64,000 bases of DNA, taken from assembly GCF_024171895.1 (NCBI RefSeq), contig NZ_JAMTCQ010000009.1, positions 409,318 through 473,317 on the forward strand. Reading direction: 5' to 3'. This document shows, piece by piece, positions 1-64,000 of this stretch; the first letter of the stretch is position 1; each line of letters begins with the position of its first letter. A program made the translations under genes and the position numbers. Under the pieces are notes generated by a model. The model made no database searches. It was not told the DNA's origin and was given only the letters and a program-made list of their open reading frames with translations. Source of the stretch: Prauserella halophila (lineage in GTDB: Bacteria; Actinomycetota; Actinomycetes; Mycobacteriales; Pseudonocardiaceae).

Positions 1-1116
1 GTCGTGGCCGAGCAGGCGCTGCCCGGTTTCGACCAGGCGGCGGTGGACGGCTATGCGGTGCGCAGCGTCGACGTGCGCACTGCGGGCGAGGAGCCGGTGC
101 AGCTGCCGGTGGTCGGCGAGATCCAGGCGGGGTCGCGGCAACCGCGGCGGTTGCAGCCCGGCCAGGCGGTGCGGGTCGCCACGGGTTCGCCGCTGCCGAC
201 GCTGGCGGATGCGGTGGTGCCCACGGCGTTCACCGACGGCCACCAGGCGAACGTCACCGTGCAGCGGGCGGTGCCGTCGGCAGGTTACGTCCGCCGGACG
301 GGTGAGGACGTGCAGATCGGCGACGTCGCGGTGCGCGCGGGCGACACGATCGGCTCGGCGCAGGTGGGCCTGCTCGCGGCGGTCGGCCGGTCGAAGGTGC
401 TGGTCTATCCGCGACCGCGGGTGTCGGTCATCTCCGTGGGTGACGAGCTCGTCGACGTCGACCGCACGCCGTCGGTCGGGCAGGTCTACGACGTCAACTC
501 CTACGCGCTGGCCGCCGCCGCACGCGATGCGGGCGCCGAGGTCAGCCGCGTGGGAATCGTGCCGCTGGACCCGAAGCGCCTCCACGAGACCGTCGAGGGC
601 AGGCTGCTGATGTCCGAGGTGGTGGTCGTCGTGGGCGGCGCCGGCGGCACGACCGGTGGCGAGGTGCACGCGGCACTGTCGGACCTCGGTGACCTCGACG
701 TCCGGCGGATCGCCATGCACCCAGGGTCGGTGCAGGGCTTCGGCAGGCTCGGCCCGGATTCGGTGCCGACGTTCCTGCTGCCGGCCAACCCGATGAGCGC
801 GCTCGTGGTGTTCGAGGTCATGATCCGGCCGCTGATCCGTGCGGCTCGCGGCACGAGGAACCCCCATCGCCGTGCCGTCGACGCTCGGCTGGTGTCACCG
901 GTGACGTCGACGCCGGGTCGCAAGGGGTTCCTGCGCGGGCAGCTGTTGCGCGACGAGACCAACGGCGAGTACCTGGTGCAGCCGCTGGGCACCTCCGGGG
1001 CGCACCTGCTCGCCTCGCTCGCCGAGGCGAACTGCCTGATCAACGTCGACGAGGAGCTCACCGAGCTGCCGGCAGGTGAACAGGTCAAGGTGACCTTCCT
1101 CGCCCAGCGGGCCTGA
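1..1116 (+). CDS. glp: Glp-like MoeA-family protein (5' end outside window)
   Basis: The frame is open from the first base, so the start lies upstream; about 371 residues are visible. The visible start (LPGFDQAAVDGYAVR) is the conserved MoeA domain I/II region, followed by the MPT-binding domain (SVISVGDELV) and the C-terminal beta domain. Classical MoeA enzymes insert molybdate into molybdopterin and carry a GGxSxGxxD loop and an LPGNP motif. Here the loop reads VVVGGAGGTTGGEV, without the aspartate, and the second motif is LPANP, so the catalytic loop is altered. The gene is followed by a rimJ-like gene and a SepX/GlpR-like gene. That order is known from actinobacteria in which the MoeA paralogue Glp binds FtsZ and the membrane receptor GlpR. 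I infer a cell-division role rather than cofactor synthesis; an active MoeA remains possible. Confidence 0.8.
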   Translation, partial: VVAEQALPGFDQAAVDGYAVRSVDVRTAGEEPVQLPVVGEIQAGSRQPRRLQPGQAVRVATGSPLPTLADAVVPTAFTDGHQANVTVQRAVPSAGYVRRTGEDVQIGDVAVRAGDTIGSAQVGLLAAVGRSKVLVYPRPRVSVISVGDELVDVDRTPSVGQVYDVNSYALAAAARDAGAEVSRVGIVPLDPKRLHETVEGRLLMSEVVVVVGGAGGTTGGEVHAALSDLGDLDVRRIAMHPGSVQGFGRLGPDSVPTFLLPANPMSALVVFEVMIRPLIRAARGTRNPHRRAVDARLVSPVTSTPGRKGFLRGQLLRDETNGEYLVQPLGTSGAHLLASLAEANCLINVDEELTELPAGEQVKVTFLAQRA

Positions 1117-1135
1117 ACGGGAGTGGGCACGGGCG

Positions 1136-1804
1136 ATGTCGGAGCGGGAGTCGCTCGGTGAATCGCAGCACCCCGGCTGGCCCGCCCGTCCGGCGCCGCT
1201 GATCGTCGACGGCACCGAGGTGCGGCTCCGGCCTGTGCGCTGGCGTGATGCGGGTGCGTGGAGCCGGCTGCGGCTGCGTGACCGGGAGTACCTCGAATGC
1301 TGGGAGCCCACCGCGGCCGGTGCGTGGGAGGAACGCAACTCCGGCTGGGCGTGGCCGCCGCAGTGCACATCGTTGCGCTCGCTCGCCCGCCGTGGGCAGT
1401 GCCTGCCGTTCGCGATCACCGTCGACGGCGAGTTCGCCGGGCAGATCACCGTCGGCAACATCGTGCGCTCGGCGCTGCGGTCGGCCTGGGTCGGTTACTG
1501 GGTCGCGTCCGACCAGGCCGGGAGGGGTGTGGCCACGGCGGCGGTCGCGATGATGACGGACCACGCCTTCGGCCCGGGGCGGCTGCACCGGCTGGAGGCC
1601 ACCGTGCGCCCGGAGAATGCGGCGAGTGTTCGCGTGCTCACCAAGGTCGGGTTCCGGAAAGAAGGCCTGTTCGAGCGCTATCTCAACGTGACGGGTGAAT
1701 GGCGCGACCATCTCGTCTACGCCGTCACGGCGGAGGAAACCGGCCGTGGCCTGGTGGAACGCCTCATCGCCGCGGGCCGTGCGGCACGCGTCCATTCGGG
1801 TTAA
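1136..1804 (+). CDS. GNAT N-acetyltransferase, RimJ/RimL type
   Basis: The 222-aa product has a GNAT fold with the usual features of RimJ/RimL-type protein acetyltransferases: an early VRLRPVRWRDA strand, the acetyl-CoA-binding stretch WVASDQAGRGVATAAVAMM (Q/RxxGxG/A-type), and the NAASVRVLTKVGFRKEGLFERYL segment near the C-terminus. The family transfers acetyl from acetyl-CoA to N-terminal or small-molecule amines; the substrate cannot be read from sequence. It starts 19 bp after the Glp-like gene and lies between it and the SepX-like gene, an arrangement common in actinobacteria, so co-transcription is likely. Confidence 0.85.
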   Translation: MSERESLGESQHPGWPARPAPLIVDGTEVRLRPVRWRDAGAWSRLRLRDREYLECWEPTAAGAWEERNSGWAWPPQCTSLRSLARRGQCLPFAITVDGEFAGQITVGNIVRSALRSAWVGYWVASDQAGRGVATAAVAMMTDHAFGPGRLHRLEATVRPENAASVRVLTKVGFRKEGLFERYLNVTGEWRDHLVYAVTAEETGRGLVERLIAAGRAARVHSG

Positions 1805-2005
1805 TTCTGCGTGGTTGCGCTACCTGATCCAGTGACGGGAATCAAAGATGGTCCCGGCGCGTCTCCGGGTCTTCTGTTACTCGTGTGACTAACGTGGTGA
1901 TTTGTCAGCGTGGAGACAAAGCGCTCTGCGAGGGCAAGGGGAGAGGGGCGGCCCGAGGGCTGCGCAGCAACGCGAACGGCCGTGAGGTCGGGGAGGTGAC
2001 GGGAG

Positions 2006-2992
2006 ATGCCAAGCTCGTTGATCATTATCGGGCTCGCCGCTGCGTGGCTTGTCGTTCTCGTACCCATGGTGGCGCGGAAGCGTCAGGAGGTCACACAGAC
2101 CAGCGATGCGGCGCTGGCCGGCCGGATCGTGCGGAGCGGTACGCGCAACAACGGGCGAAGGGAGTTCGCCATGACCCGGAAAGCCGGCACTCGTGACGAC
2201 CGGGATGACGAGTTCGACGATTCCGTCGACTACGCCGATGCCGACACGAACCACGACACCGAGTACGACGCTGCCGACGACTACGACACCGACGGCGACT
2301 ACGGCGGCGACTACGACGAACGCGACGAGGTCGACGACGAACCGGCCGGCACCCGCGAGCGCCGGTACGGCCGCCGCGCCGATGTGGGTGAGGCCGACCT
2401 CGACGAGTCCGGTGCCGACGACCGCGCGGCCGATGAGCCCGCTCCGAGGCGATACCGCCCCGGTCGCGGCGGGTTCGACCCCGAGGCCGCCGAGATCAAC
2501 GCGCGCGCCAAGTACGCCTACCGGCAGCGGGTCGTCCTGTTCCTGCTGATCGCCGCCGTCGTGAGTGCGGTCGTCGCCGCGGCGGTGCTGCCGATGCTGT
2601 GGTGGTTGCACGGCGCCGTCGACGTCGCCCTCGTCGGCTACCTCGGGTACCTGCGTCGTCAGGTGCGCATCGAGGAGGAGATCCGCGAGCGCCGCATGGC
2701 CCGCTACTCCGGTAACCCCCGGCGGCGTGCTCGCGAGCCCGAACAGGACGGCGAGGACATCGGCGAGCCCGACGCCGGCGACACCACCGAACTCCGCCGT
2801 GGCCGCTCCGCCGACCGTGCGGAACCGTCGCACCGCGACCGGCAGGGCCCCGAGCTCGTCAACGTGCAACGCCGGCGTGCGCCGCGGCCGCCGCGGAACG
2901 CCGTCGTCGTCGACAGCGACGACGAGGACCCCGCGTTCCACGAACTCGGCGACCCCGGTGAGCTGCCGTACCGGCGGGCCGTCGGCGAATAG
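2006..2992 (+). CDS. sepX: SepX/GlpR-like cell-division membrane protein
   Basis: This 328-aa protein has an N-terminal transmembrane helix (residues about 3-22, IIIGLAAAWLVVLVPMV), a long acidic disordered stretch rich in Asp/Glu/Tyr (about 60-150), a second hydrophobic region (about 173-215, with VVLFLLIAAVVSAVV and ALVGYLGYL), and an arginine- and acid-rich C-terminal tail. This layout, and its position after the Glp-like and rimJ-like genes and before tRNA-Ala, match SepX of Streptomyces and GlpR of Corynebacterium, membrane proteins that support Z-rings or septation and bind Glp. The ATG at 2006 follows a GGAGG-type ribosome binding site. The 201 bp upstream carries no gene. Confidence 0.8.
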   Translation: MPSSLIIIGLAAAWLVVLVPMVARKRQEVTQTSDAALAGRIVRSGTRNNGRREFAMTRKAGTRDDRDDEFDDSVDYADADTNHDTEYDAADDYDTDGDYGGDYDERDEVDDEPAGTRERRYGRRADVGEADLDESGADDRAADEPAPRRYRPGRGGFDPEAAEINARAKYAYRQRVVLFLLIAAVVSAVVAAAVLPMLWWLHGAVDVALVGYLGYLRRQVRIEEEIRERRMARYSGNPRRRAREPEQDGEDIGEPDAGDTTELRRGRSADRAEPSHRDRQGPELVNVQRRRAPRPPRNAVVVDSDDEDPAFHELGDPGELPYRRAVGE

Positions 2993-3095
2993 GTACCCCC
3001 TCGCTCGATGAGCATGGCGCGCTTGCTATGCTCATCGAGCGCTCATCAAGAGGGCAATAATTTCAGTGGTTACACCAGGTTCACTGGTTACATCA

Positions 3096-3168
3096 GGGGC
3101 TGTAGCGCAGTTGGTAGCGCGTCTCGTTCGCATCGAGAAGGTCAGGGGTTCGATTCCCCTCAGCTCCA
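3096..3168 (+). tRNA. tRNA-Ala (anticodon CGC)
   Basis: A 73-nt cloverleaf can be folded by eye. The acceptor stem GGGGCTG/CAGCTCC contains the G3-U70 wobble pair that identifies alanine tRNAs. The anticodon stem TCTCG/CGAGA closes a loop TTCGCAT with anticodon CGC at 3129-3131, and the T arm is AGGGG-TTCGATT-CCCCT. No CCA is encoded. It follows the SepX-like gene; tRNA genes are frequent integration sites and accessory DNA begins immediately after this one. Confidence 0.95.
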
Positions 3169-3240
3169 CCCTAGGGTTGTTATTAGGACCCGTGCCCGAG
3201 TGAGTGCCCTTCAGTAGGAGGTCAGCACCGGAAATCGAAG

Positions 3241-3268
3241 GGCCACCTGCAGGGCGGGTGGCCTTTTT
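3241..3268 (+). terminator. Intrinsic terminator after tRNA-Ala
   Basis: A 7-bp GC-rich stem (GGCCACC at 3241-3247, GGTGGCC at 3257-3263) is followed directly by five T residues. It lies downstream of the tRNA and before the convergent reductase gene. Confidence 0.8.
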
Positions 3269-3427
3269 GCTGCGCGTGCTCGGTAGCTGGCCGTGGTCTG
3301 GGGTTGCGGTGCTCTGGGTGTGTTCGCGCTGGAGGGCGTGGAGCGTGCCGATCGGTCCATGGAGATCGTGACCGGTGACTCCGGCCTCCTGAGGATCACG
3401 TGTCAGCAACAGACGTACGCATGTCGT

Positions 3428-4390
3428 TCAGAGATCGATGACCAGACGTGAGCAGGCGGCACGGGACACGCAGATGAAGATGGCGTCGTTGGCCGCTTGT
3501 TCATCTGGGTTCAGCAGCGAGTCGCGATGGTCGACCTGGCCGGAGAGAACCTTGGTCTCGCAAGTGCCGCAGGTCCCTTCCTCGCAGGAGTAGACGACCG
3601 GGACGCCGGCTTCCTCGGCCACCCGGAGGATTGATCGGTGCGGCGGGATCGTTAGCGTGAGCCCGCTGGCAGCCAACTCGACGTCGAAGGAGTCGGCGCG
3701 CACTGGTGCGTCGAACTCCTTCGGGCTGAACCGTTCGAGGTGCAGGCTGCCGTCGGGCCACCCTTCGCACTGCTGCTCGACGGCTTTGAGGAGTGGCTCG
3801 GGCCCGCAGACGTAGACGAGCGTGTCTGGCCGCGGTGTTCCCAGGATGCCGGACAGGTCCAGGAGCCCGACCTCGTCCTGTGGATGCAGGCTGACCCGGT
3901 TGCCGGTCTTGGCTTCCAGCTCTCCGAGGAAGGCCATGGACTTGCGGCTGCGCCCGCCGTAGTGCAGCTGCCAGTCCGCTCCCGCCGCCTCGGCCGCGGC
4001 GACCATCGGCAGAATCGGGGTGATGCCGATACCACCGGCGAGGAACACATACCGGAGAGAGGGCCGCAGTGAGAAGTGGTTGCGTGGCCCGCGGACGTCG
4101 ACGGTCGCGCCAGGGTCGAGGGTTTCGTGAACATGCTGGGATCCGCCTCGACCATCCGGTTCTCGCAGTACCGCGATTCGCCAGACGTCACGTTGCGCGG
4201 GGTCCCCGCACAGGGAGTACTGGCGGACGAGATCGGTGCCCAACGCCAGGTCGATGTGTGCCCCGGGCTCCCACATCGGCAGGTCCTCGCCCGTGGGGTC
4301 ACGCAACTCGAGGACAGCCACGCCCTCCGCGCCAGTGGTTCGGGTGGCGATCTGCAGGCGCAGGTCGACCTCCTCGCGTGTGCTGTGCAC
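3428..4390 (-). CDS. Class IA-type oxygenase reductase (FMN, NAD, [2Fe-2S])
   Basis: The 320-aa protein has the order of phthalate-dioxygenase/vanillate-demethylase reductases: a flavin-binding barrel with RQYSL (residues 56-60), a nucleotide-binding domain with GGIGITP (119-125) and CGPEPL (195-200), and a C-terminal plant-type ferredoxin with Cys269, Cys274, Cys277 and Cys307. It passes electrons from NAD(P)H to a Rieske oxygenase. The natural partner is the Rieske oxygenase at 9066-10184 in the same gene group. The GTG start at 4390 has an AAGGAGG site 6 nt upstream. It is last in the minus-strand cluster, 51 nt after the FAH-family gene. Confidence 0.9.
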   Translation of the reverse strand: MHSTREEVDLRLQIATRTTGAEGVAVLELRDPTGEDLPMWEPGAHIDLALGTDLVRQYSLCGDPAQRDVWRIAVLREPDGRGGSQHVHETLDPGATVDVRGPRNHFSLRPSLRYVFLAGGIGITPILPMVAAAEAAGADWQLHYGGRSRKSMAFLGELEAKTGNRVSLHPQDEVGLLDLSGILGTPRPDTLVYVCGPEPLLKAVEQQCEGWPDGSLHLERFSPKEFDAPVRADSFDVELAASGLTLTIPPHRSILRVAEEAGVPVVYSCEEGTCGTCETKVLSGQVDHRDSLLNPDEQAANDAIFICVSRAACSRLVIDL

Positions 4391-4441
4391 GACGTCCTCC
4401 TTCCTGCCTCAGCGCTGCCTGGCCGTTTTGCGGAACCGCTG

Positions 4442-5341
4442 TCAGTTTTGGGTGCGTTCGACGACAGGGGTGAGTTCAGCCGGAGGCTTGGGTCCCTTGT
4501 CCTTGCCGCGGGTCGGGCAGGCGACGGCGCCGTTGTCGGTCACGGTGACGCTGAGGCGTCCGATGTTGGTGATCTCGACGGTGACGTCCTCGCCGTCCTG
4601 GACCTGCCCCACTCCGGCGGGGGTGCCGGTGGCCACGATGTCACCGGGTTCGAGCGCCATAACGGAGCTGACATAGGCGATCAGCGCAGGCACATTCCAG
4701 ATCAGGTCACGAAGGTCGGCGCGTTGGCGTAGGGTCCCGCCGACCCAGGTGTGCAGTTCGAGCTGGTCCAGGGGGCCGACGTCGTCCGGGGTGACCAGAT
4801 GCGGCCCCGCGGGGGTGAAGGTGTCGAAACTCTTGCGCACCGAGCGGTCCTCACCGCCGCGCATGGTCATGTCCAACAGGCACGTGTAACCGGCGACATG
4901 GTCAAGTGCGTTCTCGGCGGGCACATGGGTGGCGCGGCGGCCGATGACGACGGCGAGTTCGCCTTCCTGATCGAAGCGACGGTCGTGGTAGGGCAGCTCG
5001 ACCAGCTCGCTGTCACCGGTCAGCGAGCTCGGCGCCTTGAGGAACACCCCGAGGGAGTCGATGTGGCTGTCCTGGCTCATCTCCACCTGGTGGTCGCGGT
5101 AGTTGACCGGGGCGGCCACGATCTTGGTGGGGTCGGGGACGGGAGCCAGCAGGCGCGCAGTGGTCACGACGGGGCCGTCGCTGTTCACCGTGCTCAGGTC
5201 GGTGTCGGCCGCGAGGAGCCGTCGCATGGGGCTACCGGCTCCCGTGGAGGGCACCTGCTCGGTGACATCGACGATGCCGCGTTCACTCACCACACCGATC
5301 CGGTGTGCCCCTGACGGGTCGAGAAAACTGCACAACTTCAT
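4442..5341 (-). CDS. Fumarylacetoacetate hydrolase family protein (probable maleyl/fumarylpyruvate hydrolase)
   Basis: The 299-aa product starts MKLCSFLD, followed by the FAH catalytic domain with ILAPVNYRDH-like (VAAPVNYRDH), the metal-binding region EGELAVVIGR and the GDIVATGTPAGVG signature. FAH proteins cleave C-C bonds in acylpyruvates using a divalent metal. Next to gentisate dioxygenase, the likely substrate is maleylpyruvate or fumarylpyruvate, giving pyruvate plus maleate or fumarate. No maleylpyruvate isomerase was seen nearby, so direct hydrolysis is possible. I chose ATG 5341 because a TGGAGG site precedes it and it overlaps the stop of the upstream gene (ATGA); the open frame extends further but without family similarity. 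Confidence 0.85.
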   Translation of the reverse strand: MKLCSFLDPSGAHRIGVVSERGIVDVTEQVPSTGAGSPMRRLLAADTDLSTVNSDGPVVTTARLLAPVPDPTKIVAAPVNYRDHQVEMSQDSHIDSLGVFLKAPSSLTGDSELVELPYHDRRFDQEGELAVVIGRRATHVPAENALDHVAGYTCLLDMTMRGGEDRSVRKSFDTFTPAGPHLVTPDDVGPLDQLELHTWVGGTLRQRADLRDLIWNVPALIAYVSSVMALEPGDIVATGTPAGVGQVQDGEDVTVEITNIGRLSVTVTDNGAVACPTRGKDKGPKPPAELTPVVERTQN

Positions 5342-6588
5342 GAGGAACCTCCAGATAGGGGTGAGCGAGTCGCCGCAGACCAAGTCGGCAGCTCGGCGTA
5401 GAGCCAGTCGACGTCGCTGTAGTCGTCGGCAGCTCGGGTGCGGAAGATCCGGTTGCGTAGTGATATGGCCACCGGATCGGTGAGATGCCAGATCTCCGCC
5501 CAAGGCCGCGCCACGCGCTGACACTGCGTGGTGCGTGGCAGCCGTGCTTGCTCATAGGAAGCCAGGGCCTTCTCGACGTCTTCCGGATACGCGGTGAGCT
5601 GATCGGCCAGGCAGACGGCATCTTCGAGGGCCTGGCAGGCGCCTTGCCCGAGAACCTGCAGCATGGGGTGTGCGGCGTCGCCGAGCAATGCGACCCTGCC
5701 TTGGACGTAGGAGTCCAGCGGCTCGCGGTCATACAGTGGCCAATGCCGTGCGCGCGACACCGAGGCGGCGCTCAGGCGGACGGGTTCGACTGTGCGGGCA
5801 TACATCGCGTCGAGTTCCTCAGGAGTGCCCCACTCCTTGTGACCGCTGTCGAAGGATTCGCTGTGAAAGACCGCGACCTGGTTATACAAAGCGCCGGCGC
5901 GCACCGGGTACTGCATAAGGTGCATGCGGGGGCCGATCCACAAGACGACGTCGTTGGCCTCGACATCGGTGGCGACATCCTCGATCGGCATCGTGCCGCG
6001 GTAAGCCACATACCCGCTACAGACCGGCTCGTCATCGGCGAACAGCCGACGTAATCGGGAACGGAGGCCGTCGGCTCCGATCGCGACATCGGCGCGGTAG
6101 GCCTGGCCGTCTGTGCAGACGAGTTTGACGCTGTCGGCGGCGAGCTCGACGTCGGTGACCGTGCGGTTGTTCTCCAGCGTTATCAACGGTTCCGCCGCAC
6201 AGGCGTCGAGGAGGATTTGCAGCAAGTCACTGCGGTGCATGACCAGGTATGGGACGCCGTAGCGGTGTCGATACGTGGAACCAAGCGTCAGCGTGGTGAG
6301 CTTGTCACCCGTTGTGGCATCACGCATGACTGCCCGTTCGGGATGGACGGCGACGTGTTCCACGGCGTCCAGGATCCCCAGCCTACGCATCACGCGGGTG
6401 GCGTTCGCACCGATCTGCAGGCCCGCGCCGATCTCGGTGAATTCAGGTGCTTGTTCGATCAGGTGCACGGGGTGACCTGTTCGTGCGACGGCCAAAGCGG
6501 TGGCCAATCCGCCGATCCCGCCTCCGACGATCAGCAGGGGCACGTGCTGTTCTTGTCGGTCGGTGGGCCGCTCAGTGGGTGCCGTCAT
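5338..6588 (-). CDS. FAD-dependent aromatic hydroxylase (3-hydroxybenzoate 6-hydroxylase/salicylate hydroxylase type)
   Basis: The 416-aa flavoprotein has an N-terminal FAD motif (LIVGGGIGGLATALA), the conserved IGADGLRSRLR segment, and the GRVALLGDAAHPMLQVLGQGACQALEDA motif that binds the FAD pyrophosphate and ribityl in class A monooxygenases. It uses NAD(P)H and O2 to hydroxylate an aromatic ring. Because it lies directly between gentisate 1,2-dioxygenase and an FAH hydrolase, 3-hydroxybenzoate to gentisate is the likely reaction; salicylate-type substrates are an alternative. ATG 6588 follows an AGGAG site, and both ends overlap neighbouring genes by ATGA, indicating translational coupling. 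Confidence 0.85.
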   Translation of the reverse strand: MTAPTERPTDRQEQHVPLLIVGGGIGGLATALAVARTGHPVHLIEQAPEFTEIGAGLQIGANATRVMRRLGILDAVEHVAVHPERAVMRDATTGDKLTTLTLGSTYRHRYGVPYLVMHRSDLLQILLDACAAEPLITLENNRTVTDVELAADSVKLVCTDGQAYRADVAIGADGLRSRLRRLFADDEPVCSGYVAYRGTMPIEDVATDVEANDVVLWIGPRMHLMQYPVRAGALYNQVAVFHSESFDSGHKEWGTPEELDAMYARTVEPVRLSAASVSRARHWPLYDREPLDSYVQGRVALLGDAAHPMLQVLGQGACQALEDAVCLADQLTAYPEDVEKALASYEQARLPRTTQCQRVARPWAEIWHLTDPVAISLRNRIFRTRAADDYSDVDWLYAELPTWSAATRSPLSGGSS

Positions 6589-7631
6589 GGGCACTCCTCT
6601 TCTCGGTAGAGCCCCAGCGCGTCGAGGACAGGGGCGTCGCTGGTGGAGAACATGTCGAGTTGGTCGTGGGCCTCGAGTTGCCAGCTGGTCCACGAAGGGA
6701 TGGCGATGATGTCGCCGGGTGCGAGGTCGAAACGTTGGTCGCCGACCACGGCGGCTCCACTACCGCGGAATACCGTGGCTACGCGGGAGCCGGTTTGGCG
6801 GCTGCGTGGGGATCGTGTTCCGGCGCGGACTCGGTGGGCCTCGCAACGCATCGTGGGCATGACGTCGGTACCACGGGTCGGGTCCACATAGGTCATGGTG
6901 GCCGCGTCGGCGCCGGTGACCTCAAGCCGTCGGTCGAGAGCCCGGTCGGTTTCGGCCCACCGGTACGCCAACAGCGGAGAGTGCCGTGGCTGGGCGCGCT
7001 GACCCGGAGGGGGCAACAGGCCGGCGCCACCGTAGTGGCGTTCCGAGCGAGAGACCGGTGCGGTGAGGCGCTCGACCTCCTCAGTGGGGCCCTCTTCGAA
7101 GAACACCGCCTCCAACGCGGCGACAACCGGGAGGTCGAGCACGTCCATCCACAGCATCGGCTGTTCCGTGGAGTTGTGGTGCTCGTGGAAACGCCAGCTC
7201 GGGGTCAAGATCAGATCTCCGGCCGACATCGCCAGCGGGTCACCGTCGACGAGCGTCCACACGCCTTCGCCCTCAAGCACGAACCGCAGCGCCGCGGGCG
7301 TGTGGCGGTGGGCAGGCGCAACTTCGTGGGCACCCAGGAACTGCACGGCCGCCCACAAGGTCGACGCCGCGTAGGGCGCGCCGTCGAGCCCCGGGTTGGC
7401 GCAGGCCAGTACCCGGCGGTCGCCGCCGCGGTCGATCGGCACTAGTTCCCCCGCGCGCTCACCCAGTGACCGCAGTTCTTTGGCCGACCATCGATGTGGC
7501 ACCGAACGGACTTTCGGAGTTGGAGTCAGCAGGCCGCGCATCTCCCACAACGGCTGGAGCTGTTGTTCACTCAGGTCGTGATACAGCTGATCCAGATCCG
7601 GGTCAGTTGAGTTGAAACGTCGACTGGTCAT
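6585..7631 (-). CDS. Gentisate 1,2-dioxygenase (bicupin)
   Basis: The 348-aa protein has two cupin domains. The N-terminal cupin holds HRHTPAALRFVLEGEGVWTLVDGDP with a later H (FHEHHN), giving the His ligands for Fe(II). The C-terminal cupin (FRGSGAAVVGDQRFDLAPGDIIAIPSW) has fewer histidines. Gentisate dioxygenases open gentisate between the carboxyl and the 2-hydroxyl to maleylpyruvate. ATG 7631 has a CGGAGG site upstream and overlaps the transporter stop (ATGA). 1-Hydroxy-2-naphthoate and salicylate dioxygenases share the fold, but the linked hydroxylase and hydrolase favour gentisate. Confidence 0.88.
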   Translation of the reverse strand: MTSRRFNSTDPDLDQLYHDLSEQQLQPLWEMRGLLTPTPKVRSVPHRWSAKELRSLGERAGELVPIDRGGDRRVLACANPGLDGAPYAASTLWAAVQFLGAHEVAPAHRHTPAALRFVLEGEGVWTLVDGDPLAMSAGDLILTPSWRFHEHHNSTEQPMLWMDVLDLPVVAALEAVFFEEGPTEEVERLTAPVSRSERHYGGAGLLPPPGQRAQPRHSPLLAYRWAETDRALDRRLEVTGADAATMTYVDPTRGTDVMPTMRCEAHRVRAGTRSPRSRQTGSRVATVFRGSGAAVVGDQRFDLAPGDIIAIPSWTSWQLEAHDQLDMFSTSDAPVLDALGLYREEECP

Positions 7632-8983
7632 GTCAATGCCTCCGAGGACGAGGACGAGGACGAGGACGAGGAAGAGGACGAGGACGAGGACGAGGACGCC
7701 GTGGCGACGGGCAGAGTCAGCGGGGCCATGGACACCAGGGTGATCAGCCCCATAACGGCCATATAAATGCCGATCGGCAGCGAGGAATCGTAGGCGGCGA
7801 ACAGCGCGGTCGCTGCGAGCGGAGCCACAGCGCCGCCCAGCACACTGCCGACCTGATACGCCGAGGAGGTTCCGCTGTAGCGGATCCGGACCGGGAAAAC
7901 GTCGGCAATCAGTGCGGCTTGCGGGCCAGCCATGGTAGCGACGCCAGTGGTAGCAATAATGATCGCCAACGCCATGATCACCGGCTGGGCTGTGTCGATC
8001 AGCAAGAAGAACGGTACCGACCACACCGTGGCCAGCACGGCTCCTCCTAGGAACACCGGCTTGCGACCGATCCGGTCAGCCAGCACAGCCGAACCACCGA
8101 CGACGGCCATCCAGGTCACACTTCCGACAATGATCAGTGTGAGCATGGTGGTGCGACTCAGGCTCAGCTCGGTCGTCCCGTAGTCCAGTAGGTAGACCAG
8201 TACGAGGTATCCGAGCGCCGGGGCAGCGATGCTGGCGCCACTGGTCAACAGCAGTTGCTTGGGGTGGCGTCGGACGAGCTCGACCAGCGGCTGGCGAGCG
8301 ACATGCCCGCTGTCCTTCACCGCAGCGAATTCTGGTGATTCCATGATCCGCAGCCGCATGACGAGTCCGAACAGGACGAGCGCCGCCGATAGCAGGAACG
8401 GGATTCGCCACCCCCAGGCCGTGAACTGCTCCGAGGTTACGAACAAGCTGATGATCAAGAAGACGACATTCGACACGATAATGCCGGCCGGCAGGCCCAT
8501 CTGCGGGAATGAACCGTAGAAGGTGCGCTTCTTCGGCGGCGCGTGCTCGACCGCCATCAGCACTGCCCCACCCCACTCGCCGCCTACTCCGATCCCCTGC
8601 GCGAAGCGCAAGAGCACGAGCAGAATCGGCGCCCACACACCGATGGTCGCGAAACTGGGCAGCAGCCCGATCAAGAAGGTTGCCGCACCCATGAGCATCA
8701 GCGAGAAGACAAGCAACCGTTTGCGGCCCACGCGATCACCGAAGTGACCCATGATGACGCCCCCGATGGGGCGGGCTATGAAGCCGACCGCGAGGGTGGA
8801 GTATGCCGCGAGAGTGGACGCAACCGACGAACCCGTCGGGAAGAACTGCGGTCCGAACACCAACGCGGCCGCGGTGGCGTAAATGAAGAAGTCGTACCAC
8901 TCGATCGTGGTTCCTATGAAGCTCGCGCGGGCGACGCGTCGGGCGAGTATGACCTGTTGGTCAGCTGGAGTCGAAGACCTCAT
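7628..8983 (-). CDS. MFS aromatic acid transporter (metabolite:H+ symporter type) with poly-Ser tail
   Basis: The 451-aa protein has 12 predicted membrane helices. Typical of the MHS family are GTTIEWYDFFIYATAAALVFG near the start and the cytoplasmic loop GHFGDRVGRKR. These carriers import organic acids with protons; the substrate is probably the benzoate derivative consumed by the neighbouring enzymes. The C-terminal tail ends in 18 consecutive serines (encoded by 7643-7696) before EALT, which is unusual. ATG 8983 has a GGAGG site 10 nt upstream. It overlaps the dioxygenase gene downstream and is about 75% similar in layout to the second MHS transporter at 15940-17295. Confidence 0.9.
   Translation of the reverse strand: MRSSTPADQQVILARRVARASFIGTTIEWYDFFIYATAAALVFGPQFFPTGSSVASTLAAYSTLAVGFIARPIGGVIMGHFGDRVGRKRLLVFSLMLMGAATFLIGLLPSFATIGVWAPILLVLLRFAQGIGVGGEWGGAVLMAVEHAPPKKRTFYGSFPQMGLPAGIIVSNVVFLIISLFVTSEQFTAWGWRIPFLLSAALVLFGLVMRLRIMESPEFAAVKDSGHVARQPLVELVRRHPKQLLLTSGASIAAPALGYLVLVYLLDYGTTELSLSRTTMLTLIIVGSVTWMAVVGGSAVLADRIGRKPVFLGGAVLATVWSVPFFLLIDTAQPVIMALAIIIATTGVATMAGPQAALIADVFPVRIRYSGTSSAYQVGSVLGGAVAPLAATALFAAYDSSLPIGIYMAVMGLITLVSMAPLTLPVATASSSSSSSSSSSSSSSSSSEALT
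7643..7696. repeat. Hexanucleotide tandem repeat encoding poly-Ser
   Basis: Nine copies of CGAGGA (plus-strand reading; one copy is AGAGGA) run in frame through the 3' end of the transporter gene and encode 18 serines. The tract lies just before the stop codon that overlaps the dioxygenase start. Whole-repeat changes would keep the reading frame because the unit is 6 bp. Confidence 0.95.
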
Positions 8984-8994
8984 CGTCCTAGATC

Positions 8995-9012
8995 CTCCGT
9001 GTACGTACTAAT
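8995..9012. promoter_or_regulatory. Shared upstream motif, copy 1 (transporter gene)
   Basis: An 18-bp motif CTCCGTGTACGTACTAAT lies just upstream of the MHS transporter start. It recurs with one change at 10225-10242, upstream of the Rieske oxygenase. It contains the palindrome GTACGTAC. It may be an operator for the cluster regulator; it also contains the transporter ribosome binding site on the minus strand. Confidence 0.5.
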
Positions 9013-9065
9013 AGGGTGGGATGGGCGGGTCTAGCGTGATCGCGTGCGGGGAAGAAGGTTGAGGG

Positions 9066-10184
9066 TTAGCTGTCCAACGCTGCCTGGCGGTCGGTCCACG
9101 CCTGGGCGGCTGCCCGTGTGGCGGCATCGGTGAAGCGGTCTTGCGGGCGGCTGCCCGTGGTCGCTCCTTCCGTGGCCAGCATCTTCTCGATGATCTTCCT
9201 GGACTGCAACGGGCCGGCGTCCACCTTGATGTTGAGCTCGAGGGGGTACGAGGGCTCCCAGGCCGCGATGATGTGCTCGATGGCCTCGCACGCCTCGATG
9301 TCCTGCTGGAACACCCCGGTCACAGCCTCGAGGGTGTAGTCGGTGACCGACTGATCTTCGGTGGCGTAGTCACGGGAGACCGACCAGAAGTAGTGGGTGG
9401 TGGTGCGAGTCTCCGGAGTGATGGCGTGCATCGTCTTCTGACGTGCCATGCGCGACTCATCGGTGTCGTCCGACGGCTTCAGTGCGGTGGTCGTGATGTG
9501 GAATGCCGGCGCGAAGAATTCGGCAATCTGCTGGCGGTCGATCGGCTGATTGATGCCGGTGACGTGGGTGAAGAAGGGCGGGCATTCCACGCCGGTCATT
9601 TCGCGCTGGACGGTGACCGTGCGGTCGTCGTAGCTCACCGAGACGGGGATATCTGCGATCTCCGGGGAGCCGATCGACTCCGGATGGAGGAATGTCAGGT
9701 GGGACAGGTCCAACAGGTTCTCGTTGAGTAGCTGCGCGCGTGCGTTCATGTGCAGGGTGCCGCCCGCGGTCGTCCAGCCATCGGCGGTGTACCAGTGGTG
9801 GTCGGGGATCTGTCCGGGATCGACAGTGTCGGGGTCTCCCATCCAGATCCAGATCAGGCCGTTGCCCTCGACGAGGGGGAATGTCTGTACGCGGACCTTG
9901 TCGGCGATGCGGGTCGATCCCGGGATTCGCACACAGTTGCCGTCGGAGGCGAAGGTCAGCCCGTGGTAGCCGCACTCGATCTGATTGCCCTTGAGGCGAC
10001 CCAGGGACAGGGGCATCTGCCGGTGCACGCAGCGGTCCACCATGGCGACCGGAATGTCGTCCTCGGCGCGATACATCACCACGGGATCCCCCAGTAGGAA
10101 GCGGGGAAGTAGGCGACCCGTCTGTACTTCGGCGCTGCGAGCCGCCACGTACCAGGCGTTGCGCGGGAACTGGTCGGGATACAC
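9066..10184 (-). CDS. Rieske non-heme iron oxygenase (O-demethylase type)
   Basis: The 372-aa protein has an N-terminal Rieske domain with Cys52-x-His54 and Cys71-x2-His74, and a catalytic domain with the mononuclear iron motif Asp159-x2-His162-x4-His167 (LLDLSHLTFLH). Single-component terminal oxygenases of this length are typical of vanillate, dicamba and other O-demethylases or hydroxylases. With a 3-hydroxybenzoate/gentisate pathway downstream, demethylation of a methoxybenzoate such as 3-methoxybenzoate is a reasonable guess. I chose GTG 10184, giving YPDQFPRNAWYVAA at the start as in the family; the upstream extension is Arg-rich and overlaps the repeated motif. The cognate reductase is at 3428-4390. 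Confidence 0.85.
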   Translation of the reverse strand: MYPDQFPRNAWYVAARSAEVQTGRLLPRFLLGDPVVMYRAEDDIPVAMVDRCVHRQMPLSLGRLKGNQIECGYHGLTFASDGNCVRIPGSTRIADKVRVQTFPLVEGNGLIWIWMGDPDTVDPGQIPDHHWYTADGWTTAGGTLHMNARAQLLNENLLDLSHLTFLHPESIGSPEIADIPVSVSYDDRTVTVQREMTGVECPPFFTHVTGINQPIDRQQIAEFFAPAFHITTTALKPSDDTDESRMARQKTMHAITPETRTTTHYFWSVSRDYATEDQSVTDYTLEAVTGVFQQDIEACEAIEHIIAAWEPSYPLELNIKVDAGPLQSRKIIEKMLATEGATTGSRPQDRFTDAATRAAAQAWTDRQAALDS

Positions 10185-10224
10185 AGCAGAGCCTCGATTC
10201 TCACGACGTCGGCGGCGGGAAATG

Positions 10225-10242
10225 CTCCGTGTACGCACTAAT
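10225..10242. promoter_or_regulatory. Shared upstream motif, copy 2 (Rieske oxygenase gene)
   Basis: CTCCGTGTACGCACTAAT lies 40 bp upstream of the chosen start of the Rieske oxygenase and matches 17 of 18 positions of the copy at 8995-9012. Two copies in front of two transcription-unit candidates in one cluster suggest a shared operator. Confidence 0.5.
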
Positions 10243-10321
10243 TCGATGAGGAGAGCGTCTCAGGATGGTTCAGTGATGTCAACGGCTCGGCCGAGTCCGC
10301 GGGCTCCGTTCGAGTCCGGGC

Positions 10322-11248
10322 TCACTCGATGTTGGGCGCTTCCTGGTAGGCGATCGCGGCTAGCGAGTCGAGGAAGGGTGTGCGGGCCTTGGCAGGAAGG
10401 AGTCCCATGAGTTCGGACTGGACGTCAGCAGCAGTCTCGGTGAACTCCGGCAGAGCAACACGGGCGGACGTCGAGAGGAGGAGTTTTTTTCGTCGCCGAT
10501 CGCCGGTGCCGGTGATGATTGTGATCAGGCCGCGGGCGGCGAGGCGGTCGACGACTTCGGCGATGGAGGACTTGTCCAGAGACGCGGCGTCGCCGAGACG
10601 TGCCTGATCACTGGGCTCTTGGCCAGCCAGGGCGCACAGCACCGCGTACTGCGGCCCGGTGAGCTTGCCTTCGAAGCGATCCGCCCACCGTGTCGTGTAG
10701 GCCTGCTGAGCTCGTCGGATGAGGTGGCCTGGCGTCGTGGACAGCTCGAGGCCCAGGTGCTCGGGCAGGTGTGCGGTCGAGGGTGGTGAGCCTTCGTAGG
10801 CCAGGATCGCAAGGTCCCGGACGAAATCCTGCCGTTGTGCAGGCTCCAGGGGGGCGAGCAGGGCCTTTTGAACCCGTGTGGCTTGGTCGGTCAGTGCTTT
10901 CAGGGCGGCCCGGGCGGGCCGACTCAGATGCAGGACCTTGCGGCGGCGGTCGTCGGGGTCGGGGTCGACAGTGATCCAGCCATGGTGGGCGAGCCGGCGG
11001 ACGATGTCCTTGGTCGAGGACTTGTCGAGGGAGGACATTGCGCCGACGGTCGTCTGGTCCAATCCTGGCCTGCTGGCGATGCTGGACAGGACGGCGAACT
11101 GCGGACCCGTGGGTTCAGCGCCGACGTAGCGGGTCCATAGCGCGCCATGAACCCGCTGAGCTCGTCGGATCAGGTGACCGGGTGTGCGGGCCAGCTCCAG
11201 CGTCGGAACCGCCGCCCCCGTGTGCAGCGGCTCGCGGTGGGTGGTCAT
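10322..11248 (-). CDS. Tandem-domain MarR-family regulator
   Basis: The 308-aa protein contains two full MarR domains in one chain. Each begins TPGHLIRRAQ, continues with TGPQFAVL or TGPQYAVL, has a recognition helix around SLDKSS, and a wing with DDRRRK or GDRRRK. Ordinary MarR proteins are about 150 aa and dimerise, so this looks like a fused duplication acting as a pseudo-dimer. It is on the same strand and directly upstream of the Rieske/gentisate genes, whose expression it probably controls in response to an aromatic acid. No clear ribosome binding site precedes ATG 11248. Confidence 0.88.
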   Translation of the reverse strand: MTTHREPLHTGAAVPTLELARTPGHLIRRAQRVHGALWTRYVGAEPTGPQFAVLSSIASRPGLDQTTVGAMSSLDKSSTKDIVRRLAHHGWITVDPDPDDRRRKVLHLSRPARAALKALTDQATRVQKALLAPLEPAQRQDFVRDLAILAYEGSPPSTAHLPEHLGLELSTTPGHLIRRAQQAYTTRWADRFEGKLTGPQYAVLCALAGQEPSDQARLGDAASLDKSSIAEVVDRLAARGLITIITGTGDRRRKKLLLSTSARVALPEFTETAADVQSELMGLLPAKARTPFLDSLAAIAYQEAPNIE

Positions 11249-11592
11249 CGCGGGTCATTATCGCACTGGTGCACCATCCGAGGCAGCGGTGCGGTCGATC
11301 GCGACCGGCCACCGTATCGATAACCGGACGCCTGCCGGGTTTGCGACTCGCGAAGAGGTAGCCGTCGTCGTCGGTCGCGATGTGGGAGCGGGTGCGGCGA
11401 ACGCGCTGGCTAGTGGTCGTCACGGTCGAGAGTTCCAGGCTTCCCACAGCCACATGCTCGATATGCCCCTCGAACCGCCCTTCATGGGCGTCGATGCCGG
11501 GTCGGGTCGCACCAGTAGGAGAAGGCTTCGCTCGCGGGACGCTGGCGGTCGTCAGCTCGGCATAGCAACGGCGTTGGTCGGTCATCGTGTGT
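11249..11592. other. Intergenic stretch without a supported gene
   Basis: These 344 bp separate the MarR-type and IclR-type regulator genes. Open frames exist but have no recognisable protein family, ribosome binding site or neighbour coupling. Apart from the promoter presumed for the MarR gene I see no definite structure. Confidence 0.6.
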
Positions 11593-12288
11593 CTACTCCC
11601 ATACGGCACGCACACGGCGGGCGGCTGCGGCGACCTCCTTCGCCAGCGTGTCGACGTCAGCGTTCTCGACCATCGACACCACTCCGATACTCGCCGCGGA
11701 TGCCGCACCAGGGTGCAGCCGAACCGGTGCGGCGACCCCCAAGGCGCCGGGTGTGACTTGATCTCTGCTGATCGCCACCCCACGCTCTCGTGCCTCGTGG
11801 ACTTCCACCGCCTCGTTCTCGGCCGCGGAACTGCCGGCGAGGATTGCCACTCCGCCAGCACCCGTGTCTAGCGGATGTCGGCTTCCTGGACGGAAAGACA
11901 GGTGGAAAGTGGTGTGGGTCGGCTCGACCACCAGGAGTGCGACGGCCTCATCGGCCTCTCGAACCATCAGAAACGCCGTCGCCGCGCACGACTCGGCCAG
12001 TTCACTGAGAAGTGGACGCAGAGACTCCTCAAGTCGGGGCAGCCACGCGCCGGCGAGCGCGACCGTGGCCAGCCCGAGACGATAGCGCCCGGTCTCAGCT
12101 TTTAACGCCAGGCCGTGGTCTTCGAGGGTGCCGAGGAGGCGGTACACGATCTGGCGGTGTAGTCCGAGCTGTGTGGCGATCGCATTGACCGGCAGATCCT
12201 CGTCGCTGGCGGCAAGCAGTTGAAGCAGCCGGAGGCCTCTATCGAGAGTCTGGGCCTTGTCGTTGACGGTCGAACCTGCCCCTGTCAC
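11593..12288 (-). CDS. IclR-family transcriptional regulator
   Basis: The 231-aa protein has an N-terminal winged helix (TLDRGLRLLQLL...VNAIATQLGLHRQIVYRLLGTLEDHGL) and a C-terminal effector domain (IclR type, with RPLLSELAESCAATAFLMV and a GAGGVAILAG segment). IclR proteins typically sense aromatic or small carboxylic acids. GTG 12288 was chosen because a perfect AGGAGG site lies 8 nt upstream; the longer frame has no such support. It is divergent from the VOC/hydrolase/hydroxylase/transporter operon and likely controls it through the inverted repeat at 12379-12401. Confidence 0.88.
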   Translation of the reverse strand: MTGAGSTVNDKAQTLDRGLRLLQLLAASDEDLPVNAIATQLGLHRQIVYRLLGTLEDHGLALKAETGRYRLGLATVALAGAWLPRLEESLRPLLSELAESCAATAFLMVREADEAVALLVVEPTHTTFHLSFRPGSRHPLDTGAGGVAILAGSSAAENEAVEVHEARERGVAISRDQVTPGALGVAAPVRLHPGAASAASIGVVSMVENADVDTLAKEVAAAARRVRAVWE

Positions 12289-12378
12289 TGCAAAACCTCC
12301 TGGTCGAGAACCGATCGCGACGAAAACTCTTGACGCAAGTCGGCGCCCCAGCGCAGCATGGCGCTGACACAAAATAAT

Positions 12379-12401
12379 GACATAGTGTCCGACTATGTGT
12401 C
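12379..12401. promoter_or_regulatory. Probable IclR operator between divergent genes
   Basis: A perfect inverted repeat ACATAGT (12380-12386) / ACTATGT (12392-12398) with a 5-bp spacer, extended by GAC and GTC flanks, sits 14 bp before the chosen GTG start of the VOC gene. Its position inside the longer open frame is one reason to prefer the downstream start. Confidence 0.65.
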
Positions 12402-12414
12402 AAATGGAGCTACT

Positions 12415-12924
12415 GTGCGTCCGATTTCGTTGAATCACATCGCCTATCCCACATGGGACTCCGCTGCGACCTACCGCTTCTACACGGAGGTGCTGAACTG
12501 TCCCTTCGTCGCCGCCATCCAGCTGGATGACGTGCCTTCCACCGGTGACCCGACCCCGTTCCTGCACACCTTCTATGGCCTGTCCGACGGCGGGTGCATT
12601 GCCTTCTTCGAGGTCGATGGCTTGCCTGCGGCGAAGTCGGACGGCGTCCCGTCCTGGATCCGCCACCTTGCCCTCGACGTGTCGTCGGTCGAGGAGCTCG
12701 ATGAGTGGCGCGAGCACTTCCTTCGTCACGGTGTGGAACCAGTGGGCGTGGTCGATCACGATGGCACCTGGCAGTCCCTCTATGTCTTCGACCCGAACGG
12801 CGTCCGGATCGAGCTGACCGTTCAAACCCGCGAATTGGACGAGCAAGACCGGACGAACGGCCTGGAGTCGCTCCAGCGTTGGTGCGTGCAACGAGGCCAG
12901 CAGCTGCCCGCGCAGATCGGCTGA
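12415..12924 (+). CDS. VOC-superfamily protein (possible ring-cleavage or isomerase enzyme)
   Basis: The 169-aa product has the paired beta-alpha-beta-beta-beta modules of the vicinal oxygen chelate superfamily: LNHIAYPTWDSAATYRFYTEVL, then IRHLALDVSSVEELDEW and VYVFDPNGVRIELTVQT (read SLYVFDPNGVRIEL). The His in LNHIAY, the His in IRHLAL and the Glu in IELTV are in the usual metal-ligand places. It could be a small extradiol dioxygenase-like, glyoxalase-like or lyase enzyme. GTG 12415 has a GGAG site 7 nt upstream. It is first in an operon with a hydrolase, an FAD hydroxylase, a DUF2783 protein and a transporter. Confidence 0.75.
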   Translation: MRPISLNHIAYPTWDSAATYRFYTEVLNCPFVAAIQLDDVPSTGDPTPFLHTFYGLSDGGCIAFFEVDGLPAAKSDGVPSWIRHLALDVSSVEELDEWREHFLRHGVEPVGVVDHDGTWQSLYVFDPNGVRIELTVQTRELDEQDRTNGLESLQRWCVQRGQQLPAQIG

Positions 12925-12944
12925 ACGAAGGGACGGAGAAACGC

Positions 12945-14099
12945 ATGCCTGTACGCGACACTCTCGCCATTCCTTGCGCTGCAGCACCGGAGCGCGTCGA
13001 CATCTACTCCGGGGTCGCCCGGCTCAGCCAGACGTTGTGGGCCAGCCGCTGGCGGGCTGAGCCCCACCAGAACGACGTGGCCGTGCTCATCGTGCATCCC
13101 ACGTCCAATTTTCTCGGCCACTACGCGCTGCGTCCGTTGGCTGAGCTCGGCGTCGACGCAGTTGGCCTCACGACGCGCTTCATCGGGAACGACAGCTCGT
13201 TGACCATGGAGGACTGCGTGGTCGACATCGGTGCGGCCATCCGCTATCTGCGCGAGATCGGCTACCGCAAGGTCCTGCTCGTGGGCAATTCTGGTGGTGG
13301 CGGGCTCGCCGCGCTCTACCAGAGTCATGCGGAGCGGCCTACGATCACCGCTACCCCGGCCGAGGATCCGCCTGACCTCACCGCTGCCGATCTTCCGTCG
13401 GCCGATGCTCTGGTCATGGCTATGGCTCATCCCGGTCGTGCGACGGTGTTCACCGAGTATCTGGATCCCGCGATCGTTGACGAGAGTCGGCCGTTTGAGC
13501 GTGACGCCGAGCTCGACATGTTCGATCCTCGTAACGGGCCGTCGTACTCGGCCGAGTTCATCACCCGGTACCGAGCGGCCCAGATCGCCCGCAACCGCCG
13601 GATCACCGCCTGGGTTCGTGGACAGCTGGAATGGCTGCGTGACAGCTCGCCTGTCTCTCCGGAGGGCAACAAGATCGACAACATGCCCTTCGTCGTGCAC
13701 GGCACGGCAGCAGACCCTCGTTCCCTCGATTTGACGTTGGACCCGTCGGACCGGCTGGCGACAACCTTGTGGGGCGATCCCTGGGTCGCCAACTATCAGC
13801 CGGCCACTCTGGGCCACCTCACCAGCCTGCGCGCCTGGCTGAGCCAATGGAGCTTCGACGACAGTCGCGCGAACGCCCCGGCAGAACTGCCCCATGTCAC
13901 GGTGCCTGTCCAAGTCATCTACGGCTCGGCCGACACAGCGGCTTTTCCCTCCCACGCGCAGGCGATGTTCGACGCCATCAACCACGATCGGCGCGAGCTC
14001 AACGTGATCAAAGGGGCTGATCACTACTTCCGGGGGCAGCCGGAGCTGGCACGTGAGATGTGCGAGCACATCGTGCGTTGGGCTCGGGAGTCGGTGTGA
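12945..14099 (+). CDS. Alpha/beta hydrolase
   Basis: The 384-aa protein has an alpha/beta-hydrolase core: an oxyanion strand VAVLIVHPTSNFLGHY, the nucleophile elbow GNSGGGG, an acid-containing strand VPVQVIYGSADTAAF and the catalytic His in GADHYFRG. The region between the core halves is longer than average, implying a large cap. Position between a VOC protein and an FAD ring hydroxylase suggests hydrolysis of an ester or a ring-cleavage product. ATG 12945 follows GGGACGGAG. The stop overlaps the hydroxylase start (GTGA). Confidence 0.8.
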   Translation: MPVRDTLAIPCAAAPERVDIYSGVARLSQTLWASRWRAEPHQNDVAVLIVHPTSNFLGHYALRPLAELGVDAVGLTTRFIGNDSSLTMEDCVVDIGAAIRYLREIGYRKVLLVGNSGGGGLAALYQSHAERPTITATPAEDPPDLTAADLPSADALVMAMAHPGRATVFTEYLDPAIVDESRPFERDAELDMFDPRNGPSYSAEFITRYRAAQIARNRRITAWVRGQLEWLRDSSPVSPEGNKIDNMPFVVHGTAADPRSLDLTLDPSDRLATTLWGDPWVANYQPATLGHLTSLRAWLSQWSFDDSRANAPAELPHVTVPVQVIYGSADTAAFPSHAQAMFDAINHDRRELNVIKGADHYFRGQPELAREMCEHIVRWARESV

Positions 14100-15691
14100 C
14101 CGCCGCAGGGCCCGATGTGCTTATCGTCGGAGCAGGGCCGACAGGACTGGTCACGGCACTGGGTCTGGCCCAGCGTGGCATCCGCTGCGAGATCGTCGAT
14201 GCCGACAGGGGAATCGCCACTGGGAGTCGGGCGCTAGGCATTTCCCGGCGGACGCTGCAGATCCTCGACACGCTAGGTGTGTCGGCCGCCTGCCTCGAAA
14301 AGGGTGTGCCGTGGGTGGGATCGCGCAGCTACTACCGCGACCAGGAGGTTTTCTACCTGGAACTTCCGGAAGAACCCGACGAGGCGTTTCCAGCGATGCT
14401 GAACCTCGCGCAGGAGGACGTCGTACGCATCCTGCTCGAACAGATCGACAAGACGGTTCCCGATCTCGTCGGGATTCGGTGGAACACGCGGCTTGAAAGC
14501 CTGCAAGTCACCGCCGATCAGGTGCAGGTGCAGCTCGACACCCTCGACGGTCCGACGAAGATGACGGCGCCGTGGCTGGTGGCCTGTGACGGCGCCCGAA
14601 GCACTGTTCGTGAGCGACTTGGCATTCGACTCGAAGGGGAAAGCTGGAACACCCGCTACGTCATCGTCGACGTCCGGTTACACAGCGATCACCCTGCTGA
14701 ACGCCGAGCCTGGTTCGACCCGCCGTCCAACCCGGGTTCCACCGTCTTGATGCATCGTCAACCCGACGATGTCTGGCGCCTCGACTACCAGGTCGACGAC
14801 GAGGAGGTCGACGCGGACAACCTGGTCTCCCACGTCGTCACCCGCGTACGCGAACACCTGGACCACATCGGCGAGACCGGACCGATGGAGGTGGTCTGGA
14901 CATCGACCTATCGGGCTCGGGCATTGAGCGCGCCGACCTACCGCCACGGAAGGGCCCTTCTGTCCGGCGATGCGGCTCATCTGATCCCGATCTTCGGTAT
15001 CAGGGGGCTCAACTCCGCCGTCGAGGACGCCAACAATCTGAGCTGGAAGATCGCCGCGGTGATTCACGATCGCGCCAGCGACGCGCTGCTGGACACGTAC
15101 TCGACTGAACGGCGAGCGGCGGCCCATACCAATCTGGCGCTCACCACGCGCGCCACACTTCTGATGTCTCCGCCCACACGCGGTTACGAGCTGTTGCGTC
15201 GGGCGCTGCTGGGTTTGGTAGCCGAAGGGCACGACGAGTTCTGCCCGCTCCTCAACCCGCGTCAGACCGGCACGGTGGGGCATCCGGACTCTGTCCTGCA
15301 CACACCATCGGGATCCTCCGAGGTCGGTCCTGGCATCGGCGACGTTTACCCCGATGCTCGGGTGTGCACGGCGGAAGGGGAGAGGGGATATCTCAGCAGC
15401 CATCTTGGCCGCCGCACCACGCTCGTCGTCTTCGCGGACGTTCCAATGCCGATGGATGTGCCCTTCGACGTCGAGGTCGTGACCATTACTCAGAAAACCC
15501 GTTCTCACTTGGAAAACAGGTCGGGACAGGTGCTGGTCGACGCGGGCAACACCTATACCCGCTGGAAGGTTCAACCGGGCGATGTCGTGCTGGTGCGTCC
15601 CGACGGACATATCGCCGGTGCCTGGCGATACCCCGACGCCACTGCGGTCGCCGCCGGAATCGCGCGACTCCAACGGAAGGAAGCGCCGTGA
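14096..15691 (+). CDS. FAD-dependent aromatic monooxygenase (MhpA/PheA type)
   Basis: The 531-aa flavoprotein has VLIVGAGPTGLVTALGLAQRG (FAD ADP-binding), ACDGARSTVRERLGI (the DG motif) and GRALLSGDAAHLIPIFGIRGLNSAVEDANNLSWKIA. A C-terminal thioredoxin-like region (about 400-531) matches the 3-(3-hydroxyphenyl)propionate and phenol hydroxylase group. The DAAHxxPPFGGxG loop reads LIPIFGIRG, a small variation. It hydroxylates an unidentified phenolic acid. GTG 14096 overlaps the hydrolase stop, so translation is coupled. Confidence 0.87.
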   Translation: MTAAGPDVLIVGAGPTGLVTALGLAQRGIRCEIVDADRGIATGSRALGISRRTLQILDTLGVSAACLEKGVPWVGSRSYYRDQEVFYLELPEEPDEAFPAMLNLAQEDVVRILLEQIDKTVPDLVGIRWNTRLESLQVTADQVQVQLDTLDGPTKMTAPWLVACDGARSTVRERLGIRLEGESWNTRYVIVDVRLHSDHPAERRAWFDPPSNPGSTVLMHRQPDDVWRLDYQVDDEEVDADNLVSHVVTRVREHLDHIGETGPMEVVWTSTYRARALSAPTYRHGRALLSGDAAHLIPIFGIRGLNSAVEDANNLSWKIAAVIHDRASDALLDTYSTERRAAAHTNLALTTRATLLMSPPTRGYELLRRALLGLVAEGHDEFCPLLNPRQTGTVGHPDSVLHTPSGSSEVGPGIGDVYPDARVCTAEGERGYLSSHLGRRTTLVVFADVPMPMDVPFDVEVVTITQKTRSHLENRSGQVLVDAGNTYTRWKVQPGDVVLVRPDGHIAGAWRYPDATAVAAGIARLQRKEAP

Positions 15692-15885
15692 ACATGACAC
15701 CGGATCAGCTCGACTCCGTCTATATCACCCTCTGTGAAACGGCGGATTCGGCGGGGGAGGCCGACGAGTCGGAGTTCCTGACCCGCCTGGTACTCCTTCT
15801 CGCTCTCGACGTCGGTGATCCCGAGGTCATTCGGCGACGCATCAACGAAGCACGTATGCCCGTAGCCGCGCGTCGGACGGGCTGA
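15688..15885 (+). CDS. DUF2783-family small protein
   Basis: A 65-aa protein (or 63 aa from ATG 15694) begins VNMTPDQLDSVYITLCE and continues with an acidic, all-helical sequence (SEFLTRLVLLLALDVGDPEVIRRRI). This resembles DUF2783 proteins, which are commonly encoded next to MhpA-like hydroxylases; their function is unknown. GTG 15688 overlaps the hydroxylase stop and a GGAAGG site lies upstream. A role as accessory subunit of the hydroxylase is an inference from linkage. Confidence 0.75.
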   Translation: MNMTPDQLDSVYITLCETADSAGEADESEFLTRLVLLLALDVGDPEVIRRRINEARMPVAARRTG

Positions 15886-15939
15886 CAACTCGAGTACGCA
15901 GGAACCGGCCATCCTCCGACAACGACGTCAGGATTCGAT

Positions 15940-17295
15940 ATGACCACCACACCGGGGCCCCACCCTGTCGGTAGGTACTCAGACGTTACCGATTCCACCT
16001 CGACGACGGCTGAGCGCCGACGCGTGCTGGCCGCGAGCTTTCTGGGCACCACCATCGAGTGGTACGACTTCTTCATCTATGGCTCAGCCGCAGCGCTTGT
16101 TTTCGGCCCGCAGTTCTTCCCGGCGCTGTCGTCCACAGCCAGCACGCTGGCCGCGTTCAGCACCTTCGCCGTCGGGTTTATCGCCCGACCACTCGGAGGC
16201 GTGATCGCCGGCCATCTGGGGGACCGACGCGGTCGAAAATCCGTACTTGTGGCCTCGCTCATGGCGATGGGGCTCGCGACGGTACTCATCGGACTGCTTC
16301 CCACCTACGACCAGATCGGCATCTGGGCACCGATCGCCCTGGTCGCCCTACGGCTCATCCAAGGTCTCGGTGTCGGAGCCGAGTGGGGTGGTGCCGTGCT
16401 CATGGCGGTTGAGCACGCTCCGCGTCGCCGGCGCGTCTTCTACGGCAGTTTCCCGCAGATGGGGGTGCCCGCAGGAATTATCCTGTCCACTGGCGTTTTC
16501 CTTGGGCTCGACGCGCTGGTCACCACGGGCCAGTTCAGCGCCTGGGGCTGGCGAATCCCGTTCCTGCTGAGCGCGGTGCTCATCATCATCGGCATGGTGA
16601 TTCGGCTTGCTGTCCACGAAAGTCCCGTCTTCGCCGACGTGAAGGCTACCCGGGTGCGGAGTCGGCGCCCGCTCTGGGAAGTAGTCGTCAAGCATCCACG
16701 TGAACTTCTCGTGGGCACCGGGGCCACTATCGCGTCCACGACGCTGGGCTATTTGGTACTCGTATATATGCTCTCCTATGGGACAAGTGCCTTGAGTTTG
16801 TCTCGGACCACTATGCTCGCGCTCACCCTTATGGCGGCAGCGGCGTGGCTTGTCGGGATAGCTGTCGCGGCGCTCCTCGCCGACACGGCCGGTCGCCGAC
16901 TCGTCTTTCTGACCGGTGCCGCCCTGGCAGTCGCGTGGGCGATCCCGTTCTTCTTACTCGTCGACAGCACCAATCTCGGCGCGATGAGCGCGGCGTTCAT
17001 CGTTGCCGCGCTGGCCGTTGCCGCAATGGCCGGTCCGCAGGCAGCGCTTATCGCCGAAATGTTCCCGGCCACCCTGCGCTATAGCGGATCGTCCATCGGC
17101 TACCAGGCCGGCTCTATCCTCGGCGGCGGGCTTGCTCCGATCATTGCCACCGCTCTTTACGCCGACACCCTCAGTTCGATGCCCATCGCGTTCTATATGG
17201 CCGGCACGGCACTGGTCAGTTTCGTTGCTGTCGCCTTCATGCCGCGTGCCCAGAACGCTGACGGGGCTGCTGAAGGGAACTGTGACAGTGGTTAG
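15940..17295 (+). CDS. Second MFS aromatic acid transporter (MHS type)
   Basis: This 451-aa, 12-helix transporter has the MHS signatures GTTIEWYDFFIYGSAAALVFGPQFF and GHLGDRRGRKS. It is closely related to the transporter at 7628-8983 along its whole length (for example both share LRYSG/IRYSG and SFPQMGVPAGII-type motifs) but lacks the poly-Ser tail. It is last in the IclR-linked aromatic operon, 54 bp after the DUF2783 gene. Its stop overlaps by a few bases the end of the transposase relic on the other strand, so the IS event may have trimmed what followed. Confidence 0.9.
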   Translation: MTTTPGPHPVGRYSDVTDSTSTTAERRRVLAASFLGTTIEWYDFFIYGSAAALVFGPQFFPALSSTASTLAAFSTFAVGFIARPLGGVIAGHLGDRRGRKSVLVASLMAMGLATVLIGLLPTYDQIGIWAPIALVALRLIQGLGVGAEWGGAVLMAVEHAPRRRRVFYGSFPQMGVPAGIILSTGVFLGLDALVTTGQFSAWGWRIPFLLSAVLIIIGMVIRLAVHESPVFADVKATRVRSRRPLWEVVVKHPRELLVGTGATIASTTLGYLVLVYMLSYGTSALSLSRTTMLALTLMAAAAWLVGIAVAALLADTAGRRLVFLTGAALAVAWAIPFFLLVDSTNLGAMSAAFIVAALAVAAMAGPQAALIAEMFPATLRYSGSSIGYQAGSILGGGLAPIIATALYADTLSSMPIAFYMAGTALVSFVAVAFMPRAQNADGAAEGNCDSG

Positions 17296-17919
17296 GCCGC
17301 CGGGGTGGCGGTCTGGGGCATGATGGTTTCGTGCTCGATGGGGGTCACGTGGCCGAGCCGGTCCTGACGGCGTCGGCGGTGGTAGGTGCGTTCGATCCAG
17401 GTGATGATCGCGGTCCGGAGTTCTTCCCGGGTGGCCCACGATCCGGTTCGACCACACGCCGGTGACCGCGCACAGGTGGACCGTGCCCTCACCGGCGGGG
17501 TGTTCGGTGATATCGGTGAACCACACCTGGTTCGGCGCCGCGGCAGTGAACGCACGGCGCACGACGTCCTCGTGCGTCGGTGGCCCCGGCCGGGTCTTCT
17601 TCGGCTGCCGTTTCTGCTCGAACACGCACCACTACTCGTTGTCCGAGCAGATCTTCCACACCGTCCGGTCCGACACCTCGACCCCCGTGGCGGTGACCTC
17701 ATCGTGCAACAGGCGGTAGCCGAGCTCCGGATCGGAACGGTGGGCGTCGAACAGCGGGTGCGCCACGTAGGCCTCGGCGAGTTCGACATCGGTCACCGGC
17801 CGACGCAACCAGGCGTAGTAGTGCTGGCGGTGGAGCTTCAAGACCCGGCACGCCACCGCCACCGGCACCCGGATCGGGGCGTCGGGGGCGGCCAACTCCC
17901 TTACGCACCATCCGCACAC
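17292..17919 (-). pseudogene. IS3-family transposase relic (frameshifted, internally deleted)
   Basis: Three frames on the minus strand together spell parts of an IS3 OrfB transposase: an N-terminal part (VPVAVACRVLKLHRQHYYAWLRRPVTDVELAEAYV, LGYRLLHDEV), a middle part in another frame (AAPNQVWFTDITEHPAGEGTVHLCAVTGVWSNRIVG), then a jump to the C-terminal signature LRTAIITWIERTYHRRRRQDRLGHVTPIEHE. The DDE core is interrupted and part between VTGVWSNRIVG and the C-terminal motif is missing. It cannot make an active enzyme. A related relic lies at 44450-44640. Confidence 0.85.
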
Positions 17920-17927
17920 AAGTTGCG

Positions 17928-18287
17928 TTGATAACCGCCACGCGGCGGCTCAGTTTCGTGGAGCTGGACCGGGCCAGCGATCGGGTGGCTGCGGCGCTGG
18001 CGGCCCGTGGGGTCGAGGCGGGGCAGACCGTGTCGTTGTTTTCGCAGAACCGGTGGGAGTGGGTCGTCGCCTATCACGGCGCGCTCAAAGCGGGGCGCGG
18101 TGACCCGGTCAACGTCATGCTGACCACGGAGGAATTCGGCTTCGTGCTGCGGGATTGCGATTCGGCGGCGGTATCCGTGGGCGGCGACCAGGCGGCCGCG
18201 ACGGTAGATGAGGCCAAGGCTCTACCCAGCCTGCGGATGGTCGTCTCGTTCGACGGGGCCGCGACGGGAGCGGTGGCCTTCGCCTAA
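17928..18287 (+). pseudogene. Truncated acyl-CoA synthetase (AMP-binding N-terminus)
   Basis: The 119-aa frame matches only the start of AMP-forming acyl-CoA synthetases (RLSFVELDRASDRVAAALAARGV, NRWEWVVAYHGALKAG, PVNVMLTTEEFGFVLRDCD). The family is normally about 500 aa and the ATP-binding, hinge and C-terminal domains are absent. It abuts the IS3 relic, so it is most likely the remains of a gene cut by insertion and deletion. Confidence 0.8.
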
Positions 18288-18671
18288 TTACTTCGATGAG
18301 CGGGAGTCGCGCTCGATCGGACGAACGATCAGGTCCGTTACGGATATGATCCAACCAGTCCAAAACAACGCTCATGATGTGCGTGTTCGGTGTCCGCAGG
18401 GGGACTCGTAAGCCGTCGCATCCTCGGCAGCGCGCGACTACTCGTCAGTAATCCCGCTCCATTTGGGGCACGCCTTCCCGGCGATGCGGCCAGAGCCATA
18501 CCGTCGAACTATCTTGTCGAGATAGACACACAGCCCAGGTTTGTCCTGACAAGGGGTTCTACGAGGTGCTGCGCAGCGGGCACTATGACGGTCACCACAG
18601 CGCATCGGCGCCGGGTTCGGTCTTTGCCGGCCGTGGCCCATGCACCGTTACCCCCAGTAAGGAGGAGCAGG
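18288..18671 (+). promoter_or_regulatory. Leader and promoter region of the BMC signature module
   Basis: These 384 bp lie between the synthetase fragment and the first gene of the BMC module and hold no supported gene. A CTTGTC (18513-18518) / GACAAG (18548-18553) pair and an AGACA...TGTCC pair (18524-18546) are present; the latter half-sites resemble those of the stronger inverted repeat at 26988-27016. An AAGGAGGAG ribosome binding site precedes ATG 18672. Function of the half-sites is a guess. Confidence 0.4.
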
Positions 18672-19088
18672 ATGGAGGTCGTGGCCGAAGGTTACAACAC
18701 CTTCGAAACACATAAGTCCCCCCGAGGTGTGGTCAAGTACTTGGACTCGCCGCAAGATGTCATTTCGCTCATTCAGTCCGGCACCCTGACGGAGTACATA
18801 CTGTTGGTGCGGGGAGGTACGACGACCTTCCTGGCGCCCGCGCTCAGTACGGGCGCCATCGGCGTCATCACCATGTCTGGGGCGCCCGAGTCACACCTCG
18901 GCATCCTCTCGCGTGAGTTTCAGACACCATGTGTCATGACCGCCCATCTGACCAACAGCGATTCTCGTTACGAGGTCGGTAACTCCGATGAAGCGCACTT
19001 CGATGAGATCGCCAAGACCCTTGAGGGGATGACGGTCCAACTGGACTGCGCCGAGTCCGAGGTCGGCAAGGTAATTGCCATCAGCTGA
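18672..19088 (+). CDS. Free-standing phosphohistidine (swivelling) domain protein
   Basis: The 138-aa protein matches the mobile swivelling domain of PEP-utilising enzymes: VITMSGAPESHLGILSREFQTPCVM aligns with the GG-T/S-SHAAIxAR-x-GIP motif, placing His75 at the phosphorylated histidine. Preceding residues TTFLAPALSTGAIGVIT fit the domain's strand pattern. It carries no ATP-grasp or PEP domain. With the PPDK-like protein at 21315-23858 it resembles split dikinase systems such as phenylphosphate synthase. ATG 18672 has a perfect AAGGAGG site; upstream in-frame sequence lacks similarity. First gene of the BMC-linked module. Confidence 0.65.
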   Translation: MEVVAEGYNTFETHKSPRGVVKYLDSPQDVISLIQSGTLTEYILLVRGGTTTFLAPALSTGAIGVITMSGAPESHLGILSREFQTPCVMTAHLTNSDSRYEVGNSDEAHFDEIAKTLEGMTVQLDCAESEVGKVIAIS

Positions 19089-19124
19089 ACCATAGACCCG
19101 ACCGACGTCATGACAGGAGTTGCA

Positions 19125-20561
19125 ATGTCGATCAATACCACCGACGGGGCACAGGCGACTTACAAGCAACGGTACGAACCCGACGACGACGGCCTCCGGT
19201 TCCAGGACCTCGAGTTCGAAGGCAATTTCGAAGGTATGGAGCCGATTCACGACGGAATCATCGGCGACAAGGTGCTCCGCCAGCGCGCGAAGAGTAACGT
19301 CCTCGAACGGGTGTCTAAAGAGGACGCTCTGCGTGCGCAGTTCACCCTCGACGAGCTCAATGACCTCAACAACTACCTCTCGTGGAATGTGTGGGACGTT
19401 CTGGTCATGCGCGCCACGGAGGGTGTCTCCGGCATGATTCCCCGCCAGGAATACGAGACTTTGGCGTTCATGCATGAGTTCTACCGGTGGCCGGAGCTGC
19501 TGCGGATGACCACCGACGAGGTGGGTGCGCAGGGCGTGCTGGATATCGGTGCGCAGTCGCGCAGCGAGATCGGAACCAAGGTCAACTGCGTACACGACTG
19601 GTGCATCGGAGCGGTCGGCTTCGGTATGGGCCGGTGCGGGCTGCTCGCACTGGAAGCGATCCAGCCCAGCGACTATGTCGAAGAAAGCAACGAGATCCTC
19701 AAGTTCATGCAGCGAGTCCTGTGGGGCAAGCGACAGGATGGTTACATCCTCAACTCCCAGGATCGCTACCGGGCCCGCATCCACGATCAAAGTCTCATCG
19801 ACGACATCGTGGGCCAGCTCGAAGATCTCGAGCCGTCCAGTCCCAAACACGAGGCGTTCACGCACTTCAACGCCTCTGCCGAGCTCCTGGCGTTCCTGGA
19901 CCACTTCGATTGTCGGCTCGGTCTCGGGGACACCGGTCCGTACGAGCTGCCGAACGGCAACCTGCTGATCCTGCGCGACCTTTTCGTCAACGAGGAGGAG
20001 TTCCACTGGAGTGACGTGTGTGAGGACGCGGGGCTGCCGCACTGCTACACGGTGGCGCTGGTGATCGATCCGCAGGAGATGGGCTTGGAGGAGATTCGTA
20101 TTAATGACATCTCCACCACGTTCACCAGGCCGAAGAACTATGTGCCGCACATCGTCGCCGGTGCCGTGTTCAGCCGGGAAAAGTGGAACACCCCGATGGG
20201 TGAGGTCCGGCCGATCAAGATCGACGACCTCGGCGACCACCTTGGGCGGATTCAGCAGGCGACGTTGAAGATGTACCGCAAGTTCTCGCGGATGTCGCGG
20301 CGCGACCTGATTTGGGGAGGGCAGTATGTCTACTACGTGGACATGATTCTTCCCCACCTGCGGCGTGCGGGCACTTATGAGAAGGCGTGCCGGGACTACC
20401 AGCTGTGGGAAGTGGATCAGCGCATCGCGAACTACTACTACGAGATTCAGAAACGCGGGTTCGTGCAGGAGACCGCGCCGAACAAGATCTTCTCCGGTAA
20501 GGGATACCTGCCTTTCCCGGAGGGCACGGACCTGCGCAGATCGAAGTACCGCTGGCTGTAG
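19125..20561 (+). CDS. Unrecognised 478-aa protein of the BMC signature module
   Basis: I do not recognise this family. The 478-aa soluble protein has no membrane helix or signal peptide. Notable are a Cys/His cluster CVHDWC (Cys155, His157, Cys160) followed by GFGMGRC (Cys171), later Cys263, and EEEFHWSDVCEDAGLPHC (His294, Cys299, His306, Cys307), which could bind a metal. The C-terminal third is rich in Tyr and Trp (YVYYVDM, IANYYYEIQKRGF). It starts 36 bp after the swivelling-domain gene with a GGAG site 7 nt before ATG 19125. Its place between two dikinase-type components suggests the substrate-binding or substrate-converting subunit. Confidence 0.7.
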   Translation: MSINTTDGAQATYKQRYEPDDDGLRFQDLEFEGNFEGMEPIHDGIIGDKVLRQRAKSNVLERVSKEDALRAQFTLDELNDLNNYLSWNVWDVLVMRATEGVSGMIPRQEYETLAFMHEFYRWPELLRMTTDEVGAQGVLDIGAQSRSEIGTKVNCVHDWCIGAVGFGMGRCGLLALEAIQPSDYVEESNEILKFMQRVLWGKRQDGYILNSQDRYRARIHDQSLIDDIVGQLEDLEPSSPKHEAFTHFNASAELLAFLDHFDCRLGLGDTGPYELPNGNLLILRDLFVNEEEFHWSDVCEDAGLPHCYTVALVIDPQEMGLEEIRINDISTTFTRPKNYVPHIVAGAVFSREKWNTPMGEVRPIKIDDLGDHLGRIQQATLKMYRKFSRMSRRDLIWGGQYVYYVDMILPHLRRAGTYEKACRDYQLWEVDQRIANYYYEIQKRGFVQETAPNKIFSGKGYLPFPEGTDLRRSKYRWL

Positions 20562-20688
20562 CGGTCACGGCAGGGCGCACCACCTCGGCCACGGCGGAGT
20601 GGTTCGAGGTGGTTGCGCCTGTGCCGCGGCCGTCGGAAGTTGACCGCCATGGCCGCCACGATCACGGCCGGCGACACGGAGGGTGACC

Positions 20689-21309
20689 ATGACAGTAGCA
20701 GTGCTGGAGAAACAACTTTACGACGTTCTCAACGCGGTCGTCCTCAAGAAGATGGCTGATATTTCTGCGATCTCCGAGGCGACCGCACGTGATGACGAGG
20801 ACGTCAAGACGGCGATGGAAACGTTGGGTGAACGCAGCCTCGTGGTCATGGTCGGCGAGTCGGCCATGCCGACCGACGAAGCGGTGGCCGCGTTGGTGAC
20901 GGCGGCGGCGAAGCACTACGACGAGGTACGGCAGGATACCGTGATCGCGCAGGTGGCCGACAAGTTCGAGGCCGTCAACCAGCGGTTTCTGGAGGCCATG
21001 TCTGCATGGCAGCAGGTTGATGTCGGTGGCAGGAAGGTCGCCAACGACCATCAGGACTCGTCCTATGACGCGAAGATCATCGACAAGATGGACAAGCTGG
21101 TGAGCCGGCTTAACAGACAACTCGAAGTATTGGCTGAACGCGATCCGAGGTTCGGGACCTACTCGACCCGATTCGACCGAGCCATGTGCCTCGTCGAGGG
21201 CGGCGAGATCGACTATGTGTCGTCTCCGACGTTGGACTCGTTGCACAACATCTGGTTCGAGTTCCACGAAGATCTGTTGCGCACACTCGGCCGCGCACGT
21301 AAGGAGTGA
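20689..21309 (+). CDS. Unrecognised 206-aa helical protein of the BMC signature module
   Basis: The 206-aa protein has an N-terminal segment resembling a small winged helix (LNAVVLKKMADISAISEATARDDEDVKTAMETLGERSLVVMV), followed by a long helical region and a C-terminal helix ending HNIWFEFHEDLLRTLGRARKE. I do not know the family. A GGAGGG site precedes ATG 20689. Its stop overlaps the region where the PPDK-like gene begins, so the two are probably translated together. It may be a regulatory or structural partner of the PPDK-like enzyme; a DNA-binding role is possible but less likely from context. Confidence 0.65.
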   Translation: MTVAVLEKQLYDVLNAVVLKKMADISAISEATARDDEDVKTAMETLGERSLVVMVGESAMPTDEAVAALVTAAAKHYDEVRQDTVIAQVADKFEAVNQRFLEAMSAWQQVDVGGRKVANDHQDSSYDAKIIDKMDKLVSRLNRQLEVLAERDPRFGTYSTRFDRAMCLVEGGEIDYVSSPTLDSLHNIWFEFHEDLLRTLGRARKE

Positions 21310-21314
21310 GGCGA

Positions 21315-23858
21315 GTGCAGCAGGACGGTACTTACACGATCGCATTCGACGACCCGGGCGAGTACGACCGCGACATGCTGGGTGGCAAGGGTTTCGGTCT
21401 GGTCGAGATGACCCGCAACGGACTGCGTGTGCCGCCGGGGTGCGTGGTGTCCACTCACGCCTGCCGCCATTATCTGAATGAGGGCGGCCTTCCCGCGAGT
21501 CTTGCCGAGGAGGTACTCGAACGGCTTGCGCAGCTGGAGCGGCGGACCGGCAAGACCTTCGGCACCGGCCCCGAGCCGCTGTTGCTGTCGGTACGATCCG
21601 GCGCGCCGATCTCCATGCCAGGGATGATGGATACCATTCTCAACGTCGGCCTGGGGCGCTCGGCTGCAATAGCCTTGGCCGACGCGACTGGCGACACTCG
21701 GTTCATGGCGGATGTGTTGTTCCGCTTTCACTGTATGTACTCCGAGACCGTGCTCGGCGGCCTCGACGTGCCCGAGCGCGCGGAGTTCGACGAGGTGTTC
21801 GCCGAGCTCGGCACCGACTCGGATGCGGGCACGGTTTACGACAAGGTGTGGCAGTGGTGCCAGGATCGGGTGGTCGAGGATGTGGGCGAAGCGGTACCCG
21901 AGGAGCCACGGCAGCAGTTGCTCGGCGCGGTCGAGGCCGTGTTCCGGTCCTGGAATACCCGGCGAGCCGTGACCTACCGGGATCTGCACGCTATTCCGCA
22001 CGACTTGGGTACGGCCGTGGTCGTACAGTCGATGGTGTTCGGCAATCTCGGTGCCGACTCCGGATCCGGGGTGGCGTTCACGCGCAACCCCGTGACCGGT
22101 GAGCCCGGATTGTACGGGGAGTTTCTCAGCGGGAGCCAGGGTGAGGACGTGGTCGCCGGCGTCCGTACTCCGCTGCCGGTACAACAGATGGCCGAGACGA
22201 TGCCAGCGGTCTACGAGGAGCTGGCAGCCGTTTGCGCAAGGCTTGAGAGCACTCACAACGACGTGATGGACATCGAGTTCACCGTCGAGCATTCGCATCT
22301 CTACTTGCTGCAGGTGCGTGCGGCCAAGCGCACGGCCCAGGCCGCATTACGGATCGCCGCGGACTTTGTGGACGAAGGGATCCACTCGCCGGGCCAGGCG
22401 CTGCAAGCGGTGACCGCCGAACACATCCGGCACGTGCAACGGCCTGGTTTCGCGCCCGACGAGGTCGCCCAGGCCCGGGACGATGGGCGTCTGCTGACCA
22501 CGGGTGTGGGTGCGGCACCGGGTCAGGTCTCGGGCCGGTTGACCTTCGATCCCAGCCTGGCCGAGGAACGCGCGAAGGGTGGTGAGCGAGTCATCCTGGT
22601 CCGGCACGTCACCAGCCCGACCGACCTGCACGGCATGATCGCTGCTGCGGGCACCGTCACGGCGACGGGAGGATCCACCAGCCATGCCGCGGTGGTCGCG
22701 CGGGCCCTGGGCAGTACGTGTGTCGTCGGGTGCTCGGCGTTGGAGGTGGACGAGCAGGCAAGCACTGTGCGGGTTGGTGAGCGTGTGCTGCGAGATGGTG
22801 AGCCGGTCTCCATCGACGGCGGCACCGGCGAGGTGTTCACCGGGGAACTGTCCACCACCGAGCCGGCCGAGGAGCATACCCGGCTGGGCGAGTTGCTGAC
22901 CCACGCGCACTCGTCGGCTGATGTCGACGTGCTCGCCAAGGTGACCACCCCGGAGCAGGCTCGTCGGGCACTGGCGAAAGGGGCTAGCGGGATCGTCGTC
23001 GGTGTGGACGACGTGCTCGCCGCGGCCGGGCTGCTGGCCGAGGTGTCCAAGACGCTACGCGGCGGCGGTGGTCGCCTGGATACGGCACGGCTGGAAAGCG
23101 TGCTGGTCGAACAGTTCAGCGCACTGTTGGCGGCCTGCCCCGACGTCGAGGTGGGCGTGCGGGCACTCGACGTGCACGCCGACGAACTGGCCGAGGTACT
23201 CGATTCCACCCAAGCCTTCGTCGAACATCCCCAGCTGGCGCTGCCGCTGGGTGAACCTGAGCTGATCAAGGCACAGATCCGTGCGCTCGCGACCGCCGCG
23301 GCGACGGTGGACGGCTCCACCACCCCGTATCTGGTGGTGCGGAACCTGACGGATCCGGCCGAAGCCGCGGCGCTGCGAGCCACCCGGGACGAACTCGACG
23401 AGTCGGACCGGCTCGTCGTGGGGGCTTACGTGACCAGTCCTCGCGGGGCGCTGCTGGCCTCGGAGATCAGCGCACACAGTGAGATGCTGTGGCTGGAAAT
23501 GCGAGTAATGCAGGCCACGATGTTCGGTATTGCCCCGCGTCACCTGCTCGCGCGTGAGCCCTTGGAAGGCTATGTGCACTCCGGACTCCTCGGCACGGAT
23601 CCCCGGCAGCAGATCGACGAGTCAGTAGCACCGCTGCTGGACAGCGTTGCCGAAGCGCACGCGAACCACCCACAGTGTCCGGCCGGGGTCCGGCTGTCCG
23701 CGGCGGTGTCCGAGCCGGTGGCCGCGACCCTGTACTCCCACGGGTTTCGCCGGTTCTCCGTCGATCTCGATGAACTCGCGCCATGTGTGCTGGCCTTGGG
23801 GAAAGCCGCCTTCGCGGAGAGCGGAACACGTCGGGAGCAGGCGACGAATGGAGCGTAG
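21315..23858 (+). CDS. Pyruvate-phosphate-dikinase-like phosphotransferase with degenerate PEP domain
   Basis: The 847-aa protein has a PPDK-type ATP-grasp domain (GGKGFGLVEMTRNGLRVPPG, LLLSVRSGAPISMPGMMDTILNVGL, GSGVAFTRNPVTGE) and a swivelling domain with TATGGSTSHAAVVAR, catalytic His at residue 457. PPDK makes PEP from pyruvate, ATP and phosphate. In this protein the C-terminal TIM barrel has lost key elements: the LCRTEHMF strand reads IVVGVDDVL and the CGEHGG active-site Cys motif is absent. So the phosphohistidine probably serves another acceptor. GTG 21315 lies 8 nt after AAGGAG; GTG 21306 is an alternative. The next gene is a BMC shell protein 2 bp away. Confidence 0.85.
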   Translation: MQQDGTYTIAFDDPGEYDRDMLGGKGFGLVEMTRNGLRVPPGCVVSTHACRHYLNEGGLPASLAEEVLERLAQLERRTGKTFGTGPEPLLLSVRSGAPISMPGMMDTILNVGLGRSAAIALADATGDTRFMADVLFRFHCMYSETVLGGLDVPERAEFDEVFAELGTDSDAGTVYDKVWQWCQDRVVEDVGEAVPEEPRQQLLGAVEAVFRSWNTRRAVTYRDLHAIPHDLGTAVVVQSMVFGNLGADSGSGVAFTRNPVTGEPGLYGEFLSGSQGEDVVAGVRTPLPVQQMAETMPAVYEELAAVCARLESTHNDVMDIEFTVEHSHLYLLQVRAAKRTAQAALRIAADFVDEGIHSPGQALQAVTAEHIRHVQRPGFAPDEVAQARDDGRLLTTGVGAAPGQVSGRLTFDPSLAEERAKGGERVILVRHVTSPTDLHGMIAAAGTVTATGGSTSHAAVVARALGSTCVVGCSALEVDEQASTVRVGERVLRDGEPVSIDGGTGEVFTGELSTTEPAEEHTRLGELLTHAHSSADVDVLAKVTTPEQARRALAKGASGIVVGVDDVLAAAGLLAEVSKTLRGGGGRLDTARLESVLVEQFSALLAACPDVEVGVRALDVHADELAEVLDSTQAFVEHPQLALPLGEPELIKAQIRALATAAATVDGSTTPYLVVRNLTDPAEAAALRATRDELDESDRLVVGAYVTSPRGALLASEISAHSEMLWLEMRVMQATMFGIAPRHLLAREPLEGYVHSGLLGTDPRQQIDESVAPLLDSVAEAHANHPQCPAGVRLSAAVSEPVAATLYSHGFRRFSVDLDELAPCVLALGKAAFAESGTRREQATNGA

Positions 23859-23860
23859 TG

Positions 23861-24160
23861 ATGGCTGATATGGGACGAGCGGCCGGTTTCGTGGAGACGC
23901 GGGGCCTGGTCGGAGCGATCGAGGCAGGCGACGCGATGGTCAAGGCGGCCAACGTGGCGCTGGAAGGCTACCGGACGCTGCGCAACGGGCAGGTGACTAC
24001 CGTGGTGCGCGGCGATGTGGGTGCCGTGCAAGCCGCGGTCGACGCGGGATCGGTCGCCGCCCGGGCGGTCGGAGAATTGTTGCACGCGCACGTGATCCCA
24101 CGCCCGGACGGTGGCACAGACGACATGTTGACCAATGCAGTCACCGTCCGATCCCGGTGA
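23861..24160 (+). CDS. BMC-H hexameric shell protein 1
   Basis: The 99-aa protein is one BMC domain (Pfam BMC, CsoS1/PduA fold): [31 protein letters not shown], then [38 protein letters not shown]. These form hexamers that tile the facets of a protein compartment. It follows the PPDK-like gene by 2 bp with a GGAG site, which ties that enzyme module to a microcompartment. The second BMC-H at 27433-27753 is similar along the domain. Confidence 0.95.
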   Translation: MADMGRAAGFVETRGLVGAIEAGDAMVKAANVALEGYRTLRNGQVTTVVRGDVGAVQAAVDAGSVAARAVGELLHAHVIPRPDGGTDDMLTNAVTVRSR

Positions 24161-24235
24161 GGCGTGCCCGCGCCCTATCGCAACCGCGGTCTGAATCGGG
24201 CCGTACGCGTCTCGGGTATCGCATGGAGTGAGCGG

Positions 24236-24880
24236 TCGGGGACGTGTTCACGTTGAGCAGGCGCCCGGGGGTGTCCCTATGGGAGACGTCAAGCGGGTGC
24301 GGGCGGCGGTCCTGACCTCCATGCGCGGCATGGAGGTCAGGACCTCTGGCAAGAGGGTGCGCATCAAGCAGCTCCTCGACTTGGGCGGCGAGCGTTGTGC
24401 GTTGGGAGAGCACGGTTTTCAGGCTCTCGGCCAGCTGCGGCAGCACCGTCTCGGCGGCTGTGGCGGCGACCGTGTCGGTCCCGGCAGCACGGATGCCGGT
24501 CGGGCCGCCGCACTGCGCGAGAATCTCCAGCACCGCCCGATGGGTGATTTTGGAACCGATGGCGCGTTCCAGGGCTGGGTGGATACCGGTGAGCACAGCC
24601 CGCGGATGCGGTTGCTGATCCGGGTTGCCTCGCCGGGCCGGGCAGGTAGGCCACCTCGTACCCGCAGGCACGGGCCACGCCACGGTCACCGGCAGCGCCC
24701 CGATCGTGGCCGGCTGGTCCACCACGACCAGGATGCGTTCGTGGCGGGCGAGCCGGTCGAAGACCTCCCGCAGCTGGGGCCGCTGTTCGGCAACGCCGCA
24801 TCGTGCAGCCGTGTGCCGTCCGGGGCCGGCCCGATCGCGTGGTCTTCGCCCTTGCCGACATCGAACCCGAGGAACACGCC
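24236..24880 (-). pseudogene. IS110-family transposase relic (N-terminal half, frameshifted)
   Basis: Minus-strand frames give VFLGFDVGKGEDHAIG, the DEDD-type N-terminus of IS110 transposases, then in other frames VVDQPATIGALPVTVA and IHPALERAIGSKITHRAVLEILAQCGGPTGIRAAG. Several frameshifts interrupt it and the C-terminal Transposase_20 half is missing. It separates the BMC-H gene from the HAD/DUF7064 pair and ends about 14 bp from the perfect hairpin at 24894-24950. Confidence 0.8.
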
Positions 24881-24893
24881 CTAATCGGGGCCA

Positions 24894-24950
24894 CTGTCCA
24901 TCAGGCCTACCGTCGTCGTCACCAACGACGACGGTAGGCCTGATGGACAG
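24894..24950. terminator. Perfect 26-bp inverted repeat hairpin between convergent units
   Basis: Left arm 24894-24919 and right arm 24925-24950 are exact reverse complements (26 bp, beginning CTGTCCATCAGG), with a 5-nt CACCA loop. It is 11 bp from the 3' end of the HAD gene and downstream of the plus-strand shell gene/IS relic. No T tract follows, so a bidirectional hairpin terminator is likely but not certain. IS110 elements are known to favour hairpin-like targets, so it may also mark an insertion site. Confidence 0.6.
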
Positions 24951-24960
24951 CGCCTCCCGA

Positions 24961-25914
24961 TCACCGGAGGATGCGGCGTACGGCGTCGAGTACCTCTGGT
25001 CGCGCCGCGGGCTGGTTCACCGCCTGCACCGCCTGCGAGGTAGTGGATGGCCTCGGTTGACTCCGCTCGCGGCGCCGTGCGCGCCGGATCTCCACCGTCC
25101 GGGCGAGTGTCTCGGCGAGTGCGGGTGCCGCCTCGGAGGTCCCCGCGGGTGCGGGTGCCGCCTCGGAGGTTTCCGCGGGTGCGGCGGTGTTCGGGGTGCA
25201 GCGGTCATGGCAGGTGGGGCCTACCAGGCCGAGCAGTTCCTGAGGCCAGATGGCGACGAAGTCGGCTCCCGCCTCGCGCAGTTCGGCGCTGGTGTGCATT
25301 CCCCAGGCGACGCCGACAGCTCGGATTCCGGCCTGCCGGGCGGCGACGATGTCGCCGACCGTGTCGGTCACCAGGGCAGTGTCGCCGATCGCTGAGCAGT
25401 CGCAGGCCTCGTCGTAGGCCGGCTGGCAGCGCCGGCCGACCCCGCGCGCGGCGTCGGCGAGGAAGCGGTGCACACCCTGGGTTTTGTCGGTTTCGGTGTC
25501 GCCGCCGAAGACGTGCCCGAAACAATACGCGAGGTCGTTGTCGAGCAGGATCCGGCGAATCACACCGGTGGAGTTGGAGGACAGTACGGCCAGGGTGCAG
25601 TGCGGGGCCAGGCCCTTCACCACATCGGCCATGCCGGGGATCAGTGGCGGCGAGTAGTCGGATTCGAGCGCCTGCTGGAACGCTCGTTCCACCTCATCCG
25701 CCGTGGCCCGGTCACGACAGAGCGCCCGCAGGCTTTCGAAGAAGTTGTTCTGGAACAGCTCGTAGAACTCCTCCGCGGTGTCCACACCGAGACCGAACCG
25801 CCTGCTGATCGGGCGGAATACCTCCCACGATGCCAGCCGGGTCTGCACCAGCGTGCCGTCCAGGTCGAAGATCACCGCGGTGCAACTCGGCGTACACATA
25901 GGATCAGAGTTCAC
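24961..25914 (-). CDS. HAD-family phosphatase with probable encapsulation peptide
   Basis: Residues 1-225 are a haloacid-dehalogenase hydrolase of the phosphoglycolate-phosphatase type: VIFDLDGTLVQTR with nucleophile Asp18 and Asp20, VLSSNSTG, and IGDTALVTDTVGDIVAARQAG. After it comes a Pro/Ala-rich linker with an internal duplication (ETSEAAPAPAGTSEAAPA), an Arg-rich stretch, and a terminal helix RPEVLDAVRRILR. A linker plus a short amphipathic C-terminal helix is how BMC cargo is tagged, so this phosphatase is probably inside the shell. GTG 25914 overlaps the upstream gene by 11 nt; ATG 25899 is an alternative. Substrate unknown. Confidence 0.8.
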   Translation of the reverse strand: MNSDPMCTPSCTAVIFDLDGTLVQTRLASWEVFRPISRRFGLGVDTAEEFYELFQNNFFESLRALCRDRATADEVERAFQQALESDYSPPLIPGMADVVKGLAPHCTLAVLSSNSTGVIRRILLDNDLAYCFGHVFGGDTETDKTQGVHRFLADAARGVGRRCQPAYDEACDCSAIGDTALVTDTVGDIVAARQAGIRAVGVAWGMHTSAELREAGADFVAIWPQELLGLVGPTCHDRCTPNTAAPAETSEAAPAPAGTSEAAPALAETLARTVEIRRARRRERSQPRPSTTSQAVQAVNQPAARPEVLDAVRRILR

Positions 25915-26881
25915 TGTAGATCTTGGTCAAGGCCTGCGGACCGATAAAGTCCTGCAGCTCGCCCCATCCGCGCTCCTCGCCGCAGCGCCACTCGGCCAGC
26001 ACGTTGAATCCCACCGTGCCCGGTCCGGCCTGCCAGGGGAAGCTGGTGCGGCCGAAGCCCTGCAGCTGCCAGCTTCGGCCCAGGCTGTCGGTGAGGTCGA
26101 GCTCCACAGCCTTGGCGTAGTAGCCCTGGCGAATGGTACGTCCGGTACCCGCCGAGAGCCCGTACATGTTGCCGTGGTCGATGAGGTAGCCGTGTTGCAG
26201 GGTCAGGCTGGTCGGCGCGTCGGGTCCCCCGTCGGCGCTGAAGGCGAAGATGCCGTGGAAGGCGAGATCCCGAGAGAAGTGCGCGTGCAGCCAGCTCATC
26301 GTGCCGCTCTGGTATTCGGCGCGGGGGCCCCAGCTGTGGTCCATTGTCGAGACGCAGTCGATCGGGTACTTCTTTCCGCGCACCTCGATCTCACCCTCGA
26401 AGTGCCCGGTCTGGTCGAAGTGGCCGTTGTAGGCCTCGTCCCAGGCGAATTCGTCGCCGGATTTCGCGGCCACGATCGGATCCTGGTGCGGGTCGTGAAT
26501 GTCGAAGGCGTCCATCAACGCGGTATAGCGAAAGTTCAGCGCGATCCCGTCCCCGTTGTCGAACTCGACGTCCCAGACCTTGTTGGGCTCGGGGGAGACG
26601 ACCTTGAGCCCGTTGTTGAGCTGATAGTCGCGCAGACTGGCCCCCTTGGGGATGGGCAGGTGATGCTGTGCGTCCCAATAGTCGGCTTGCCAGGGGGATT
26701 CCACGAACCGTGAGTTGATCGCCACGGTGGAGATCACCACACCCGCATTCATGCGGAAAAGTGCGTACACACCGACGTTGAGTGGGACCTCCGGGACGTA
26801 GAACCCGAAGAAGTTGGTCTCCGCCCAGGTCGGGTCGTCGCTGGTGGGGGTGTGAAAGTCCGCGTCCTCCGGATTGATCAT
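25904..26881 (-). CDS. DUF7064/DUF7065-like lipocalin-fold protein
   Basis: The 325-aa protein resembles the DUF7064/7065 group (tocopherol-cyclase or carotenoid-hydratase-like beta-barrels), with WAETNFFGFYVPEVPLNVGVYALFRMNAGVV at the start and CVSTMDHSWGPRAE in the centre. The MDHSWG motif is typical. No enzyme activity is established for close relatives as far as I know. It is divergent from the shell-protein operon at 27115 and overlaps the HAD gene, so the pair is probably co-expressed. ATG 26881 has an AAGGAG site. Confidence 0.65.
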   Translation of the reverse strand: MINPEDADFHTPTSDDPTWAETNFFGFYVPEVPLNVGVYALFRMNAGVVISTVAINSRFVESPWQADYWDAQHHLPIPKGASLRDYQLNNGLKVVSPEPNKVWDVEFDNGDGIALNFRYTALMDAFDIHDPHQDPIVAAKSGDEFAWDEAYNGHFDQTGHFEGEIEVRGKKYPIDCVSTMDHSWGPRAEYQSGTMSWLHAHFSRDLAFHGIFAFSADGGPDAPTSLTLQHGYLIDHGNMYGLSAGTGRTIRQGYYAKAVELDLTDSLGRSWQLQGFGRTSFPWQAGPGTVGFNVLAEWRCGEERGWGELQDFIGPQALTKIYSEL

Positions 26882-26987
26882 CGCAGGCTGTCTCCTTCGT
26901 TCGTGCGGCCCGAGGGCCGACAGGGTGTGGATCGTCGCTTGCGGGGTCAACTGTGGCGCACACCGGCGGTGCGGGCCATTCGTCCGG

Positions 26988-27016
26988 GAGACAACCACCC
27001 GGACATACGTTGTCTC
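26988..27016. promoter_or_regulatory. Inverted repeat in the divergent BMC promoter region
   Basis: GAGACAAC (26988-26995) and GTTGTCTC (27009-27016) form a perfect 8-bp inverted repeat with a 13-nt spacer, between the divergent DUF7064-like and vertex-protein genes. It is well placed to be an operator for both directions; the locus regulator at 33051-35255 is the obvious candidate to bind it. Confidence 0.55.
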
Positions 27017-27114
27017 TCGCGGATAGGGACGCCGCGTGCACGGTGATCCTAGTGTCAGGGCTGTCGCTTAAAGGTCGGCGTCGTTGGTGCACATACGGCA
27101 GAGGAGTGGCCTCC

Positions 27115-27408
27115 ATGTGGCTCGGCAAAGTGATCGGGCAGGTGATCTCGACAGCCAAAGACGAGTCGCTGTCCGGGATGAAGCTGCTGGTTGTGGACGA
27201 AGTCGAGCACACGCGGCCGGATGGTGGCACGGGGAGATCGCATGTCGCGGTCGATCTGGTCGGCGCTGGCCAGGGCGAGCTGGTCCTGGTCGCCGCGGGG
27301 AGTGCTGCACGTGTCGCGGACGTCGTTTCCCGATCGCCCGTGGATCAAGCGGTGATCGCTATCGCGGACACCGTTGTCGTCGATGGTGATGTGACCTATC
27401 AGAAGTAG
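27115..27408 (+). CDS. BMC-P pentameric vertex protein (EutN/CcmL family)
   Basis: The 97-aa protein is an EutN/CcmL/PduN homologue: MWLGKVIGQVISTAKDESLSGMKLLVVDEV, then LVLVAAGSAARVADVV and VDQAVIAIADTVVVDG, the usual vertex-protein pattern (GKVxGxVxxTxKxxxLxGxKLLLV). Pentamers cap the twelve corners of a BMC. Their presence shows that a closed shell can be made. ATG 27115 follows GAGGAG. First gene of the downstream shell/enzyme operon. Confidence 0.95.
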   Translation: MWLGKVIGQVISTAKDESLSGMKLLVVDEVEHTRPDGGTGRSHVAVDLVGAGQGELVLVAAGSAARVADVVSRSPVDQAVIAIADTVVVDGDVTYQK

Positions 27409-27432
27409 TTCCGACGATTCGGAGGATGAACC

Positions 27433-27753
27433 ATGCCTGCAACGCAAGGCAGCGGTACCACTCGGCAGGGTGGCGCGCTAGGACTGATCGAGACCAGGGG
27501 ATTGGTCGGTGCGGTGGAAGCCGCCGACGCGATGGTCAAGGCTGCGAACGTGCAGTTGCTCGGCCAGCGTGAGATCGGAGGCGGGCTGGTGACGGTGATG
27601 GTGCGCGGCGACGTCGGTGCGGTCAAAGCGGCCACCGATGCCGGTGCCGTTGCCGCCGGTAATGCCGGCGAGGTCGTGTCGGTGCACGTGATCCCACGTC
27701 CGCACGATGAAACGGAGTCCGTGCTGGAGATTCTGACGCGGCCCAAGTCCTGA
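27433..27753 (+). CDS. BMC-H hexameric shell protein 2
   Basis: The 106-aa protein is a single BMC domain ([71 protein letters not shown]) with a short N-terminal extension and a C-terminal tail [10 protein letters not shown]. It is related to BMC-H 1 at 23861. ATG 27433 has GGAGG upstream. It lies 24 bp after the vertex-protein gene. Confidence 0.95.
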
Positions 27754-27833
27754 CGCACCCGAAGGGTGCTTGATCCCGACAGTACTGGATGGGGCGCGGG
27801 TTCGACCCGCGTGCTCGCCCGGGGAAGGTGATT

Positions 27834-29219
27834 GTGGTGACTGCGGGCTTGGATTCCGATCTTGCCGCGTTGGCGGATGTGCGTGCTCAGGTGGCGGCGA
27901 CGAAGCGGGCCTATGAGGCTATCGAGGGTGCCGATCAGGAATGGCTGGACGGAATCGTTCGTGCCATGGCCAAAGCGGGCGCCGCCGCTGTGGGTGAACT
28001 GGCCAGGCTGGCCGCGGACGAGACCGGGTACGGCGTGTACGAGCACAAGATGGTCAAGGACCGTTACAACACGGAGTTCGTCGCCGACTGGATGTTGCAG
28101 CGGCGTGCGGTCGGGGTGTTGTGGGTGGACGAGCCGAACAAGGTGACCGCGATCGGCTCTCCGATGGGAATGATCGCGGCGATCATTCCGGTGACCAATC
28201 CGACGTCGACGGTGCTGTTCAAGAGCCTCGCCGCGGTGAAGGCGGGTAATGCCGTGGTGCACGCCCCGCACCCGCGGGCGGCGCGCTGCTCGGCACGTGC
28301 GGCGGAGATCATGGCGGAGGCCGCTGTTGATGCGGGCGCTCCCGAGGACCTCGTGTCGTGCCTGCACGCTCCGACGCTGGATGCGAGTCGGGAACTGATG
28401 CGCCACCCGGACGTGCGGTTGATCCTGGCGACCGGCGGCCCCGGCATGGTTGCGGCGGCCTACTCGAGCGGCAAGCCGACTATCGCGGTCGGTGCGGGCA
28501 ATGTTCCCGCCTACGTCGACGGCAGTGTCGCCGACGTCGGAGAAGCCGCGACCATGATCGTCACTTCGAAGTCGTTCGACAACGGAACGGCCTGCGTCGC
28601 CGAGCAGTCCGTCGTGGTTGCCGAGGCGGTCGCGGACCAGTTCGAAGCGGAGTTGACCAGGGCGGGAGTAGCCTGGCTCACGCCTGAACAGCAGCAGGCT
28701 CTGTGCCGGGTGCTGTTCGACGAACGTGGTGGTATGCGGCCTGCCGCAGTCGGACAGTCGGCGACCCGGTTGGCTGAGTTGGCTGGATTCGCGGTCCCGG
28801 CCGAGACGAAGGTCCTGGCCGCGAGCTTGAGCCGGGTGCACGAAGACGAGTTGCTCTCCCGCGAGATTCTGGGCCCGGTGCTGTCGGTCTACCGCGAGCC
28901 GGACGCGCACGCCGGGTGGCGGCGCTGCCGCGAGATCCTGGCGTTGGGCGGCGAAGGGCACACGCTCGCGGTGCACGCGACCGACTCGGACGTGATCGCC
29001 GAGTTCGGATCGCAGCCCGCTGGCCGGATCGTGATCAACACGCCGGCGTTGTTCGGCGGGATGGGGTACTCGGCCAACGTCGATCCGTCGTTCCAGCTCG
29101 GGACCGGAACGTGGAGTGGCTCGATCTGTTCGGACAACGTCACCCCGTTGCACCTGGTCAATATCAAACGGATCGCCCATGAAGTGCGGCCGTGGCGCGG
29201 AGTGCTCGAGCGGTCATGA
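27834..29219 (+). CDS. CoA-acylating aldehyde dehydrogenase (EutE/PduP type)
   Basis: The 461-aa enzyme has the EutE/PduP features: IAAIIPVTNPTSTVLFKSLAAVKAGNAVV, ILATGGPGMVAAAYSSGKPTIAVGAGNVP, and the catalytic Cys in SKSFDNGTACVAEQSVVV. It converts an aldehyde plus CoA and NAD+ to acyl-CoA and NADH, the core reaction of aldehyde-processing metabolosomes. Typical EutE enzymes carry an N-terminal encapsulation helix; here residues 1-25 (SDLAALADVRAQVAATKRAYEAI) are helical but part of the fold, so targeting is unclear. GTG 27834 or 27837 follows GGGGAAGG. Confidence 0.9.
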   Translation: MVTAGLDSDLAALADVRAQVAATKRAYEAIEGADQEWLDGIVRAMAKAGAAAVGELARLAADETGYGVYEHKMVKDRYNTEFVADWMLQRRAVGVLWVDEPNKVTAIGSPMGMIAAIIPVTNPTSTVLFKSLAAVKAGNAVVHAPHPRAARCSARAAEIMAEAAVDAGAPEDLVSCLHAPTLDASRELMRHPDVRLILATGGPGMVAAAYSSGKPTIAVGAGNVPAYVDGSVADVGEAATMIVTSKSFDNGTACVAEQSVVVAEAVADQFEAELTRAGVAWLTPEQQQALCRVLFDERGGMRPAAVGQSATRLAELAGFAVPAETKVLAASLSRVHEDELLSREILGPVLSVYREPDAHAGWRRCREILALGGEGHTLAVHATDSDVIAEFGSQPAGRIVINTPALFGGMGYSANVDPSFQLGTGTWSGSICSDNVTPLHLVNIKRIAHEVRPWRGVLERS

Positions 29220-30064
29220 CTGTGATCGAGATGAGCGACGCGACACCGCCGGAGGCATCGGGCGGCCAGGTGGCCGTGTCACTGCGACGCGCCCATTCCC
29301 GGATCGGCCTGCAGGCGGAGTCCTGGTCGGGACAGCTCCATACCGGGGTGGATCTGGGCACGGCCACGTGCGTGCTCACGGTCGTCGATGACACCGGCGA
29401 AGCTGTGTGGGTCGACACCAACGCGACGGCTGCCCTGCGCGACGGCGTCGTGGTGGACTTCACGGCCGCCGTGGCCGCGGTGCGGACGTTGAAGCGCGAC
29501 GCCGAAGCCGCACTCGGGGTCGAGCTGGAGCACGCTGCCACGGCCTACCCGCCTTGTGTGGGCGAGGCCGACAGCCGGGCGTGCCGGTTTGTCCTGGAAA
29601 GCGCTGGATTCGACCAGATCGCCATGCTCGACGAGGTGTCGGCGGCGAATCGGACACTGGGAATCCGTGACGGCGCCGTGGTCGACGTCGGCGGCGGTTC
29701 GACCGGAGTCGGCGTGTTCAGCGGGGGCGAGCTGCGCGCCCTCGATGACCGGGCAGGTGGCGGTTACCACCTGGACCTCATCGTGGCCGGCGCCATGGGG
29801 ATTTCGGTGCCCGAAGCCGAGCGCCTCAAGCATGAATCCCCGGAGACGGTGACCACCGTGCTCCGACCCGGCATCGAACGAGTCGCGGAGTCGATCCGCG
29901 ACCTCACGACCGGCTGGGAGGCCCTCGATGTGCACCTGGCCGGCGGTGCGCTGATGCTGCCCGGCATGGACAGCACGCTGGCCGCCCGGCTGGGCCGCAG
30001 TGTGCACGCCTATCCCCACGCCCTGTTGATCACCCCACTCGGAATCGCGAGGTCTGCCCCGTGA
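29216..30064 (+). CDS. EutJ-like Hsp70/actin-fold chaperone
   Basis: The 282-aa protein has actin/Hsp70-fold motifs: LHTGVDLGTATCVLTVVDDTGE (phosphate-1), VVDVGGGSTGVGVFSGGEL (phosphate-2) and a C-terminal LAGGALMLPGMDSTLA (adenosine motif). EutJ is the related protein of ethanolamine BMCs, whose client is not firmly known. No B12 enzyme needing reactivation is encoded here, so its client must be something else. The ATG at 29216 overlaps the aldehyde dehydrogenase stop (ATGA). Confidence 0.85.
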   Translation: MTVIEMSDATPPEASGGQVAVSLRRAHSRIGLQAESWSGQLHTGVDLGTATCVLTVVDDTGEAVWVDTNATAALRDGVVVDFTAAVAAVRTLKRDAEAALGVELEHAATAYPPCVGEADSRACRFVLESAGFDQIAMLDEVSAANRTLGIRDGAVVDVGGGSTGVGVFSGGELRALDDRAGGGYHLDLIVAGAMGISVPEAERLKHESPETVTTVLRPGIERVAESIRDLTTGWEALDVHLAGGALMLPGMDSTLAARLGRSVHAYPHALLITPLGIARSAP

Positions 30065-30693
30065 GTGCTGCGACGCTGCGCACCTATGCCTTCATCGACC
30101 GGATGCAGCCGCAATGCGCGGCCCACATCGCCGCGACCAGCCCGGGCGACCCCCCGCTAGCGGGCATGTCGGAGCTGTTCGTCGAAATGGCGCCCGGCAA
30201 CGAGGTGTTCCGCGCCGCCGACGTCGCGCTCAAGGCCGCCGGAGTTCGGCCGGCGCTACAGGTTATCGAACGCGAGTTCGGGCTGCTGGAAATTCACTCC
30301 GAGCAGCAAGCCGAAGTCCTCGCCGCAGGTGAGGCACTGCTCGGCGAACTCGGGTTGAAAGAGCTGGACCGGATCAAACCGACTATCGCCTCCACCCAAT
30401 TCATCACCAACGTGCACGGATACCAAGCACAACTGCTCAACAAGTGGCGCAAGGGCGCCCTGCTGTTGCCGGGCGCCAGCCTGTTCGTGCTCGAGGTCGC
30501 CCCGGCCGCCTACATCTCGCTGGCAGCGAACGAAGCGGAGAAAGCCGCAGGCGTCGATATCATCGAGATCCGCGCCGTCGGCCGATTCGGCCGGTTGTTC
30601 CTGTCCGGAAGTGAAAGCGAGGTCGGCACTGCCCGCGACGCCGCGGTAGCCGCACTCGAAGAGCTCGACGGATCGGAGGAGGCTCGACGATGA
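30061..30693 (+). CDS. BMC-T tandem-domain shell protein
   Basis: The 210-aa protein has two BMC domains. The first spans about residues 1-105 (LRTYAFIDRMQPQCAAHIAATSPGDPPLAGMSELFVEMAPGNEVFRAADVALKAAGVRP) and the second about 106-205 (ELDRIKPTIASTQFITNVHGYQAQLLNK, ASLFVLEVAPAAYISLAANEAEKAAGVDIIEIRAVGRFGRLFLSG). Such proteins form trimers with a gated central pore for larger metabolites. GTG 30061 overlaps the EutJ-like stop; its own stop overlaps the next start (ATGA). Confidence 0.9.
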   Translation: MSAATLRTYAFIDRMQPQCAAHIAATSPGDPPLAGMSELFVEMAPGNEVFRAADVALKAAGVRPALQVIEREFGLLEIHSEQQAEVLAAGEALLGELGLKELDRIKPTIASTQFITNVHGYQAQLLNKWRKGALLLPGASLFVLEVAPAAYISLAANEAEKAAGVDIIEIRAVGRFGRLFLSGSESEVGTARDAAVAALEELDGSEEARR

Positions 30694-31988
30694 GGGTGCA
30701 CGGAGCAGCCGAGATCGACCGCGCCATCGAAGAAGCAGGCGCAGCGTCACCGACGCTGCAGGTAGCCAGCGAAGATCTTGTCACCCCGCTCGCGCGGGAT
30801 AAGGCCGCCGATCACGGGGTCCAGATCATCACCGAGGCTGCCGCAGCCCCCGCCGCGCCCACACAGCCCATCGCCCGGGGTGGCACGCCACCCCGGGCGG
30901 TCCCACCGGGCAACTCCGCCGCATCCGAGCCGATGCGTCCGCCGTCGCCGGCGTTGTATCGCCGGGGCGCACCTCTGCACCCCGATGTGCGGCCCGCGGC
31001 CGGACCCGCCGCGTCACGGCCGGACACTCCCGCTCGGGTCGTGGTCATCGGCGCGGGACACGTCGGAATGATCACGGCGCAGCGAGTGGCCGAAGCCGAC
31101 GTGGTCGACGAGGTGGTGTTGGTCGACGTCGCCGATGGTCTGGCCGCAGGCGTTGCGCTCGACCTCACGCACACGTCCGGACTGCTCGGCTTTGGCACGC
31201 GGGTCCGTGGGGTGAGCAGCTTGGAAGAGGCGGGCCCCGCGGACTATGTGGTCATCACCGCTGGTAAGCCCCGCCAACCGGGCATGAGCCGCGCCGATCT
31301 GGTCTCGACCAACGCCGCCATCGTGGGCGATCTGGCCTCTCGCGCCGCCCGGACCGCGCCGGACTGCGTACTCGTCGTGGTCACCAACCCGCTCGACGAG
31401 ATGACCTACCATGCGTGGCGCAGTTCCGGGCTGCCGTCCGAGCGGGTCGTGGGTATGGCAGGCATGCTCGACGCCGCCCGCTTCCAGGCGTTGATCGGGT
31501 TGACCGGCGCGGCACAGCCGAGGCGCGTCGAGGGTGTGGCATTGGGCAGCCACGGTGACGAGATGGTCGTCCCCCTCTCGCAGGCCACCGCCGGCGGACG
31601 CCCGGTGACCGAAAGCCTCGATCAGGACACCCTCACCGGCATCGTGGACCGGACCCGGACATCCGGTGGCGAGGTGGTCGGCCTGTTGAAATCCGGCAGC
31701 GCGTTCATGGCACCCGGAACCGCGGCGGCTCACATGGTCCTGGCCATGATTCGCGACAGCGGCGCCGTTCTACCGGTCACTGCCCGGGTGCGCGGTCACT
31801 ACGGTATCGCCGACGGTTACGTCGGCGTGCCGGTACGACTCGGACGTCACGGGGTGCGAGACATCGTCGAACTCGCCCTCGCCGAGGAGGAACGAGCGGC
31901 GTTGTGCGACGCCGCCGAACGGATCAACGAGCGGGTGCAGGTGCTCGACACGTTGCCGACACGCGCCACCGGCGCGATGGTGTCGTGA
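30690..31988 (+). CDS. Malate/lactate dehydrogenase-like enzyme with N-terminal BMC-type extension
   Basis: Residues about 112-432 are an LDH/MDH enzyme: ARVVVIGAGHVGMITAQRV (NAD-binding), TAGKPRQPGMSRADLV (malate-type Arg pair), VVTNPLDEM, and the catalytic His in GSHGDEMVVP. Residues 1-50 form a separate segment containing LVTPLARDKAADHGVQI, a motif seen at the ends of several BMC-associated proteins, joined by a Pro/Ala-rich linker (50-110). I infer targeting to the compartment and NAD+ recycling there. Ordinary MDHs are about 310-330 aa. ATG 30690 overlaps the BMC-T stop. Confidence 0.85.
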   Translation: MRVHGAAEIDRAIEEAGAASPTLQVASEDLVTPLARDKAADHGVQIITEAAAAPAAPTQPIARGGTPPRAVPPGNSAASEPMRPPSPALYRRGAPLHPDVRPAAGPAASRPDTPARVVVIGAGHVGMITAQRVAEADVVDEVVLVDVADGLAAGVALDLTHTSGLLGFGTRVRGVSSLEEAGPADYVVITAGKPRQPGMSRADLVSTNAAIVGDLASRAARTAPDCVLVVVTNPLDEMTYHAWRSSGLPSERVVGMAGMLDAARFQALIGLTGAAQPRRVEGVALGSHGDEMVVPLSQATAGGRPVTESLDQDTLTGIVDRTRTSGGEVVGLLKSGSAFMAPGTAAAHMVLAMIRDSGAVLPVTARVRGHYGIADGYVGVPVRLGRHGVRDIVELALAEEERAALCDAAERINERVQVLDTLPTRATGAMVS

Positions 31989-33028
31989 CCACCATGAGGG
32001 CAGTGGTGTATCGCGAGCCGGGCCGGGTGGAAGTGGCCACGGTTCCCGAGCCGACGGTGCTCGAGCCCGAGGACGTAGTGGTTGGAGTCACTTGCGCGGC
32101 GGTATGCGGCACTGACCTGCATCTGGTTGCTGACGGGCACGGATTGCCCCCAGGAACCGTGCTCGGTCATGAGTACACCGGAACCGTACTCGCCACCGGG
32201 ACTTCGGTGCGCACCGTCGCGGTAGGCGACCGGGTTGCCGGGGCGGACTTCACCGCCTGCGGGCGGTGCTGGTGGTGCCGCCGCGGCGATCACTGGGAGT
32301 GTGCGCACCGGCAGTTCCTCGGCACCGGGGGCGCCTTCGGCCCTGCGTTGCCGGGAGCCCAGGCCGAACGGGTCCGCGTGCCGCACGCGGACAACACCCT
32401 GCGTCCCTTGCCTTACGGGGTGAGCGACGAGGCCGCGGTGTTACTCGGCGACGTACTACCTACCGGCTATGCCGCGATCCAACGTGCGGACCTGCGTCCC
32501 GGCGACACGGTCGCGGTCGTCGGAGGCGGACCGGTCGGCCAACTCGCCAGTCTCGCGGCCCAAGCCTGTGGGGCGGGCCCCGTCGTGGTCGTCGAACCCG
32601 TCGCCGACCGGCGGGCCCTGGCCGCCGACAACGGCGCGCTGGCGGTAGGACCGGACGAGGCGAGCGAACTGCTCGCCTCGTTGACCCACGGCCGTGGCGC
32701 GGACGCCGTGGTCGACGCCTTGGGTGCCCCGCGAGGCTTGGACGCCGCGATGGCGCTGGTGCGCCGCCGCGGCACGGTGTGCTCGGTCGGTGTCCCCTCG
32801 GTCGAGCACTGGTCGATGCCGGTTCGCGACGCTTTCGTCAACGAGGTGACGGTTCGGTTCGCCATCGGCGATCTCATGCGCGACGGCGACGCGCTCACCG
32901 CGCTGCTGGAAACCGGTGTACTGGATCCGACCGTGGTGCTGACCGAGACCGTCGACATGGCCCGGGCCCCCGATGGTTATCAGGCGATGGCCGAGCGACG
33001 TACCCTCAAAGTGCTCGTCACGATGTAA
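31985..33028 (+). CDS. Zinc-dependent alcohol dehydrogenase (MDR family)
   Basis: The 347-aa enzyme has catalytic-zinc residues in VCGTDLHL and GHEYTGTV, a structural-zinc Cys set (CGRCWWCRRGDHWEC), and a Rossmann motif VAVVGGGPVGQLASLAAQACGA. It interconverts an alcohol and an aldehyde or ketone with NAD(P). In aldehyde-forming BMCs such enzymes recycle NAD+ by reducing part of the aldehyde. No clear encapsulation helix is visible. GTG 31985 overlaps the MDH-like stop (GTGA); ATG 31994 is possible. Confidence 0.88.
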   Translation: MTTMRAVVYREPGRVEVATVPEPTVLEPEDVVVGVTCAAVCGTDLHLVADGHGLPPGTVLGHEYTGTVLATGTSVRTVAVGDRVAGADFTACGRCWWCRRGDHWECAHRQFLGTGGAFGPALPGAQAERVRVPHADNTLRPLPYGVSDEAAVLLGDVLPTGYAAIQRADLRPGDTVAVVGGGPVGQLASLAAQACGAGPVVVVEPVADRRALAADNGALAVGPDEASELLASLTHGRGADAVVDALGAPRGLDAAMALVRRRGTVCSVGVPSVEHWSMPVRDAFVNEVTVRFAIGDLMRDGDALTALLETGVLDPTVVLTETVDMARAPDGYQAMAERRTLKVLVTM

Positions 33029-33050
33029 CCCAGGTCACTGGGAGGGCCCT

Positions 33051-35255
33051 ATGGTAGCGCTCGCCAACCAGACGATCGACGACACGAATTCCCACGACGG
33101 CTCGGCTCCCGACGCCTTGCGACGCTTGCTGTGTACCTGTCCCGAGTCGGTTCTCACCGGGGCCGGTGAACTCGCCGACATTCTCAGCCAAGGTGGCAAG
33201 GTCAGCGTGCTGGGCTACCGCGGCGATCATTGGTTGCTACTCGCCGGTAACGAAGCCGTCTGCGACGAGGAGGACCTGCGCGACATTGATCCGACAGCCC
33301 AGGACACCGGAAGTGTCGGGAGTCTGGTCTTCGGACCGGGTGTTGCGCTCGCGTTCGCCGAGCAGGACACCATCAACCGGTTCGGCGTGGAGCAGTTGCG
33401 GCAGGCATGCGTATGGCTGGCCCAGGCTCAGCGTGCCGACCTCTCCCACGAGCGGATGCACGACGCCACCGAAGAAGCCGATAGTCAACGCGCGGTAGCC
33501 GACCAGATTCTCACCGTCCGTGATGTGGATCAAGTGCTGCTGTCGATCACCAATCAGACCTTGGGGATGCTGCAAGCCGACATCTGCGGTGTGTTTCTGC
33601 GCGAAGACGACGAACTGCAGATGCGCTGTTGTACCGGGCACCGCGTCGTCACCACCGAACGGCTACGGATGCGCCGTGGCCAGGGTGTCGCGGGGCTGGT
33701 ATTCGATACCGGGGAGGTCGCCAAGGTCGACAGCTACCTCGACGATCGCACGATCAGTCAGGACTTCATGTCGCTGGCCGAGCAGGAGCAGACACGCTCA
33801 GCTCTGGCCGTACCGCTGCGCGCGCACGGCGAGCTGATCGGGGTGCTCGAGGTATGGCGGCGCCGACACTCCGTGTTCACCGCCCGCGACGTGCGCCGGC
33901 TCGCTTCGCTGAGCGATCTGGCCACCATTGCGATCGAGAACGCGCACCTGTATGAGCAGCAGCGGCGAGCCAACAGCGAGCTGCGGGAGACCCACGCGGA
34001 CCTGCAACACAAACTGAGCCTGTTGCGCCGGTCCTCGGCGTTGCAACGCTCACTGATTCAGGCAGTGCTGGACGATACCGCCACGCCGACGGCGATCGCC
34101 CAACTCGTCGGTCAGGAGATGCAGTGCCAGGTGGCGGTGCTGGCCGACGACTACCAGATCGAGGTTGTGTACCCGCCGGACTTCGCTGTGACCGGGCTGG
34201 CTGAACACATCACCAAGTCCAACGCGGACGCGACAACCTCCGCACGCCGAGAACTCGTGGGCGGGATCAGGTGCTGGGTCGCAGGCGTACGCGCTGGGGG
34301 TAACTCGTTCGGAGCCGTGTGCCTGATCGGCGGCGACGAGTCGGATGAGGTGATGGAAGCGGCCTGCGGCCAAGCGGCGATGGCCAGTTCGTTGGCGCGG
34401 GCCGAACAACACGCCGCCAGCAGAGCCCGTGCGGAGGCATTCGACCAGATCCTGTGGGACCTGCTCAGCGGGCCCGAGCAGCACCGCATGGCGGCCCGAA
34501 CTCGCGCCCAGCACATGGGTGTTCGCCTCAAAGGCCCTCACCGGATCATCTACGGTCAGTTCGACAACCTCACTGCACTCGCGGCACGCCGCGGCTGGGA
34601 TACCTCGGGCTGTGAGCGAGCGCGGCGAGACACCCTGGATGCGATCCGAACGGCACACGAAACCCCGGCTCTGCAACTCGCCGGCATGCGCGGCGACTGC
34701 ATCGTAGCGATCGCGGCGGTCGACGACCGCGCCCTCGTGCGGGAATTGATGGACACGGTGAACACAGCAGCGGGCGCCGTGTCCGGAGGTGAGCTTGCCC
34801 TGTCGTGGGGAGTGAGCACAGTGCGTGAGAACCCCTGTGACTATCCGAGCGCCTTCAACGAGGCCAAGACAGCCCTGGCTGCCGCCCGACGGCTGGCAAC
34901 AGGCGGCGTGACCCTCTACGACGAACTCGGCATCGTCCGGCTCCTGCTCGGCTCACACGAAGATCCCGACTACCACGCCTTCATCTCCGAAGTCACCCAG
35001 CCGATAATCGACTACGACCGACGACACGACGGTGCACTCATGGCGACGTTGCGCGGCTTTTTCGACGCCGACTGCTCCCAGAAGGAAGCGGCCAAGCGCA
35101 TGTATGTGCACCACAAGACACTCAGCTACCGGCTGGAACGCATTAAGGACATCGCCGGCCTGGATCTCGCCCGACACGCCGACCGCATGCGCGCCGACCT
35201 CGCCCTGCGGCTACTGGACGTGACCGAGACCATGGACAACCCGAACACGGTCTGA
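33051..35255 (+). CDS. GAF-domain PucR/CdaR-type transcriptional regulator
   Basis: The 734-aa protein has an N-terminal region of unknown type (1-130), a GAF sensor (about 150-310, GMLQADICGVFLREDDELQMRCCTGH, RSALAVPLRAHGELIGVLEVW), a coiled coil (ANSELRETHADLQHKLSLL), a central GGDEF-like PucR domain, and a C-terminal HTH (GFFDADCSQKEAAKRMYVHHKTLSYRLERIKDIAGLDL). Proteins of this build activate catabolic operons on ligand binding. As the last gene of the BMC operon it is probably its regulator. ATG 33051 has GGGAGG 7 nt upstream. Confidence 0.88.
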   Translation: MVALANQTIDDTNSHDGSAPDALRRLLCTCPESVLTGAGELADILSQGGKVSVLGYRGDHWLLLAGNEAVCDEEDLRDIDPTAQDTGSVGSLVFGPGVALAFAEQDTINRFGVEQLRQACVWLAQAQRADLSHERMHDATEEADSQRAVADQILTVRDVDQVLLSITNQTLGMLQADICGVFLREDDELQMRCCTGHRVVTTERLRMRRGQGVAGLVFDTGEVAKVDSYLDDRTISQDFMSLAEQEQTRSALAVPLRAHGELIGVLEVWRRRHSVFTARDVRRLASLSDLATIAIENAHLYEQQRRANSELRETHADLQHKLSLLRRSSALQRSLIQAVLDDTATPTAIAQLVGQEMQCQVAVLADDYQIEVVYPPDFAVTGLAEHITKSNADATTSARRELVGGIRCWVAGVRAGGNSFGAVCLIGGDESDEVMEAACGQAAMASSLARAEQHAASRARAEAFDQILWDLLSGPEQHRMAARTRAQHMGVRLKGPHRIIYGQFDNLTALAARRGWDTSGCERARRDTLDAIRTAHETPALQLAGMRGDCIVAIAAVDDRALVRELMDTVNTAAGAVSGGELALSWGVSTVRENPCDYPSAFNEAKTALAAARRLATGGVTLYDELGIVRLLLGSHEDPDYHAFISEVTQPIIDYDRRHDGALMATLRGFFDADCSQKEAAKRMYVHHKTLSYRLERIKDIAGLDLARHADRMRADLALRLLDVTETMDNPNTV

Positions 35256-35260
35256 CCTGG

Positions 35261-35275
35261 GCTTCGTCCCGAAGC
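35261..35275 (+). terminator. Short hairpin after the BMC regulator gene
   Basis: GCTTCG (35261-35266) and CGAAGC (35270-35275) pair perfectly around a 3-nt loop, 6 bp after the regulator's stop. No T run follows, so the assignment as a terminator is tentative. Confidence 0.4.
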
Positions 35276-35314
35276 AGACGGCGTTCACCTCCTCGGTTAC
35301 ACGGCCCGTCCCAC

Positions 35315-35358
35315 AAAGCCATGTGTTCCGATGGGGAAAGCCATGTATTCGGATGGGG
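35315..35358. repeat. Tandem 22-bp direct repeat
   Basis: Two adjacent 22-bp units (35315-35336 and 35337-35358), each AAAGCCATGT followed by a TTC-containing centre and GATGGGG, differ at two positions. They lie in the 284-bp gap between convergent operons, where no gene is supported. They could be protein-binding iterons or a simple duplication. Confidence 0.8.
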
Positions 35359-35539
35359 AATGACCTTCCTGGCGGGATTTCCGTTTGGGAACCGCAGGCT
35401 TACATCCCGCAGCCGGGCGCGCGGTGTCGCACTCCGGGTTGCGGGACTGGAGCGGGACAGCCGAGTTCTCTGCTGGCGTTGGCGGACTCCACGAACTCCG
35501 GGGTAGGGATGGATAGGGACATGGTGGCTTCTTCTGTGG

Positions 35540-36045
<506 letters not shown>

Positions 36046-36049
<4 letters not shown>

Positions 36050-36405
36050 GAACTCGCCTCGTCGAGGTAGGACTCCCACATGTCGATGTACACATGGTCA
36101 TCGGGGTTGCCCCCGTGCTTACCGAAGAGCTCTCCGACAGTGAAGCGGACGTTGTAGAGATGCTGGGGCTGATCGCCTTCGCCATGGGCCATCGTGTCGG
36201 GGAAGACGAAGAACCCGTGATGGATGGAGATCACGCCCGTGCGCCCCTTGGCGTACTGGGGGAGCCGGGTGTGACCGGTCGGATTGAGGTTGCGCACGGT
36301 GACGCGATCACCCACGGAGAAGCGTGTCGGCGGCGCATCGGGGCGAGTGAAATTGGTCGGGGTTCTGATGGCGTCGTGGACCTCGTTCGCCTGAAGCAGT
36401 CGCAT
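36046..36405 (-). CDS. Nitrile hydratase beta subunit, C-terminal half (separate gene)
   Basis: The 119-aa protein corresponds to the SH3-like C-terminal domain of NHase beta: PTRFSVGDRVTVRNLNPTGHTRLPQYAKGRTGVISIHHGFFVFPDTMAHGEG, then LYNVRFTVGELFG and VYIDMWESYLDEA. In most nitrile hydratases this is fused to the N-terminal half; here an independent ATG with ATGA overlap makes it a separate subunit, as in toyocamycin nitrile hydratase and thiocyanate hydrolase. Confidence 0.9.
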
Positions 36406-36725
36406 CACAGGCCCTCCTTCTCGTTGCTCTCCAACTCGGTGATGCGGGCCTCGAGCTCCTCGGGGGTGAAGAGATCGTTCCAGAAACCGAGGTTCTCCGC
36501 GGCGCGCAGCCAGTGGACGTAGTAAGGGGTGCTCAGGTACTCGGCGGGATCCATGACCTCGATGGAGTGTCGGAACTCGTCGAGCGGACAGAGACCCGCG
36601 GCGAAGTAGAGACCGATCACGCTGAAGACGTCCCGCTCCCACTGGCCGTGGAAGACCGGCTCCTGTTCCTCTGTGGTGACGGTGCCGAACCCGTGCTTGC
36701 CGCCGACATCGTGGACGCCGTTCAT
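36405..36725 (-). CDS. Nitrile hydratase beta subunit, N-terminal half (separate gene)
   Basis: The 106-aa protein matches the start of NHase beta: [16 protein letters not shown], then [57 protein letters not shown] normal beta subunit runs on for another 100 or more residues; here a stop codon follows NEKEGL and the next gene supplies the rest. Both junctions are ATGA overlaps, so a frameshift error is unlikely: each half has its own start and the intervening linker is dispensable. Confidence 0.9.
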
Positions 36726-37348
36726 GCGATCGCCTCCTGCCGCGGCGTCGCGAGCCGCGTGCCGATCATTGAGTCGCGGTTGACCAGCTCTGCGAGCTGC
36801 TCCACCGTCAGGTCCTCGGTGCCCGCGGGTCGCTCTGGGATGACGATGTAGCGGATCTCCGCGGTGCTGTCCCACACCCGCACCTCCTTGTCGTCTGGCA
36901 CGAAGGTGCCGAACTCCTGGAGAACGTCCCGCGGCTCCATGACCGCTCGGGAGCGGTACTGCGGGGCCTTGTACCAGGCCGGCGGAAGGCCCAGCACTGC
37001 CCACGGGTAGCACGAGCAGAGGGTGCACACCACGACGTTGTGCACCGTGTCGGTGTTCTCCACGAACACGACGTGCGCACCTTCGAATCCGGTCATCCCG
37101 AGCTCTGCAAGCGTTCCGGTTCCGTCGTCGAGAAGCTGCTGCCTGAACTCCGGCTCGGCCCACGCTCGGGCAATGACAGCGGCACCGTCCTTGGGCCCGA
37201 TCCGGTTCTCGTAGAGGTCCACCACCTCGTTCAGGGCGTCTTCGACCACCAGACCCTTGTCGACCAGCAAGGACTGGATCGCTTTCACCCGGAGGGCGGC
37301 GTATGGCGGCGGCTGGGTGTAACCGTCGCTGCTAGTGATCTGTTCCAT
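36722..37348 (-). CDS. Nitrile hydratase alpha subunit, cobalt type
   Basis: The 208-aa protein carries the metal-binding motif [12 protein letters not shown] (Cys108, Cys111, Ser112, Cys113). The Thr in CTLCSC is characteristic of cobalt enzymes, whereas iron enzymes have CSLCSC. It hydrates nitriles to amides in a complex with the beta halves. [12 protein letters not shown] downstream is also conserved. I chose ATG 37348; the frame extends to a TTG near 37399 but typical length supports the ATG. Thiocyanate hydrolase gamma is a close relative and cannot be excluded. Confidence 0.92.
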
Positions 37349-37401
37349 CTGAGTCTCGACTCTCTCTTGCGGCGTACGGATGGGAGCGGAGGTCACCAAC
37401 G

Positions 37402-39204
37402 TCAGGCGAACTCGACGGACACGCTGTCGAGTTCGATCGACGATTCTTCGGAGGCAGGCTCCGGCTCTTTCTCTCGGTCCGCTGCCGACAGCGGCCCGTA
37501 GTGGTGTGGCAGTCGCATGGACACCAGGTCCTTGCGTCGCACAACGTTGTTCGGATATCGGCCGCCACCGTCCGTGGTGTCCACGGTCATGGTGGCCGTG
37601 GAACTGCCCTCGGTCGCGATCCGCTCGGTTCGGGGGAACGAGAACGTATCGGGCCCGAATATGCCGCTCGCACCGCCCGCGGGGGTGTTGGCGAAGGCCA
37701 GGTAGACGTTGTTCTCCCCCGCCCGCACTCGCATGTGGTGCCAGTGGACGGGATCCTCGCCGTGCGGGATCGGGTAGCCGTGGTCGATGACGCTTCCAGG
37801 GTGTCCCTGGGTGAGTGGCGTCGTGACGGTGCCGCCGACGGCGACGAGGTCGCAGCCACGCAGCGCGAGTATCCGCCCGGTCTCCGGCTGCCCGATGTCC
37901 TCACCGTGGGCGATCCCGATTCGGCCCACGGGGATGTCGGCCACCGTGAAGGTCGATCCGGCGGTCACTCCGGTCTCCTCCGCCGGCACATGGACCTTGT
38001 GGTGCCTGGCCGCGACACCGCCGGGGCCGACCAGCACCAGGCTGTTGTGCACCGCAGCGCTCGGTCCGGCCGACTCGTAGAGGCCGAGCAGCGCCCAGAC
38101 GTTCAGACGCGCACAGCTCGCGGCGACACGATGGAGCTCGCGCCCGCTCTCCTCGGCCAGGACCTGCAGGTCGCCCTGTCCTGCAGCAGCTCCCGAGATC
38201 GACAGCTCCGGGAAGACGACCAGCTCGGCGGCGGCACCGCTACTGGCCTGCTCGAGGTGGTCCAGCAGCTTGTCCGTGTTCCGGGAGGGCGAGGAATCGA
38301 AGGTCTCCTGAACCACCGTGACGACGCTCGGTCGGCCCGGTGGCAGAGGGCTCCGGCCGTAGAGCGAGAAGAACTCGAGCGGGTTCCACAGGAAGGTGTT
38401 CTTCTGGAGCTCACGATAGAGCTCGGGACGTCGGGTCGAGAGGGCGGAGCCCTGGCGCTGCTTCAGCTCGCGCGAGAATTCCGGATCGATGCGCCCGTGG
38501 ACCACGCCATCCCCGCTGTCCCGGCTGGCGACGACCGTCGAGTCCGGCGCGATGATGCAAGACCCCCCGCTGAACTGCACCCCTCGCTCCAGACCCCACC
38601 TGTTGCTTTCGACGAGGTAGCAGGAGTTCTCGTATGCCCGGCTGATCCAGTAGGGCGCCGGAGTCCGCTCGGCGAGCCAGTTGCTGATGTGACAGATCAC
38701 GTCGGCACCTTCGAGGGCGACCAGGCGCGCCGTTTCCACGAAGTGGATGTCCATGCAGATCAGGAGAGCGATCCGGCCGAGCTCGGTGTCGAACACCCGA
38801 TGGCCCCGGTTGCCAGGCGCGGCCCATTTCGGCTCGGCGATGTACGGGTGCGACTTGCGGTGGGTACCGATCACTCCCTTGGGGCCGACCAGGACGGCGG
38901 CGTTGTACAGCAGCCCGGTCTCGATCTCGCGCTCGGGCATGCCCACCACGATGTGGACGCTGCGCTCCGCGGCCACGGCCGCGAACCGATCGATGGTCGG
39001 CCCGGGAACCGGCTCAGCCATGGCCTCGGCCTCGTGCTCGTCGAAGAAGCAGTAGCCGGTCGTCGCCATCTCGGGGATGGTGATGAGCCGGGCCCCGCCG
39101 TCGGCAGCCTCCTGTACCAGCCGAAGGAGCTCTCGGATGTTGTGCTCCTTGTTGAACAGCGTCGGCTCGAACTGAACCGCCGCGGCCGTGAACTCGCCAC
39201 TCAT
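37402..39204 (-). CDS. Two-domain carbon-nitrogen hydrolase (nitrilase superfamily)
   Basis: The 600-aa protein has two nitrilase-fold domains. Domain 1 (1-290) has the full Glu-Lys-Cys triad: Glu45 (IPEMATTG), Lys117 (HRKSHPY) and Cys150 (LICMDIHF). Domain 2 (about 315-570) keeps FPELSISG and [10 protein letters not shown] but has [14 protein letters not shown] where the Cys motif should be, with Gly at the Cys position, so it is probably inactive. As the operon also encodes nitrile hydratase, domain 1 is likely the amidase that completes nitrile-to-acid conversion. ATG 39204 follows AGGAG. Confidence 0.85.
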
Positions 39205-39244
39205 GGGATCTCCTCGTCGGTTTGGTCCTATTCCGTTGCGCGGA

Positions 39245-40408
39245 TCAGCGCTCGAAGATCTCGTGGTACAACGCTTCGATCTCGCCCGCGTCGGGCACGA
39301 CCGGGTTGTTGGCGGGCGAGCCCGACGCAATCGCCTGGACCGCCATCGTGGGGACGAGCTCGGACCAGCGGTCCTTCTCGATGCCGTAGCTCCCGGGGGT
39401 GGGGACACCCAGCTCGGCACACAGGCGCTCCAGCTCGGCGATCAGCTTGTCCGCTGCGACCGAGTCCGAGTCGGATTCGGAACCGCTTCCGAAGGCCCGT
39501 GAGCAGTTGGCGTACCGCTCGACGGCGCCGGGCACCGAGTAACGCGTGACAGCCGGCAAAAGCATCGCGTTCGACAGGCCGTGGGCCACGTGGAAGTGAG
39601 CTCCGATCGGGCGGCTCATGCCGTGGACGAGTGCGACGCTGGCGTTGGAGAAGGCCATGCCCGCCTCCGTCGAAGCCACCATCATGGCTTCCCGAGCGGG
39701 AGCGTTCTCGCCATCCCGATAGGCGTCCTCGATGTTGCCCGCGATGGTCCTGATCGCGGAGAGCGCCAGTGCGTCGGAGACATGGTTGGACTTGCGGCTG
39801 ACGTAGGCCTCGATGGCGTGCGTCAATGCGTCGATCCCCGTGTCGGCGGTGAGCCGCGCCGGCATGCTCGTTGTCAGCTCGTGGTCCACGATCGCGGCGA
39901 CCGGAAGGAAGGAAGATCCGGGACACAGCATCTTCTCGTCCGTCAGGCTGTCGCTGATCACCGTGAACTGGGTGGCCTCCGATCCGCTCCCCGCTGTCGT
40001 CGGGATCGCGATGATCGGAAGCGCTGGCCCGGCATAGACATGAGGCGCCTTGTAGTCACTCATGACTCCCCCGTTGACCGCTAGGACGGCCAGCGCCTTG
40101 GCGGTGTCTATCGGGCTGCCGCCTCCGAACCCGACGACGCAGTCGGCTTGGTGGCTGGCAGCAGCCCTAAGCCCGGCTGTCAGCGAGTCGGTGGTGGGGT
40201 CAGGGACCGTATCGGCGAAGAGAAGGGCCTCGATGCCGTCCTTGGCGAGCAGGGAGCAAAGGCGGTCCGCGTCTCCGGTACTGGCGAGGAACTTGTCGGT
40301 GACCAGGACAGGGCGCTGGAGACCAAGGTCCCGCAAGACGGCGGGCAGTTCGTCGACGGCGCCTGCGCCGAGACGCGTGAGTCTGGGAAAGGCGAGCGTG
40401 GTCGTCAA
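39245..40408 (-). CDS. Iron-containing (type III) alcohol dehydrogenase
   Basis: The 387-aa enzyme has the family signatures GFGGGSPIDTAKA (NAD-binding), IPTTAGSGSEATQF, and metal ligands in TGIDALTHAIEAYVS and ALVHGMSRPIGAHFHVAHG. It oxidises an alcohol to an aldehyde or ketone. The start is uncertain: TTG 40408 has AGGGAG 8 nt upstream and is preferred over TTG 40429. With methylmalonate-semialdehyde dehydrogenase upstream, a 3-hydroxyacid or hydroxyalkyl substrate is plausible. Confidence 0.87.
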   Translation of the reverse strand: MTTTLAFPRLTRLGAGAVDELPAVLRDLGLQRPVLVTDKFLASTGDADRLCSLLAKDGIEALLFADTVPDPTTDSLTAGLRAAASHQADCVVGFGGGSPIDTAKALAVLAVNGGVMSDYKAPHVYAGPALPIIAIPTTAGSGSEATQFTVISDSLTDEKMLCPGSSFLPVAAIVDHELTTSMPARLTADTGIDALTHAIEAYVSRKSNHVSDALALSAIRTIAGNIEDAYRDGENAPAREAMMVASTEAGMAFSNASVALVHGMSRPIGAHFHVAHGLSNAMLLPAVTRYSVPGAVERYANCSRAFGSGSESDSDSVAADKLIAELERLCAELGVPTPGSYGIEKDRWSELVPTMAVQAIASGSPANNPVVPDAGEIEALYHEIFER

Positions 40409-40425
40409 TGTCGTCTCCCTGCTGC

Positions 40426-41919
40426 TCAAGCGTTGCTGGGAAAGCCGAGGTCGATACCCCGGTGGCTCGGATCGGACCAGCGGGAGGTGATCGTCTTGGC
40501 ACGCGTGAAGAAGTTGACGCCCTCCATGCCGTGGGCGTGAGTGTCGCCAAACAGGCTGTTCTTCCAGCCGCCGAAGCTGTAGTAAGCCAGCGGGATCGGG
40601 ATGGGGATGTTTATGCCGATCATGCCGACCTCGATCTCGTTCTGGAAGTGCCGCGCGGCCCCACCATCGCTGGTGAAGATGGCGGTTCCGTTTCCGTACT
40701 GATTCGAGTTGATGAGATCAATGGCTTGGGCATAGGTCTCGACGCGTACCACCGAGAGGACCGGTCCGAAGATCTCGTCGGTGTAGACCGACATGTCACG
40801 ACTGACGTGGTCGAGCAGCGTGGGCCCGAGCCAGAATCCGTCCGGCCCGCCATCGGGATCGACGGCACGGCCGTCGACGACGACCTTCGCGCCGGCCGCT
40901 TCGCCCTGGTTGACGTACGACGCGACGCGGTCGCGGTGCTCGCGCGTCACCAGCGGGCCCATGTCGGCACTCCGGGTCCCGTCCCCCACCTTCAGGCTCT
41001 CGGCCCGCTGCCGGATGCGGTCCACGAGATCGTCGGCGATGCCGCCAACCGCGACTGCGACCGAGATCGCCATGCAGCGCTCACCAGCGGAGCCGAAGCC
41101 TGCGTTGACCAGGCCGTCCGCCGCCAGGTCGAGATCTGCGTCGGGGAGGACGACGGCGTGGTTCTTGGCCCCTCCGAGGGCCTGGACCCGTTTCCCGCTC
41201 TCGGCCGCCCGCGAGTAGACGTACTGGGCGATCGGAGTGGACCCGACGAAGCTGACGGCCTTGACATCCGGGCTGTCGAGGATCGCGTCCGTCGCGACCT
41301 TGTCGCCCTGCAGGACGTTGAAGACGCCGTCGGGCAGGCCTGCCTCGGCCCAGAGCTCGGCCAGCCACAAGGACGCGCTCGGGTCCTTCTCCGAGGGCTT
41401 GAGCACGACCGTGTTCCCGGCGGCGATGGCGATCGGGAAGAACCACATCGGCACCATGGCGGGGAAATTGAACGGCGAGATCATGCCCACCACGCCGACC
41501 GGCTGACGCACGGAGAACACATCGACGCTCGTCGAGGCGCTCTCCGTGTAGGACCCCTTCAGCAGATGGGGAATGCCGCAGGCGAACTCGACGACCTCCT
41601 GACCCCGGGAGATCTCACCCAATGCGTCGGACAACACCTTGCCGTGCTCTCGAGTGATGATCTCCGCGAGCTCGCCCTTGCGCTCGTTGAGCAGCTCGCG
41701 GAAGCGGAACAGCACGGCCACTCGACGCGTGAGGGAGGTGTCCCGCCAGGCCGGGAATGCAGCGACAGCCGCCTCGATGACCGTCTGGGCATCCCGCTCC
41801 GAGGCCAACGCCACCTGGCCGACGACGGCGCCGCTTGCGGGGTTGGTGATCGGGGCGTGAGAGCCGGCCGTCCCCTGGAACGGCTTGCCCTCGGACCAGT
41901 GCCCCACGGTGTTGTTCAT
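40426..41919 (-). CDS. mmsA: Methylmalonate-semialdehyde dehydrogenase (CoA-acylating)
   Basis: The 497-aa enzyme is of the MmsA type: VVGMISPFNFPAMVPMWFFPIAIAAGNTVVLKPSE, FVGSTPIAQYVY, GGAKNHAVVLPDA, and the catalytic Cys in GSAGERCMAISVAV. MmsA converts malonate or methylmalonate semialdehyde to acetyl-CoA or propionyl-CoA with loss of CO2. It is the first gene of the nitrile operon and is divergent from a LysR gene. ATG 41919 starts MNNTVGHW as in homologues. Its presence suggests that the nitrile-derived acid has three or four carbons. Confidence 0.9.
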   Translation of the reverse strand: MNNTVGHWSEGKPFQGTAGSHAPITNPASGAVVGQVALASERDAQTVIEAAVAAFPAWRDTSLTRRVAVLFRFRELLNERKGELAEIITREHGKVLSDALGEISRGQEVVEFACGIPHLLKGSYTESASTSVDVFSVRQPVGVVGMISPFNFPAMVPMWFFPIAIAAGNTVVLKPSEKDPSASLWLAELWAEAGLPDGVFNVLQGDKVATDAILDSPDVKAVSFVGSTPIAQYVYSRAAESGKRVQALGGAKNHAVVLPDADLDLAADGLVNAGFGSAGERCMAISVAVAVGGIADDLVDRIRQRAESLKVGDGTRSADMGPLVTREHRDRVASYVNQGEAAGAKVVVDGRAVDPDGGPDGFWLGPTLLDHVSRDMSVYTDEIFGPVLSVVRVETYAQAIDLINSNQYGNGTAIFTSDGGAARHFQNEIEVGMIGINIPIPIPLAYYSFGGWKNSLFGDTHAHGMEGVNFFTRAKTITSRWSDPSHRGIDLGFPSNA

Positions 41920-42017
41920 CTTGTGTCTGCGCCTTTCGCTGAATTCGTGATGTTGAGCCACGACACTCGTTGAACATTTGAGTTCGGTCAATAGCCTAGT
42001 TCAGCACTGGAATGTGC

Positions 42018-42027
42018 GTGCATGCAC
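42018..42027. promoter_or_regulatory. Palindrome in the mmsA/LysR divergent promoter
   Basis: GTGCATGCAC is a perfect 10-bp palindrome lying 10 bp upstream of the LysR start, within the 118-bp divergent interval. It could be part of the LysR binding region; the canonical T-N11-A pattern was not assigned. Confidence 0.3.
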
Positions 42028-42037
42028 AATAGGAAGC

Positions 42038-42919
42038 ATGCGCAACGCCGACGACCTGAAGTTCTTGCTGGAGCTGGCCCGAACTGGCCGCCTTGTGGAG
42101 GCCGGCCGGCGGCTCGGAGTCGAGCACACCACCGTCGCCCGGCGGATCGCGAATCTCGAACGCCAAGTCGGGGAGCGCCTGTTCGACAGGCTCTCCAGCG
42201 GCTGGCGGCTGACCGAGCGCGGGCGTCAGCTCCTGCCCTATGCGGAGACTATCGACTCCGCCATGACAGCGGCGTTCGGCGATACCGGCAAAGCCCAGAC
42301 CCTGTCGGGCACGGTCCGCCTCGCCGCGCCCGACGGGTTCGGAGCGTACGTCCTGACCCCGGGCTTGGGCAGGCTACGGGAGGACCATCCCGATCTCGCC
42401 GTCGAAGTGACTACCGCGACCAGCAACCTGTCCCTGGGTGCACGCGACTTCGACCTGGCCGTCACCCTCGAGCGACCCACCTCGAGGGCGGTCATGATCC
42501 GTCGGCTGACCGATTACTCGCTGAAGCTCTACGCGTCGGAGGACTACCTCGCCCGCCACGAGCCGATCACGAGCACGAGGGACTTGGTGCGCCACACCAT
42601 AATCTGGTATATCGACTCGATTCTGGATGTCCAGCCGCTCAAGTCGTTGAGCGCGATCCTTCCGGACTGCAAGGCCACCATCCAGACCAACAACATCTCC
42701 GGGCACCTGACAGCGACCAAGGCCGGTCTGGGCCTCAGTCTCCTGCCGACCTACATCGGCGCCACAGAACCGAAGCTCTGCGAGGTGCTCCCCGAAGAGA
42801 TCGTCGGACGTCGAACCTATTGGGTGGTTGTTATGAAGGAGCTCAGCCATCTTCGCCGCGTCCAGGCCGTCGACAGCCTGCTGACGTCACTGGTCGCCGA
42901 CAGCTCCGTCTTCGAATGA
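42038..42919 (+). CDS. LysR-family regulator of the nitrile operon
   Basis: The 293-aa protein has a LysR-type HTH (LKFLLELARTGRLVEAGRRLGVEHTTVARRIANLERQVGERLFDR) and a periplasmic-binding-like effector domain (LSGTVRLAAPDGFGAYVLTPGLGRL, DLAVTLERP, LSLLPTYIG). It is divergent from mmsA, the first gene of the nitrile/semialdehyde operon, and is the likely regulator. ATG 42038 has AGGA 7 nt upstream. Confidence 0.85.
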   Translation: MRNADDLKFLLELARTGRLVEAGRRLGVEHTTVARRIANLERQVGERLFDRLSSGWRLTERGRQLLPYAETIDSAMTAAFGDTGKAQTLSGTVRLAAPDGFGAYVLTPGLGRLREDHPDLAVEVTTATSNLSLGARDFDLAVTLERPTSRAVMIRRLTDYSLKLYASEDYLARHEPITSTRDLVRHTIIWYIDSILDVQPLKSLSAILPDCKATIQTNNISGHLTATKAGLGLSLLPTYIGATEPKLCEVLPEEIVGRRTYWVVVMKELSHLRRVQAVDSLLTSLVADSSVFE

Positions 42920-42984
42920 CCTAGAACTGGGGCGTGGGTCATGAAGGCGCCACGAACGTCACCCGCGTCACCGGGGCTGGGTCG

Positions 42985-43300
42985 AATGACACGGGCCCGC
43001 TTGCCGAGCCGGCTGATCACGCGCTGGGCCGCTCACGGGCGGTCCGTCGACGAGGATTCACCAGCTCGTCGGCGGCCATGGCCTGCCGCTGGTGATCGCC
43101 CTCGCCCCGGCAAGCGGGTGATGCACCGTCCCTGCTGCCGTTGCTCGGACGGCTGCGCGTGCCCGGGTCGATCGGGCAACCCCGCACCCGACCTGACGCC
43201 ATCCGGGCCGATAAGGCGTACTCGTCTCGCGTGATCCGCGAGAATCTGCGCGCCAGCCGCATCGGCTATGCATTTGCTGGGCGGGGCACAGTGATCGCCC
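42985..43300 (+). pseudogene. IS5-family transposase relic
   Basis: Joining plus-strand frames gives AEPADHALGRSRG, then TRIHQLVGGHGLPLVIALAP-like residues and, in another frame, RVPGSIGQPRTRPDAIRADKAYSSRVIRENLRASRIGYA. These are hallmarks of IS5-type DDE transposases (RPRTRPDxxRADKAYSSRA). The N-terminus and C-terminus are missing and frameshifts are present. Confidence 0.7.
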
Positions 43301-43488
43301 AAGGATCTCGGCAGCGCATCATCTTTGGGTCGCCTCCCACGTCCCTCGGCGGACCGTAGCCGTGCGATGCGGTCAACGCTCGCGGCAAGTGGCGCTCCGA
43401 CGCCAACGGCACCCGGGTCCGGTGCGGCGTGAGGCTACGGTGCTTGTTGCACAGACGCGCTTTCGGCTCCGCGCCATCGATGCTGGGC

Positions 43489-44253
43489 TCACCAGTCCTG
43501 CCAGGGCACGATGGTGCGCAGCGGTGTCGAAAGAAGGACCTCTTCGGCGTCGTCCAACCCTTGCGTCGCTGCGTCGCGCTCTGCGCGAAGGATGGCGCTG
43601 GTCGTCTCCAGCGGGTCACCGTCGAGGTACACGAGACGGACGCGAAGGCTCCCCGGGCTATCGGTCGCGTTGGATGTGATTGGCAGTGTCCGGTGTTGCT
43701 GGTGGTGGTCGAAGGAGAAGGTCCATGCTCCGGCGACGCCGTCGAGGTCCAGGAGCGCCGGCATGAGGACGCGGTCCTGCCAGGCAAAGAGCTCATGAGT
43801 GTTCTGGCCGTGTGGCGCGGCGTAGCGGGAGAGGGTGAAGTGCACTCCCCGATTGGGGCGGAAGGGGAGCACGTCTGCGCTGACCAGCGCCGAGGGGGCG
43901 GCGTACCCCTTGGTCGGTACGAAGAAGGAGGTCATTCTGCGCTGGACGCCCGGAATGAGGGGACCGCGGCCCCATTGAAAGGAGTCTTCGCCAAGGCGGC
44001 TCCATGTTGCCAGGGCCTGCTCGACCGGGTCACGGAACAAGTAGGTGGCGACATAGTCGACCTCCGCATACTCCGCGACAGCGGACCCGTGTTGGCGGAA
44101 CTCTTCGGGTCGCGCCCAACGATCGCCCCAGGCCACGCCGGGTAGGGCCAGATTCTCCGGCCGGTGGTCGAGCTGGTGCCACTCGTTGTAGGCACGGTGT
44201 TGCGAAGGATCGGCAAGGTCGACCAATGAGAAGTACGCCAACGGGTAGGGCAC
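43489..44253 (-). CDS. EthD-like dimeric alpha/beta-barrel protein
   Basis: The 254-aa protein starts PYPLAYFSLVDLADPSQHRAYNEWHQLDHRPENLALPGVAWGDRWARP, a pattern resembling EthD-type ferredoxin-like barrels (short strand, helix containing YNEWHxxDH). A second similar module may lie around residues 140-250 (VHFTLSRYAAPHGQNTHELFAWQD). I do not assign an activity; related proteins accompany catabolic oxygenases. GTG 44253 has AAGGAGG 6 nt upstream. It is flanked on both sides by transposase relics. Confidence 0.6.
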   Translation of the reverse strand: MPYPLAYFSLVDLADPSQHRAYNEWHQLDHRPENLALPGVAWGDRWARPEEFRQHGSAVAEYAEVDYVATYLFRDPVEQALATWSRLGEDSFQWGRGPLIPGVQRRMTSFFVPTKGYAAPSALVSADVLPFRPNRGVHFTLSRYAAPHGQNTHELFAWQDRVLMPALLDLDGVAGAWTFSFDHHQQHRTLPITSNATDSPGSLRVRLVYLDGDPLETTSAILRAERDAATQGLDDAEEVLLSTPLRTIVPWQDW

Positions 44254-44277
44254 CGTCTACCTCCTTAAACGAAGTGA

Positions 44278-44298
44278 GTCTTAGCCTAGCGCTTGTTT
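44278..44298. promoter_or_regulatory. Possible TetR-type operator upstream of the EthD-like gene
   Basis: The minus strand reads ACAAGCGCTAGGCTAAGAC upstream of the EthD-like gene. It resembles, with mismatches, the AnCAAGnnCTTGnT palindrome found intact at 44700-44713. Evidence is only this similarity. Confidence 0.25.
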
Positions 44299-44449
44299 GG
44301 GTCTGTGTACATCTGGAATTCTGCCGTCGTTCCGGTGGGCGGACTCGTGACCTGCCGTATCCATCCCCGAGGAGGCCGACGGCGGGCGGCGGCGTAGCTG
44401 TCGCAGGGCAACCTGCCGGGAAAAGGTTCTACCCGCTCACGGGAGGAGC

Positions 44450-44640
44450 CGGCCGCTTCCGACGCCCGGATCCGGGTGCCGGTGGCGGTCTCGTGCCGGG
44501 TTTTGCAGCTCCGCCGCCAGCACTACTACGCCCGGCTCGCCTGTCCCGTCACTGACACCGAACTCGACGAGGCCTATCTGGCCGACGCACTGTGCGACGC
44601 CGCCGCGACGGCCCCGAGTTCGGTCAGCACACGCACGACT
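44450..44640 (+). pseudogene. IS3-family transposase relic (second copy)
   Basis: The plus strand encodes VPVAVSCRVLQLRRQHYYARLACPVTDTELDEAYLADAL, closely similar to the N-terminal part of the relic at 17292-17919, then DGPEFGQ after a frame change. Nothing of the DDE core remains. Two relics of the same element type border much of the accessory region. Confidence 0.75.
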
Positions 44641-44696
44641 CCGAAAGGTCGCCGGGGCGATCCGGCTCGGTTGACCCGGATCGCCGGCACACGAAG

Positions 44697-44716
44697 TCTA
44701 CCAAGCGCTTGCTAGA
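44697..44716. promoter_or_regulatory. Orphan near-perfect 20-bp palindrome (KstR2-like box)
   Basis: TCTACCAAGCGCTTGCTAGA is palindromic except for one base pair. Its centre (44700-44713) matches AnCAAGnnCTTGnT, the binding motif reported for the TetR regulator KstR2. No intact gene follows on the plus strand; on the minus strand it is beyond the 3' end of the reductase gene. It may be left over from a deleted promoter. Confidence 0.45.
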
Positions 44717-44781
44717 TTATTGCGGAAGGATGCGTGGAACCAATGACTTCGGCGACCTGTGGTTGCGCGACCTCCGGATCC

Positions 44782-45633
44782 TCACGTGCGCGACGGCTCG
44801 TGCTCCGGGGCCGGTCGGCCGAGCCGATCGAGGCGGTCGAAGTCGTCGTCGGGCAGGTCGAGGTCCACCGAAGCGACGTTCTCTTCGAGGTGGTGCCGGG
44901 AGGAGGTCCCCGGGATGGGGACCATGACCTCGGACCGGCGCAGCAGCCACGCCAGCGAGACCTGAGCCGGAGTGGAGCCGAGTCGGCCGGCCACCTCGGT
45001 GACCGGCGAGTCGGAGCGCACGCTCGGTGCGATCGGCAGCCAGGGCAGGAACGCGATGCCGTGGCGCTCACAGTGCGCCAGCACGCGCTCCGAGCGCCGG
45101 TCGAGAAGGTTGTACCGGTTCTGCACACTCGCGATCGGCGTGATGCGGCCTGCCTCGACGATCTGCTCGACGGTGACTTCGGACAGTCCGATGTGGCGGA
45201 CCTTTCCCTCGTCCTGCAGCTGCCGCAGCGCGCCGATCTGGTCGGCCAGCGCGACCGTGGGGTCGATCCGGTGCAGCTGGAACAGGTCGATGCGCTCCAG
45301 CCGTAGCCGTCGCAGGCTCAGTTCGGCCTGTTGGCGCAGGTACTCCGGACGCCCGAGCGGGATCCACTCGTCGCCGGGGTGGCACTGGCCGGCCTTCGTG
45401 GCGATCACGACGTCGTCGGGGTACGGGTGCAGGGCTTCGGCCAGCAGCTCCTCGTTGCGGCCGAGCGCGTAGGCGTCGGCGGTGTCGATGAAGGTGATGC
45501 CGAGATCGACCGCGCGGCGGGCCAGCGCGTGCGCCGCGGCGGGGTCGCCGGAGGGCAGCCGCATGGCGCCGAAACCCAGCCGGTGGACCGGAAGGTCGCC
45601 GCCGAGGACGAGGTGGTGGTGATCGGCAGGCAT
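44782..45633 (-). CDS. Aldo/keto reductase
   Basis: The 283-aa protein is an AKR of the YdbC/Tas-like group: LGFGAMRLPSG, FIDTADAYALGRNEELLAEAL (catalytic Asp and Tyr), VIATKAGQ (Lys), IDLFQLHRID (His), and a C-terminal VPIPGTSSRHHLEEN NADP-binding stretch. It reduces carbonyl compounds with NADPH; substrate unknown. ATG 45633 has GAGGAG upstream. It is divergent from the LysR gene at 45737. Confidence 0.9.
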   Translation of the reverse strand: MPADHHHLVLGGDLPVHRLGFGAMRLPSGDPAAAHALARRAVDLGITFIDTADAYALGRNEELLAEALHPYPDDVVIATKAGQCHPGDEWIPLGRPEYLRQQAELSLRRLRLERIDLFQLHRIDPTVALADQIGALRQLQDEGKVRHIGLSEVTVEQIVEAGRITPIASVQNRYNLLDRRSERVLAHCERHGIAFLPWLPIAPSVRSDSPVTEVAGRLGSTPAQVSLAWLLRRSEVMVPIPGTSSRHHLEENVASVDLDLPDDDFDRLDRLGRPAPEHEPSRT

Positions 45634-45736
45634 AGCGTCTCCTCGTGAGTGCCGGTTGATGTGGTGCCAACACTGCCGTCGCGGATCAGCTAAGACAATC
45701 GAAACATTCTTCGGATGATCACGTAGCATCACTAAT

Positions 45737-46663
45737 GTGTTGAATCTGGAACGCCTGCGGACTCTCCACGCGATCTCCACGACGGGGTCGGTGCGCGGCG
45801 CCGCCGAGGCACTGCACGTGACGACCTCGGCGGTGTCGCAGCAGCTGTCCCGGCTCGAGCGTGAGGTCGGCCAGCAGCTGCTCGAGCGGCAGGGGCGTGG
45901 CATCCGGCTCACCGGCGTCGGCGATCTGCTCGCCGAGCATGCGGGCAGGCTGCTGCAGCAGGTCGAGCTCATCGAGACCGACCTCGCCGATCACCGCGGT
46001 GCGGTGGCCGGATCGCTCTCCGTGGCCGCCTTCGCCACGGCTGCTCGCGGCCTGCTGCCGCCGGTGCTGCACACGCTGCGGGAGCGGCACCCGGGTCTGT
46101 CGACCAGGCTGACGGAGCTCGAGCCCACCGAGTCGATCGCACAGCTGCGCCACGGCGCCGTCGACATCGCGGTCGTGCAGGACTGGCCGGAGGAACCGAT
46201 CACGGTGCCCGAGGGAATCGCGTGTGCCCCGCTGCTGGAAGACGTGCTCGACGTGGCTCTGCCTGCGCGACATCGCTTCGCAGGCCGGGACGCCGTCACG
46301 CTGGTCGAGCTGCGCGACGAGGACTGGGTGAGCTGGCCCGACGACGAGATCTGCCACGGCTGGCTGGGCAATACCCTGCGCCGCAACGGAATCGAGCCCC
46401 GGGTCGAGCACACCGCTTCGGAACACTCCACTCAGCTCGCGGTGGTCGCGGCCGGATTCACGGTCGCGATCATCCCCCGGCTCGGCCGCGGCCCCACACC
46501 GGCCGGCGTCCGGTTCGTGCCGTTGCGACCGGAGCCTCGACGGCGAGTGTTCGCGTTGTGGCGCAACAGCACCACGAACCGCCCCGCATTCCAGGCAGCG
46601 CTCGGCGCCCTGCAGGACAGTGCCCGGCAGTGCGACACCACCCGTGTCGATGATCCCGGGTAG
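45737..46663 (+). CDS. LysR-family regulator (divergent from aldo/keto reductase)
   Basis: The 308-aa protein has a LysR HTH (RLRTLHAISTTGSVRGAAEALHVTTSAVSQQLSRLEREVGQQLLERQGRGIRLT) and an effector-binding domain. GTG 45737 has no clear ribosome binding site and may be translated from a very short leader. The 103-bp gap to the aldo/keto reductase gene should contain both promoters. Confidence 0.87.
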   Translation: MLNLERLRTLHAISTTGSVRGAAEALHVTTSAVSQQLSRLEREVGQQLLERQGRGIRLTGVGDLLAEHAGRLLQQVELIETDLADHRGAVAGSLSVAAFATAARGLLPPVLHTLRERHPGLSTRLTELEPTESIAQLRHGAVDIAVVQDWPEEPITVPEGIACAPLLEDVLDVALPARHRFAGRDAVTLVELRDEDWVSWPDDEICHGWLGNTLRRNGIEPRVEHTASEHSTQLAVVAAGFTVAIIPRLGRGPTPAGVRFVPLRPEPRRRVFALWRNSTTNRPAFQAALGALQDSARQCDTTRVDDPG

Positions 46664-46850
46664 TAGGGCCAAGGTGGCCTACAACATCCACGACCTCGTC
46701 CGCCAGCCAGGATCGCGCAACTGGAGCGAGGATTTCACGCTCTACACGGAGGCGGATTCCGGCGATCCGATCGCCACCTCGCGGGTGCTCTGCAACCGGG
46801 GTCTGCATTGACGCGACCCGCCTTCAATCATACAGTTTCGGGAAATCTGT

Positions 46851-48362
46851 ATGATCAACGCGGAGGTCGGTCCGATGGTGCTCGGCAGTGTGGCGGTGGT
46901 CCTCGGGGGTAGTGTCGGCGGCCTGTGCAGCGCGGGAGCGCTCGCTCCGTACTTCGATCGCGTAGTGGTGCTGGAACGCGACGAACTGCCCGCCGACGCT
47001 CGGCATCGGCGGGGCGTGCCGCAAAGCAAACACCCGCACTTCCTGCTGAACTCGGGCAGGCGCGCGATCGGGGAGCTGTTCCCCGGCTTCGAGGACGAAC
47101 TCATCGCCGCAGGTGGGCTTCATCTGATGCCCTCCATGGATGCGGCCTACCTCGACGGCGAGGGGTGGTCGGCGCGCAAGCGCAGTGCGATGACGATGAT
47201 CTACAGTTCGCGCATCCTCATCGAACGGGTGCTGCGCGACAAGATCCGTGACGTGTCCAATGTGGAACTTCGGGAAGGCGTCGCCGTGCACGGCCTCTCG
47301 GTGCACGACGGAGCGATCACCGGTGTGCAGCTCTCCACGTCCGCAGGCGAGGAGCACATCGACGCGGACTTCGTCGTGGACGCGATGGGGCGTGGTTCCT
47401 CGGTCGGTGACTGGCTGGTGGCCGCGGGATGGCCGGAGCCGCCGGTGCAGACGCTCGATGCCAAGGTCACCTACACCTCACGCTGGTACGACTTGCCCTC
47501 GGCCGAGCAGCGCCCCTCCTCCTGGTGGTGGCAACACCTCGTGATCATGCCGACCCCCGACAAGGGGCAGCATCCCGCCGAACACGACTTCCTGGTGAAC
47601 TTCTTCCCCGTCGAGGACAACCGCGTCATCGCGTGCATGGGCTCCTGGGGGCATCCGATGCCCCGCAGTACCGAGGCGTTCCTCGAGGCCGCCCACCGGG
47701 TTCGGACACCGCTGTTCGCCTCCGCCATGGACCGGTGCGCTCCGACCTCGCAGGTGCATCTGACCCGGTCGACCGGCAACAAGTGGCGCCGGTACGACCG
47801 TTGGTCGACGCCTCCGAAGGGGCTGGTGTTCGTCGGTGATTCGATCTGCGCGTTCAACCCGTTCTACGCGCAGGGCATCAGTTCCGCGGCGAGTTCGGCG
47901 CTCCTGCTGCGAGAACACCTCTCCCGCGCCGGGAGTCTCGGCCGGAAGTTCTGCGTGGAATTCCTGGCCGAACAGCGCAAACTGCTGGGCGTGCCGTGGC
48001 GTCTCGCCATGGCACGGGACCAGGGCTACGAATGTGCTGTCGGTACCGAGCAGCTGCCCGAGTGGAAACGCCGGATTCTCGCGGCCGTCTCCGGACCCGC
48101 ATTCAGTCTCATCGTCGGAGCCGCCCGCGAAGACGTCGTCGTCGACGAGCACTTCTCCAAGGTGTTCAACCTCGACGAGTCGCTGGGCCGGATGATGACG
48201 AACCCGCGGGTGCTCGCCGGTCTCGTACGCTATCGCATTCGGGCGGCTCTGGGCCGCGAACGGGTTCCCTACGGATTCGATCCCCAGGAGGAACCGCCGG
48301 CCACCGACTACTCGCCGGCCGGCACCGCGACCACCGCACCGCGGACCGGGGCGGAGGTATGA
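46851..48362 (+). CDS. FAD-dependent oxidoreductase
   Basis: The 503-aa flavoprotein has VVLGGSVGGLCSAGALAPYFDRVVVLERD (FAD binding), VDAMGRGSSVGDWL, and KGLVFVGDSICAFNPFYAQGISSAASSALLL (second FAD motif). It belongs to the broad group of squalene-epoxidase/halogenase-like flavin monooxygenases. The His-rich PQSKHPHFLL segment is conserved in the group. No substrate can be given. The following membrane-protein gene overlaps its stop (ATGA), and a TetR gene follows, so the three probably form a unit. Confidence 0.75.
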   Translation: MINAEVGPMVLGSVAVVLGGSVGGLCSAGALAPYFDRVVVLERDELPADARHRRGVPQSKHPHFLLNSGRRAIGELFPGFEDELIAAGGLHLMPSMDAAYLDGEGWSARKRSAMTMIYSSRILIERVLRDKIRDVSNVELREGVAVHGLSVHDGAITGVQLSTSAGEEHIDADFVVDAMGRGSSVGDWLVAAGWPEPPVQTLDAKVTYTSRWYDLPSAEQRPSSWWWQHLVIMPTPDKGQHPAEHDFLVNFFPVEDNRVIACMGSWGHPMPRSTEAFLEAAHRVRTPLFASAMDRCAPTSQVHLTRSTGNKWRRYDRWSTPPKGLVFVGDSICAFNPFYAQGISSAASSALLLREHLSRAGSLGRKFCVEFLAEQRKLLGVPWRLAMARDQGYECAVGTEQLPEWKRRILAAVSGPAFSLIVGAAREDVVVDEHFSKVFNLDESLGRMMTNPRVLAGLVRYRIRAALGRERVPYGFDPQEEPPATDYSPAGTATTAPRTGAEV

Positions 48363-49486
48363 CCGAGCCCGGGTGCGGACCGCAGGCCGAGGAGGCCACC
48401 CGCGTCCTCGGTTTCGACTGCACCGACGTGTCCGCGGTGGCCTCGCTGCGGTTTCCCTGGGATCTCGCGAACTGGACGATGCCGCTGCTCGAGGTGCTCG
48501 TCATCGGCGGTGCCGTGTTCGCGCTGGTGCACGCGATTCGCCGTTACCGCAACGGCGATCCGGTGAATCTGGCGTTGTGGTGCGCTTCGCTGGTCTACCT
48601 CTTCGTGATCGAACCGCCCCTGTACTTCCCGGAATGGTTCGGTCTCGACGAGCTGTACGGGTTCATCTTCGCCCACAACCAGTTCACCGCGGGGTTCATG
48701 GCGGATCGACTGCCGCTCTACATCGTGGCGTTCTATCCGATGATCAGCCAGCTGGCCTACGAACTGGTGCGCTCGCTCGGGATCTTCCGCCGGCGCGGTG
48801 CACTGGCGGGCGCGGTGGCCGTGGCGCTCGCCTGTCAGGTCTTCTACGAGATCTTCGACCACGTCGGCCCGCAGCTGAAGTGGTGGACCTGGAACGACGA
48901 CAACCACCTCGTCAACCATCCGGCGATGGCGTCGGTGCCGTTGACCAGCATGCTGCTGTTCGCGTCGGTCTCGATGGCGGCCCTGACCTACCTGGTCGTG
49001 CGCCTGACGGCGCGGCCTGCTGCGGACGGTCGGCCGCGGCGGGGCCGGGACCTCCTGCTGCGCGTCGTACTGGCCGGCGTGCTGACTCCGTTGGCGATGG
49101 TGATCGCCAACGTTCCGTCGAGCCTGTTCGGCGGCGAGAACCCCGATGTCACCGCCCAGGCGTGGATCCTCGGCATCGAGCTCGCCCTCGTCTGGCTCGC
49201 CGGTGGCTGGGTCGTGGTTTCGCACCTGAGGTCCGCCGACCACGGACTCGACGAACCACTTTCGGCCTTCGCCCGCTTCTACCCGGTGATCTACCTCGGG
49301 GCGATGGCGGTGTTCTGGGCCGCCGCCCTGCCGCAGTACCTCGGTGCCGAGGACGGCGTCACCCGCGACGGCACCCCGACGGGGAGCGGAATCTACGCGC
49401 TCGCCTGCTTCTTCGGGGCCGGTCTGCTCCTCGTCGCGCTTCACCGCACGCAGCGAACCCGCCGGACGGATCCTGCCGGTGTCTGA
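48359..49486 (+). CDS. Polytopic membrane protein of unknown function (about 9 helices)
   Basis: The 375-aa protein has about nine hydrophobic helices (for example residues 38-58, 72-92, 118-140, 150-170, 195-220, 235-255, 270-295, 310-330, 350-370). Conserved-looking polar residues inside or between helices include EPPLYFPEWFGLDELYGF and the KWWTWNDDNHLVNHP loop. I do not recognise the family. Coupling by ATGA to the FAD enzyme upstream suggests they act on the same hydrophobic substrate; that is inference. Confidence 0.7.
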   Translation: MTEPGCGPQAEEATRVLGFDCTDVSAVASLRFPWDLANWTMPLLEVLVIGGAVFALVHAIRRYRNGDPVNLALWCASLVYLFVIEPPLYFPEWFGLDELYGFIFAHNQFTAGFMADRLPLYIVAFYPMISQLAYELVRSLGIFRRRGALAGAVAVALACQVFYEIFDHVGPQLKWWTWNDDNHLVNHPAMASVPLTSMLLFASVSMAALTYLVVRLTARPAADGRPRRGRDLLLRVVLAGVLTPLAMVIANVPSSLFGGENPDVTAQAWILGIELALVWLAGGWVVVSHLRSADHGLDEPLSAFARFYPVIYLGAMAVFWAAALPQYLGAEDGVTRDGTPTGSGIYALACFFGAGLLLVALHRTQRTRRTDPAGV

Positions 49487-49504
49487 CCTTCCCCTTCGGG
49501 GAAG

Positions 49505-50167
49505 ATGACACCCATGGGACACCACGGATGGCAGGGAAACCCGCCTGGCGCCGAGGATCAGGCACGCCGTCGTCTCATCGAGGCGGCGATCGCCTGCATC
49601 GGCCGCACCGATGTTTCCAAGATCAGCCTGTCCGATGTCGCCATCGAAGCCGGCGTGACGCGTCAGACCGTCTATCGTTACTTCCCGAGCCTTTCGGAGA
49701 TACTCAGGGCCGTCGGGCAGGCGGGTGCCGACGAGTTCGCGGAGCGGATGCAGCAGCACCTGGCCGTGTGCGAAAGCCCGGCCGAGGCCGCGGTGGAATC
49801 GGTGGTGTTCGCCGTCCGCACCGTGCCCGACGAGCCCTACATGGGTCTGCTGCTGCAAGCGGGCGAGCCCGACTTCTTCACCGCCGGTTCCACCTCTCCC
49901 GCGGCCTTCGCCCTCGGCGCACGCATTCTGCGGAACGTGCCGGTGGACTGGCGGGCCGTCGGGATCACCACGGACGAGGACCTCGAAGGGCTCGCCGAGA
50001 TTTTGATGCGGTTGTTCGTCTCGTTCCTCCAGTACCCCTCGAGCCCGCCGCTCACCGATGACCGGATCCGGTCCCTCGTCCGCCGCTGGATCGGGCCGGC
50101 CCTCGGCGGGCACTCGGCACGCCACGGCGAATCCGACGACCTCGCGCAGCTCCCACCAGCGCCTTGA
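49505..50167 (+). CDS. TetR-family regulator
   Basis: The 220-aa protein has a TetR HTH (ARRRLIEAAIACIGRTDVSKISLSDVAIEAGVTRQTVYRYFPSLSEIL) and a helical ligand domain. It follows the membrane-protein gene by 18 bp and is probably the regulator of that pair. ATG 49505 or 49514 may be used. Confidence 0.87.
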   Translation: MTPMGHHGWQGNPPGAEDQARRRLIEAAIACIGRTDVSKISLSDVAIEAGVTRQTVYRYFPSLSEILRAVGQAGADEFAERMQQHLAVCESPAEAAVESVVFAVRTVPDEPYMGLLLQAGEPDFFTAGSTSPAAFALGARILRNVPVDWRAVGITTDEDLEGLAEILMRLFVSFLQYPSSPPLTDDRIRSLVRRWIGPALGGHSARHGESDDLAQLPPAP

Positions 50168-50191
50168 CCGTGGACAGGGCGGCCGGTCGGG

Positions 50192-50680
50192 TCACGGGAT
50201 GACCGAGTCCCACACCGACCGGCTGCCGGAGTGGCCCGTGAGTATCAGCACGATCATGTTCCCGACGGCCACGACGATCACCGCGATGCCGAGGAGTGCC
50301 GATCCGGCCGTCGCTGTGCGCATCCGCTGCGCTCGTCGAAGGGCTGTCGCTGCCCACCGGAACCAACCCCACTGTCCCGTCGCGACCAGGAAGAGGCCGA
50401 TCGACCACGGGAGCAGCATCCGCCCGTAACGTTCGTGTTCCAGCACCGAGGGCAGGGGGCCGACGGCACTCGCGAGTGACTCTCCTGCGACGATCGTGAT
50501 GGGCACGAGGGCAGCGACCGCCAACGCTGCAAGAGGAGTGACCAGGCCGAGTCGGTGGCGAGCAGCGGGCCAGAACTGCGCGAGTAACAGCGCGAGCACG
50601 GCCAGCGGAACCAGCACGACCACAGCGTGGACGAGCAACGGATGCAGGGGTAGTCCGACGAATGTCCCGGTATCGTCCAT
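50192..50680 (-). CDS. DUF2231-like membrane protein
   Basis: The 162-aa protein starts MDDTGTFVGLPLHPLLVHAVVVLVPLAVLALLLAQFW; the LHPLLVHxxVVLVPLA motif in the first helix is characteristic of DUF2231 proteins. Four membrane helices are predicted. Function unknown. It is divergent from the sigma-factor gene at 50758, so the two may share regulation. Confidence 0.75.
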   Translation of the reverse strand: MDDTGTFVGLPLHPLLVHAVVVLVPLAVLALLLAQFWPAARHRLGLVTPLAALAVAALVPITIVAGESLASAVGPLPSVLEHERYGRMLLPWSIGLFLVATGQWGWFRWAATALRRAQRMRTATAGSALLGIAVIVVAVGNMIVLILTGHSGSRSVWDSVIP

Positions 50681-50757
50681 ACCGGGAGACACGAGGCGCG
50701 CACCCGCAACGTTCACTCCGGCGTGAACCGTCGGATGCTCCGTACCGTGTTGTTGAT

Positions 50758-51312
50758 ATGGGCGAGGGCAGCGCCGGTGAGGAGCAGCGGTCGGATCGGC
50801 CGGGAACCGATACGAGCCGCATCGAGGTGCTGCGCGACCTGCACGACCGCTACGCCACCGCGCTGTGGCGGTATGTGGTTTCGCTGACGAAAAGACCCGC
50901 CGACGCCGACGACATCGTGCAGGAGACACTGCTGCGAGCCTGGCGCACGCCGAGGGTGATACAGGATGACCCGGTTCGGGCTCGTGGATGGTTGTTCACC
51001 GTTGCACGCAACCTGGTCATCGACCAAGCGCGCAGTGCCAGCCGGCGCCACGAGCACACGACCCCGGAAGTGGCCGACGAGGTCGCCGAGGATCGTGTGG
51101 ATCGGCTGTTCGACGCGATGTTGGTCAGCGATGCTCTCGCTTCGCTGGGCCCGCACCACCGAGAGGTGCTCGTGCGGGCCTACTACGGAGGGCTGAGCAC
51201 CGCCGAGCTGTCCGAGGAACTCGGAATCCCCGAGGGGACGGTGAAGTCGCGGCTGCATTACGGGCTGTGCGCCTTGCGCCTGGCATTCCAGGAGAGAGGG
51301 GTGGCCCGATGA
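50758..51312 (+). CDS. ECF RNA polymerase sigma factor (SigK-like)
   Basis: The 184-aa protein has sigma region 2 (LHDRYATALWRYVVSLTKRPADADDIVQETLLRAWRTP, GWLFTVARNLVIDQARS) and region 4 (LGPHHREVLVRAYYGGLSTAELSEELGIPEGTVKSRLHYGLCALR). Its partner is the next gene, which overlaps by ATGA. ECF factors respond to envelope or redox stress through their anti-sigma factor. ATG 50758 is assumed; the longer frame is not supported. Confidence 0.9.
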   Translation: MGEGSAGEEQRSDRPGTDTSRIEVLRDLHDRYATALWRYVVSLTKRPADADDIVQETLLRAWRTPRVIQDDPVRARGWLFTVARNLVIDQARSASRRHEHTTPEVADEVAEDRVDRLFDAMLVSDALASLGPHHREVLVRAYYGGLSTAELSEELGIPEGTVKSRLHYGLCALRLAFQERGVAR

Positions 51313-52001
51313 CTCGGCCGGACCACGAGGGTTTCGCCGAATGGGATGCCGCCTATGTGCTCGGCGCGCTCACCCCGGCGGACCGGCGGGCCTATGAGGA
51401 GCACATGCAGCAGTGTCCGCTGTGCCGGGACGCGGTGAACGCTCTCGCGTCGATGCCCGGCCTGCTCGCACAGATCCGGCCCGAATCCGAAGCCGACCTG
51501 CCGGATCAGCACCGGGAGCCGGTCGACCTGATGGATGCCATGCTGCGCAAGGAAGACCGGCGCCGTGTCCGCCGCCGGCACCGGCTGCTCGTATGGGCAA
51601 CCGCCGCAGCCGCTGTGCTCGTGCTCGTACTCGCCATCCCCGCGGCCCTGGTACATCAGCCTGCCGACGATGTCGTGTCGGTGGGCCTGGAGCCGGTCGA
51701 TTCGGCTTATTCGCCGATGGACGTCGACGTCACGCTCGCTCCCGAAGCCTGGGGAACCCGGCTGTCCATCGAATGCGAGTACCCCGCCCAGCTCGACTAC
51801 CAACGGCAGCAGACCTGGTACGCGCTCGTCGTGACCGATGTCGATGGCACCAGCACCCGAGCGTCGACCTGGCAGGCAGTCCCCGGTGACACCGTCGTTC
51901 TCGGTGCTGCCACGGCCGTGAGCCTCGACGGCGTCGCCTCCCTCGCCGTGGTCACTGCCGGCGGCGAGGAAGTGCTCACCGCGACGATTCCCGGGCAATA
52001 G
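51309..52001 (+). CDS. Membrane-bound zinc-finger anti-sigma factor (RskA-like)
   Basis: The 230-aa protein has a cytoplasmic zinc-finger domain (ADRRAYEEHMQQCPLCRDAV; His-x3-Cys-x2-Cys), one transmembrane helix (about residues 97-117, LLVWATAAAAVLVLVLAIPAALV) and an extracytoplasmic beta domain of the RskA type. It holds the upstream sigma factor inactive and releases it on signal. The start overlaps the sigma-factor stop. Confidence 0.88.
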   Translation: MTRPDHEGFAEWDAAYVLGALTPADRRAYEEHMQQCPLCRDAVNALASMPGLLAQIRPESEADLPDQHREPVDLMDAMLRKEDRRRVRRRHRLLVWATAAAAVLVLVLAIPAALVHQPADDVVSVGLEPVDSAYSPMDVDVTLAPEAWGTRLSIECEYPAQLDYQRQQTWYALVVTDVDGTSTRASTWQAVPGDTVVLGAATAVSLDGVASLAVVTAGGEEVLTATIPGQ

Positions 52002-52106
52002 CGGCCGAGTCCGCATCCGATGGATGAACCGGACCGGCTCCCGTCTCGTGTTTCACGAGTGCCCCGAACAGTGGGCCCAGCACCGGCGAGGACAGGAAGG
52101 TGAACC

Positions 52107-52592
52107 ATGAAGACCAGACACACCCTCAAGACCGTGGCGGCGCCACTCCTCCTGCTCACGCTGAGCGCATGCGGCGCCGGTGACGGCGGTAACGGGGGCT
52201 ACGGAGCACCCCCGGCCACCGGCGACGGAGACTCCGGCGACGCCCCCGGGCTGCGAACCGCCGATACCGAACTGGGCACGATCGTGGTCGACGACGACGG
52301 CATGGTTCTCTATCAGTTCGACAGCGACGAGCGGGGCTCCGGAACCTCGACGTGCGAAGGGCAGTGTGCGCAGAACTGGCCGGCGGTCCCGGGCGAGGAG
52401 ACGCCTGATGCCGACGGCATCAGCGGCGACGTCGACACGATCACCGGCGTTGACGGCCGGCCCCAGCTCACCCTCAACGGATGGCCCCTGTACTACTACG
52501 CCGGCGACCAGGAACCCGGCGACCTGAGTGGGCAAGGCGTCGGAGACGCCTGGTGGGTCCTCACACCAGAGGGCGAGCCGGTCCGAGGCTGA
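52107..52592 (+). CDS. Secreted lipoprotein with COG4315-type repeats
   Basis: The 161-aa precursor has a signal peptide with lipobox LTLSAC (lipidated Cys at about 22), a Gly-rich linker, then two repeats of the type found in COG4315 lipoproteins: LGTIVVDDDGMVLYQFDSDE...CAQNWPAV and LTLNGWPLYYYAGDQEPGD...WWVLTPEG. Function unknown. Its position just after the sigma/anti-sigma pair suggests it belongs to that regulon, as in related actinobacteria. Confidence 0.85.
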   Translation: MKTRHTLKTVAAPLLLLTLSACGAGDGGNGGYGAPPATGDGDSGDAPGLRTADTELGTIVVDDDGMVLYQFDSDERGSGTSTCEGQCAQNWPAVPGEETPDADGISGDVDTITGVDGRPQLTLNGWPLYYYAGDQEPGDLSGQGVGDAWWVLTPEGEPVRG

Positions 52593-52601
52593 GCCGGAGG
52601 G

Positions 52602-52616
52602 CCGGCGGTTCGCCGG
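52602..52616. terminator. Hairpin between lipoprotein and SDR genes
   Basis: CCGGCG (52602-52607) and CGCCGG (52611-52616) form a perfect 6-bp stem with a GTT loop, followed by TTTC. It lies between convergent genes and may terminate in both directions. Confidence 0.45.
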
Positions 52617-52625
52617 TTTCGGGGC

Positions 52626-53372
52626 TCACCAGGGGACCGAACCCTCCTCGTTGAAGAAGCCGCCGCGAGGGCCGTCGTCGGGCAGGGTGGCGAGTCTGAC
52701 GGCGATCGCCGCGCCTTGTTCCGGCGTTCGCCAACCTTGGTGTCCGGTGAAGTCGGTCGCCACCAGTCCGGGGCAGGCGGCGTTGACGATGACGCCGGTG
52801 TCGGCCAGCCTGCGGGCGTACTGGGCGGTGATGCTGTTGAGCATCGTCTTCGACGGTGCGTACGCCGCCAGCGGAGGTCCGGTCTGCAGTGTCAACGACC
52901 CCATGTCGCTGGACATGTTCACGATGCGCGGGGACGACGATCGCTGTAGCAACGGCAGCATCGCGTTCGTGACGCGGACGGTGCCGAACACATTGGTGTC
53001 CAGCACGGTGCGGAGCACGTCGAGGTCGAGTGTCGTCGGATCCTGCGCTCCGCCGTCGGTGCTTCCCCCGATGCCGGCGTTGTTCACCAGTACGTCCAGC
53101 CTGCCGGGATCGGACTCGAGGAGGCGTGCCGCCGAGGCGGCGCTGTCGTCGGCGGTGCTGTCGTCGGCGGTGACGTCGAGCGGAACTCCGAACGCCTCGA
53201 TGCCGTCGCCGCGCAGGGCTCCGACAGCGGCCTCGCGGCGCGTTTCGTCACGTGCGCCCACCCCGACCCGGAAGCCGGCTTCTCCGAGTCCTCTGGCGAT
53301 GGCGAATCCGATTCCCTTGTTCGCGCCGGTCACCAGCGCGGTCTTCGTCCCGGTGGTCTTCGTCTCGGTCAT
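52626..53372 (-). CDS. Short-chain dehydrogenase/reductase
   Basis: The 248-aa protein is a classical SDR: ALVTGANKGIGFAIARGL (NAD(P)-binding), LVNNAG, a catalytic Ser in VNMSSDMGS and the YxxxK motif in AYAPSK. The arginine after the first glycine motif (GARDE) favours NADP. It resembles carbonyl-reductase-like SDRs of about 240-250 aa. It is divergent from the LysR gene at 53464. Confidence 0.9.
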   Translation of the reverse strand: MTETKTTGTKTALVTGANKGIGFAIARGLGEAGFRVGVGARDETRREAAVGALRGDGIEAFGVPLDVTADDSTADDSAASAARLLESDPGRLDVLVNNAGIGGSTDGGAQDPTTLDLDVLRTVLDTNVFGTVRVTNAMLPLLQRSSSPRIVNMSSDMGSLTLQTGPPLAAYAPSKTMLNSITAQYARRLADTGVIVNAACPGLVATDFTGHQGWRTPEQGAAIAVRLATLPDDGPRGGFFNEEGSVPW

Positions 53373-53463
53373 GCCCCGATCCTCGTGCGCGGCCTCGGTT
53401 GTCGTCCAAGACCGACCCGATCGGTTGTGATACCCGTGGGGTATCGGGGCGTACGCTGGCCGC

Positions 53464-54342
53464 ATGGACCAGCCGGAGGTGCGCGAACTGCGGTACTTCG
53501 TGGCCGTGGCCGACGAACGGCACTTCGGGCGGGCGGCCGAACGTCTCGGCATCGCGCAGCCGCCGCTGTCGCGAGCGATCCGGCAGCTGGAACGGCGCCT
53601 CGGCGTGCAGCTGTTCGAGCGGAACCGCCGCGGCGTCGACCTTACCGAGGCGGGTCGTGTCCTGCAGCGGGAAGCCGTGCCCGCGCTCGACGCAATGGCG
53701 GCGGCGGTACGGCGGACCCAACGTGCCGGGCACCCGCAGCGGCCGCTCGTCCTCGCCACCAAAGCCGGGGCGTCTCACGAACTGCTGCGCGCCCTTGTCG
53801 ATGCGCACGCGCGCGAACCCGGCGCCGCGCCGGTCGAGGTGCTGCTGTGCGAGGTCGGCGAGCAGGCAGGGCTGCTCCGTACCGGAGCCGCCGACGTCGC
53901 GTTGATGCACCGTCCCGTCGACGACCTCGCCGGGTTCGACGCCGAGGACCTGCTGACCGAGGGACAGGTCGCCATCGTTCCGGCCGGTCACCCGCTGGCC
54001 GCACGTACCCACCTCACGCTGGCCGAGGCCGCGAACGTCCCCGACCTGCCGATGGCCCGCTGGCCCCGGCTCGACGGCACCTATCCCGACGGGCCGGGGC
54101 CGGAGGTGCGTACGCAGGCACAGCTCGCGCAGCTGGTCGCCCTCGGGAAGACCCTGCTGGTCATTCCCGCGTCGAGCCGGGCCTGGCAGTGGCCCGAGCA
54201 CGTCGCCGTTCCGGTGCTCGACGCGCCGTCGGTGACCACGGTGATCGCGTGGCAGCCGAACAGTCGCTCCCGCGAGATCGCTGCGCTCGTCAGGACGGCG
54301 GCAGGCCTGGAACTCGCGGGCGGACCGGCCGCCGCTCACTGA
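53464..54342 (+). CDS. LysR-family regulator (divergent from SDR)
   Basis: The 292-aa protein has a LysR HTH (ELRYFVAVADERHFGRAAERLGIAQPPLSRAIRQLERRLGVQLFERNRRGVDLT) and an effector domain. The divergent gene encodes an SDR, the likely target. ATG 53464 fits the family's usual start. Confidence 0.9.
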   Translation: MDQPEVRELRYFVAVADERHFGRAAERLGIAQPPLSRAIRQLERRLGVQLFERNRRGVDLTEAGRVLQREAVPALDAMAAAVRRTQRAGHPQRPLVLATKAGASHELLRALVDAHAREPGAAPVEVLLCEVGEQAGLLRTGAADVALMHRPVDDLAGFDAEDLLTEGQVAIVPAGHPLAARTHLTLAEAANVPDLPMARWPRLDGTYPDGPGPEVRTQAQLAQLVALGKTLLVIPASSRAWQWPEHVAVPVLDAPSVTTVIAWQPNSRSREIAALVRTAAGLELAGGPAAAH

Positions 54343-54372
54343 CGCCGGAGGTCACGCGGCCGCCGCGCCGGC

Positions 54373-55881
54373 TCACAACGAGATGCCCAGGATCCAGCCG
54401 CCCAGTGTGTAGACGGCCAGTGTCACGAGCACGATGCCGATCAGGTTCAACCAGACACCGCCCTTGATCATCTGCCCGATCGTGACGTGTCCGGAGCCGA
54501 ACACGATGGCGTTCGGCGGAGTGGCGACCGGCAGCATGAACGCGCACGTCGCGGCCAGCGCCGCGGGCACGACCAGCAGCATGACGTCCATGCCGAGACC
54601 GCCCGCCACTGCGCCGAGGATCGGGACGAAGATGCTGGCCATCGCGGTATTGCTGGTCAGCTCGGTCATGATCATCACGATCACCACCGCGGCGGCGATG
54701 AACAAGATCGTCGGCAGCACGTCGAGGCTCGCGACCTGATCGCCGAGCCAGGACGCGAATCCCGTTTCCTCGAACTGTTTGGACAGTGCGAGACCACCAC
54801 CGAACAGCAGCAGGATGCCCCACGGCAGCTGTTTGGCGGTGTCCCAGTCCATGGTCCGCACGCCCCGCCGAACGGGCAGGATGAACAGCAGTACCGCCAC
54901 CGCCATCGCGATCACGCTGTGCTTGGCCTGCTCGAGCCAGCCGATCGCGGCACCGCCCATGATCTCCTCGTCCGAGAGCAGCGGCAGGATGATCCAGGCC
55001 GCGGCCGCCCCGATGAACACGCCCAGTGCGTTCTTCTCGCCGCGCGACATCGGGCCGAGCTCGGCCAGCTGCTCGCGGATCAGTTCCCGGCCACCGGGCA
55101 GCTCGGTGAGCTTGGGCCGGTAGATCACCTTGGCCAGAATCAGCCAGGCCAGGAACAAGAACACGATCGCGATCGGCAGGCCGAACAACATCCACTGGCC
55201 GAATCCGATCGAGATTCCCTGCTCGTCGAGGTAGCCGAGCAGTACGGCGTTCGGCGGCGTGCCGATGATCGTGCCCAGCGAGCCGATGGAAGCCGCGTAG
55301 GCGATGCCGAGCATCAGCGCGGTGGCGAAGTTCGGATCCCCCTTGCCGTCGCCGAGCTGCAGCACCAGCGCGAGCACGGACACCCCGACGGGCAACATCA
55401 TCACCGTGGTGGCGGTATTGCTGACCCACATACTCAGGAACGCCGTGGCGATCATGAACCCGCCGATCAGCCGCACCGGGCTGGTTCCCACCAGTAGCAC
55501 GGTGCGCAACGCGAACCGTTTGTGCAGGTTCCAGCGTTGCATGGCCAGTCCGAGGATGAACCCGCCCATGAACAGGAAGATGATGTCGTTGGCGTACGGC
55601 GGGGCCACGTCGTCGATCGCCGAGACACCGAACAGCGGGAACAGCACCAGGGGCAACAGTGCGGTCGCCGCGAGCGGGATCGCCTCGGTGACCCACCAGG
55701 TGGCCATCACGACCGCGATCGCGGCAGCCGCCTTGCCGTCCGCCGACAACGTGCTCGGCAGCACGACGTACAGCAGTGCCGCGAGCACGGGACCGAGGCC
55801 CAGTCCGGTCCACCGCCGCATGTTGGTGCCGGCGTCCGTCTCGCCGGCCGCGGTTCCCGACTCACTGTCGATCTGTGACAT
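54373..55881 (-). CDS. DASS/SLC13-family dicarboxylate transporter
   Basis: The 502-aa protein has about 11-12 membrane helices and both SNT sodium/carboxylate motifs of the DASS family (MWVSNTATTVMMLP and TELTSNTAMASI), plus GTPPNAVLLGYL and TPPNAIVFGSGHV. These carriers usually import succinate, malate or related di- or tricarboxylates with sodium. ATG 55881 follows CTGGAGG. The next gene is far away, so it is probably transcribed alone. Confidence 0.9.
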   Translation of the reverse strand: MSQIDSESGTAAGETDAGTNMRRWTGLGLGPVLAALLYVVLPSTLSADGKAAAAIAVVMATWWVTEAIPLAATALLPLVLFPLFGVSAIDDVAPPYANDIIFLFMGGFILGLAMQRWNLHKRFALRTVLLVGTSPVRLIGGFMIATAFLSMWVSNTATTVMMLPVGVSVLALVLQLGDGKGDPNFATALMLGIAYAASIGSLGTIIGTPPNAVLLGYLDEQGISIGFGQWMLFGLPIAIVFLFLAWLILAKVIYRPKLTELPGGRELIREQLAELGPMSRGEKNALGVFIGAAAAWIILPLLSDEEIMGGAAIGWLEQAKHSVIAMAVAVLLFILPVRRGVRTMDWDTAKQLPWGILLLFGGGLALSKQFEETGFASWLGDQVASLDVLPTILFIAAAVVIVMIMTELTSNTAMASIFVPILGAVAGGLGMDVMLLVVPAALAATCAFMLPVATPPNAIVFGSGHVTIGQMIKGGVWLNLIGIVLVTLAVYTLGGWILGISL

Positions 55882-56709
55882 GGAACACCTCCAGCTTCGG
55901 TCGGGCAATTTACCTTGATCGGCTCCCGCTGTGACCGGTTCGGGCCCGCGTCATTGCACGAGATGCCGCGGCACGTCCCGCGGCAGGCGCCCGGGCCGGG
56001 GTTTCGCCACGGGGAGCACGTCTTGTCCGAGGAGCGGAGCGTCTCGAGACGGTCGATCACGTCCTGGTGAGTCCGGGTGCCGAGTTCCGCACCCGGCTCG
56101 GTCGACGACCTGTCCCTGCTCGGTGTCCAGGAATGACAAGGAGATCGAGCGGTCTGATGTGGACGATCCTGCGGCCGTGCGAGTCCGCCTCGAACGTCCC
56201 GCTCCGGAGGAGCTCCGGCAGCTCGACTAGCGGTCGCCCGGCGAGGTGATGCGCGGGCTGATGGTTCCCGGCGTATCCGGGGTCGCGTCGCCCGGTGTTC
56301 TCGACACGGTGGAGGCCGTCACCGGACCGCCGGCCAGATCCTTCGGGCAGTGGGCCCGCGACAACGCCGGCCGGTTCTCAGCTTCCGTGCGGAGCCAGCC
56401 TCCCGGACTGCGGACCCGCGTGCGTCGTCGCAGGGGGCGAAACGTGTACCGCATGCGGGCCGGGCGTGTAGGATCGGGGGTGGCGGGTCCTCCGTGCACA
56501 GCCGTCGGCTGTGATCAACGTCGATTGTGTGAACGACGCCGAGAATCGCGACCTGCCCTGAACCTGTATTCGAACGGACCTCGCCACGCAGCAACGAGCT
56601 ACGCAGCGAAGAGCTACGCAGCGAAGAGTCGAGTTCGCTCATCCGCACGCGCTCGCGTGCACGCACAGAACCGGCGGCCAAGACCCCGTCGCCGCCAAGG
56701 AGATCCCCC
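55882..56709. other. Long stretch without a supported gene
   Basis: About 830 bp between the transporter and the small gene at 56710. Open frames in it are arginine-rich and match no family. The only visible structure is a perfect 15-bp tandem duplication at 56596-56625. Promoters for the transporter (minus strand) and the desaturase operon (plus strand) must lie here. Confidence 0.6.
56596..56625. repeat. Perfect 15-bp tandem duplication
   Basis: GAGCTACGCAGCGAA occurs twice in direct succession (56596-56610, 56611-56625), about 85 bp before the small gene that leads into the desaturase gene. Confidence 0.9.
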
Positions 56710-56889
56710 ATGTCCATCGATCATGTTCACTCACGTGTTTACGGAACCGACGTCGCGCCCGTGGTGTTCAGCCACGTGTCCACGCAGATCCCCACGGCCG
56801 CGCCGGTCACCCGCGCGGCGGCCGACTGCGCGCGGGTCGTTTCCTTTTCGTCCGCTCCCGCTGCGTTCGGAGGCGAACTTCTCCGATGA
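56710..56889 (+). CDS. Small 59-aa protein coupled to the desaturase gene
   Basis: ATG 56710 follows an AAGGAG site at 8 nt spacing and opens a 59-codon frame (MSIDHVHSRVYGTDVAPVV ... FGGELLR) whose stop overlaps the desaturase start (ATGA). The strong ribosome binding site and coupling argue that it is translated. I recognise no family; it might be a leader peptide controlling desaturase translation or a small functional protein. Confidence 0.6.
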   Translation: MSIDHVHSRVYGTDVAPVVFSHVSTQIPTAAPVTRAAADCARVVSFSSAPAAFGGELLR

Positions 56890-57923
56890 CCGACTACGCC
56901 GACGCTCCCGTGAAGACCGGCGGTGAGTACGCGGCTCTGCTCAACGAGGTACGCGACGCGGGCCTGCTGCGCCGCCGGTACGGGTACTACGCGCTCAGGA
57001 TCGCGGCCAACCTGCTGGTGTTCGCCGGAGCCTGGGTGGCATTCGCATTTCTCGGCGACAGCTGGTGGCAGTTGGGGATCGCCGCCGTGCTGGCCGTCGT
57101 GTTCGCACAGCTGGCGTTCATCGGCCACGACGCGGGGCACAAGCAGATCTTCCGCACCCGCAAGCCCAACGATGTCATCGGCACTGCGCACGGGGGCCTC
57201 GTCGGGATGAGTTACCGCTGGTGGGTCAGCGGGCACAACCGGCACCACGCGAACCCGAACCACGAGGAATACGACCCCGACCTCGACATTCCGGCGCTGG
57301 CGTTCACCAGCAAGCAGGCCCGGCTCAAACAGGGTTTCCTGCGCTGGATGGCGAAACACCAGGCCGTGCTGTTCTTCCCCCTGCTCGCGCTGGAAGGGGT
57401 GAACCTGCACGTCAACGGCGTGAAGGCGGTCTGGGAGGGCAAGACGAAAGCGCGCAAGACCGAGGGTGTCCTGCTCACCGCACACCTCGTCGGCTATCTG
57501 ACGGCGGTGTTCCTGGTGCTGTCGCCGGGGCTCGCGGTGCTGTTCATCGCGGTGCACCAGGTGCTGTGGGGCATCTACATGGGTTGTTCGTTCGCGCCGA
57601 ACCACAAGGGAATGCCGACGATGACCGGCCAATCGGTCGATTTCCTGCGCAAGCAGGTGCTCACGTCACGGAACGTGCGGGGCGGCTGGTTCACCGACTT
57701 CCTGCTTGGCGGGCTGAACTACCAGATCGAACACCACCTGTTCCCCAACATGCCGCGCCCGCACCTGCGCCGTGCGCAGCCGATCGTCCGCCGCTTCTGC
57801 GACGAACACGGCATTTCCTACAGCCAGACCGGTCTGCTGCGGTCGTACCGGCACGTGCTGGAGCACCTGCACGAGATGGGTGCGCCGCTGCGTGCGGCCG
57901 ACCGGGCCCGCTCGGCCGCATGA
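56886..57923 (+). CDS. Membrane fatty acid desaturase
   Basis: The 345-aa protein has the three His boxes of acyl-lipid/acyl-CoA desaturases: GHDAGH, GHNRHHANPN and QIEHHLFP, which bind the di-iron centre. Four hydrophobic helices are present. The QIEHH third box, with Gln before, is typical of delta-6 front-end-like desaturases. It needs ferredoxin or another electron donor not encoded here. Confidence 0.9.
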   Translation: MTDYADAPVKTGGEYAALLNEVRDAGLLRRRYGYYALRIAANLLVFAGAWVAFAFLGDSWWQLGIAAVLAVVFAQLAFIGHDAGHKQIFRTRKPNDVIGTAHGGLVGMSYRWWVSGHNRHHANPNHEEYDPDLDIPALAFTSKQARLKQGFLRWMAKHQAVLFFPLLALEGVNLHVNGVKAVWEGKTKARKTEGVLLTAHLVGYLTAVFLVLSPGLAVLFIAVHQVLWGIYMGCSFAPNHKGMPTMTGQSVDFLRKQVLTSRNVRGGWFTDFLLGGLNYQIEHHLFPNMPRPHLRRAQPIVRRFCDEHGISYSQTGLLRSYRHVLEHLHEMGAPLRAADRARSAA

Positions 57924-57936
57924 CGGCAGGGACGGT

Positions 57937-58410
57937 TCAGGCCGGAACGTAATCGGAGAGACGCAGGGCGAGGGCATGTCGGTCGACTGCCTTCGCCCTC
58001 GTCCATTGTGGCGTCGTCGATTGCGGCCCCGTCGGCACGGGCGAGCCGGCCAAGGTGCCGGTGACCCACCGGGACACCGCGTGCGGTGACGGAAGCAGTT
58101 CCCTGCCCATCCTCGCGATGACGACCGCGTGCTCGGCGGGTGTGGTCTCGACGGCGATCGACCACCCGGTGCGCTCGTCCCACGTCAGCATCAGGTCGTG
58201 GCCCGGCCACGACGGCCAGCGTGTCGACAGGCCGAGATAGGCGGTCGCGGTGTCGCTGATCTCGAAGCTCATGCTTTCGTCCGGGACATTCAGCTCGCGG
58301 GCGACCGCGCGCATGTAGCCGTCGAGCCCGCGGCGCAGTGCCGGCGTGCTGTCGATGTCCGTGTCGGTGTCCATGCCGGTGTCGGTGTCCATGCCGGTGT
58401 CGGTGTCCAT
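57937..58410 (-). CDS. DUF6292-family protein
   Basis: The 157-aa protein resembles DUF6292 of Pseudonocardiales: LRRGLDGYMRAVARELNVP, AYLGLSTRWPSWPGHDLMLTWDERTGWSIAVE, followed by a C-terminal GLASP-like domain with ALALRLSDYVPA at the end. Function unknown. The start is uncertain because MDTDTG is repeated three times by an 18-bp DNA repeat (58357-58410); ATG 58410 is the first. Confidence 0.65.
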   Translation of the reverse strand: MDTDTGMDTDTGMDTDTDIDSTPALRRGLDGYMRAVARELNVPDESMSFEISDTATAYLGLSTRWPSWPGHDLMLTWDERTGWSIAVETTPAEHAVVIARMGRELLPSPHAVSRWVTGTLAGSPVPTGPQSTTPQWTRAKAVDRHALALRLSDYVPA

Positions 58411-58723
58411 AGCAGCCTCGATCCTCCGGGACCCGGTGTGCATGCACGGCGATCTCGCCGGCCTCCGTGTCCATGGCCGGGGCACGCGGCACCTGTCGAG
58501 CGAACCGAGCCGCGCGGGCGCGGCTCGTGCGGTACCCGGTCACCCCGACGCTACGCCATCCGGCGCCGCCGTCCAACGCCGAACAGCAGTCTCACCGCAG
58601 GCGATTGCACGAGCGGGTAAGATTGCAGGTGTCGACGGCATTTCGCACGTGAGCGACCGAGCCCGCGTCGCCGGCGACGACACATCGCGTCGGCCGCGAT
58701 CGCGGCCGGGACGGAGTATCGAC

Positions 58724-59314
58724 ATGATGTCGATCCCGCACACACTGAGCATGACCGCACCGACCTCCTCCGCGCCGGTTTCTCCGGCGCCGGCCTCTCC
58801 CGCACCGGCTTCTCCTCTACCGACTTCTTCCCTACCGGCGCAGTCGCGCCGGAACGCGCGGCTTCGGGTCAAATCCGAGTCCCGTGCCACGGGACACGTC
58901 GACGGTGCCTGGTGGCCCTGTTCCCGGGATCTGGCAGCCGAACTGCCGGAACTGCTCACAGCCCTGGGGTCGCAGTGGGGCCCGTGGGAGCGGGTGACCT
59001 ACAACCTGACGATGTGGGAACCCGCCGCGCGCAAGCTGACCGTCGGCGACAGCCGGATCCGGCTGGAGGGCTTCCGCTCCCAGCAACGGGAAACCGTGAC
59101 GGTCGTCGGAGGTTACGGTCACGTTCGCCTGACGCTGCTCGTCGTGCCGCCCGAAGCCGCACCGGCCTCGGCGCGTGCGTCGCTGGCTGCGGCCTCGCAG
59201 GGCGGGAACACCGACGGCATCGACAGTCTGCTGGGGTCCGGCGACTCGGCCGATGCAGAGGAGTCAGAGGAGTCTGCGGAGCGCTGGGAGCTGGACGGCG
59301 GGCGGGTTCGATGA
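58724..59314 (+). CDS. DUF5994-family protein
   Basis: The 196-aa protein has the DUF5994 core: ARLRVKSESRATGHVDGAWWPCSRDLAAELPELLTALGSQWGPWERVTYNLTMWEPAARKLTVGDSRIRLEGFRSQQRETVTVVG. An N-terminal Ser/Pro/Ala-rich stretch (residues 10-45) and an acidic C-terminal tail flank it. Function unknown. ATG 58724 follows ACGGAG; the upstream frame is not supported. The stop overlaps the next gene (ATGA). Confidence 0.7.
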   Translation: MMSIPHTLSMTAPTSSAPVSPAPASPAPASPLPTSSLPAQSRRNARLRVKSESRATGHVDGAWWPCSRDLAAELPELLTALGSQWGPWERVTYNLTMWEPAARKLTVGDSRIRLEGFRSQQRETVTVVGGYGHVRLTLLVVPPEAAPASARASLAAASQGGNTDGIDSLLGSGDSADAEESEESAERWELDGGRVR

Positions 59315-59979
59315 ACACCACGAGCGGACTCCGGCGGCCGGGTGAGGGCTCGGCCGCCGGAGCCGGCAAGGAACTCGGCATGGCAACGAGCGAGCAGCCC
59401 ACCGCGCGCCCCACTCTGGTCACGCCCCGATTGTTGCTGCGCGGCTGGCACGTCGCGGACGCGCCCGAGGCGCTGGCGATCTACGGGCACGAGTCGGTCA
59501 CCCGCTGGCTCGGCCCGGCCATGGCGAGAGTGCCGGATCGGGCGGCCATGCGCCTGCGGTTGCGGCAGTGGATCGGCGACACCGCCGAGCTGGACGTGCC
59601 TGCAGGGCACTGGGCCGTCGAACGGCGCAGCGACGGCCACCTCATCGGCGGTGCGTCGGTGCTGCCGCTCCCGCCCGGTAACGACGACCTCGAGATCGGC
59701 TGGCAACTCCATCCCGACTTCTGGGGCCGGGGTTACGCCAGCGAGACCGGCTTCGCACTGGCCGGCTGGGCGTTCACGCACGACGTCGACGAGTTGTACG
59801 CGGTCGTGCGCCCCGACAACACGCGAGCCGCAGCCACCGTGCGCCGCAACGGCATGCAATGGGTCGGGGAGACCGACAAGTACTTCGGGACGACACTGCA
59901 GGTGTACCGCCTGCGACCGGCGGACCTCGAACAGGCCGCGCCCATCGGCCACCTGCCGCCCGCCTACCAGGACGACTGA
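59311..59979 (+). CDS. GNAT N-acetyltransferase, RimJ/RimL type
   Basis: The 222-aa protein has a GNAT domain: TPRLLLRGWHVADAPEALAIYGHESVTRWLG, LEIGWQLHPDFWGRGYASETGFALAGWAF (acetyl-CoA site), and VRPDNTRAAATVRRNGMQWVGE. It is fused by ATGA overlap to the DUF5994 gene. ATG 59380 (MATSEQ) is a possible alternative start. Substrate unknown. Confidence 0.85.
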   Translation: MNTTSGLRRPGEGSAAGAGKELGMATSEQPTARPTLVTPRLLLRGWHVADAPEALAIYGHESVTRWLGPAMARVPDRAAMRLRLRQWIGDTAELDVPAGHWAVERRSDGHLIGGASVLPLPPGNDDLEIGWQLHPDFWGRGYASETGFALAGWAFTHDVDELYAVVRPDNTRAAATVRRNGMQWVGETDKYFGTTLQVYRLRPADLEQAAPIGHLPPAYQDD

Positions 59980-60006
59980 CCCGGGCCGCGGCCACGCCGG
60001 GAGCGT

Positions 60007-60621
60007 TCAGGCGTCCCTGCGCACGCGCAGACCGTCGAAGGCCACGGTCGCCACGGCGTCGGCCAGCGTCCCGGCGTCGACGCCTCCCCGCGGCCGGTAC
60101 CACTCGACCAGCGAGTTGACCATGCCGAACAGCAGTCGGGCCGACGTCGCCGGGTCGACGTCCGGCCGCAGGTCGCCGTCGGCTGCGGCCTTGCTGACCA
60201 GGTCGGTCACGATCTGGTCGAACTCGCGCCTGCGCGCCAGCGCCGCCTTCTCCACCTTGGTGTTCCCGCGGATGCGCAGCAGCAGCGTGACGAACGGCAG
60301 CTGCTCCACCAGCACGCCGACGCTGGCCCGCACGAGCTGTTCGAGCTTGTCGATCGCGGGCCCTTCGACCGCGTCCAGCCGGTCGACCTCCGCGAACAAC
60401 CCGTCGAGCGCGCGGTTCACGGCCAGCTGCAGCAGCTCGTCCTTGCTGCGCACGTGGTGGTAGATGCCCGACTTGGAGATGCCCAGCTTGCGAGACAGGT
60501 CCTCCATGCTGGTGCCGTCGTAGCCGCGCTCGTTGAACAGCGTGACCGCGACCATCAGCAGGGACTCGAGGTCGTAACCCGGCCTGCCGCGCCGGTTCCG
60601 GGTCCGTGGTGGTTCGGTCAT
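60007..60621 (-). CDS. paaR: TetR-family regulator, probable PaaR
   Basis: The 204-aa protein has a TetR HTH (DLESLLMVAVTLFNERGYDGTSMEDLSRKLGISKSGIYHHVRSKDELLQ) and a C-terminal ligand domain. It follows paaK and paaI on the same strand. In actinobacteria PaaR represses phenylacetate genes and is released by phenylacetyl-CoA. Two boxes matching the corynebacterial PaaR motif lie at 62534-62555 and 62772-62793, which supports the assignment. Confidence 0.8.
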   Translation of the reverse strand: MTEPPRTRNRRGRPGYDLESLLMVAVTLFNERGYDGTSMEDLSRKLGISKSGIYHHVRSKDELLQLAVNRALDGLFAEVDRLDAVEGPAIDKLEQLVRASVGVLVEQLPFVTLLLRIRGNTKVEKAALARRREFDQIVTDLVSKAAADGDLRPDVDPATSARLLFGMVNSLVEWYRPRGGVDAGTLADAVATVAFDGLRVRRDA

Positions 60622-60643
60622 GATGACATCATCGCAGGTCGGA

Positions 60644-61990
60644 TCACTGTGACGGCCGTTGGTCGAGCACCCGGCGGAGCTTGCCGACCGAGCGCTCCAG
60701 CGACTCCGGATCGACGACCTCCACGCTCACGGTCACGCCGACCCCGTCCTTGACCCGCTCGGCCACCTCGGCCGCCGCGGCCTTCCTGCGCTCCTGCGGC
60801 GCGGCCGGGTCCGCCTCGACCAGCACCGTCAGGTGATCCATCCGGTCCTGCGTGGTGAGCCGGAGTTGGAAGTGCGGCGCGAGTCCGCCGGTGCCGAGGA
60901 CGATCTCCTCGATCTGCGTGGGGAACACGTTGACGCCGCGCAGGATGATCATGTCGTCGCTGCGGCCGGTCACCTTGTCCATACGCCGGTACGCGGGACG
61001 TGCGGTGCCGGGATGCAGGGCGGTGAGGTCGCGGGTGCGGTAGCGGATGATCGGCAGTGCCTGCTTGGTGAGCGAGGTGAACACGAGTTCGCCGGTGACG
61101 CCGTCGGCCAGCACGGTGTCGTCGATCGGGTCGACGACCTCGGGGTAGAAGTGGTCCTCCCAGATGTGCAGGCCGTCCTTGGTTTCGACGCATTCCTGCG
61201 CCACGCCGGGTCCCATCACTTCGGACAGTCCGTAGATGTCGACGGCGTGCAGGTTCATGCGTTCCTCGATCTCGCGGCGCATGTGCTCGGTCCACGGTTC
61301 CGCGCCGAAGATGCCGACCTGCAGGGACGTGGTGCGCGGGTCGATGCCCTGGCGTTCGAACTCGTCGAGCAGCGTGAGCATGTACGACGGCGTCACCATG
61401 ATGACCTCCGGCCGGAAGTCGGTGATGAGCTGCACCTGCCGGGCGGTCATGCCGCCCGAGGCCGGGACGACGGTGCAGCCGAGTTTCTCGGCGCCGTAGT
61501 GCGCGCCGAGCCCACCGGTGAACAGCCCGTAGCCGTAGGAGACGTGCACCTTGTGGCCGGGCCGTCCGCCCGCGGCGAAGACGGAGCGCGCCATGACGCT
61601 CGACCAGTTGTCGATGTCGGTGGCGGTGTAGCCCACGACCGTCGGCTTGCCCGTGGTTCCGCTCGAGGCGTGGATCCGGCTGACCTCGCTCTCGGGGACG
61701 GCGAACATGCCGAACGGGTACGAATCGCGGAGGTCCCGCTTGGTGGTGTACGGGAATTTCGCGAGGTCGGCGAGTTCGCGGCAGTCGTCCGGGTGCACGC
61801 CCGCGTCGTCGAACTTGCGGCGGTAGAGCGGCACGTTGTCGTAGGCGTGCCGCAGTGTCCACTGCAGACGCTCGAGTTGGAGGGCGCGAAGCTCGTCGGT
61901 GCTCAGTCGTTCCGGCGCCGACAGGTCGTCGAGCGGGGGCGCCGAGCCCAGCCACTGCGTGTTCGGCACCTCGTTGTGCGTACTGGTCAT
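60644..61990 (-). CDS. paaK: Phenylacetate-CoA ligase
   Basis: The 448-aa protein is PaaK: IHASSGTTGKPTVVGYT (AMP/phosphate loop), VSYGYGLFTGGLGAHYGAEKLGCTVVPASGG, YGLSEVMGPGV, and the C-terminal GRSDDMIILRGVNVFPTQIEE with the catalytic lysine in the final domain (VGKLRRVLDQR). It activates phenylacetate with ATP and CoA, the first step of the aerobic hybrid pathway. ATG 61990 has GAGGAG upstream. Confidence 0.93.
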   Translation of the reverse strand: MTSTHNEVPNTQWLGSAPPLDDLSAPERLSTDELRALQLERLQWTLRHAYDNVPLYRRKFDDAGVHPDDCRELADLAKFPYTTKRDLRDSYPFGMFAVPESEVSRIHASSGTTGKPTVVGYTATDIDNWSSVMARSVFAAGGRPGHKVHVSYGYGLFTGGLGAHYGAEKLGCTVVPASGGMTARQVQLITDFRPEVIMVTPSYMLTLLDEFERQGIDPRTTSLQVGIFGAEPWTEHMRREIEERMNLHAVDIYGLSEVMGPGVAQECVETKDGLHIWEDHFYPEVVDPIDDTVLADGVTGELVFTSLTKQALPIIRYRTRDLTALHPGTARPAYRRMDKVTGRSDDMIILRGVNVFPTQIEEIVLGTGGLAPHFQLRLTTQDRMDHLTVLVEADPAAPQERRKAAAAEVAERVKDGVGVTVSVEVVDPESLERSVGKLRRVLDQRPSQ

Positions 61991-62003
61991 GGAAGCGGAC
62001 TCC

Positions 62004-62450
62004 TCAGGACGTGATCTGGCCGACGGTTCTGCTGCGGCCGCGGAACTCGGCGACGACCTCGCGGCCCTCGGCGGTCTCGCGGAGCACGGTGACGTCGTAG
62101 ATGCCGTTGCGGCCGTACCGGGTCCGCTCGGTCGCCTCGGCCACGAGCTCATCGCCGAGCCGGGCACTGGTGACGAACGAGATCTCGGCGCCCGACGCGA
62201 CGGTGACCGGGCCGTGGCTGTTGCACGCGGCGGCGAACGTCGTGTCCGCCAACAGGAACAGGTACCCGCCGTGCGCGATGTCGTGGCCGTTCACCATCTG
62301 CTCGGTGATCCGCAGGCGTGCGACGGCCTCGCCGTCGCGGGCCCGGGTGACGTCGATGCCGAGCGCGGACGAGGCGGTGTCCGACTCGAGCATGGTTCGC
62401 GTGGCGTCACTGATGTGTGCTGCTGGGGCGTGTGCCGCCGGACGGGACAC
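62004..62450 (-). CDS. paaI: PaaI-type hotdog thioesterase
   Basis: The 148-aa hotdog protein has NGHDIAHGGYLFLLADTTFAAACNSHG, the catalytic HGG segment with Asp in LLADTTFA, as in PaaI. It hydrolyses ring-hydroxylated phenylacetyl-CoA dead-end products and protects the CoA pool. It precedes paaK by 13 bp on the minus strand. Confidence 0.9.
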   Translation of the reverse strand: MSRPAAHAPAAHISDATRTMLESDTASSALGIDVTRARDGEAVARLRITEQMVNGHDIAHGGYLFLLADTTFAAACNSHGPVTVASGAEISFVTSARLGDELVAEATERTRYGRNGIYDVTVLRETAEGREVVAEFRGRSRTVGQITS

Positions 62451-62504
62451 GAGGCCTCACCGCCTTGCCTGTTCGCCGGGCCGGTCTACCGGGGCGCCGT
62501 CACC

Positions 62505-62536
62505 GACCGGGTTGCTTACTGACCGGGTTGCTTACT
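62505..62536. repeat. 16-bp tandem repeat leading into the PaaR box
   Basis: GACCGGGTTGCTTACT occurs twice in succession (62505-62520 and 62521-62536). The second copy runs directly into the PaaR-type box at 62534-62555, so each copy ends with a half-site-like TTACT. Confidence 0.85.
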
Positions 62537-62555
62537 GACCGAATGGACGGTAATG
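62534..62555. promoter_or_regulatory. PaaR-type operator 1
   Basis: The 22-bp site begins ACTGACCG and ends CGGTAATG, with TG at the centre. It matches the PaaR motif (half-sites ACTNACCG and CGGTNAGT around NNCGNN) at all but a few positions. It lies upstream of paaI on the minus strand. Confidence 0.6.
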
Positions 62556-62771
62556 AAGTCGCCTGGCGAGTAAAGGTCAGCCCGAGAACGGATGTCAAGA
62601 GGAGAGTTCCACGGACGAGGCGCTCGCGCAGCTGTCGCGGGACGGAATCGCCGCGGGTGGGCCCGGATTCACGGCGGGCGAGGGGTGTCGCGGCCGGAGT
62701 CGGCTCCGGGCGGACCGGTAGCTCCCGGGTGGATTCGGGTCTTGCCGCTCTGCTGCATCCGCGCTAGCATT

Positions 62772-62793
62772 ACTTCCCGACCGTTCGGTTAGT
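62772..62793. promoter_or_regulatory. PaaR-type operator 2
   Basis: The 22-bp site begins ACTTCCCG, has a central CG and ends CGGTTAGT. It differs from the PaaR motif at one defined position (C for A in the first half-site). It lies 53 bp upstream of the paaZ start. Confidence 0.7.
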
Positions 62794-62846
62794 AATTACG
62801 AGCGTCCAGGCCGGAGAGGGCCTGTGAGCGACGAGAGCGAGGATCG

Positions 62847-64000
62847 ATGGGCAACGGAGCCGAGTCGAACGCGGGCGGATCGAGCCGTGGCATGCTGCGC
62901 AGTTACGTCGGAGGGCGCTGGCAGCAGGGCACCGGTGACGGCGCCGCCGTGTGCGACGCCGTGACGGGCGCCGAGGTGGCCCGGGTGTCGTCGGACGGCA
63001 TCGACATGGCCGCCGCGCTCGACCACGGCCGCCGGACGGGCGGCCCCGCGCTGCGGGAGCTGACGTTCCATCAGCGCGCCGCACTGCTCAAGGCGCTGGG
63101 TTCGCATCTGCGCGAACACCGCGACGAGCTCTACGCACTGTCCGCGCGCACCGGTGCCACCCGCGGCGATTCGAAGTTCGATGTGGACGGTGGGATCGGC
63201 GTGCTGCTCGCCTACGGCAGCAAGGGCAAGCGCGAACTGCCGAACGACACCGTGTACGTCGAAGGCGACGTCGAACCGCTCGGCAAGGGCGGCACGTTCG
63301 TCGCCCGGCACGTCGCGACGCCGCTGCGGGGCGTGGCCGTGCAGATCAACGCGTTCAACTTCCCGGTCTGGGGCCCGCTGGAGAAGCTCGCGCCCGCCTT
63401 TCTCGCCGGCATGCCGAGCCTGATCAAGCCCGCGAGCCAGACCGCCTACCTCACCGAGAAGCTCGTCGAGCTGATCGTCGAGTCCGGGATCCTGCCCGAA
63501 GGGGCCGTCCAGCTCGTCTGCGGCAGTGCGGGCGATCTGCTCGACCACGTCACGGAACAGGACGTCGTGTCGTTCACGGGTTCGGCCGACACGGCGCGGA
63601 AACTGCGCAGTCACCCGGCGATCGTCCGCAATGCCGTGCGGTTCAACGCCGAGGCCGACTCGCTGAACTGTTCGATCCTCGGCCCGGACGCCACGCCGGG
63701 CACGGCCGAGTTCGACCTCTACGTCGACCAGCTCGTCACCGAGATGACCGTCAAGGCGGGCCAGAAGTGCACCGCGATCCGCCGCGCCTTCGTGCCCGCG
63801 GCGCTGCTCGACGACGTCGCCGGGGCCGTGCGGCAGCGGCTCGCGGCGGTGACGGTCGGCGACCCGGCCGGCGCCGACATGGGCGCGCTGGCCAGCCTGG
63901 AACAGCGCGAGGAGGTGCGCCGCTCGCTGAAGGCGCTGCAGGGCGCGGCGACGGTCCTCTTCGGCGACCCCGAGCACGTCGACGTCGCCGGTGCGGATGC
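62847..64000 (+). CDS. paaZ: PaaZ-type ring-opening aldehyde dehydrogenase (3' end outside window)
   Basis: 384 residues of an open frame running off the right edge match the aldehyde-dehydrogenase domain of PaaZ: SYVGGRWQQGTGDG, HVATPLRGVAVQINAFNFPVWGPLEKLAPAFLAGMPSLIKPASQTAYL, VVSFTGSADTARKLRS, RFNAEADSLNCSILGPDA and the catalytic Cys in VKAGQKCTAIRRAFVPA. PaaZ opens oxepin-CoA and oxidises the resulting aldehyde; the hydratase domain would lie beyond the window. The start at ATG 62847 has only a weak ribosome binding site; MLRSYVGG at 62892 is a possible alternative. Confidence 0.88.
   Translation, partial: MGNGAESNAGGSSRGMLRSYVGGRWQQGTGDGAAVCDAVTGAEVARVSSDGIDMAAALDHGRRTGGPALRELTFHQRAALLKALGSHLREHRDELYALSARTGATRGDSKFDVDGGIGVLLAYGSKGKRELPNDTVYVEGDVEPLGKGGTFVARHVATPLRGVAVQINAFNFPVWGPLEKLAPAFLAGMPSLIKPASQTAYLTEKLVELIVESGILPEGAVQLVCGSAGDLLDHVTEQDVVSFTGSADTARKLRSHPAIVRNAVRFNAEADSLNCSILGPDATPGTAEFDLYVDQLVTEMTVKAGQKCTAIRRAFVPAALLDDVAGAVRQRLAAVTVGDPAGADMGALASLEQREEVRRSLKALQGAATVLFGDPEHVDVAGAD

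Follow-up and report, generated by a model that had tools for sequence, protein, structure and literature searches.

Gene content of the locus

The window (the whole stretch of Prauserella halophila DNA that was analyzed, 64,000 nucleotides) harbors a bacterial microcompartment (BMC) locus between positions 18672 and 35255 (Table 1). Gene families were assigned with Pfam and NCBIfam profiles together with PDB profile searches, and the start codons of the locus genes were inferred via alignment of homologues. The assignments agree with the preliminary description, which had placed two BMC-H, one BMC-P, and one BMC-T protein, an EutJ-like protein, a CoA-acylating aldehyde dehydrogenase (AldDh), a zinc alcohol dehydrogenase (ADH), and a malate dehydrogenase-like (MDH-like) enzyme in one neighborhood. 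Its gene list was sound for these genes and for the module but overlooked the HAD phosphatase and the DUF7065/DUF7064 protein, encoded on the minus strand inside the shell cluster, as well as the upstream acyl-CoA ligase remnant. The remnant showed 64% identity to residues 34–159 of the module-adjacent ligase of Pseudonocardia asaccharolytica (L029).

Table 1. Features of the locus, with positions in the window.
Feature	Position	Strand	Profile evidence
AMP-binding acyl-CoA ligase remnant	17919..18293	+	PF00501 1.6e-19; ~126 of 521 residues
PHis, module gene 1, free-standing phosphohistidine (PEP-utiliser mobile) domain	18672..19088	+	PF00391 2.4e-7
X483, module gene 2, unnamed family	about 19110..20561, start 19110 or 19125	+	no family match
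Y208, module gene 3, 206 aa	20689..21309	+	no significant Pfam match
PPDK-like, module gene 4	21306..23858	+	PPDK_N, PF00391, weak PEP-utilizers_C match
BMC-H1 shell protein	23861..24160	+	PF00936 3.1e-26
HAD-family predicted phosphatase, C-terminal linker and tail	24961..25899	-	PF13419 2.9e-14
DUF7065/DUF7064 protein	25904..26881	-	PF23212, PF23213
BMC-P shell vertex protein	27115..27408	+	PF03319 1.4e-23
BMC-H2 shell protein	27433..27753	+	PF00936 1.1e-28
CoA-acylating aldehyde dehydrogenase (AldDh)	27837..29219	+	TIGR02518 474 bits, below cut-off of 620
EutJ/FtsA/MreB-like protein	29192..30064	+	PF06723 2.9e-9, PF14450 2.1e-7; relative annotated eutJ
BMC-T shell protein, CcmP/HO-5816/CsoS1D trimer relative	30061..30693	+	PF00936
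Lactate/malate dehydrogenase-like (MDH-like), N-terminal extension	30690..31988	+	PF00056/PF02866, residues 116–413
Zinc alcohol dehydrogenase (ADH)	31994..33028	+	PF08240, PF00107
GAF and PucR-type helix-turn-helix regulator	32973..35255	+	PF01590, PF13556

Judged from the genes alone, the shell is that of a metabolosome, with hexamer, trimer, and pentamer proteins all represented (PF00936 three times, PF03319), and both an acylating AldDh and an alcohol dehydrogenase lie at the locus; no phosphotransacylase (PTAC) family was found among the locus genes scanned, which leaves the metabolosome core incomplete. The BMC-T protein matched CcmP (1e-60), HO-5816 (8.5e-59), and CsoS1D (5e-45) in the PDB. 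The candidate catalytic cysteine of AldDh was conserved in 47/47 sequences, and its best PDB match was the acetylating acetaldehyde dehydrogenase 5j78; since its nearest solved relatives are acetaldehyde enzymes, the aldehyde handled may also be of C2 or C3 size. The MDH-like protein carries an N-terminal extension of ~115 aa, and its gene was present in all 21 shell-bearing loci having BMC-T and 1.7 kb of room past it.

The phosphotransfer module

The preliminary description had also proposed that a four-gene module built on ATP-grasp and phosphohistidine domains occupies the signature position, directly followed by a shell gene. This is borne out by two PF00391 domains, a PPDK_N domain, and a probable BMC-H1 start only 2 bases past the end of the PPDK-like gene. 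The candidate histidine of PHis was kept in 69/69 aligned loci and the phospho-histidine of the PPDK-like protein in 61/61. The latter falls short of a full-length PPDK (TIGR01828, 614 bits against a cut-off of 843) but passes PRK05878, a barrel-less model of 534 positions (539.5 bits, cut-off 456). Its match to solved PPDK (453 bits over residues 13–585) is strong only up to residue 585. The C-terminal pyruvate barrel is degenerate with its RTE motif replaced, and neither an RTE nor a CGE motif occurred in the copies of the window and Rhodococcus oxybenzonivorans.

X483 gave nothing above chance in Pfam, NCBIfam, and PDB profile searches, and close homologues (66–80% identity) were located at 66 loci; it is a candidate substrate-binding or transferase subunit. 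A Y208 match was detected in 50 of 52 shell-bearing loci, and the Methylibium homologue carries a MarR family annotation.

The predicted HAD phosphatase and the DUF7065/DUF7064 protein

By length comparison, the C-terminal tail of the HAD protein was present in 46/46 shell-bearing cases and in 0/11 shell-free ones; its helix was judged by eye. As this encapsulation-peptide-like extension tracks the shell, the predicted phosphatase is probably encapsulated cargo. An additional Tyr-phosphatase occurred in 14 close loci and SurE in 4; the window has one phosphatase-like gene, and some relatives have two. For the DUF7065/DUF7064 protein, both PF23212 and PF23213 were found in 17/17 homologues, which share an invariant STMDHSWG stretch. 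A CrtC/AttH-like lipocalin was considered for DUF7064, but Pfam and PDB profile searches yielded no relatives. The protein is a candidate rearrangement enzyme.

Conservation and coupling of shell and module

In R. oxybenzonivorans, the shell, enzyme, and module proteins were 56–86% identical to those of the window and the regulator 49%, a conservation which indicates that the cluster is not a chance assembly. Actinobacteria and proteobacteria carry the compartment type, as do bins from other phyla. The preliminary description would have given up its reading if homologues of the module usually lay far from shell genes: close X483 homologues adjoined shell genes in 50 of the 66 loci, while such a separation does hold for the distant module homologues (0/14).

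It is extremely unlikely that chance or a recent transfer merely brought shell locus and module together and that they share no function. Among 249 genomes of the host family, the 12 with close X483 were the same 12 as those with this BMC-T, none being discordant at the identities used, and six of six congeners lacked both. Further against mere adjacency, shell linkage of the module spans several phyla despite rearranged gene order, and the HAD tail tracks the shell. In favor of it, no BMC gene was found in ten genomes with close X483 (three of them, the metagenome bins L072, L077, and L084, might lack part of the genome), and the shell locus of Methylibium PM1 persists beside a broken X483.

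Probable link to 3-methylcrotonyl-CoA

In the shell-free locus of Pseudomonas NFACC02 (L091), the genes follow one another in the order AldDh-ADH-ligase-DUF7064-HAD-PHis-X483-Y208-PPDK-PF13557 protein-MCCbeta-methylglutaconyl-CoA hydratase-MCCalpha-HMG-CoA lyase, where MCC denotes methylcrotonyl-CoA carboxylase. No acyl-CoA dehydrogenase match was obtained in this operon or in a further 10.5 kb, whereas in the second MCC operon of the same genome an acyl-CoA dehydrogenase directly adjoins MCCbeta. L022 and L067 likewise have MCC genes next to the module. The genome of the window contains one MCC set with acyl-CoA dehydrogenase and a second with hydratase, thiolase, CoA transferase, and HMG-CoA lyase but no acyl-CoA dehydrogenase; it has two MCCbeta genes against one in each of six congeners.

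The MCCbeta of L091 scored 1065 bits against MCC (3u9r) and 480 against geranyl-CoA carboxylase. A geranyl-CoA (C10) route was dropped because the carboxylases tested scored about twice as high against MCC; AccD1 (4q0g) is presumed here to be an MCC. The NCBIfam name of the L091 hydratase is "gamma-carboxygeranoyl-CoA hydratase", presumably an old name of the leucine-pathway enzyme, which agrees with an 81% identical copy in the acyl-CoA dehydrogenase operon of that genome. Two observations weaken the link: the hydratase of the second MCC set in the window genome is only 28% identical to that of L091, and some of the PDB entries related to the carboxylases bear the name propionyl-CoA carboxylase (9tps, 787–851 bits). 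Among the matches listed for the terms used, the open-access literature showed no link between a microcompartment and 3-methylcrotonyl-CoA; the one paper to mention both dealt with oil palm fruit.

The module could instead phosphorylate a ketone or another small alcohol in an EUT2-type compartment for acetaldehyde or propionaldehyde, the MCC linkage being incidental. The nearness of AldDh to acetylating acetaldehyde dehydrogenases fits this, as do the fact that MCC adjoins the module in only 3/69 loci, which also counts against a route from 2-methyl-3-buten-2-ol (MBO), and the normal reaction of PPDK, phosphorylation of an enolate. It is nevertheless a quite improbable reading: the locus genes scanned with family profiles include no enzyme that would form acetaldehyde, module and C5 degradation genes form one series without acyl-CoA dehydrogenase in L091, and of seven genomes of the genus the one with X483 alone has a second MCCbeta. 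Acetaldehyde was kept as a rival only, since the linked genes of the lower pathway belong to C5 degradation.

Proposed function

The preliminary idea that phosphorylation activates an alcohol, which then becomes an aldehyde, is retained as the best reading in view of the HAD phosphatase and the MCC and MdpJ linkages; the connection to 3-methylcrotonyl-CoA, seen in the L091 operon and the MCC sets, had gone unnoticed. On balance, we are inclined to assign the locus to a metabolosome that degrades a C5 hemiterpenoid alcohol, with MBO as the likeliest substrate. MBO is the product of MdpJ, although MdpJ has also been listed as a tert-butyl alcohol hydroxylase, which counts against this route. Homologues of MdpJ (57–62% identity) adjoin X483 in L065, where a shell is present, and in L072 and L084, and the plasmid of PM1 carries both the presumed mdpJ and this shell locus. 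PM1 is the sole strain here with reported MBO metabolism. A Rieske gene of the window (9066–10238) was considered as MdpJ and rejected, the similarity being 27% over 118 residues only.

In the proposed pathway, the histidine of the PPDK-like protein would take phosphate from ATP, and PHis, X483, and Y208 would help to place it on the tertiary allylic alcohol. Either the DUF7065/DUF7064 protein or X483 is the probable catalyst of the next step, in which the tertiary phosphate would be rearranged to prenyl (dimethylallyl) phosphate, a primary allylic ester. The ester would cross the shell, and the tailed HAD protein, whose role as cargo has strong comparative support, would free prenol inside. 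The zinc ADH would oxidize prenol to reactive prenal, which the acylating AldDh would convert to 3-methylcrotonyl-CoA, while the MDH-like enzyme would reoxidize NADH. MCC, methylglutaconyl-CoA hydratase, and HMG-CoA lyase, genes with demonstrated linkage, would yield acetoacetate and acetyl-CoA.

Several findings do not fit the MBO route. At the PM1 shell locus, X483 is truncated, PHis is degenerate, and no Y208 match was found; divergent copies (32–37% identical to R. oxybenzonivorans) lie ~27 kb from that locus. No PPDK match was detected in the examined stretches of L065, L072, and L084, whose genomes encode PPDK-related proteins on other contigs. A full-length ligase (at least 61% identity) occurs in 8 of 52 shell-bearing loci and weaker homologues in six, and with an acylating AldDh a ligase should be redundant. 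None of ADH, AldDh, and ligase was found in three of 11 shell-free loci (L072, L077, L084); in favor of the route, all three genes adjoin the module in seven of these 11.

Alternatively, prenol, isoprenol, or another hemiterpene alcohol might be phosphorylated directly, the kinase/phosphatase pair serving for trapping and shell import while the 3-methylcrotonyl-CoA route is kept. The MCC/HMG-CoA lyase linkage is independent of MBO, and an MdpJ-like gene was not found in the examined stretch of 63 of the 66 close loci, so that the substrate must usually have another source. Such an entry is unlikely, as ADH oxidizes prenol without activation, which would make the ATP-costly module and DUF7064 superfluous, and the MdpJ linkage points to tertiary alcohols.

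Returning to MBO, a more far-reaching interpretation is offered tentatively: this could be the first terpenoid metabolosome, in which phosphorylation outside both activates a tertiary allylic alcohol and confers the charge by which it enters selectively, while inside the shell, and only there, an encapsulated phosphatase frees a volatile toxic intermediate. The missing MBO-to-prenol step would then fall to X483 as a new kinase or isomerase family, and the probable shell type, MIC1 (see below), would acquire a function. We know of no other compartment in which a substrate is phosphorylated outside and dephosphorylated inside the shell. An encapsulated phosphatase is a possible entry device for microcompartments. 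If correct, the proposal gives an orphan compartment type a concrete, testable function and provides candidate genes, in laboratory-growable strains, for MBO conversion to prenol. The genes could also serve as environmental markers, since certain conifers of North America release MBO (PMC7728719) and the compound also arises as a metabolite when fuel oxygenates are degraded (PMC4791888).

Comparison with known systems

Phenylphosphate synthase of anaerobic phenol degradation resembles the module in its split ATP-grasp and phosphohistidine proteins and in hydroxyl activation. It is very unlikely that the module is a kinase of this kind for phenol or another aromatic alcohol, even though separate proteins activating an inert hydroxyl are a design known from that enzyme and also present in L121. 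A presumed alpha subunit (630 aa, PF00391 at the C-terminus) was located via PF09662 (phenylphosphate carboxylase gamma) in 399 genomes, with two matches, one over the cut-off. It differs in having no detectable homology to X483: an alignment of 23 X483 sequences with this single-sequence template gave an hhalign probability of 0.1, and the phosphohistidine domain alone was weakly alike (34% over 58 residues). No linked phenylphosphate carboxylase or UbiD-type carboxylase was noticed among the annotated genes, and the lower-pathway linkage is C5, not aromatic. PPDK shares the ATP-grasp and phosphohistidine domains of module gene 4, which differs in its degenerate pyruvate barrel, its full-length score under the cut-off, and its membership of a four-gene module. 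In the AAUM/RMM amino-alcohol microcompartment, a phosphotransferase step likewise precedes the aldehyde; its kinase family, its aminotransferase-type phospholyase, and its lower pathway set it apart.

Degradation of MBO and tert-amyl alcohol with MdpJ in Methylibium and Aquincola shares the PM1 plasmid with this system. As the proposed first step, MBO may isomerize to prenol in PM1 through an enzyme reported as uncharacterized; a comparable step is carried out by one enzyme, linalool isomerase (PMC4791888).

The preliminary description knew of no BMC type with this content, which is probably incorrect, as shell and enzymes fit the text on MIC1. That text lists an aldehyde dehydrogenase, a lactate/malate dehydrogenase, a zinc dehydrogenase, a hydrolase, a phosphatase, and an MreB-like protein, with no PTAC, no signature enzyme, and no function given (Axen et al., 2014; PMC4207490). 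The locus of the window matches this set in the enzymes, the MreB-like protein, the predicted phosphatase, and the lack of PTAC. The word "dikinase" is absent from the main texts of Axen et al. (2014) and Sutter (2021). In the latter, the MIC1/MIC2 trimers ("MIC12", as read here) fall in a clade other than the CcmP-like trimers (MIC3, HO, SPU); since the best solved match of the window BMC-T is CcmP, MIC3 or another type is possible. Judged by its description in text, MIC1, catalogued without a function, is the probable type of this shell, and what is new here is not the shell type but the missing signature and function of MIC1.

Gene content of the locus

The 5.05-Mb genome of Prauserella halophila harbors three PF00936 matches, all within the microcompartment locus of the window. 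Every component named in the preliminary description was confirmed with Pfam and NCBIfam; a minus-strand pair encoding a HAD-family predicted phosphatase (HAD) and a DUF7065/7064 protein (DUF7064) had been overlooked there. The four-gene module consists of PHis, X483, Y208 and a PPDK-like protein; X483 and Y208 (names coined here) did not match any Pfam or NCBIfam family. The probable start of BMC-H1 lies 2 bases after the PPDK-like gene, BMC-T is closest to the CcmP and HO-5816 trimers, and an acyl-CoA ligase remnant is present upstream of the locus. The lactate/malate dehydrogenase-like enzyme (MDH) carries an N-terminal extension that matches a separate 128-aa ORF of Rhodococcus oxybenzonivorans (42% identity), includes a helix-like stretch and may be a cargo tag. 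Beyond the locus, a group of genes coding for a nitrile hydratase beta N-terminal domain, a carbon-nitrogen hydrolase, an iron alcohol dehydrogenase and an NAD aldehyde dehydrogenase, with an adjoining LysR regulator, probably forms a cluster for nitrile degradation that borders the compartment genes. A vanillate-demethylase-type Rieske oxygenase is encoded upstream; its identity as MdpJ was ruled out.

Positions of the module genes and other features in the window
Feature	Position	Strand
PHis (module gene)	18672-19088	
X483 (module gene)	19110/19125-20561	
Y208 (module gene)	20689-21309	
PPDK-like protein (module gene)	21306-23858	
HAD-family predicted phosphatase and DUF7065/7064 protein (pair)	between BMC-H1 and BMC-P	minus
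N-terminal extension of MDH-like enzyme	30690-31037	
Probable nitrile-degradation cluster	36405-41991	minus
Rieske oxygenase	9066-10238	

Linkage of the module to shell genes

The same gene set, in rearranged order, is present on plasmid pRB98 of R. oxybenzonivorans, with 56-86% identity for the shell, enzyme and module proteins and 49% for the regulator. A scan of 84,980 species identified 118 relatives of X483, of which 80 were kept; compared with the R. oxybenzonivorans protein, 66 showed at least 65.7% identity (close) and 14 at most 41% (distant). A shell gene was found within the stored stretch (the neighborhood kept per locus) in 50 of the 66 close loci and in none of the 14 distant ones. 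Among the 16 remaining close loci, the genomes of four (L036, L058, L073, and L087) contain BMC genes elsewhere and in those of ten no BMC gene was found; this check covered all but L034 and L086, which are on short contigs. One of the seven distant-locus genomes searched for BMC genes has a divergent pair. The hosts of shell-bearing loci include the actinobacterial genera Pseudonocardia, Amycolatopsis, Actinomycetospora, Rhodococcus, Gordonia, Nocardia, and Microbacterium, along with Bradyrhizobium, Variovorax, an Eremiobacterota bin and a bacterium of the Ectothiorhodospiraceae. In L077, a metagenome bin that bears the title Klebsiella pneumoniae and is suspected to be mislabelled or mixed, a DUF7064-HAD-PHis-X483 set is present and a search of the bin yielded no BMC gene.

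Across 249 genomes of the window's family, its own included, BMC-T (at least 79% identity) and X483 (at least 76%) occurred in the identical 12 genomes with none discordant (Fisher p 1e-20, a statistic that ignores shared ancestry), always on a common contig with starts 8.9-10.9 kb apart. Nine other genomes contain only a distant X483 (at most 41%) without BMC-T, and one contains a BMC-T of 56% identity without X483. The locus of the latter (L134; G041:C9:259000-278999) encodes an acylating aldehyde dehydrogenase (AldDh, 52%) and an MDH (46%) with no module match; it is thus a sister type of metabolosome whose front end differs. Both X483 and BMC-T were absent from all six congeners; hence, the window locus was probably acquired.

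Rhodococcus opacus B4, R. pyridinivorans, Novosphingobium and an actinobacterium (L024, L026, L027, and L016) have divergent X483 homologues together with PPDK-like genes, in some cases adjoined by genes for a phosphatase, a P450 or an acyl-CoA carboxylase. The X483 match of R. opacus B4 also falls within the 794-aa gene annotated as a PEP-utilizing enzyme. These systems are probably kinases for other alcohols.

Proposed phosphorylation and dephosphorylation

The phospho-histidine of the PPDK-like protein is retained in 61 of 61 sequences and PHis has a histidine at the matching position in 69 of 69. The pyruvate-binding barrel of the PPDK-like protein is degenerate, and the protein clears the cut-off of one shorter NCBIfam PPDK model, which does not include the barrel. 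The conserved histidines together with the degenerate barrel fit a relay that delivers phosphate to an acceptor other than pyruvate, in which phosphate would be transferred between the two histidine domains and X483 would provide the acceptor site. An allylic shift could be catalyzed by X483 or DUF7064. That the substrate is phosphorylated and then dephosphorylated is considered likely.

The C-terminal end of HAD was measured in 57 loci with the R. oxybenzonivorans copy as reference. HAD comprised 304-389 residues in 45 loci with shell genes in the stretch and 220-270 residues in 11 of the 12 loci without; in the one exception, L073, HAD has 360 residues and the shell genes lie on a different contig. 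The C-terminal difference from the reference was -30 to +68 in 46 shell-bearing loci versus -87 to -46 in 11 shell-free loci, the ranges being disjoint. The shell-free HAD of Methylocella TVC (270 residues) is intermediate, and the tails in shell-bearing L078 and L081 appear less helical. No such split was seen for PHis, X483, Y208, PPDK or DUF7064; shell-free loci provide no homologue of AldDh or MDH for this comparison. The tail combines a linker with a short helix, amphipathic as judged by eye; it is read as a putative encapsulation peptide, which would make dephosphorylation likely inside and phosphorylation likely outside the shell.

Candidate substrate

MdpJ homologues (57-62% identity) adjoin X483 in two shell-free loci (L072 and L084) and one shell-bearing locus (L065). 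MdpJ is reported to be a tertiary alcohol desaturase that converts tert-amyl alcohol to 2-methyl-3-buten-2-ol (MBO) (title of Schuster 2012; PMC7600658). According to PMC4791888, Methylibium PM1, Aquincola and Pseudomonas putida MB-1 may isomerize MBO to prenol, with enzymes uncharacterized at the date of that paper.

On the PM1 megaplasmid, the Rieske gene MPE_RS22205 and its PDR/VanB-type partner were taken, from function and neighbors, for mdpJ and mdpK (Mpe_B0555/B0554, listed in a table of PMC4517660). Nearby are genes for a PPDK-like protein and for a tyrosine-type phosphatase, and ∼20 kb away are those for DUF7064 and for divergent X483, PHis and Y208. The shell locus of the megaplasmid lies at 443-458 kb and includes DUF7064, PPDK and a HAD with the tail. 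In this locus (L135:24146-24762) a truncation leaves X483 with 104 residues, the PHis copy is degenerate and Y208 has no match, while the shell and enzymes persist. Its closest relative, L068 (84-97% identity), retains full-length copies. On balance, MBO is slightly favored as the main substrate.

Probable lower pathway

An alcohol dehydrogenase (ADH), an NAD-type AldDh and an acyl-CoA ligase adjoin the module in 7 of the 11 shell-free close loci; L067 has only AldDh of this trio, and L072, L077, and L084 have none. Genes for methylcrotonyl-CoA carboxylase (MCC) are adjacent in just 3 of 69 loci. In Pseudomonas NFACC02 (L091), the module series runs on to MCCbeta, methylglutaconyl-CoA hydratase, MCCalpha and HMG-CoA lyase, with no acyl-CoA dehydrogenase found in the 10.5 kb past HMG-CoA lyase; a second MCC operon of this genome has one directly next to MCCbeta (40% identity to the L115 query). 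Upstream of the Endobacter module are the only MCCbeta of the genome, bioB, MCCalpha, MaoC and CoA transferase, with no acyl-CoA dehydrogenase match in the 4.5 kb ahead of MCCbeta, up to the contig end. In R. oxybenzonivorans, MCCbeta, MCCalpha and MaoC adjoin the shell genes, and 425-450 kb contains no acyl-CoA dehydrogenase match. In PDB comparisons, the carboxylases resembled MCC more closely than geranyl-CoA carboxylase; a chain of 9tps named propionyl-CoA carboxylase also scored high, other propionyl enzymes not.

MCC is encoded by two gene sets in the window's genome, as against one MCCbeta copy (E 1e-200 or better) in each of the six congeners. The first, L115, has an acyl-CoA dehydrogenase. 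The second, L116 (G000:C6:299000-318999), includes thiolase, enoyl-CoA hydratase (28% identity to the L091 enzyme), 3-oxoacid CoA-transferase, HMG-CoA lyase, a GAF/PucR-like regulator and an IS30 transposase, with no acyl-CoA dehydrogenase match over 20 kb. Linkage to MCC and HMG-CoA lyase without acyl-CoA dehydrogenase indicates that the pathway is most likely entered at 3-methylcrotonyl-CoA. Prenol would be oxidized to this compound, joining the MBO/prenol step to the linked lower pathway. The C5 endpoint is proposed with good confidence.

Comparison with known systems

The design of the module resembles phenylphosphate synthase; in a comparison of X483 with a single sequence of that enzyme's presumed alpha subunit, no homology was detected. 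The preliminary description recognized no described BMC type with this content. This is probably wrong for the shell part, which agrees with the text on the MIC1 metabolosome (Axen et al., 2014; PMC4207490); that text gives MIC1 neither a known signature enzyme nor a function. The terms dikinase, phosphoenolpyruvate, Methylibium and kinase are absent from the main text of the Sutter catalogue (2021). In view of its CcmP-like BMC-T, the compartment may belong to MIC3 or another type. It is regarded as known in kind and new in its proposed function. Classic metabolosomes contain a balanced ADH/AldDh pair, whereas in the proposed pathway both enzymes would work in the oxidative direction, a difference that may account for the MDH-like enzyme, which is present in 21 of 21 shell-bearing loci where its gene would have room. 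An MDH-type NAD recycler has a published precedent, itself a prediction, in the PVM compartment (PMC4207490).
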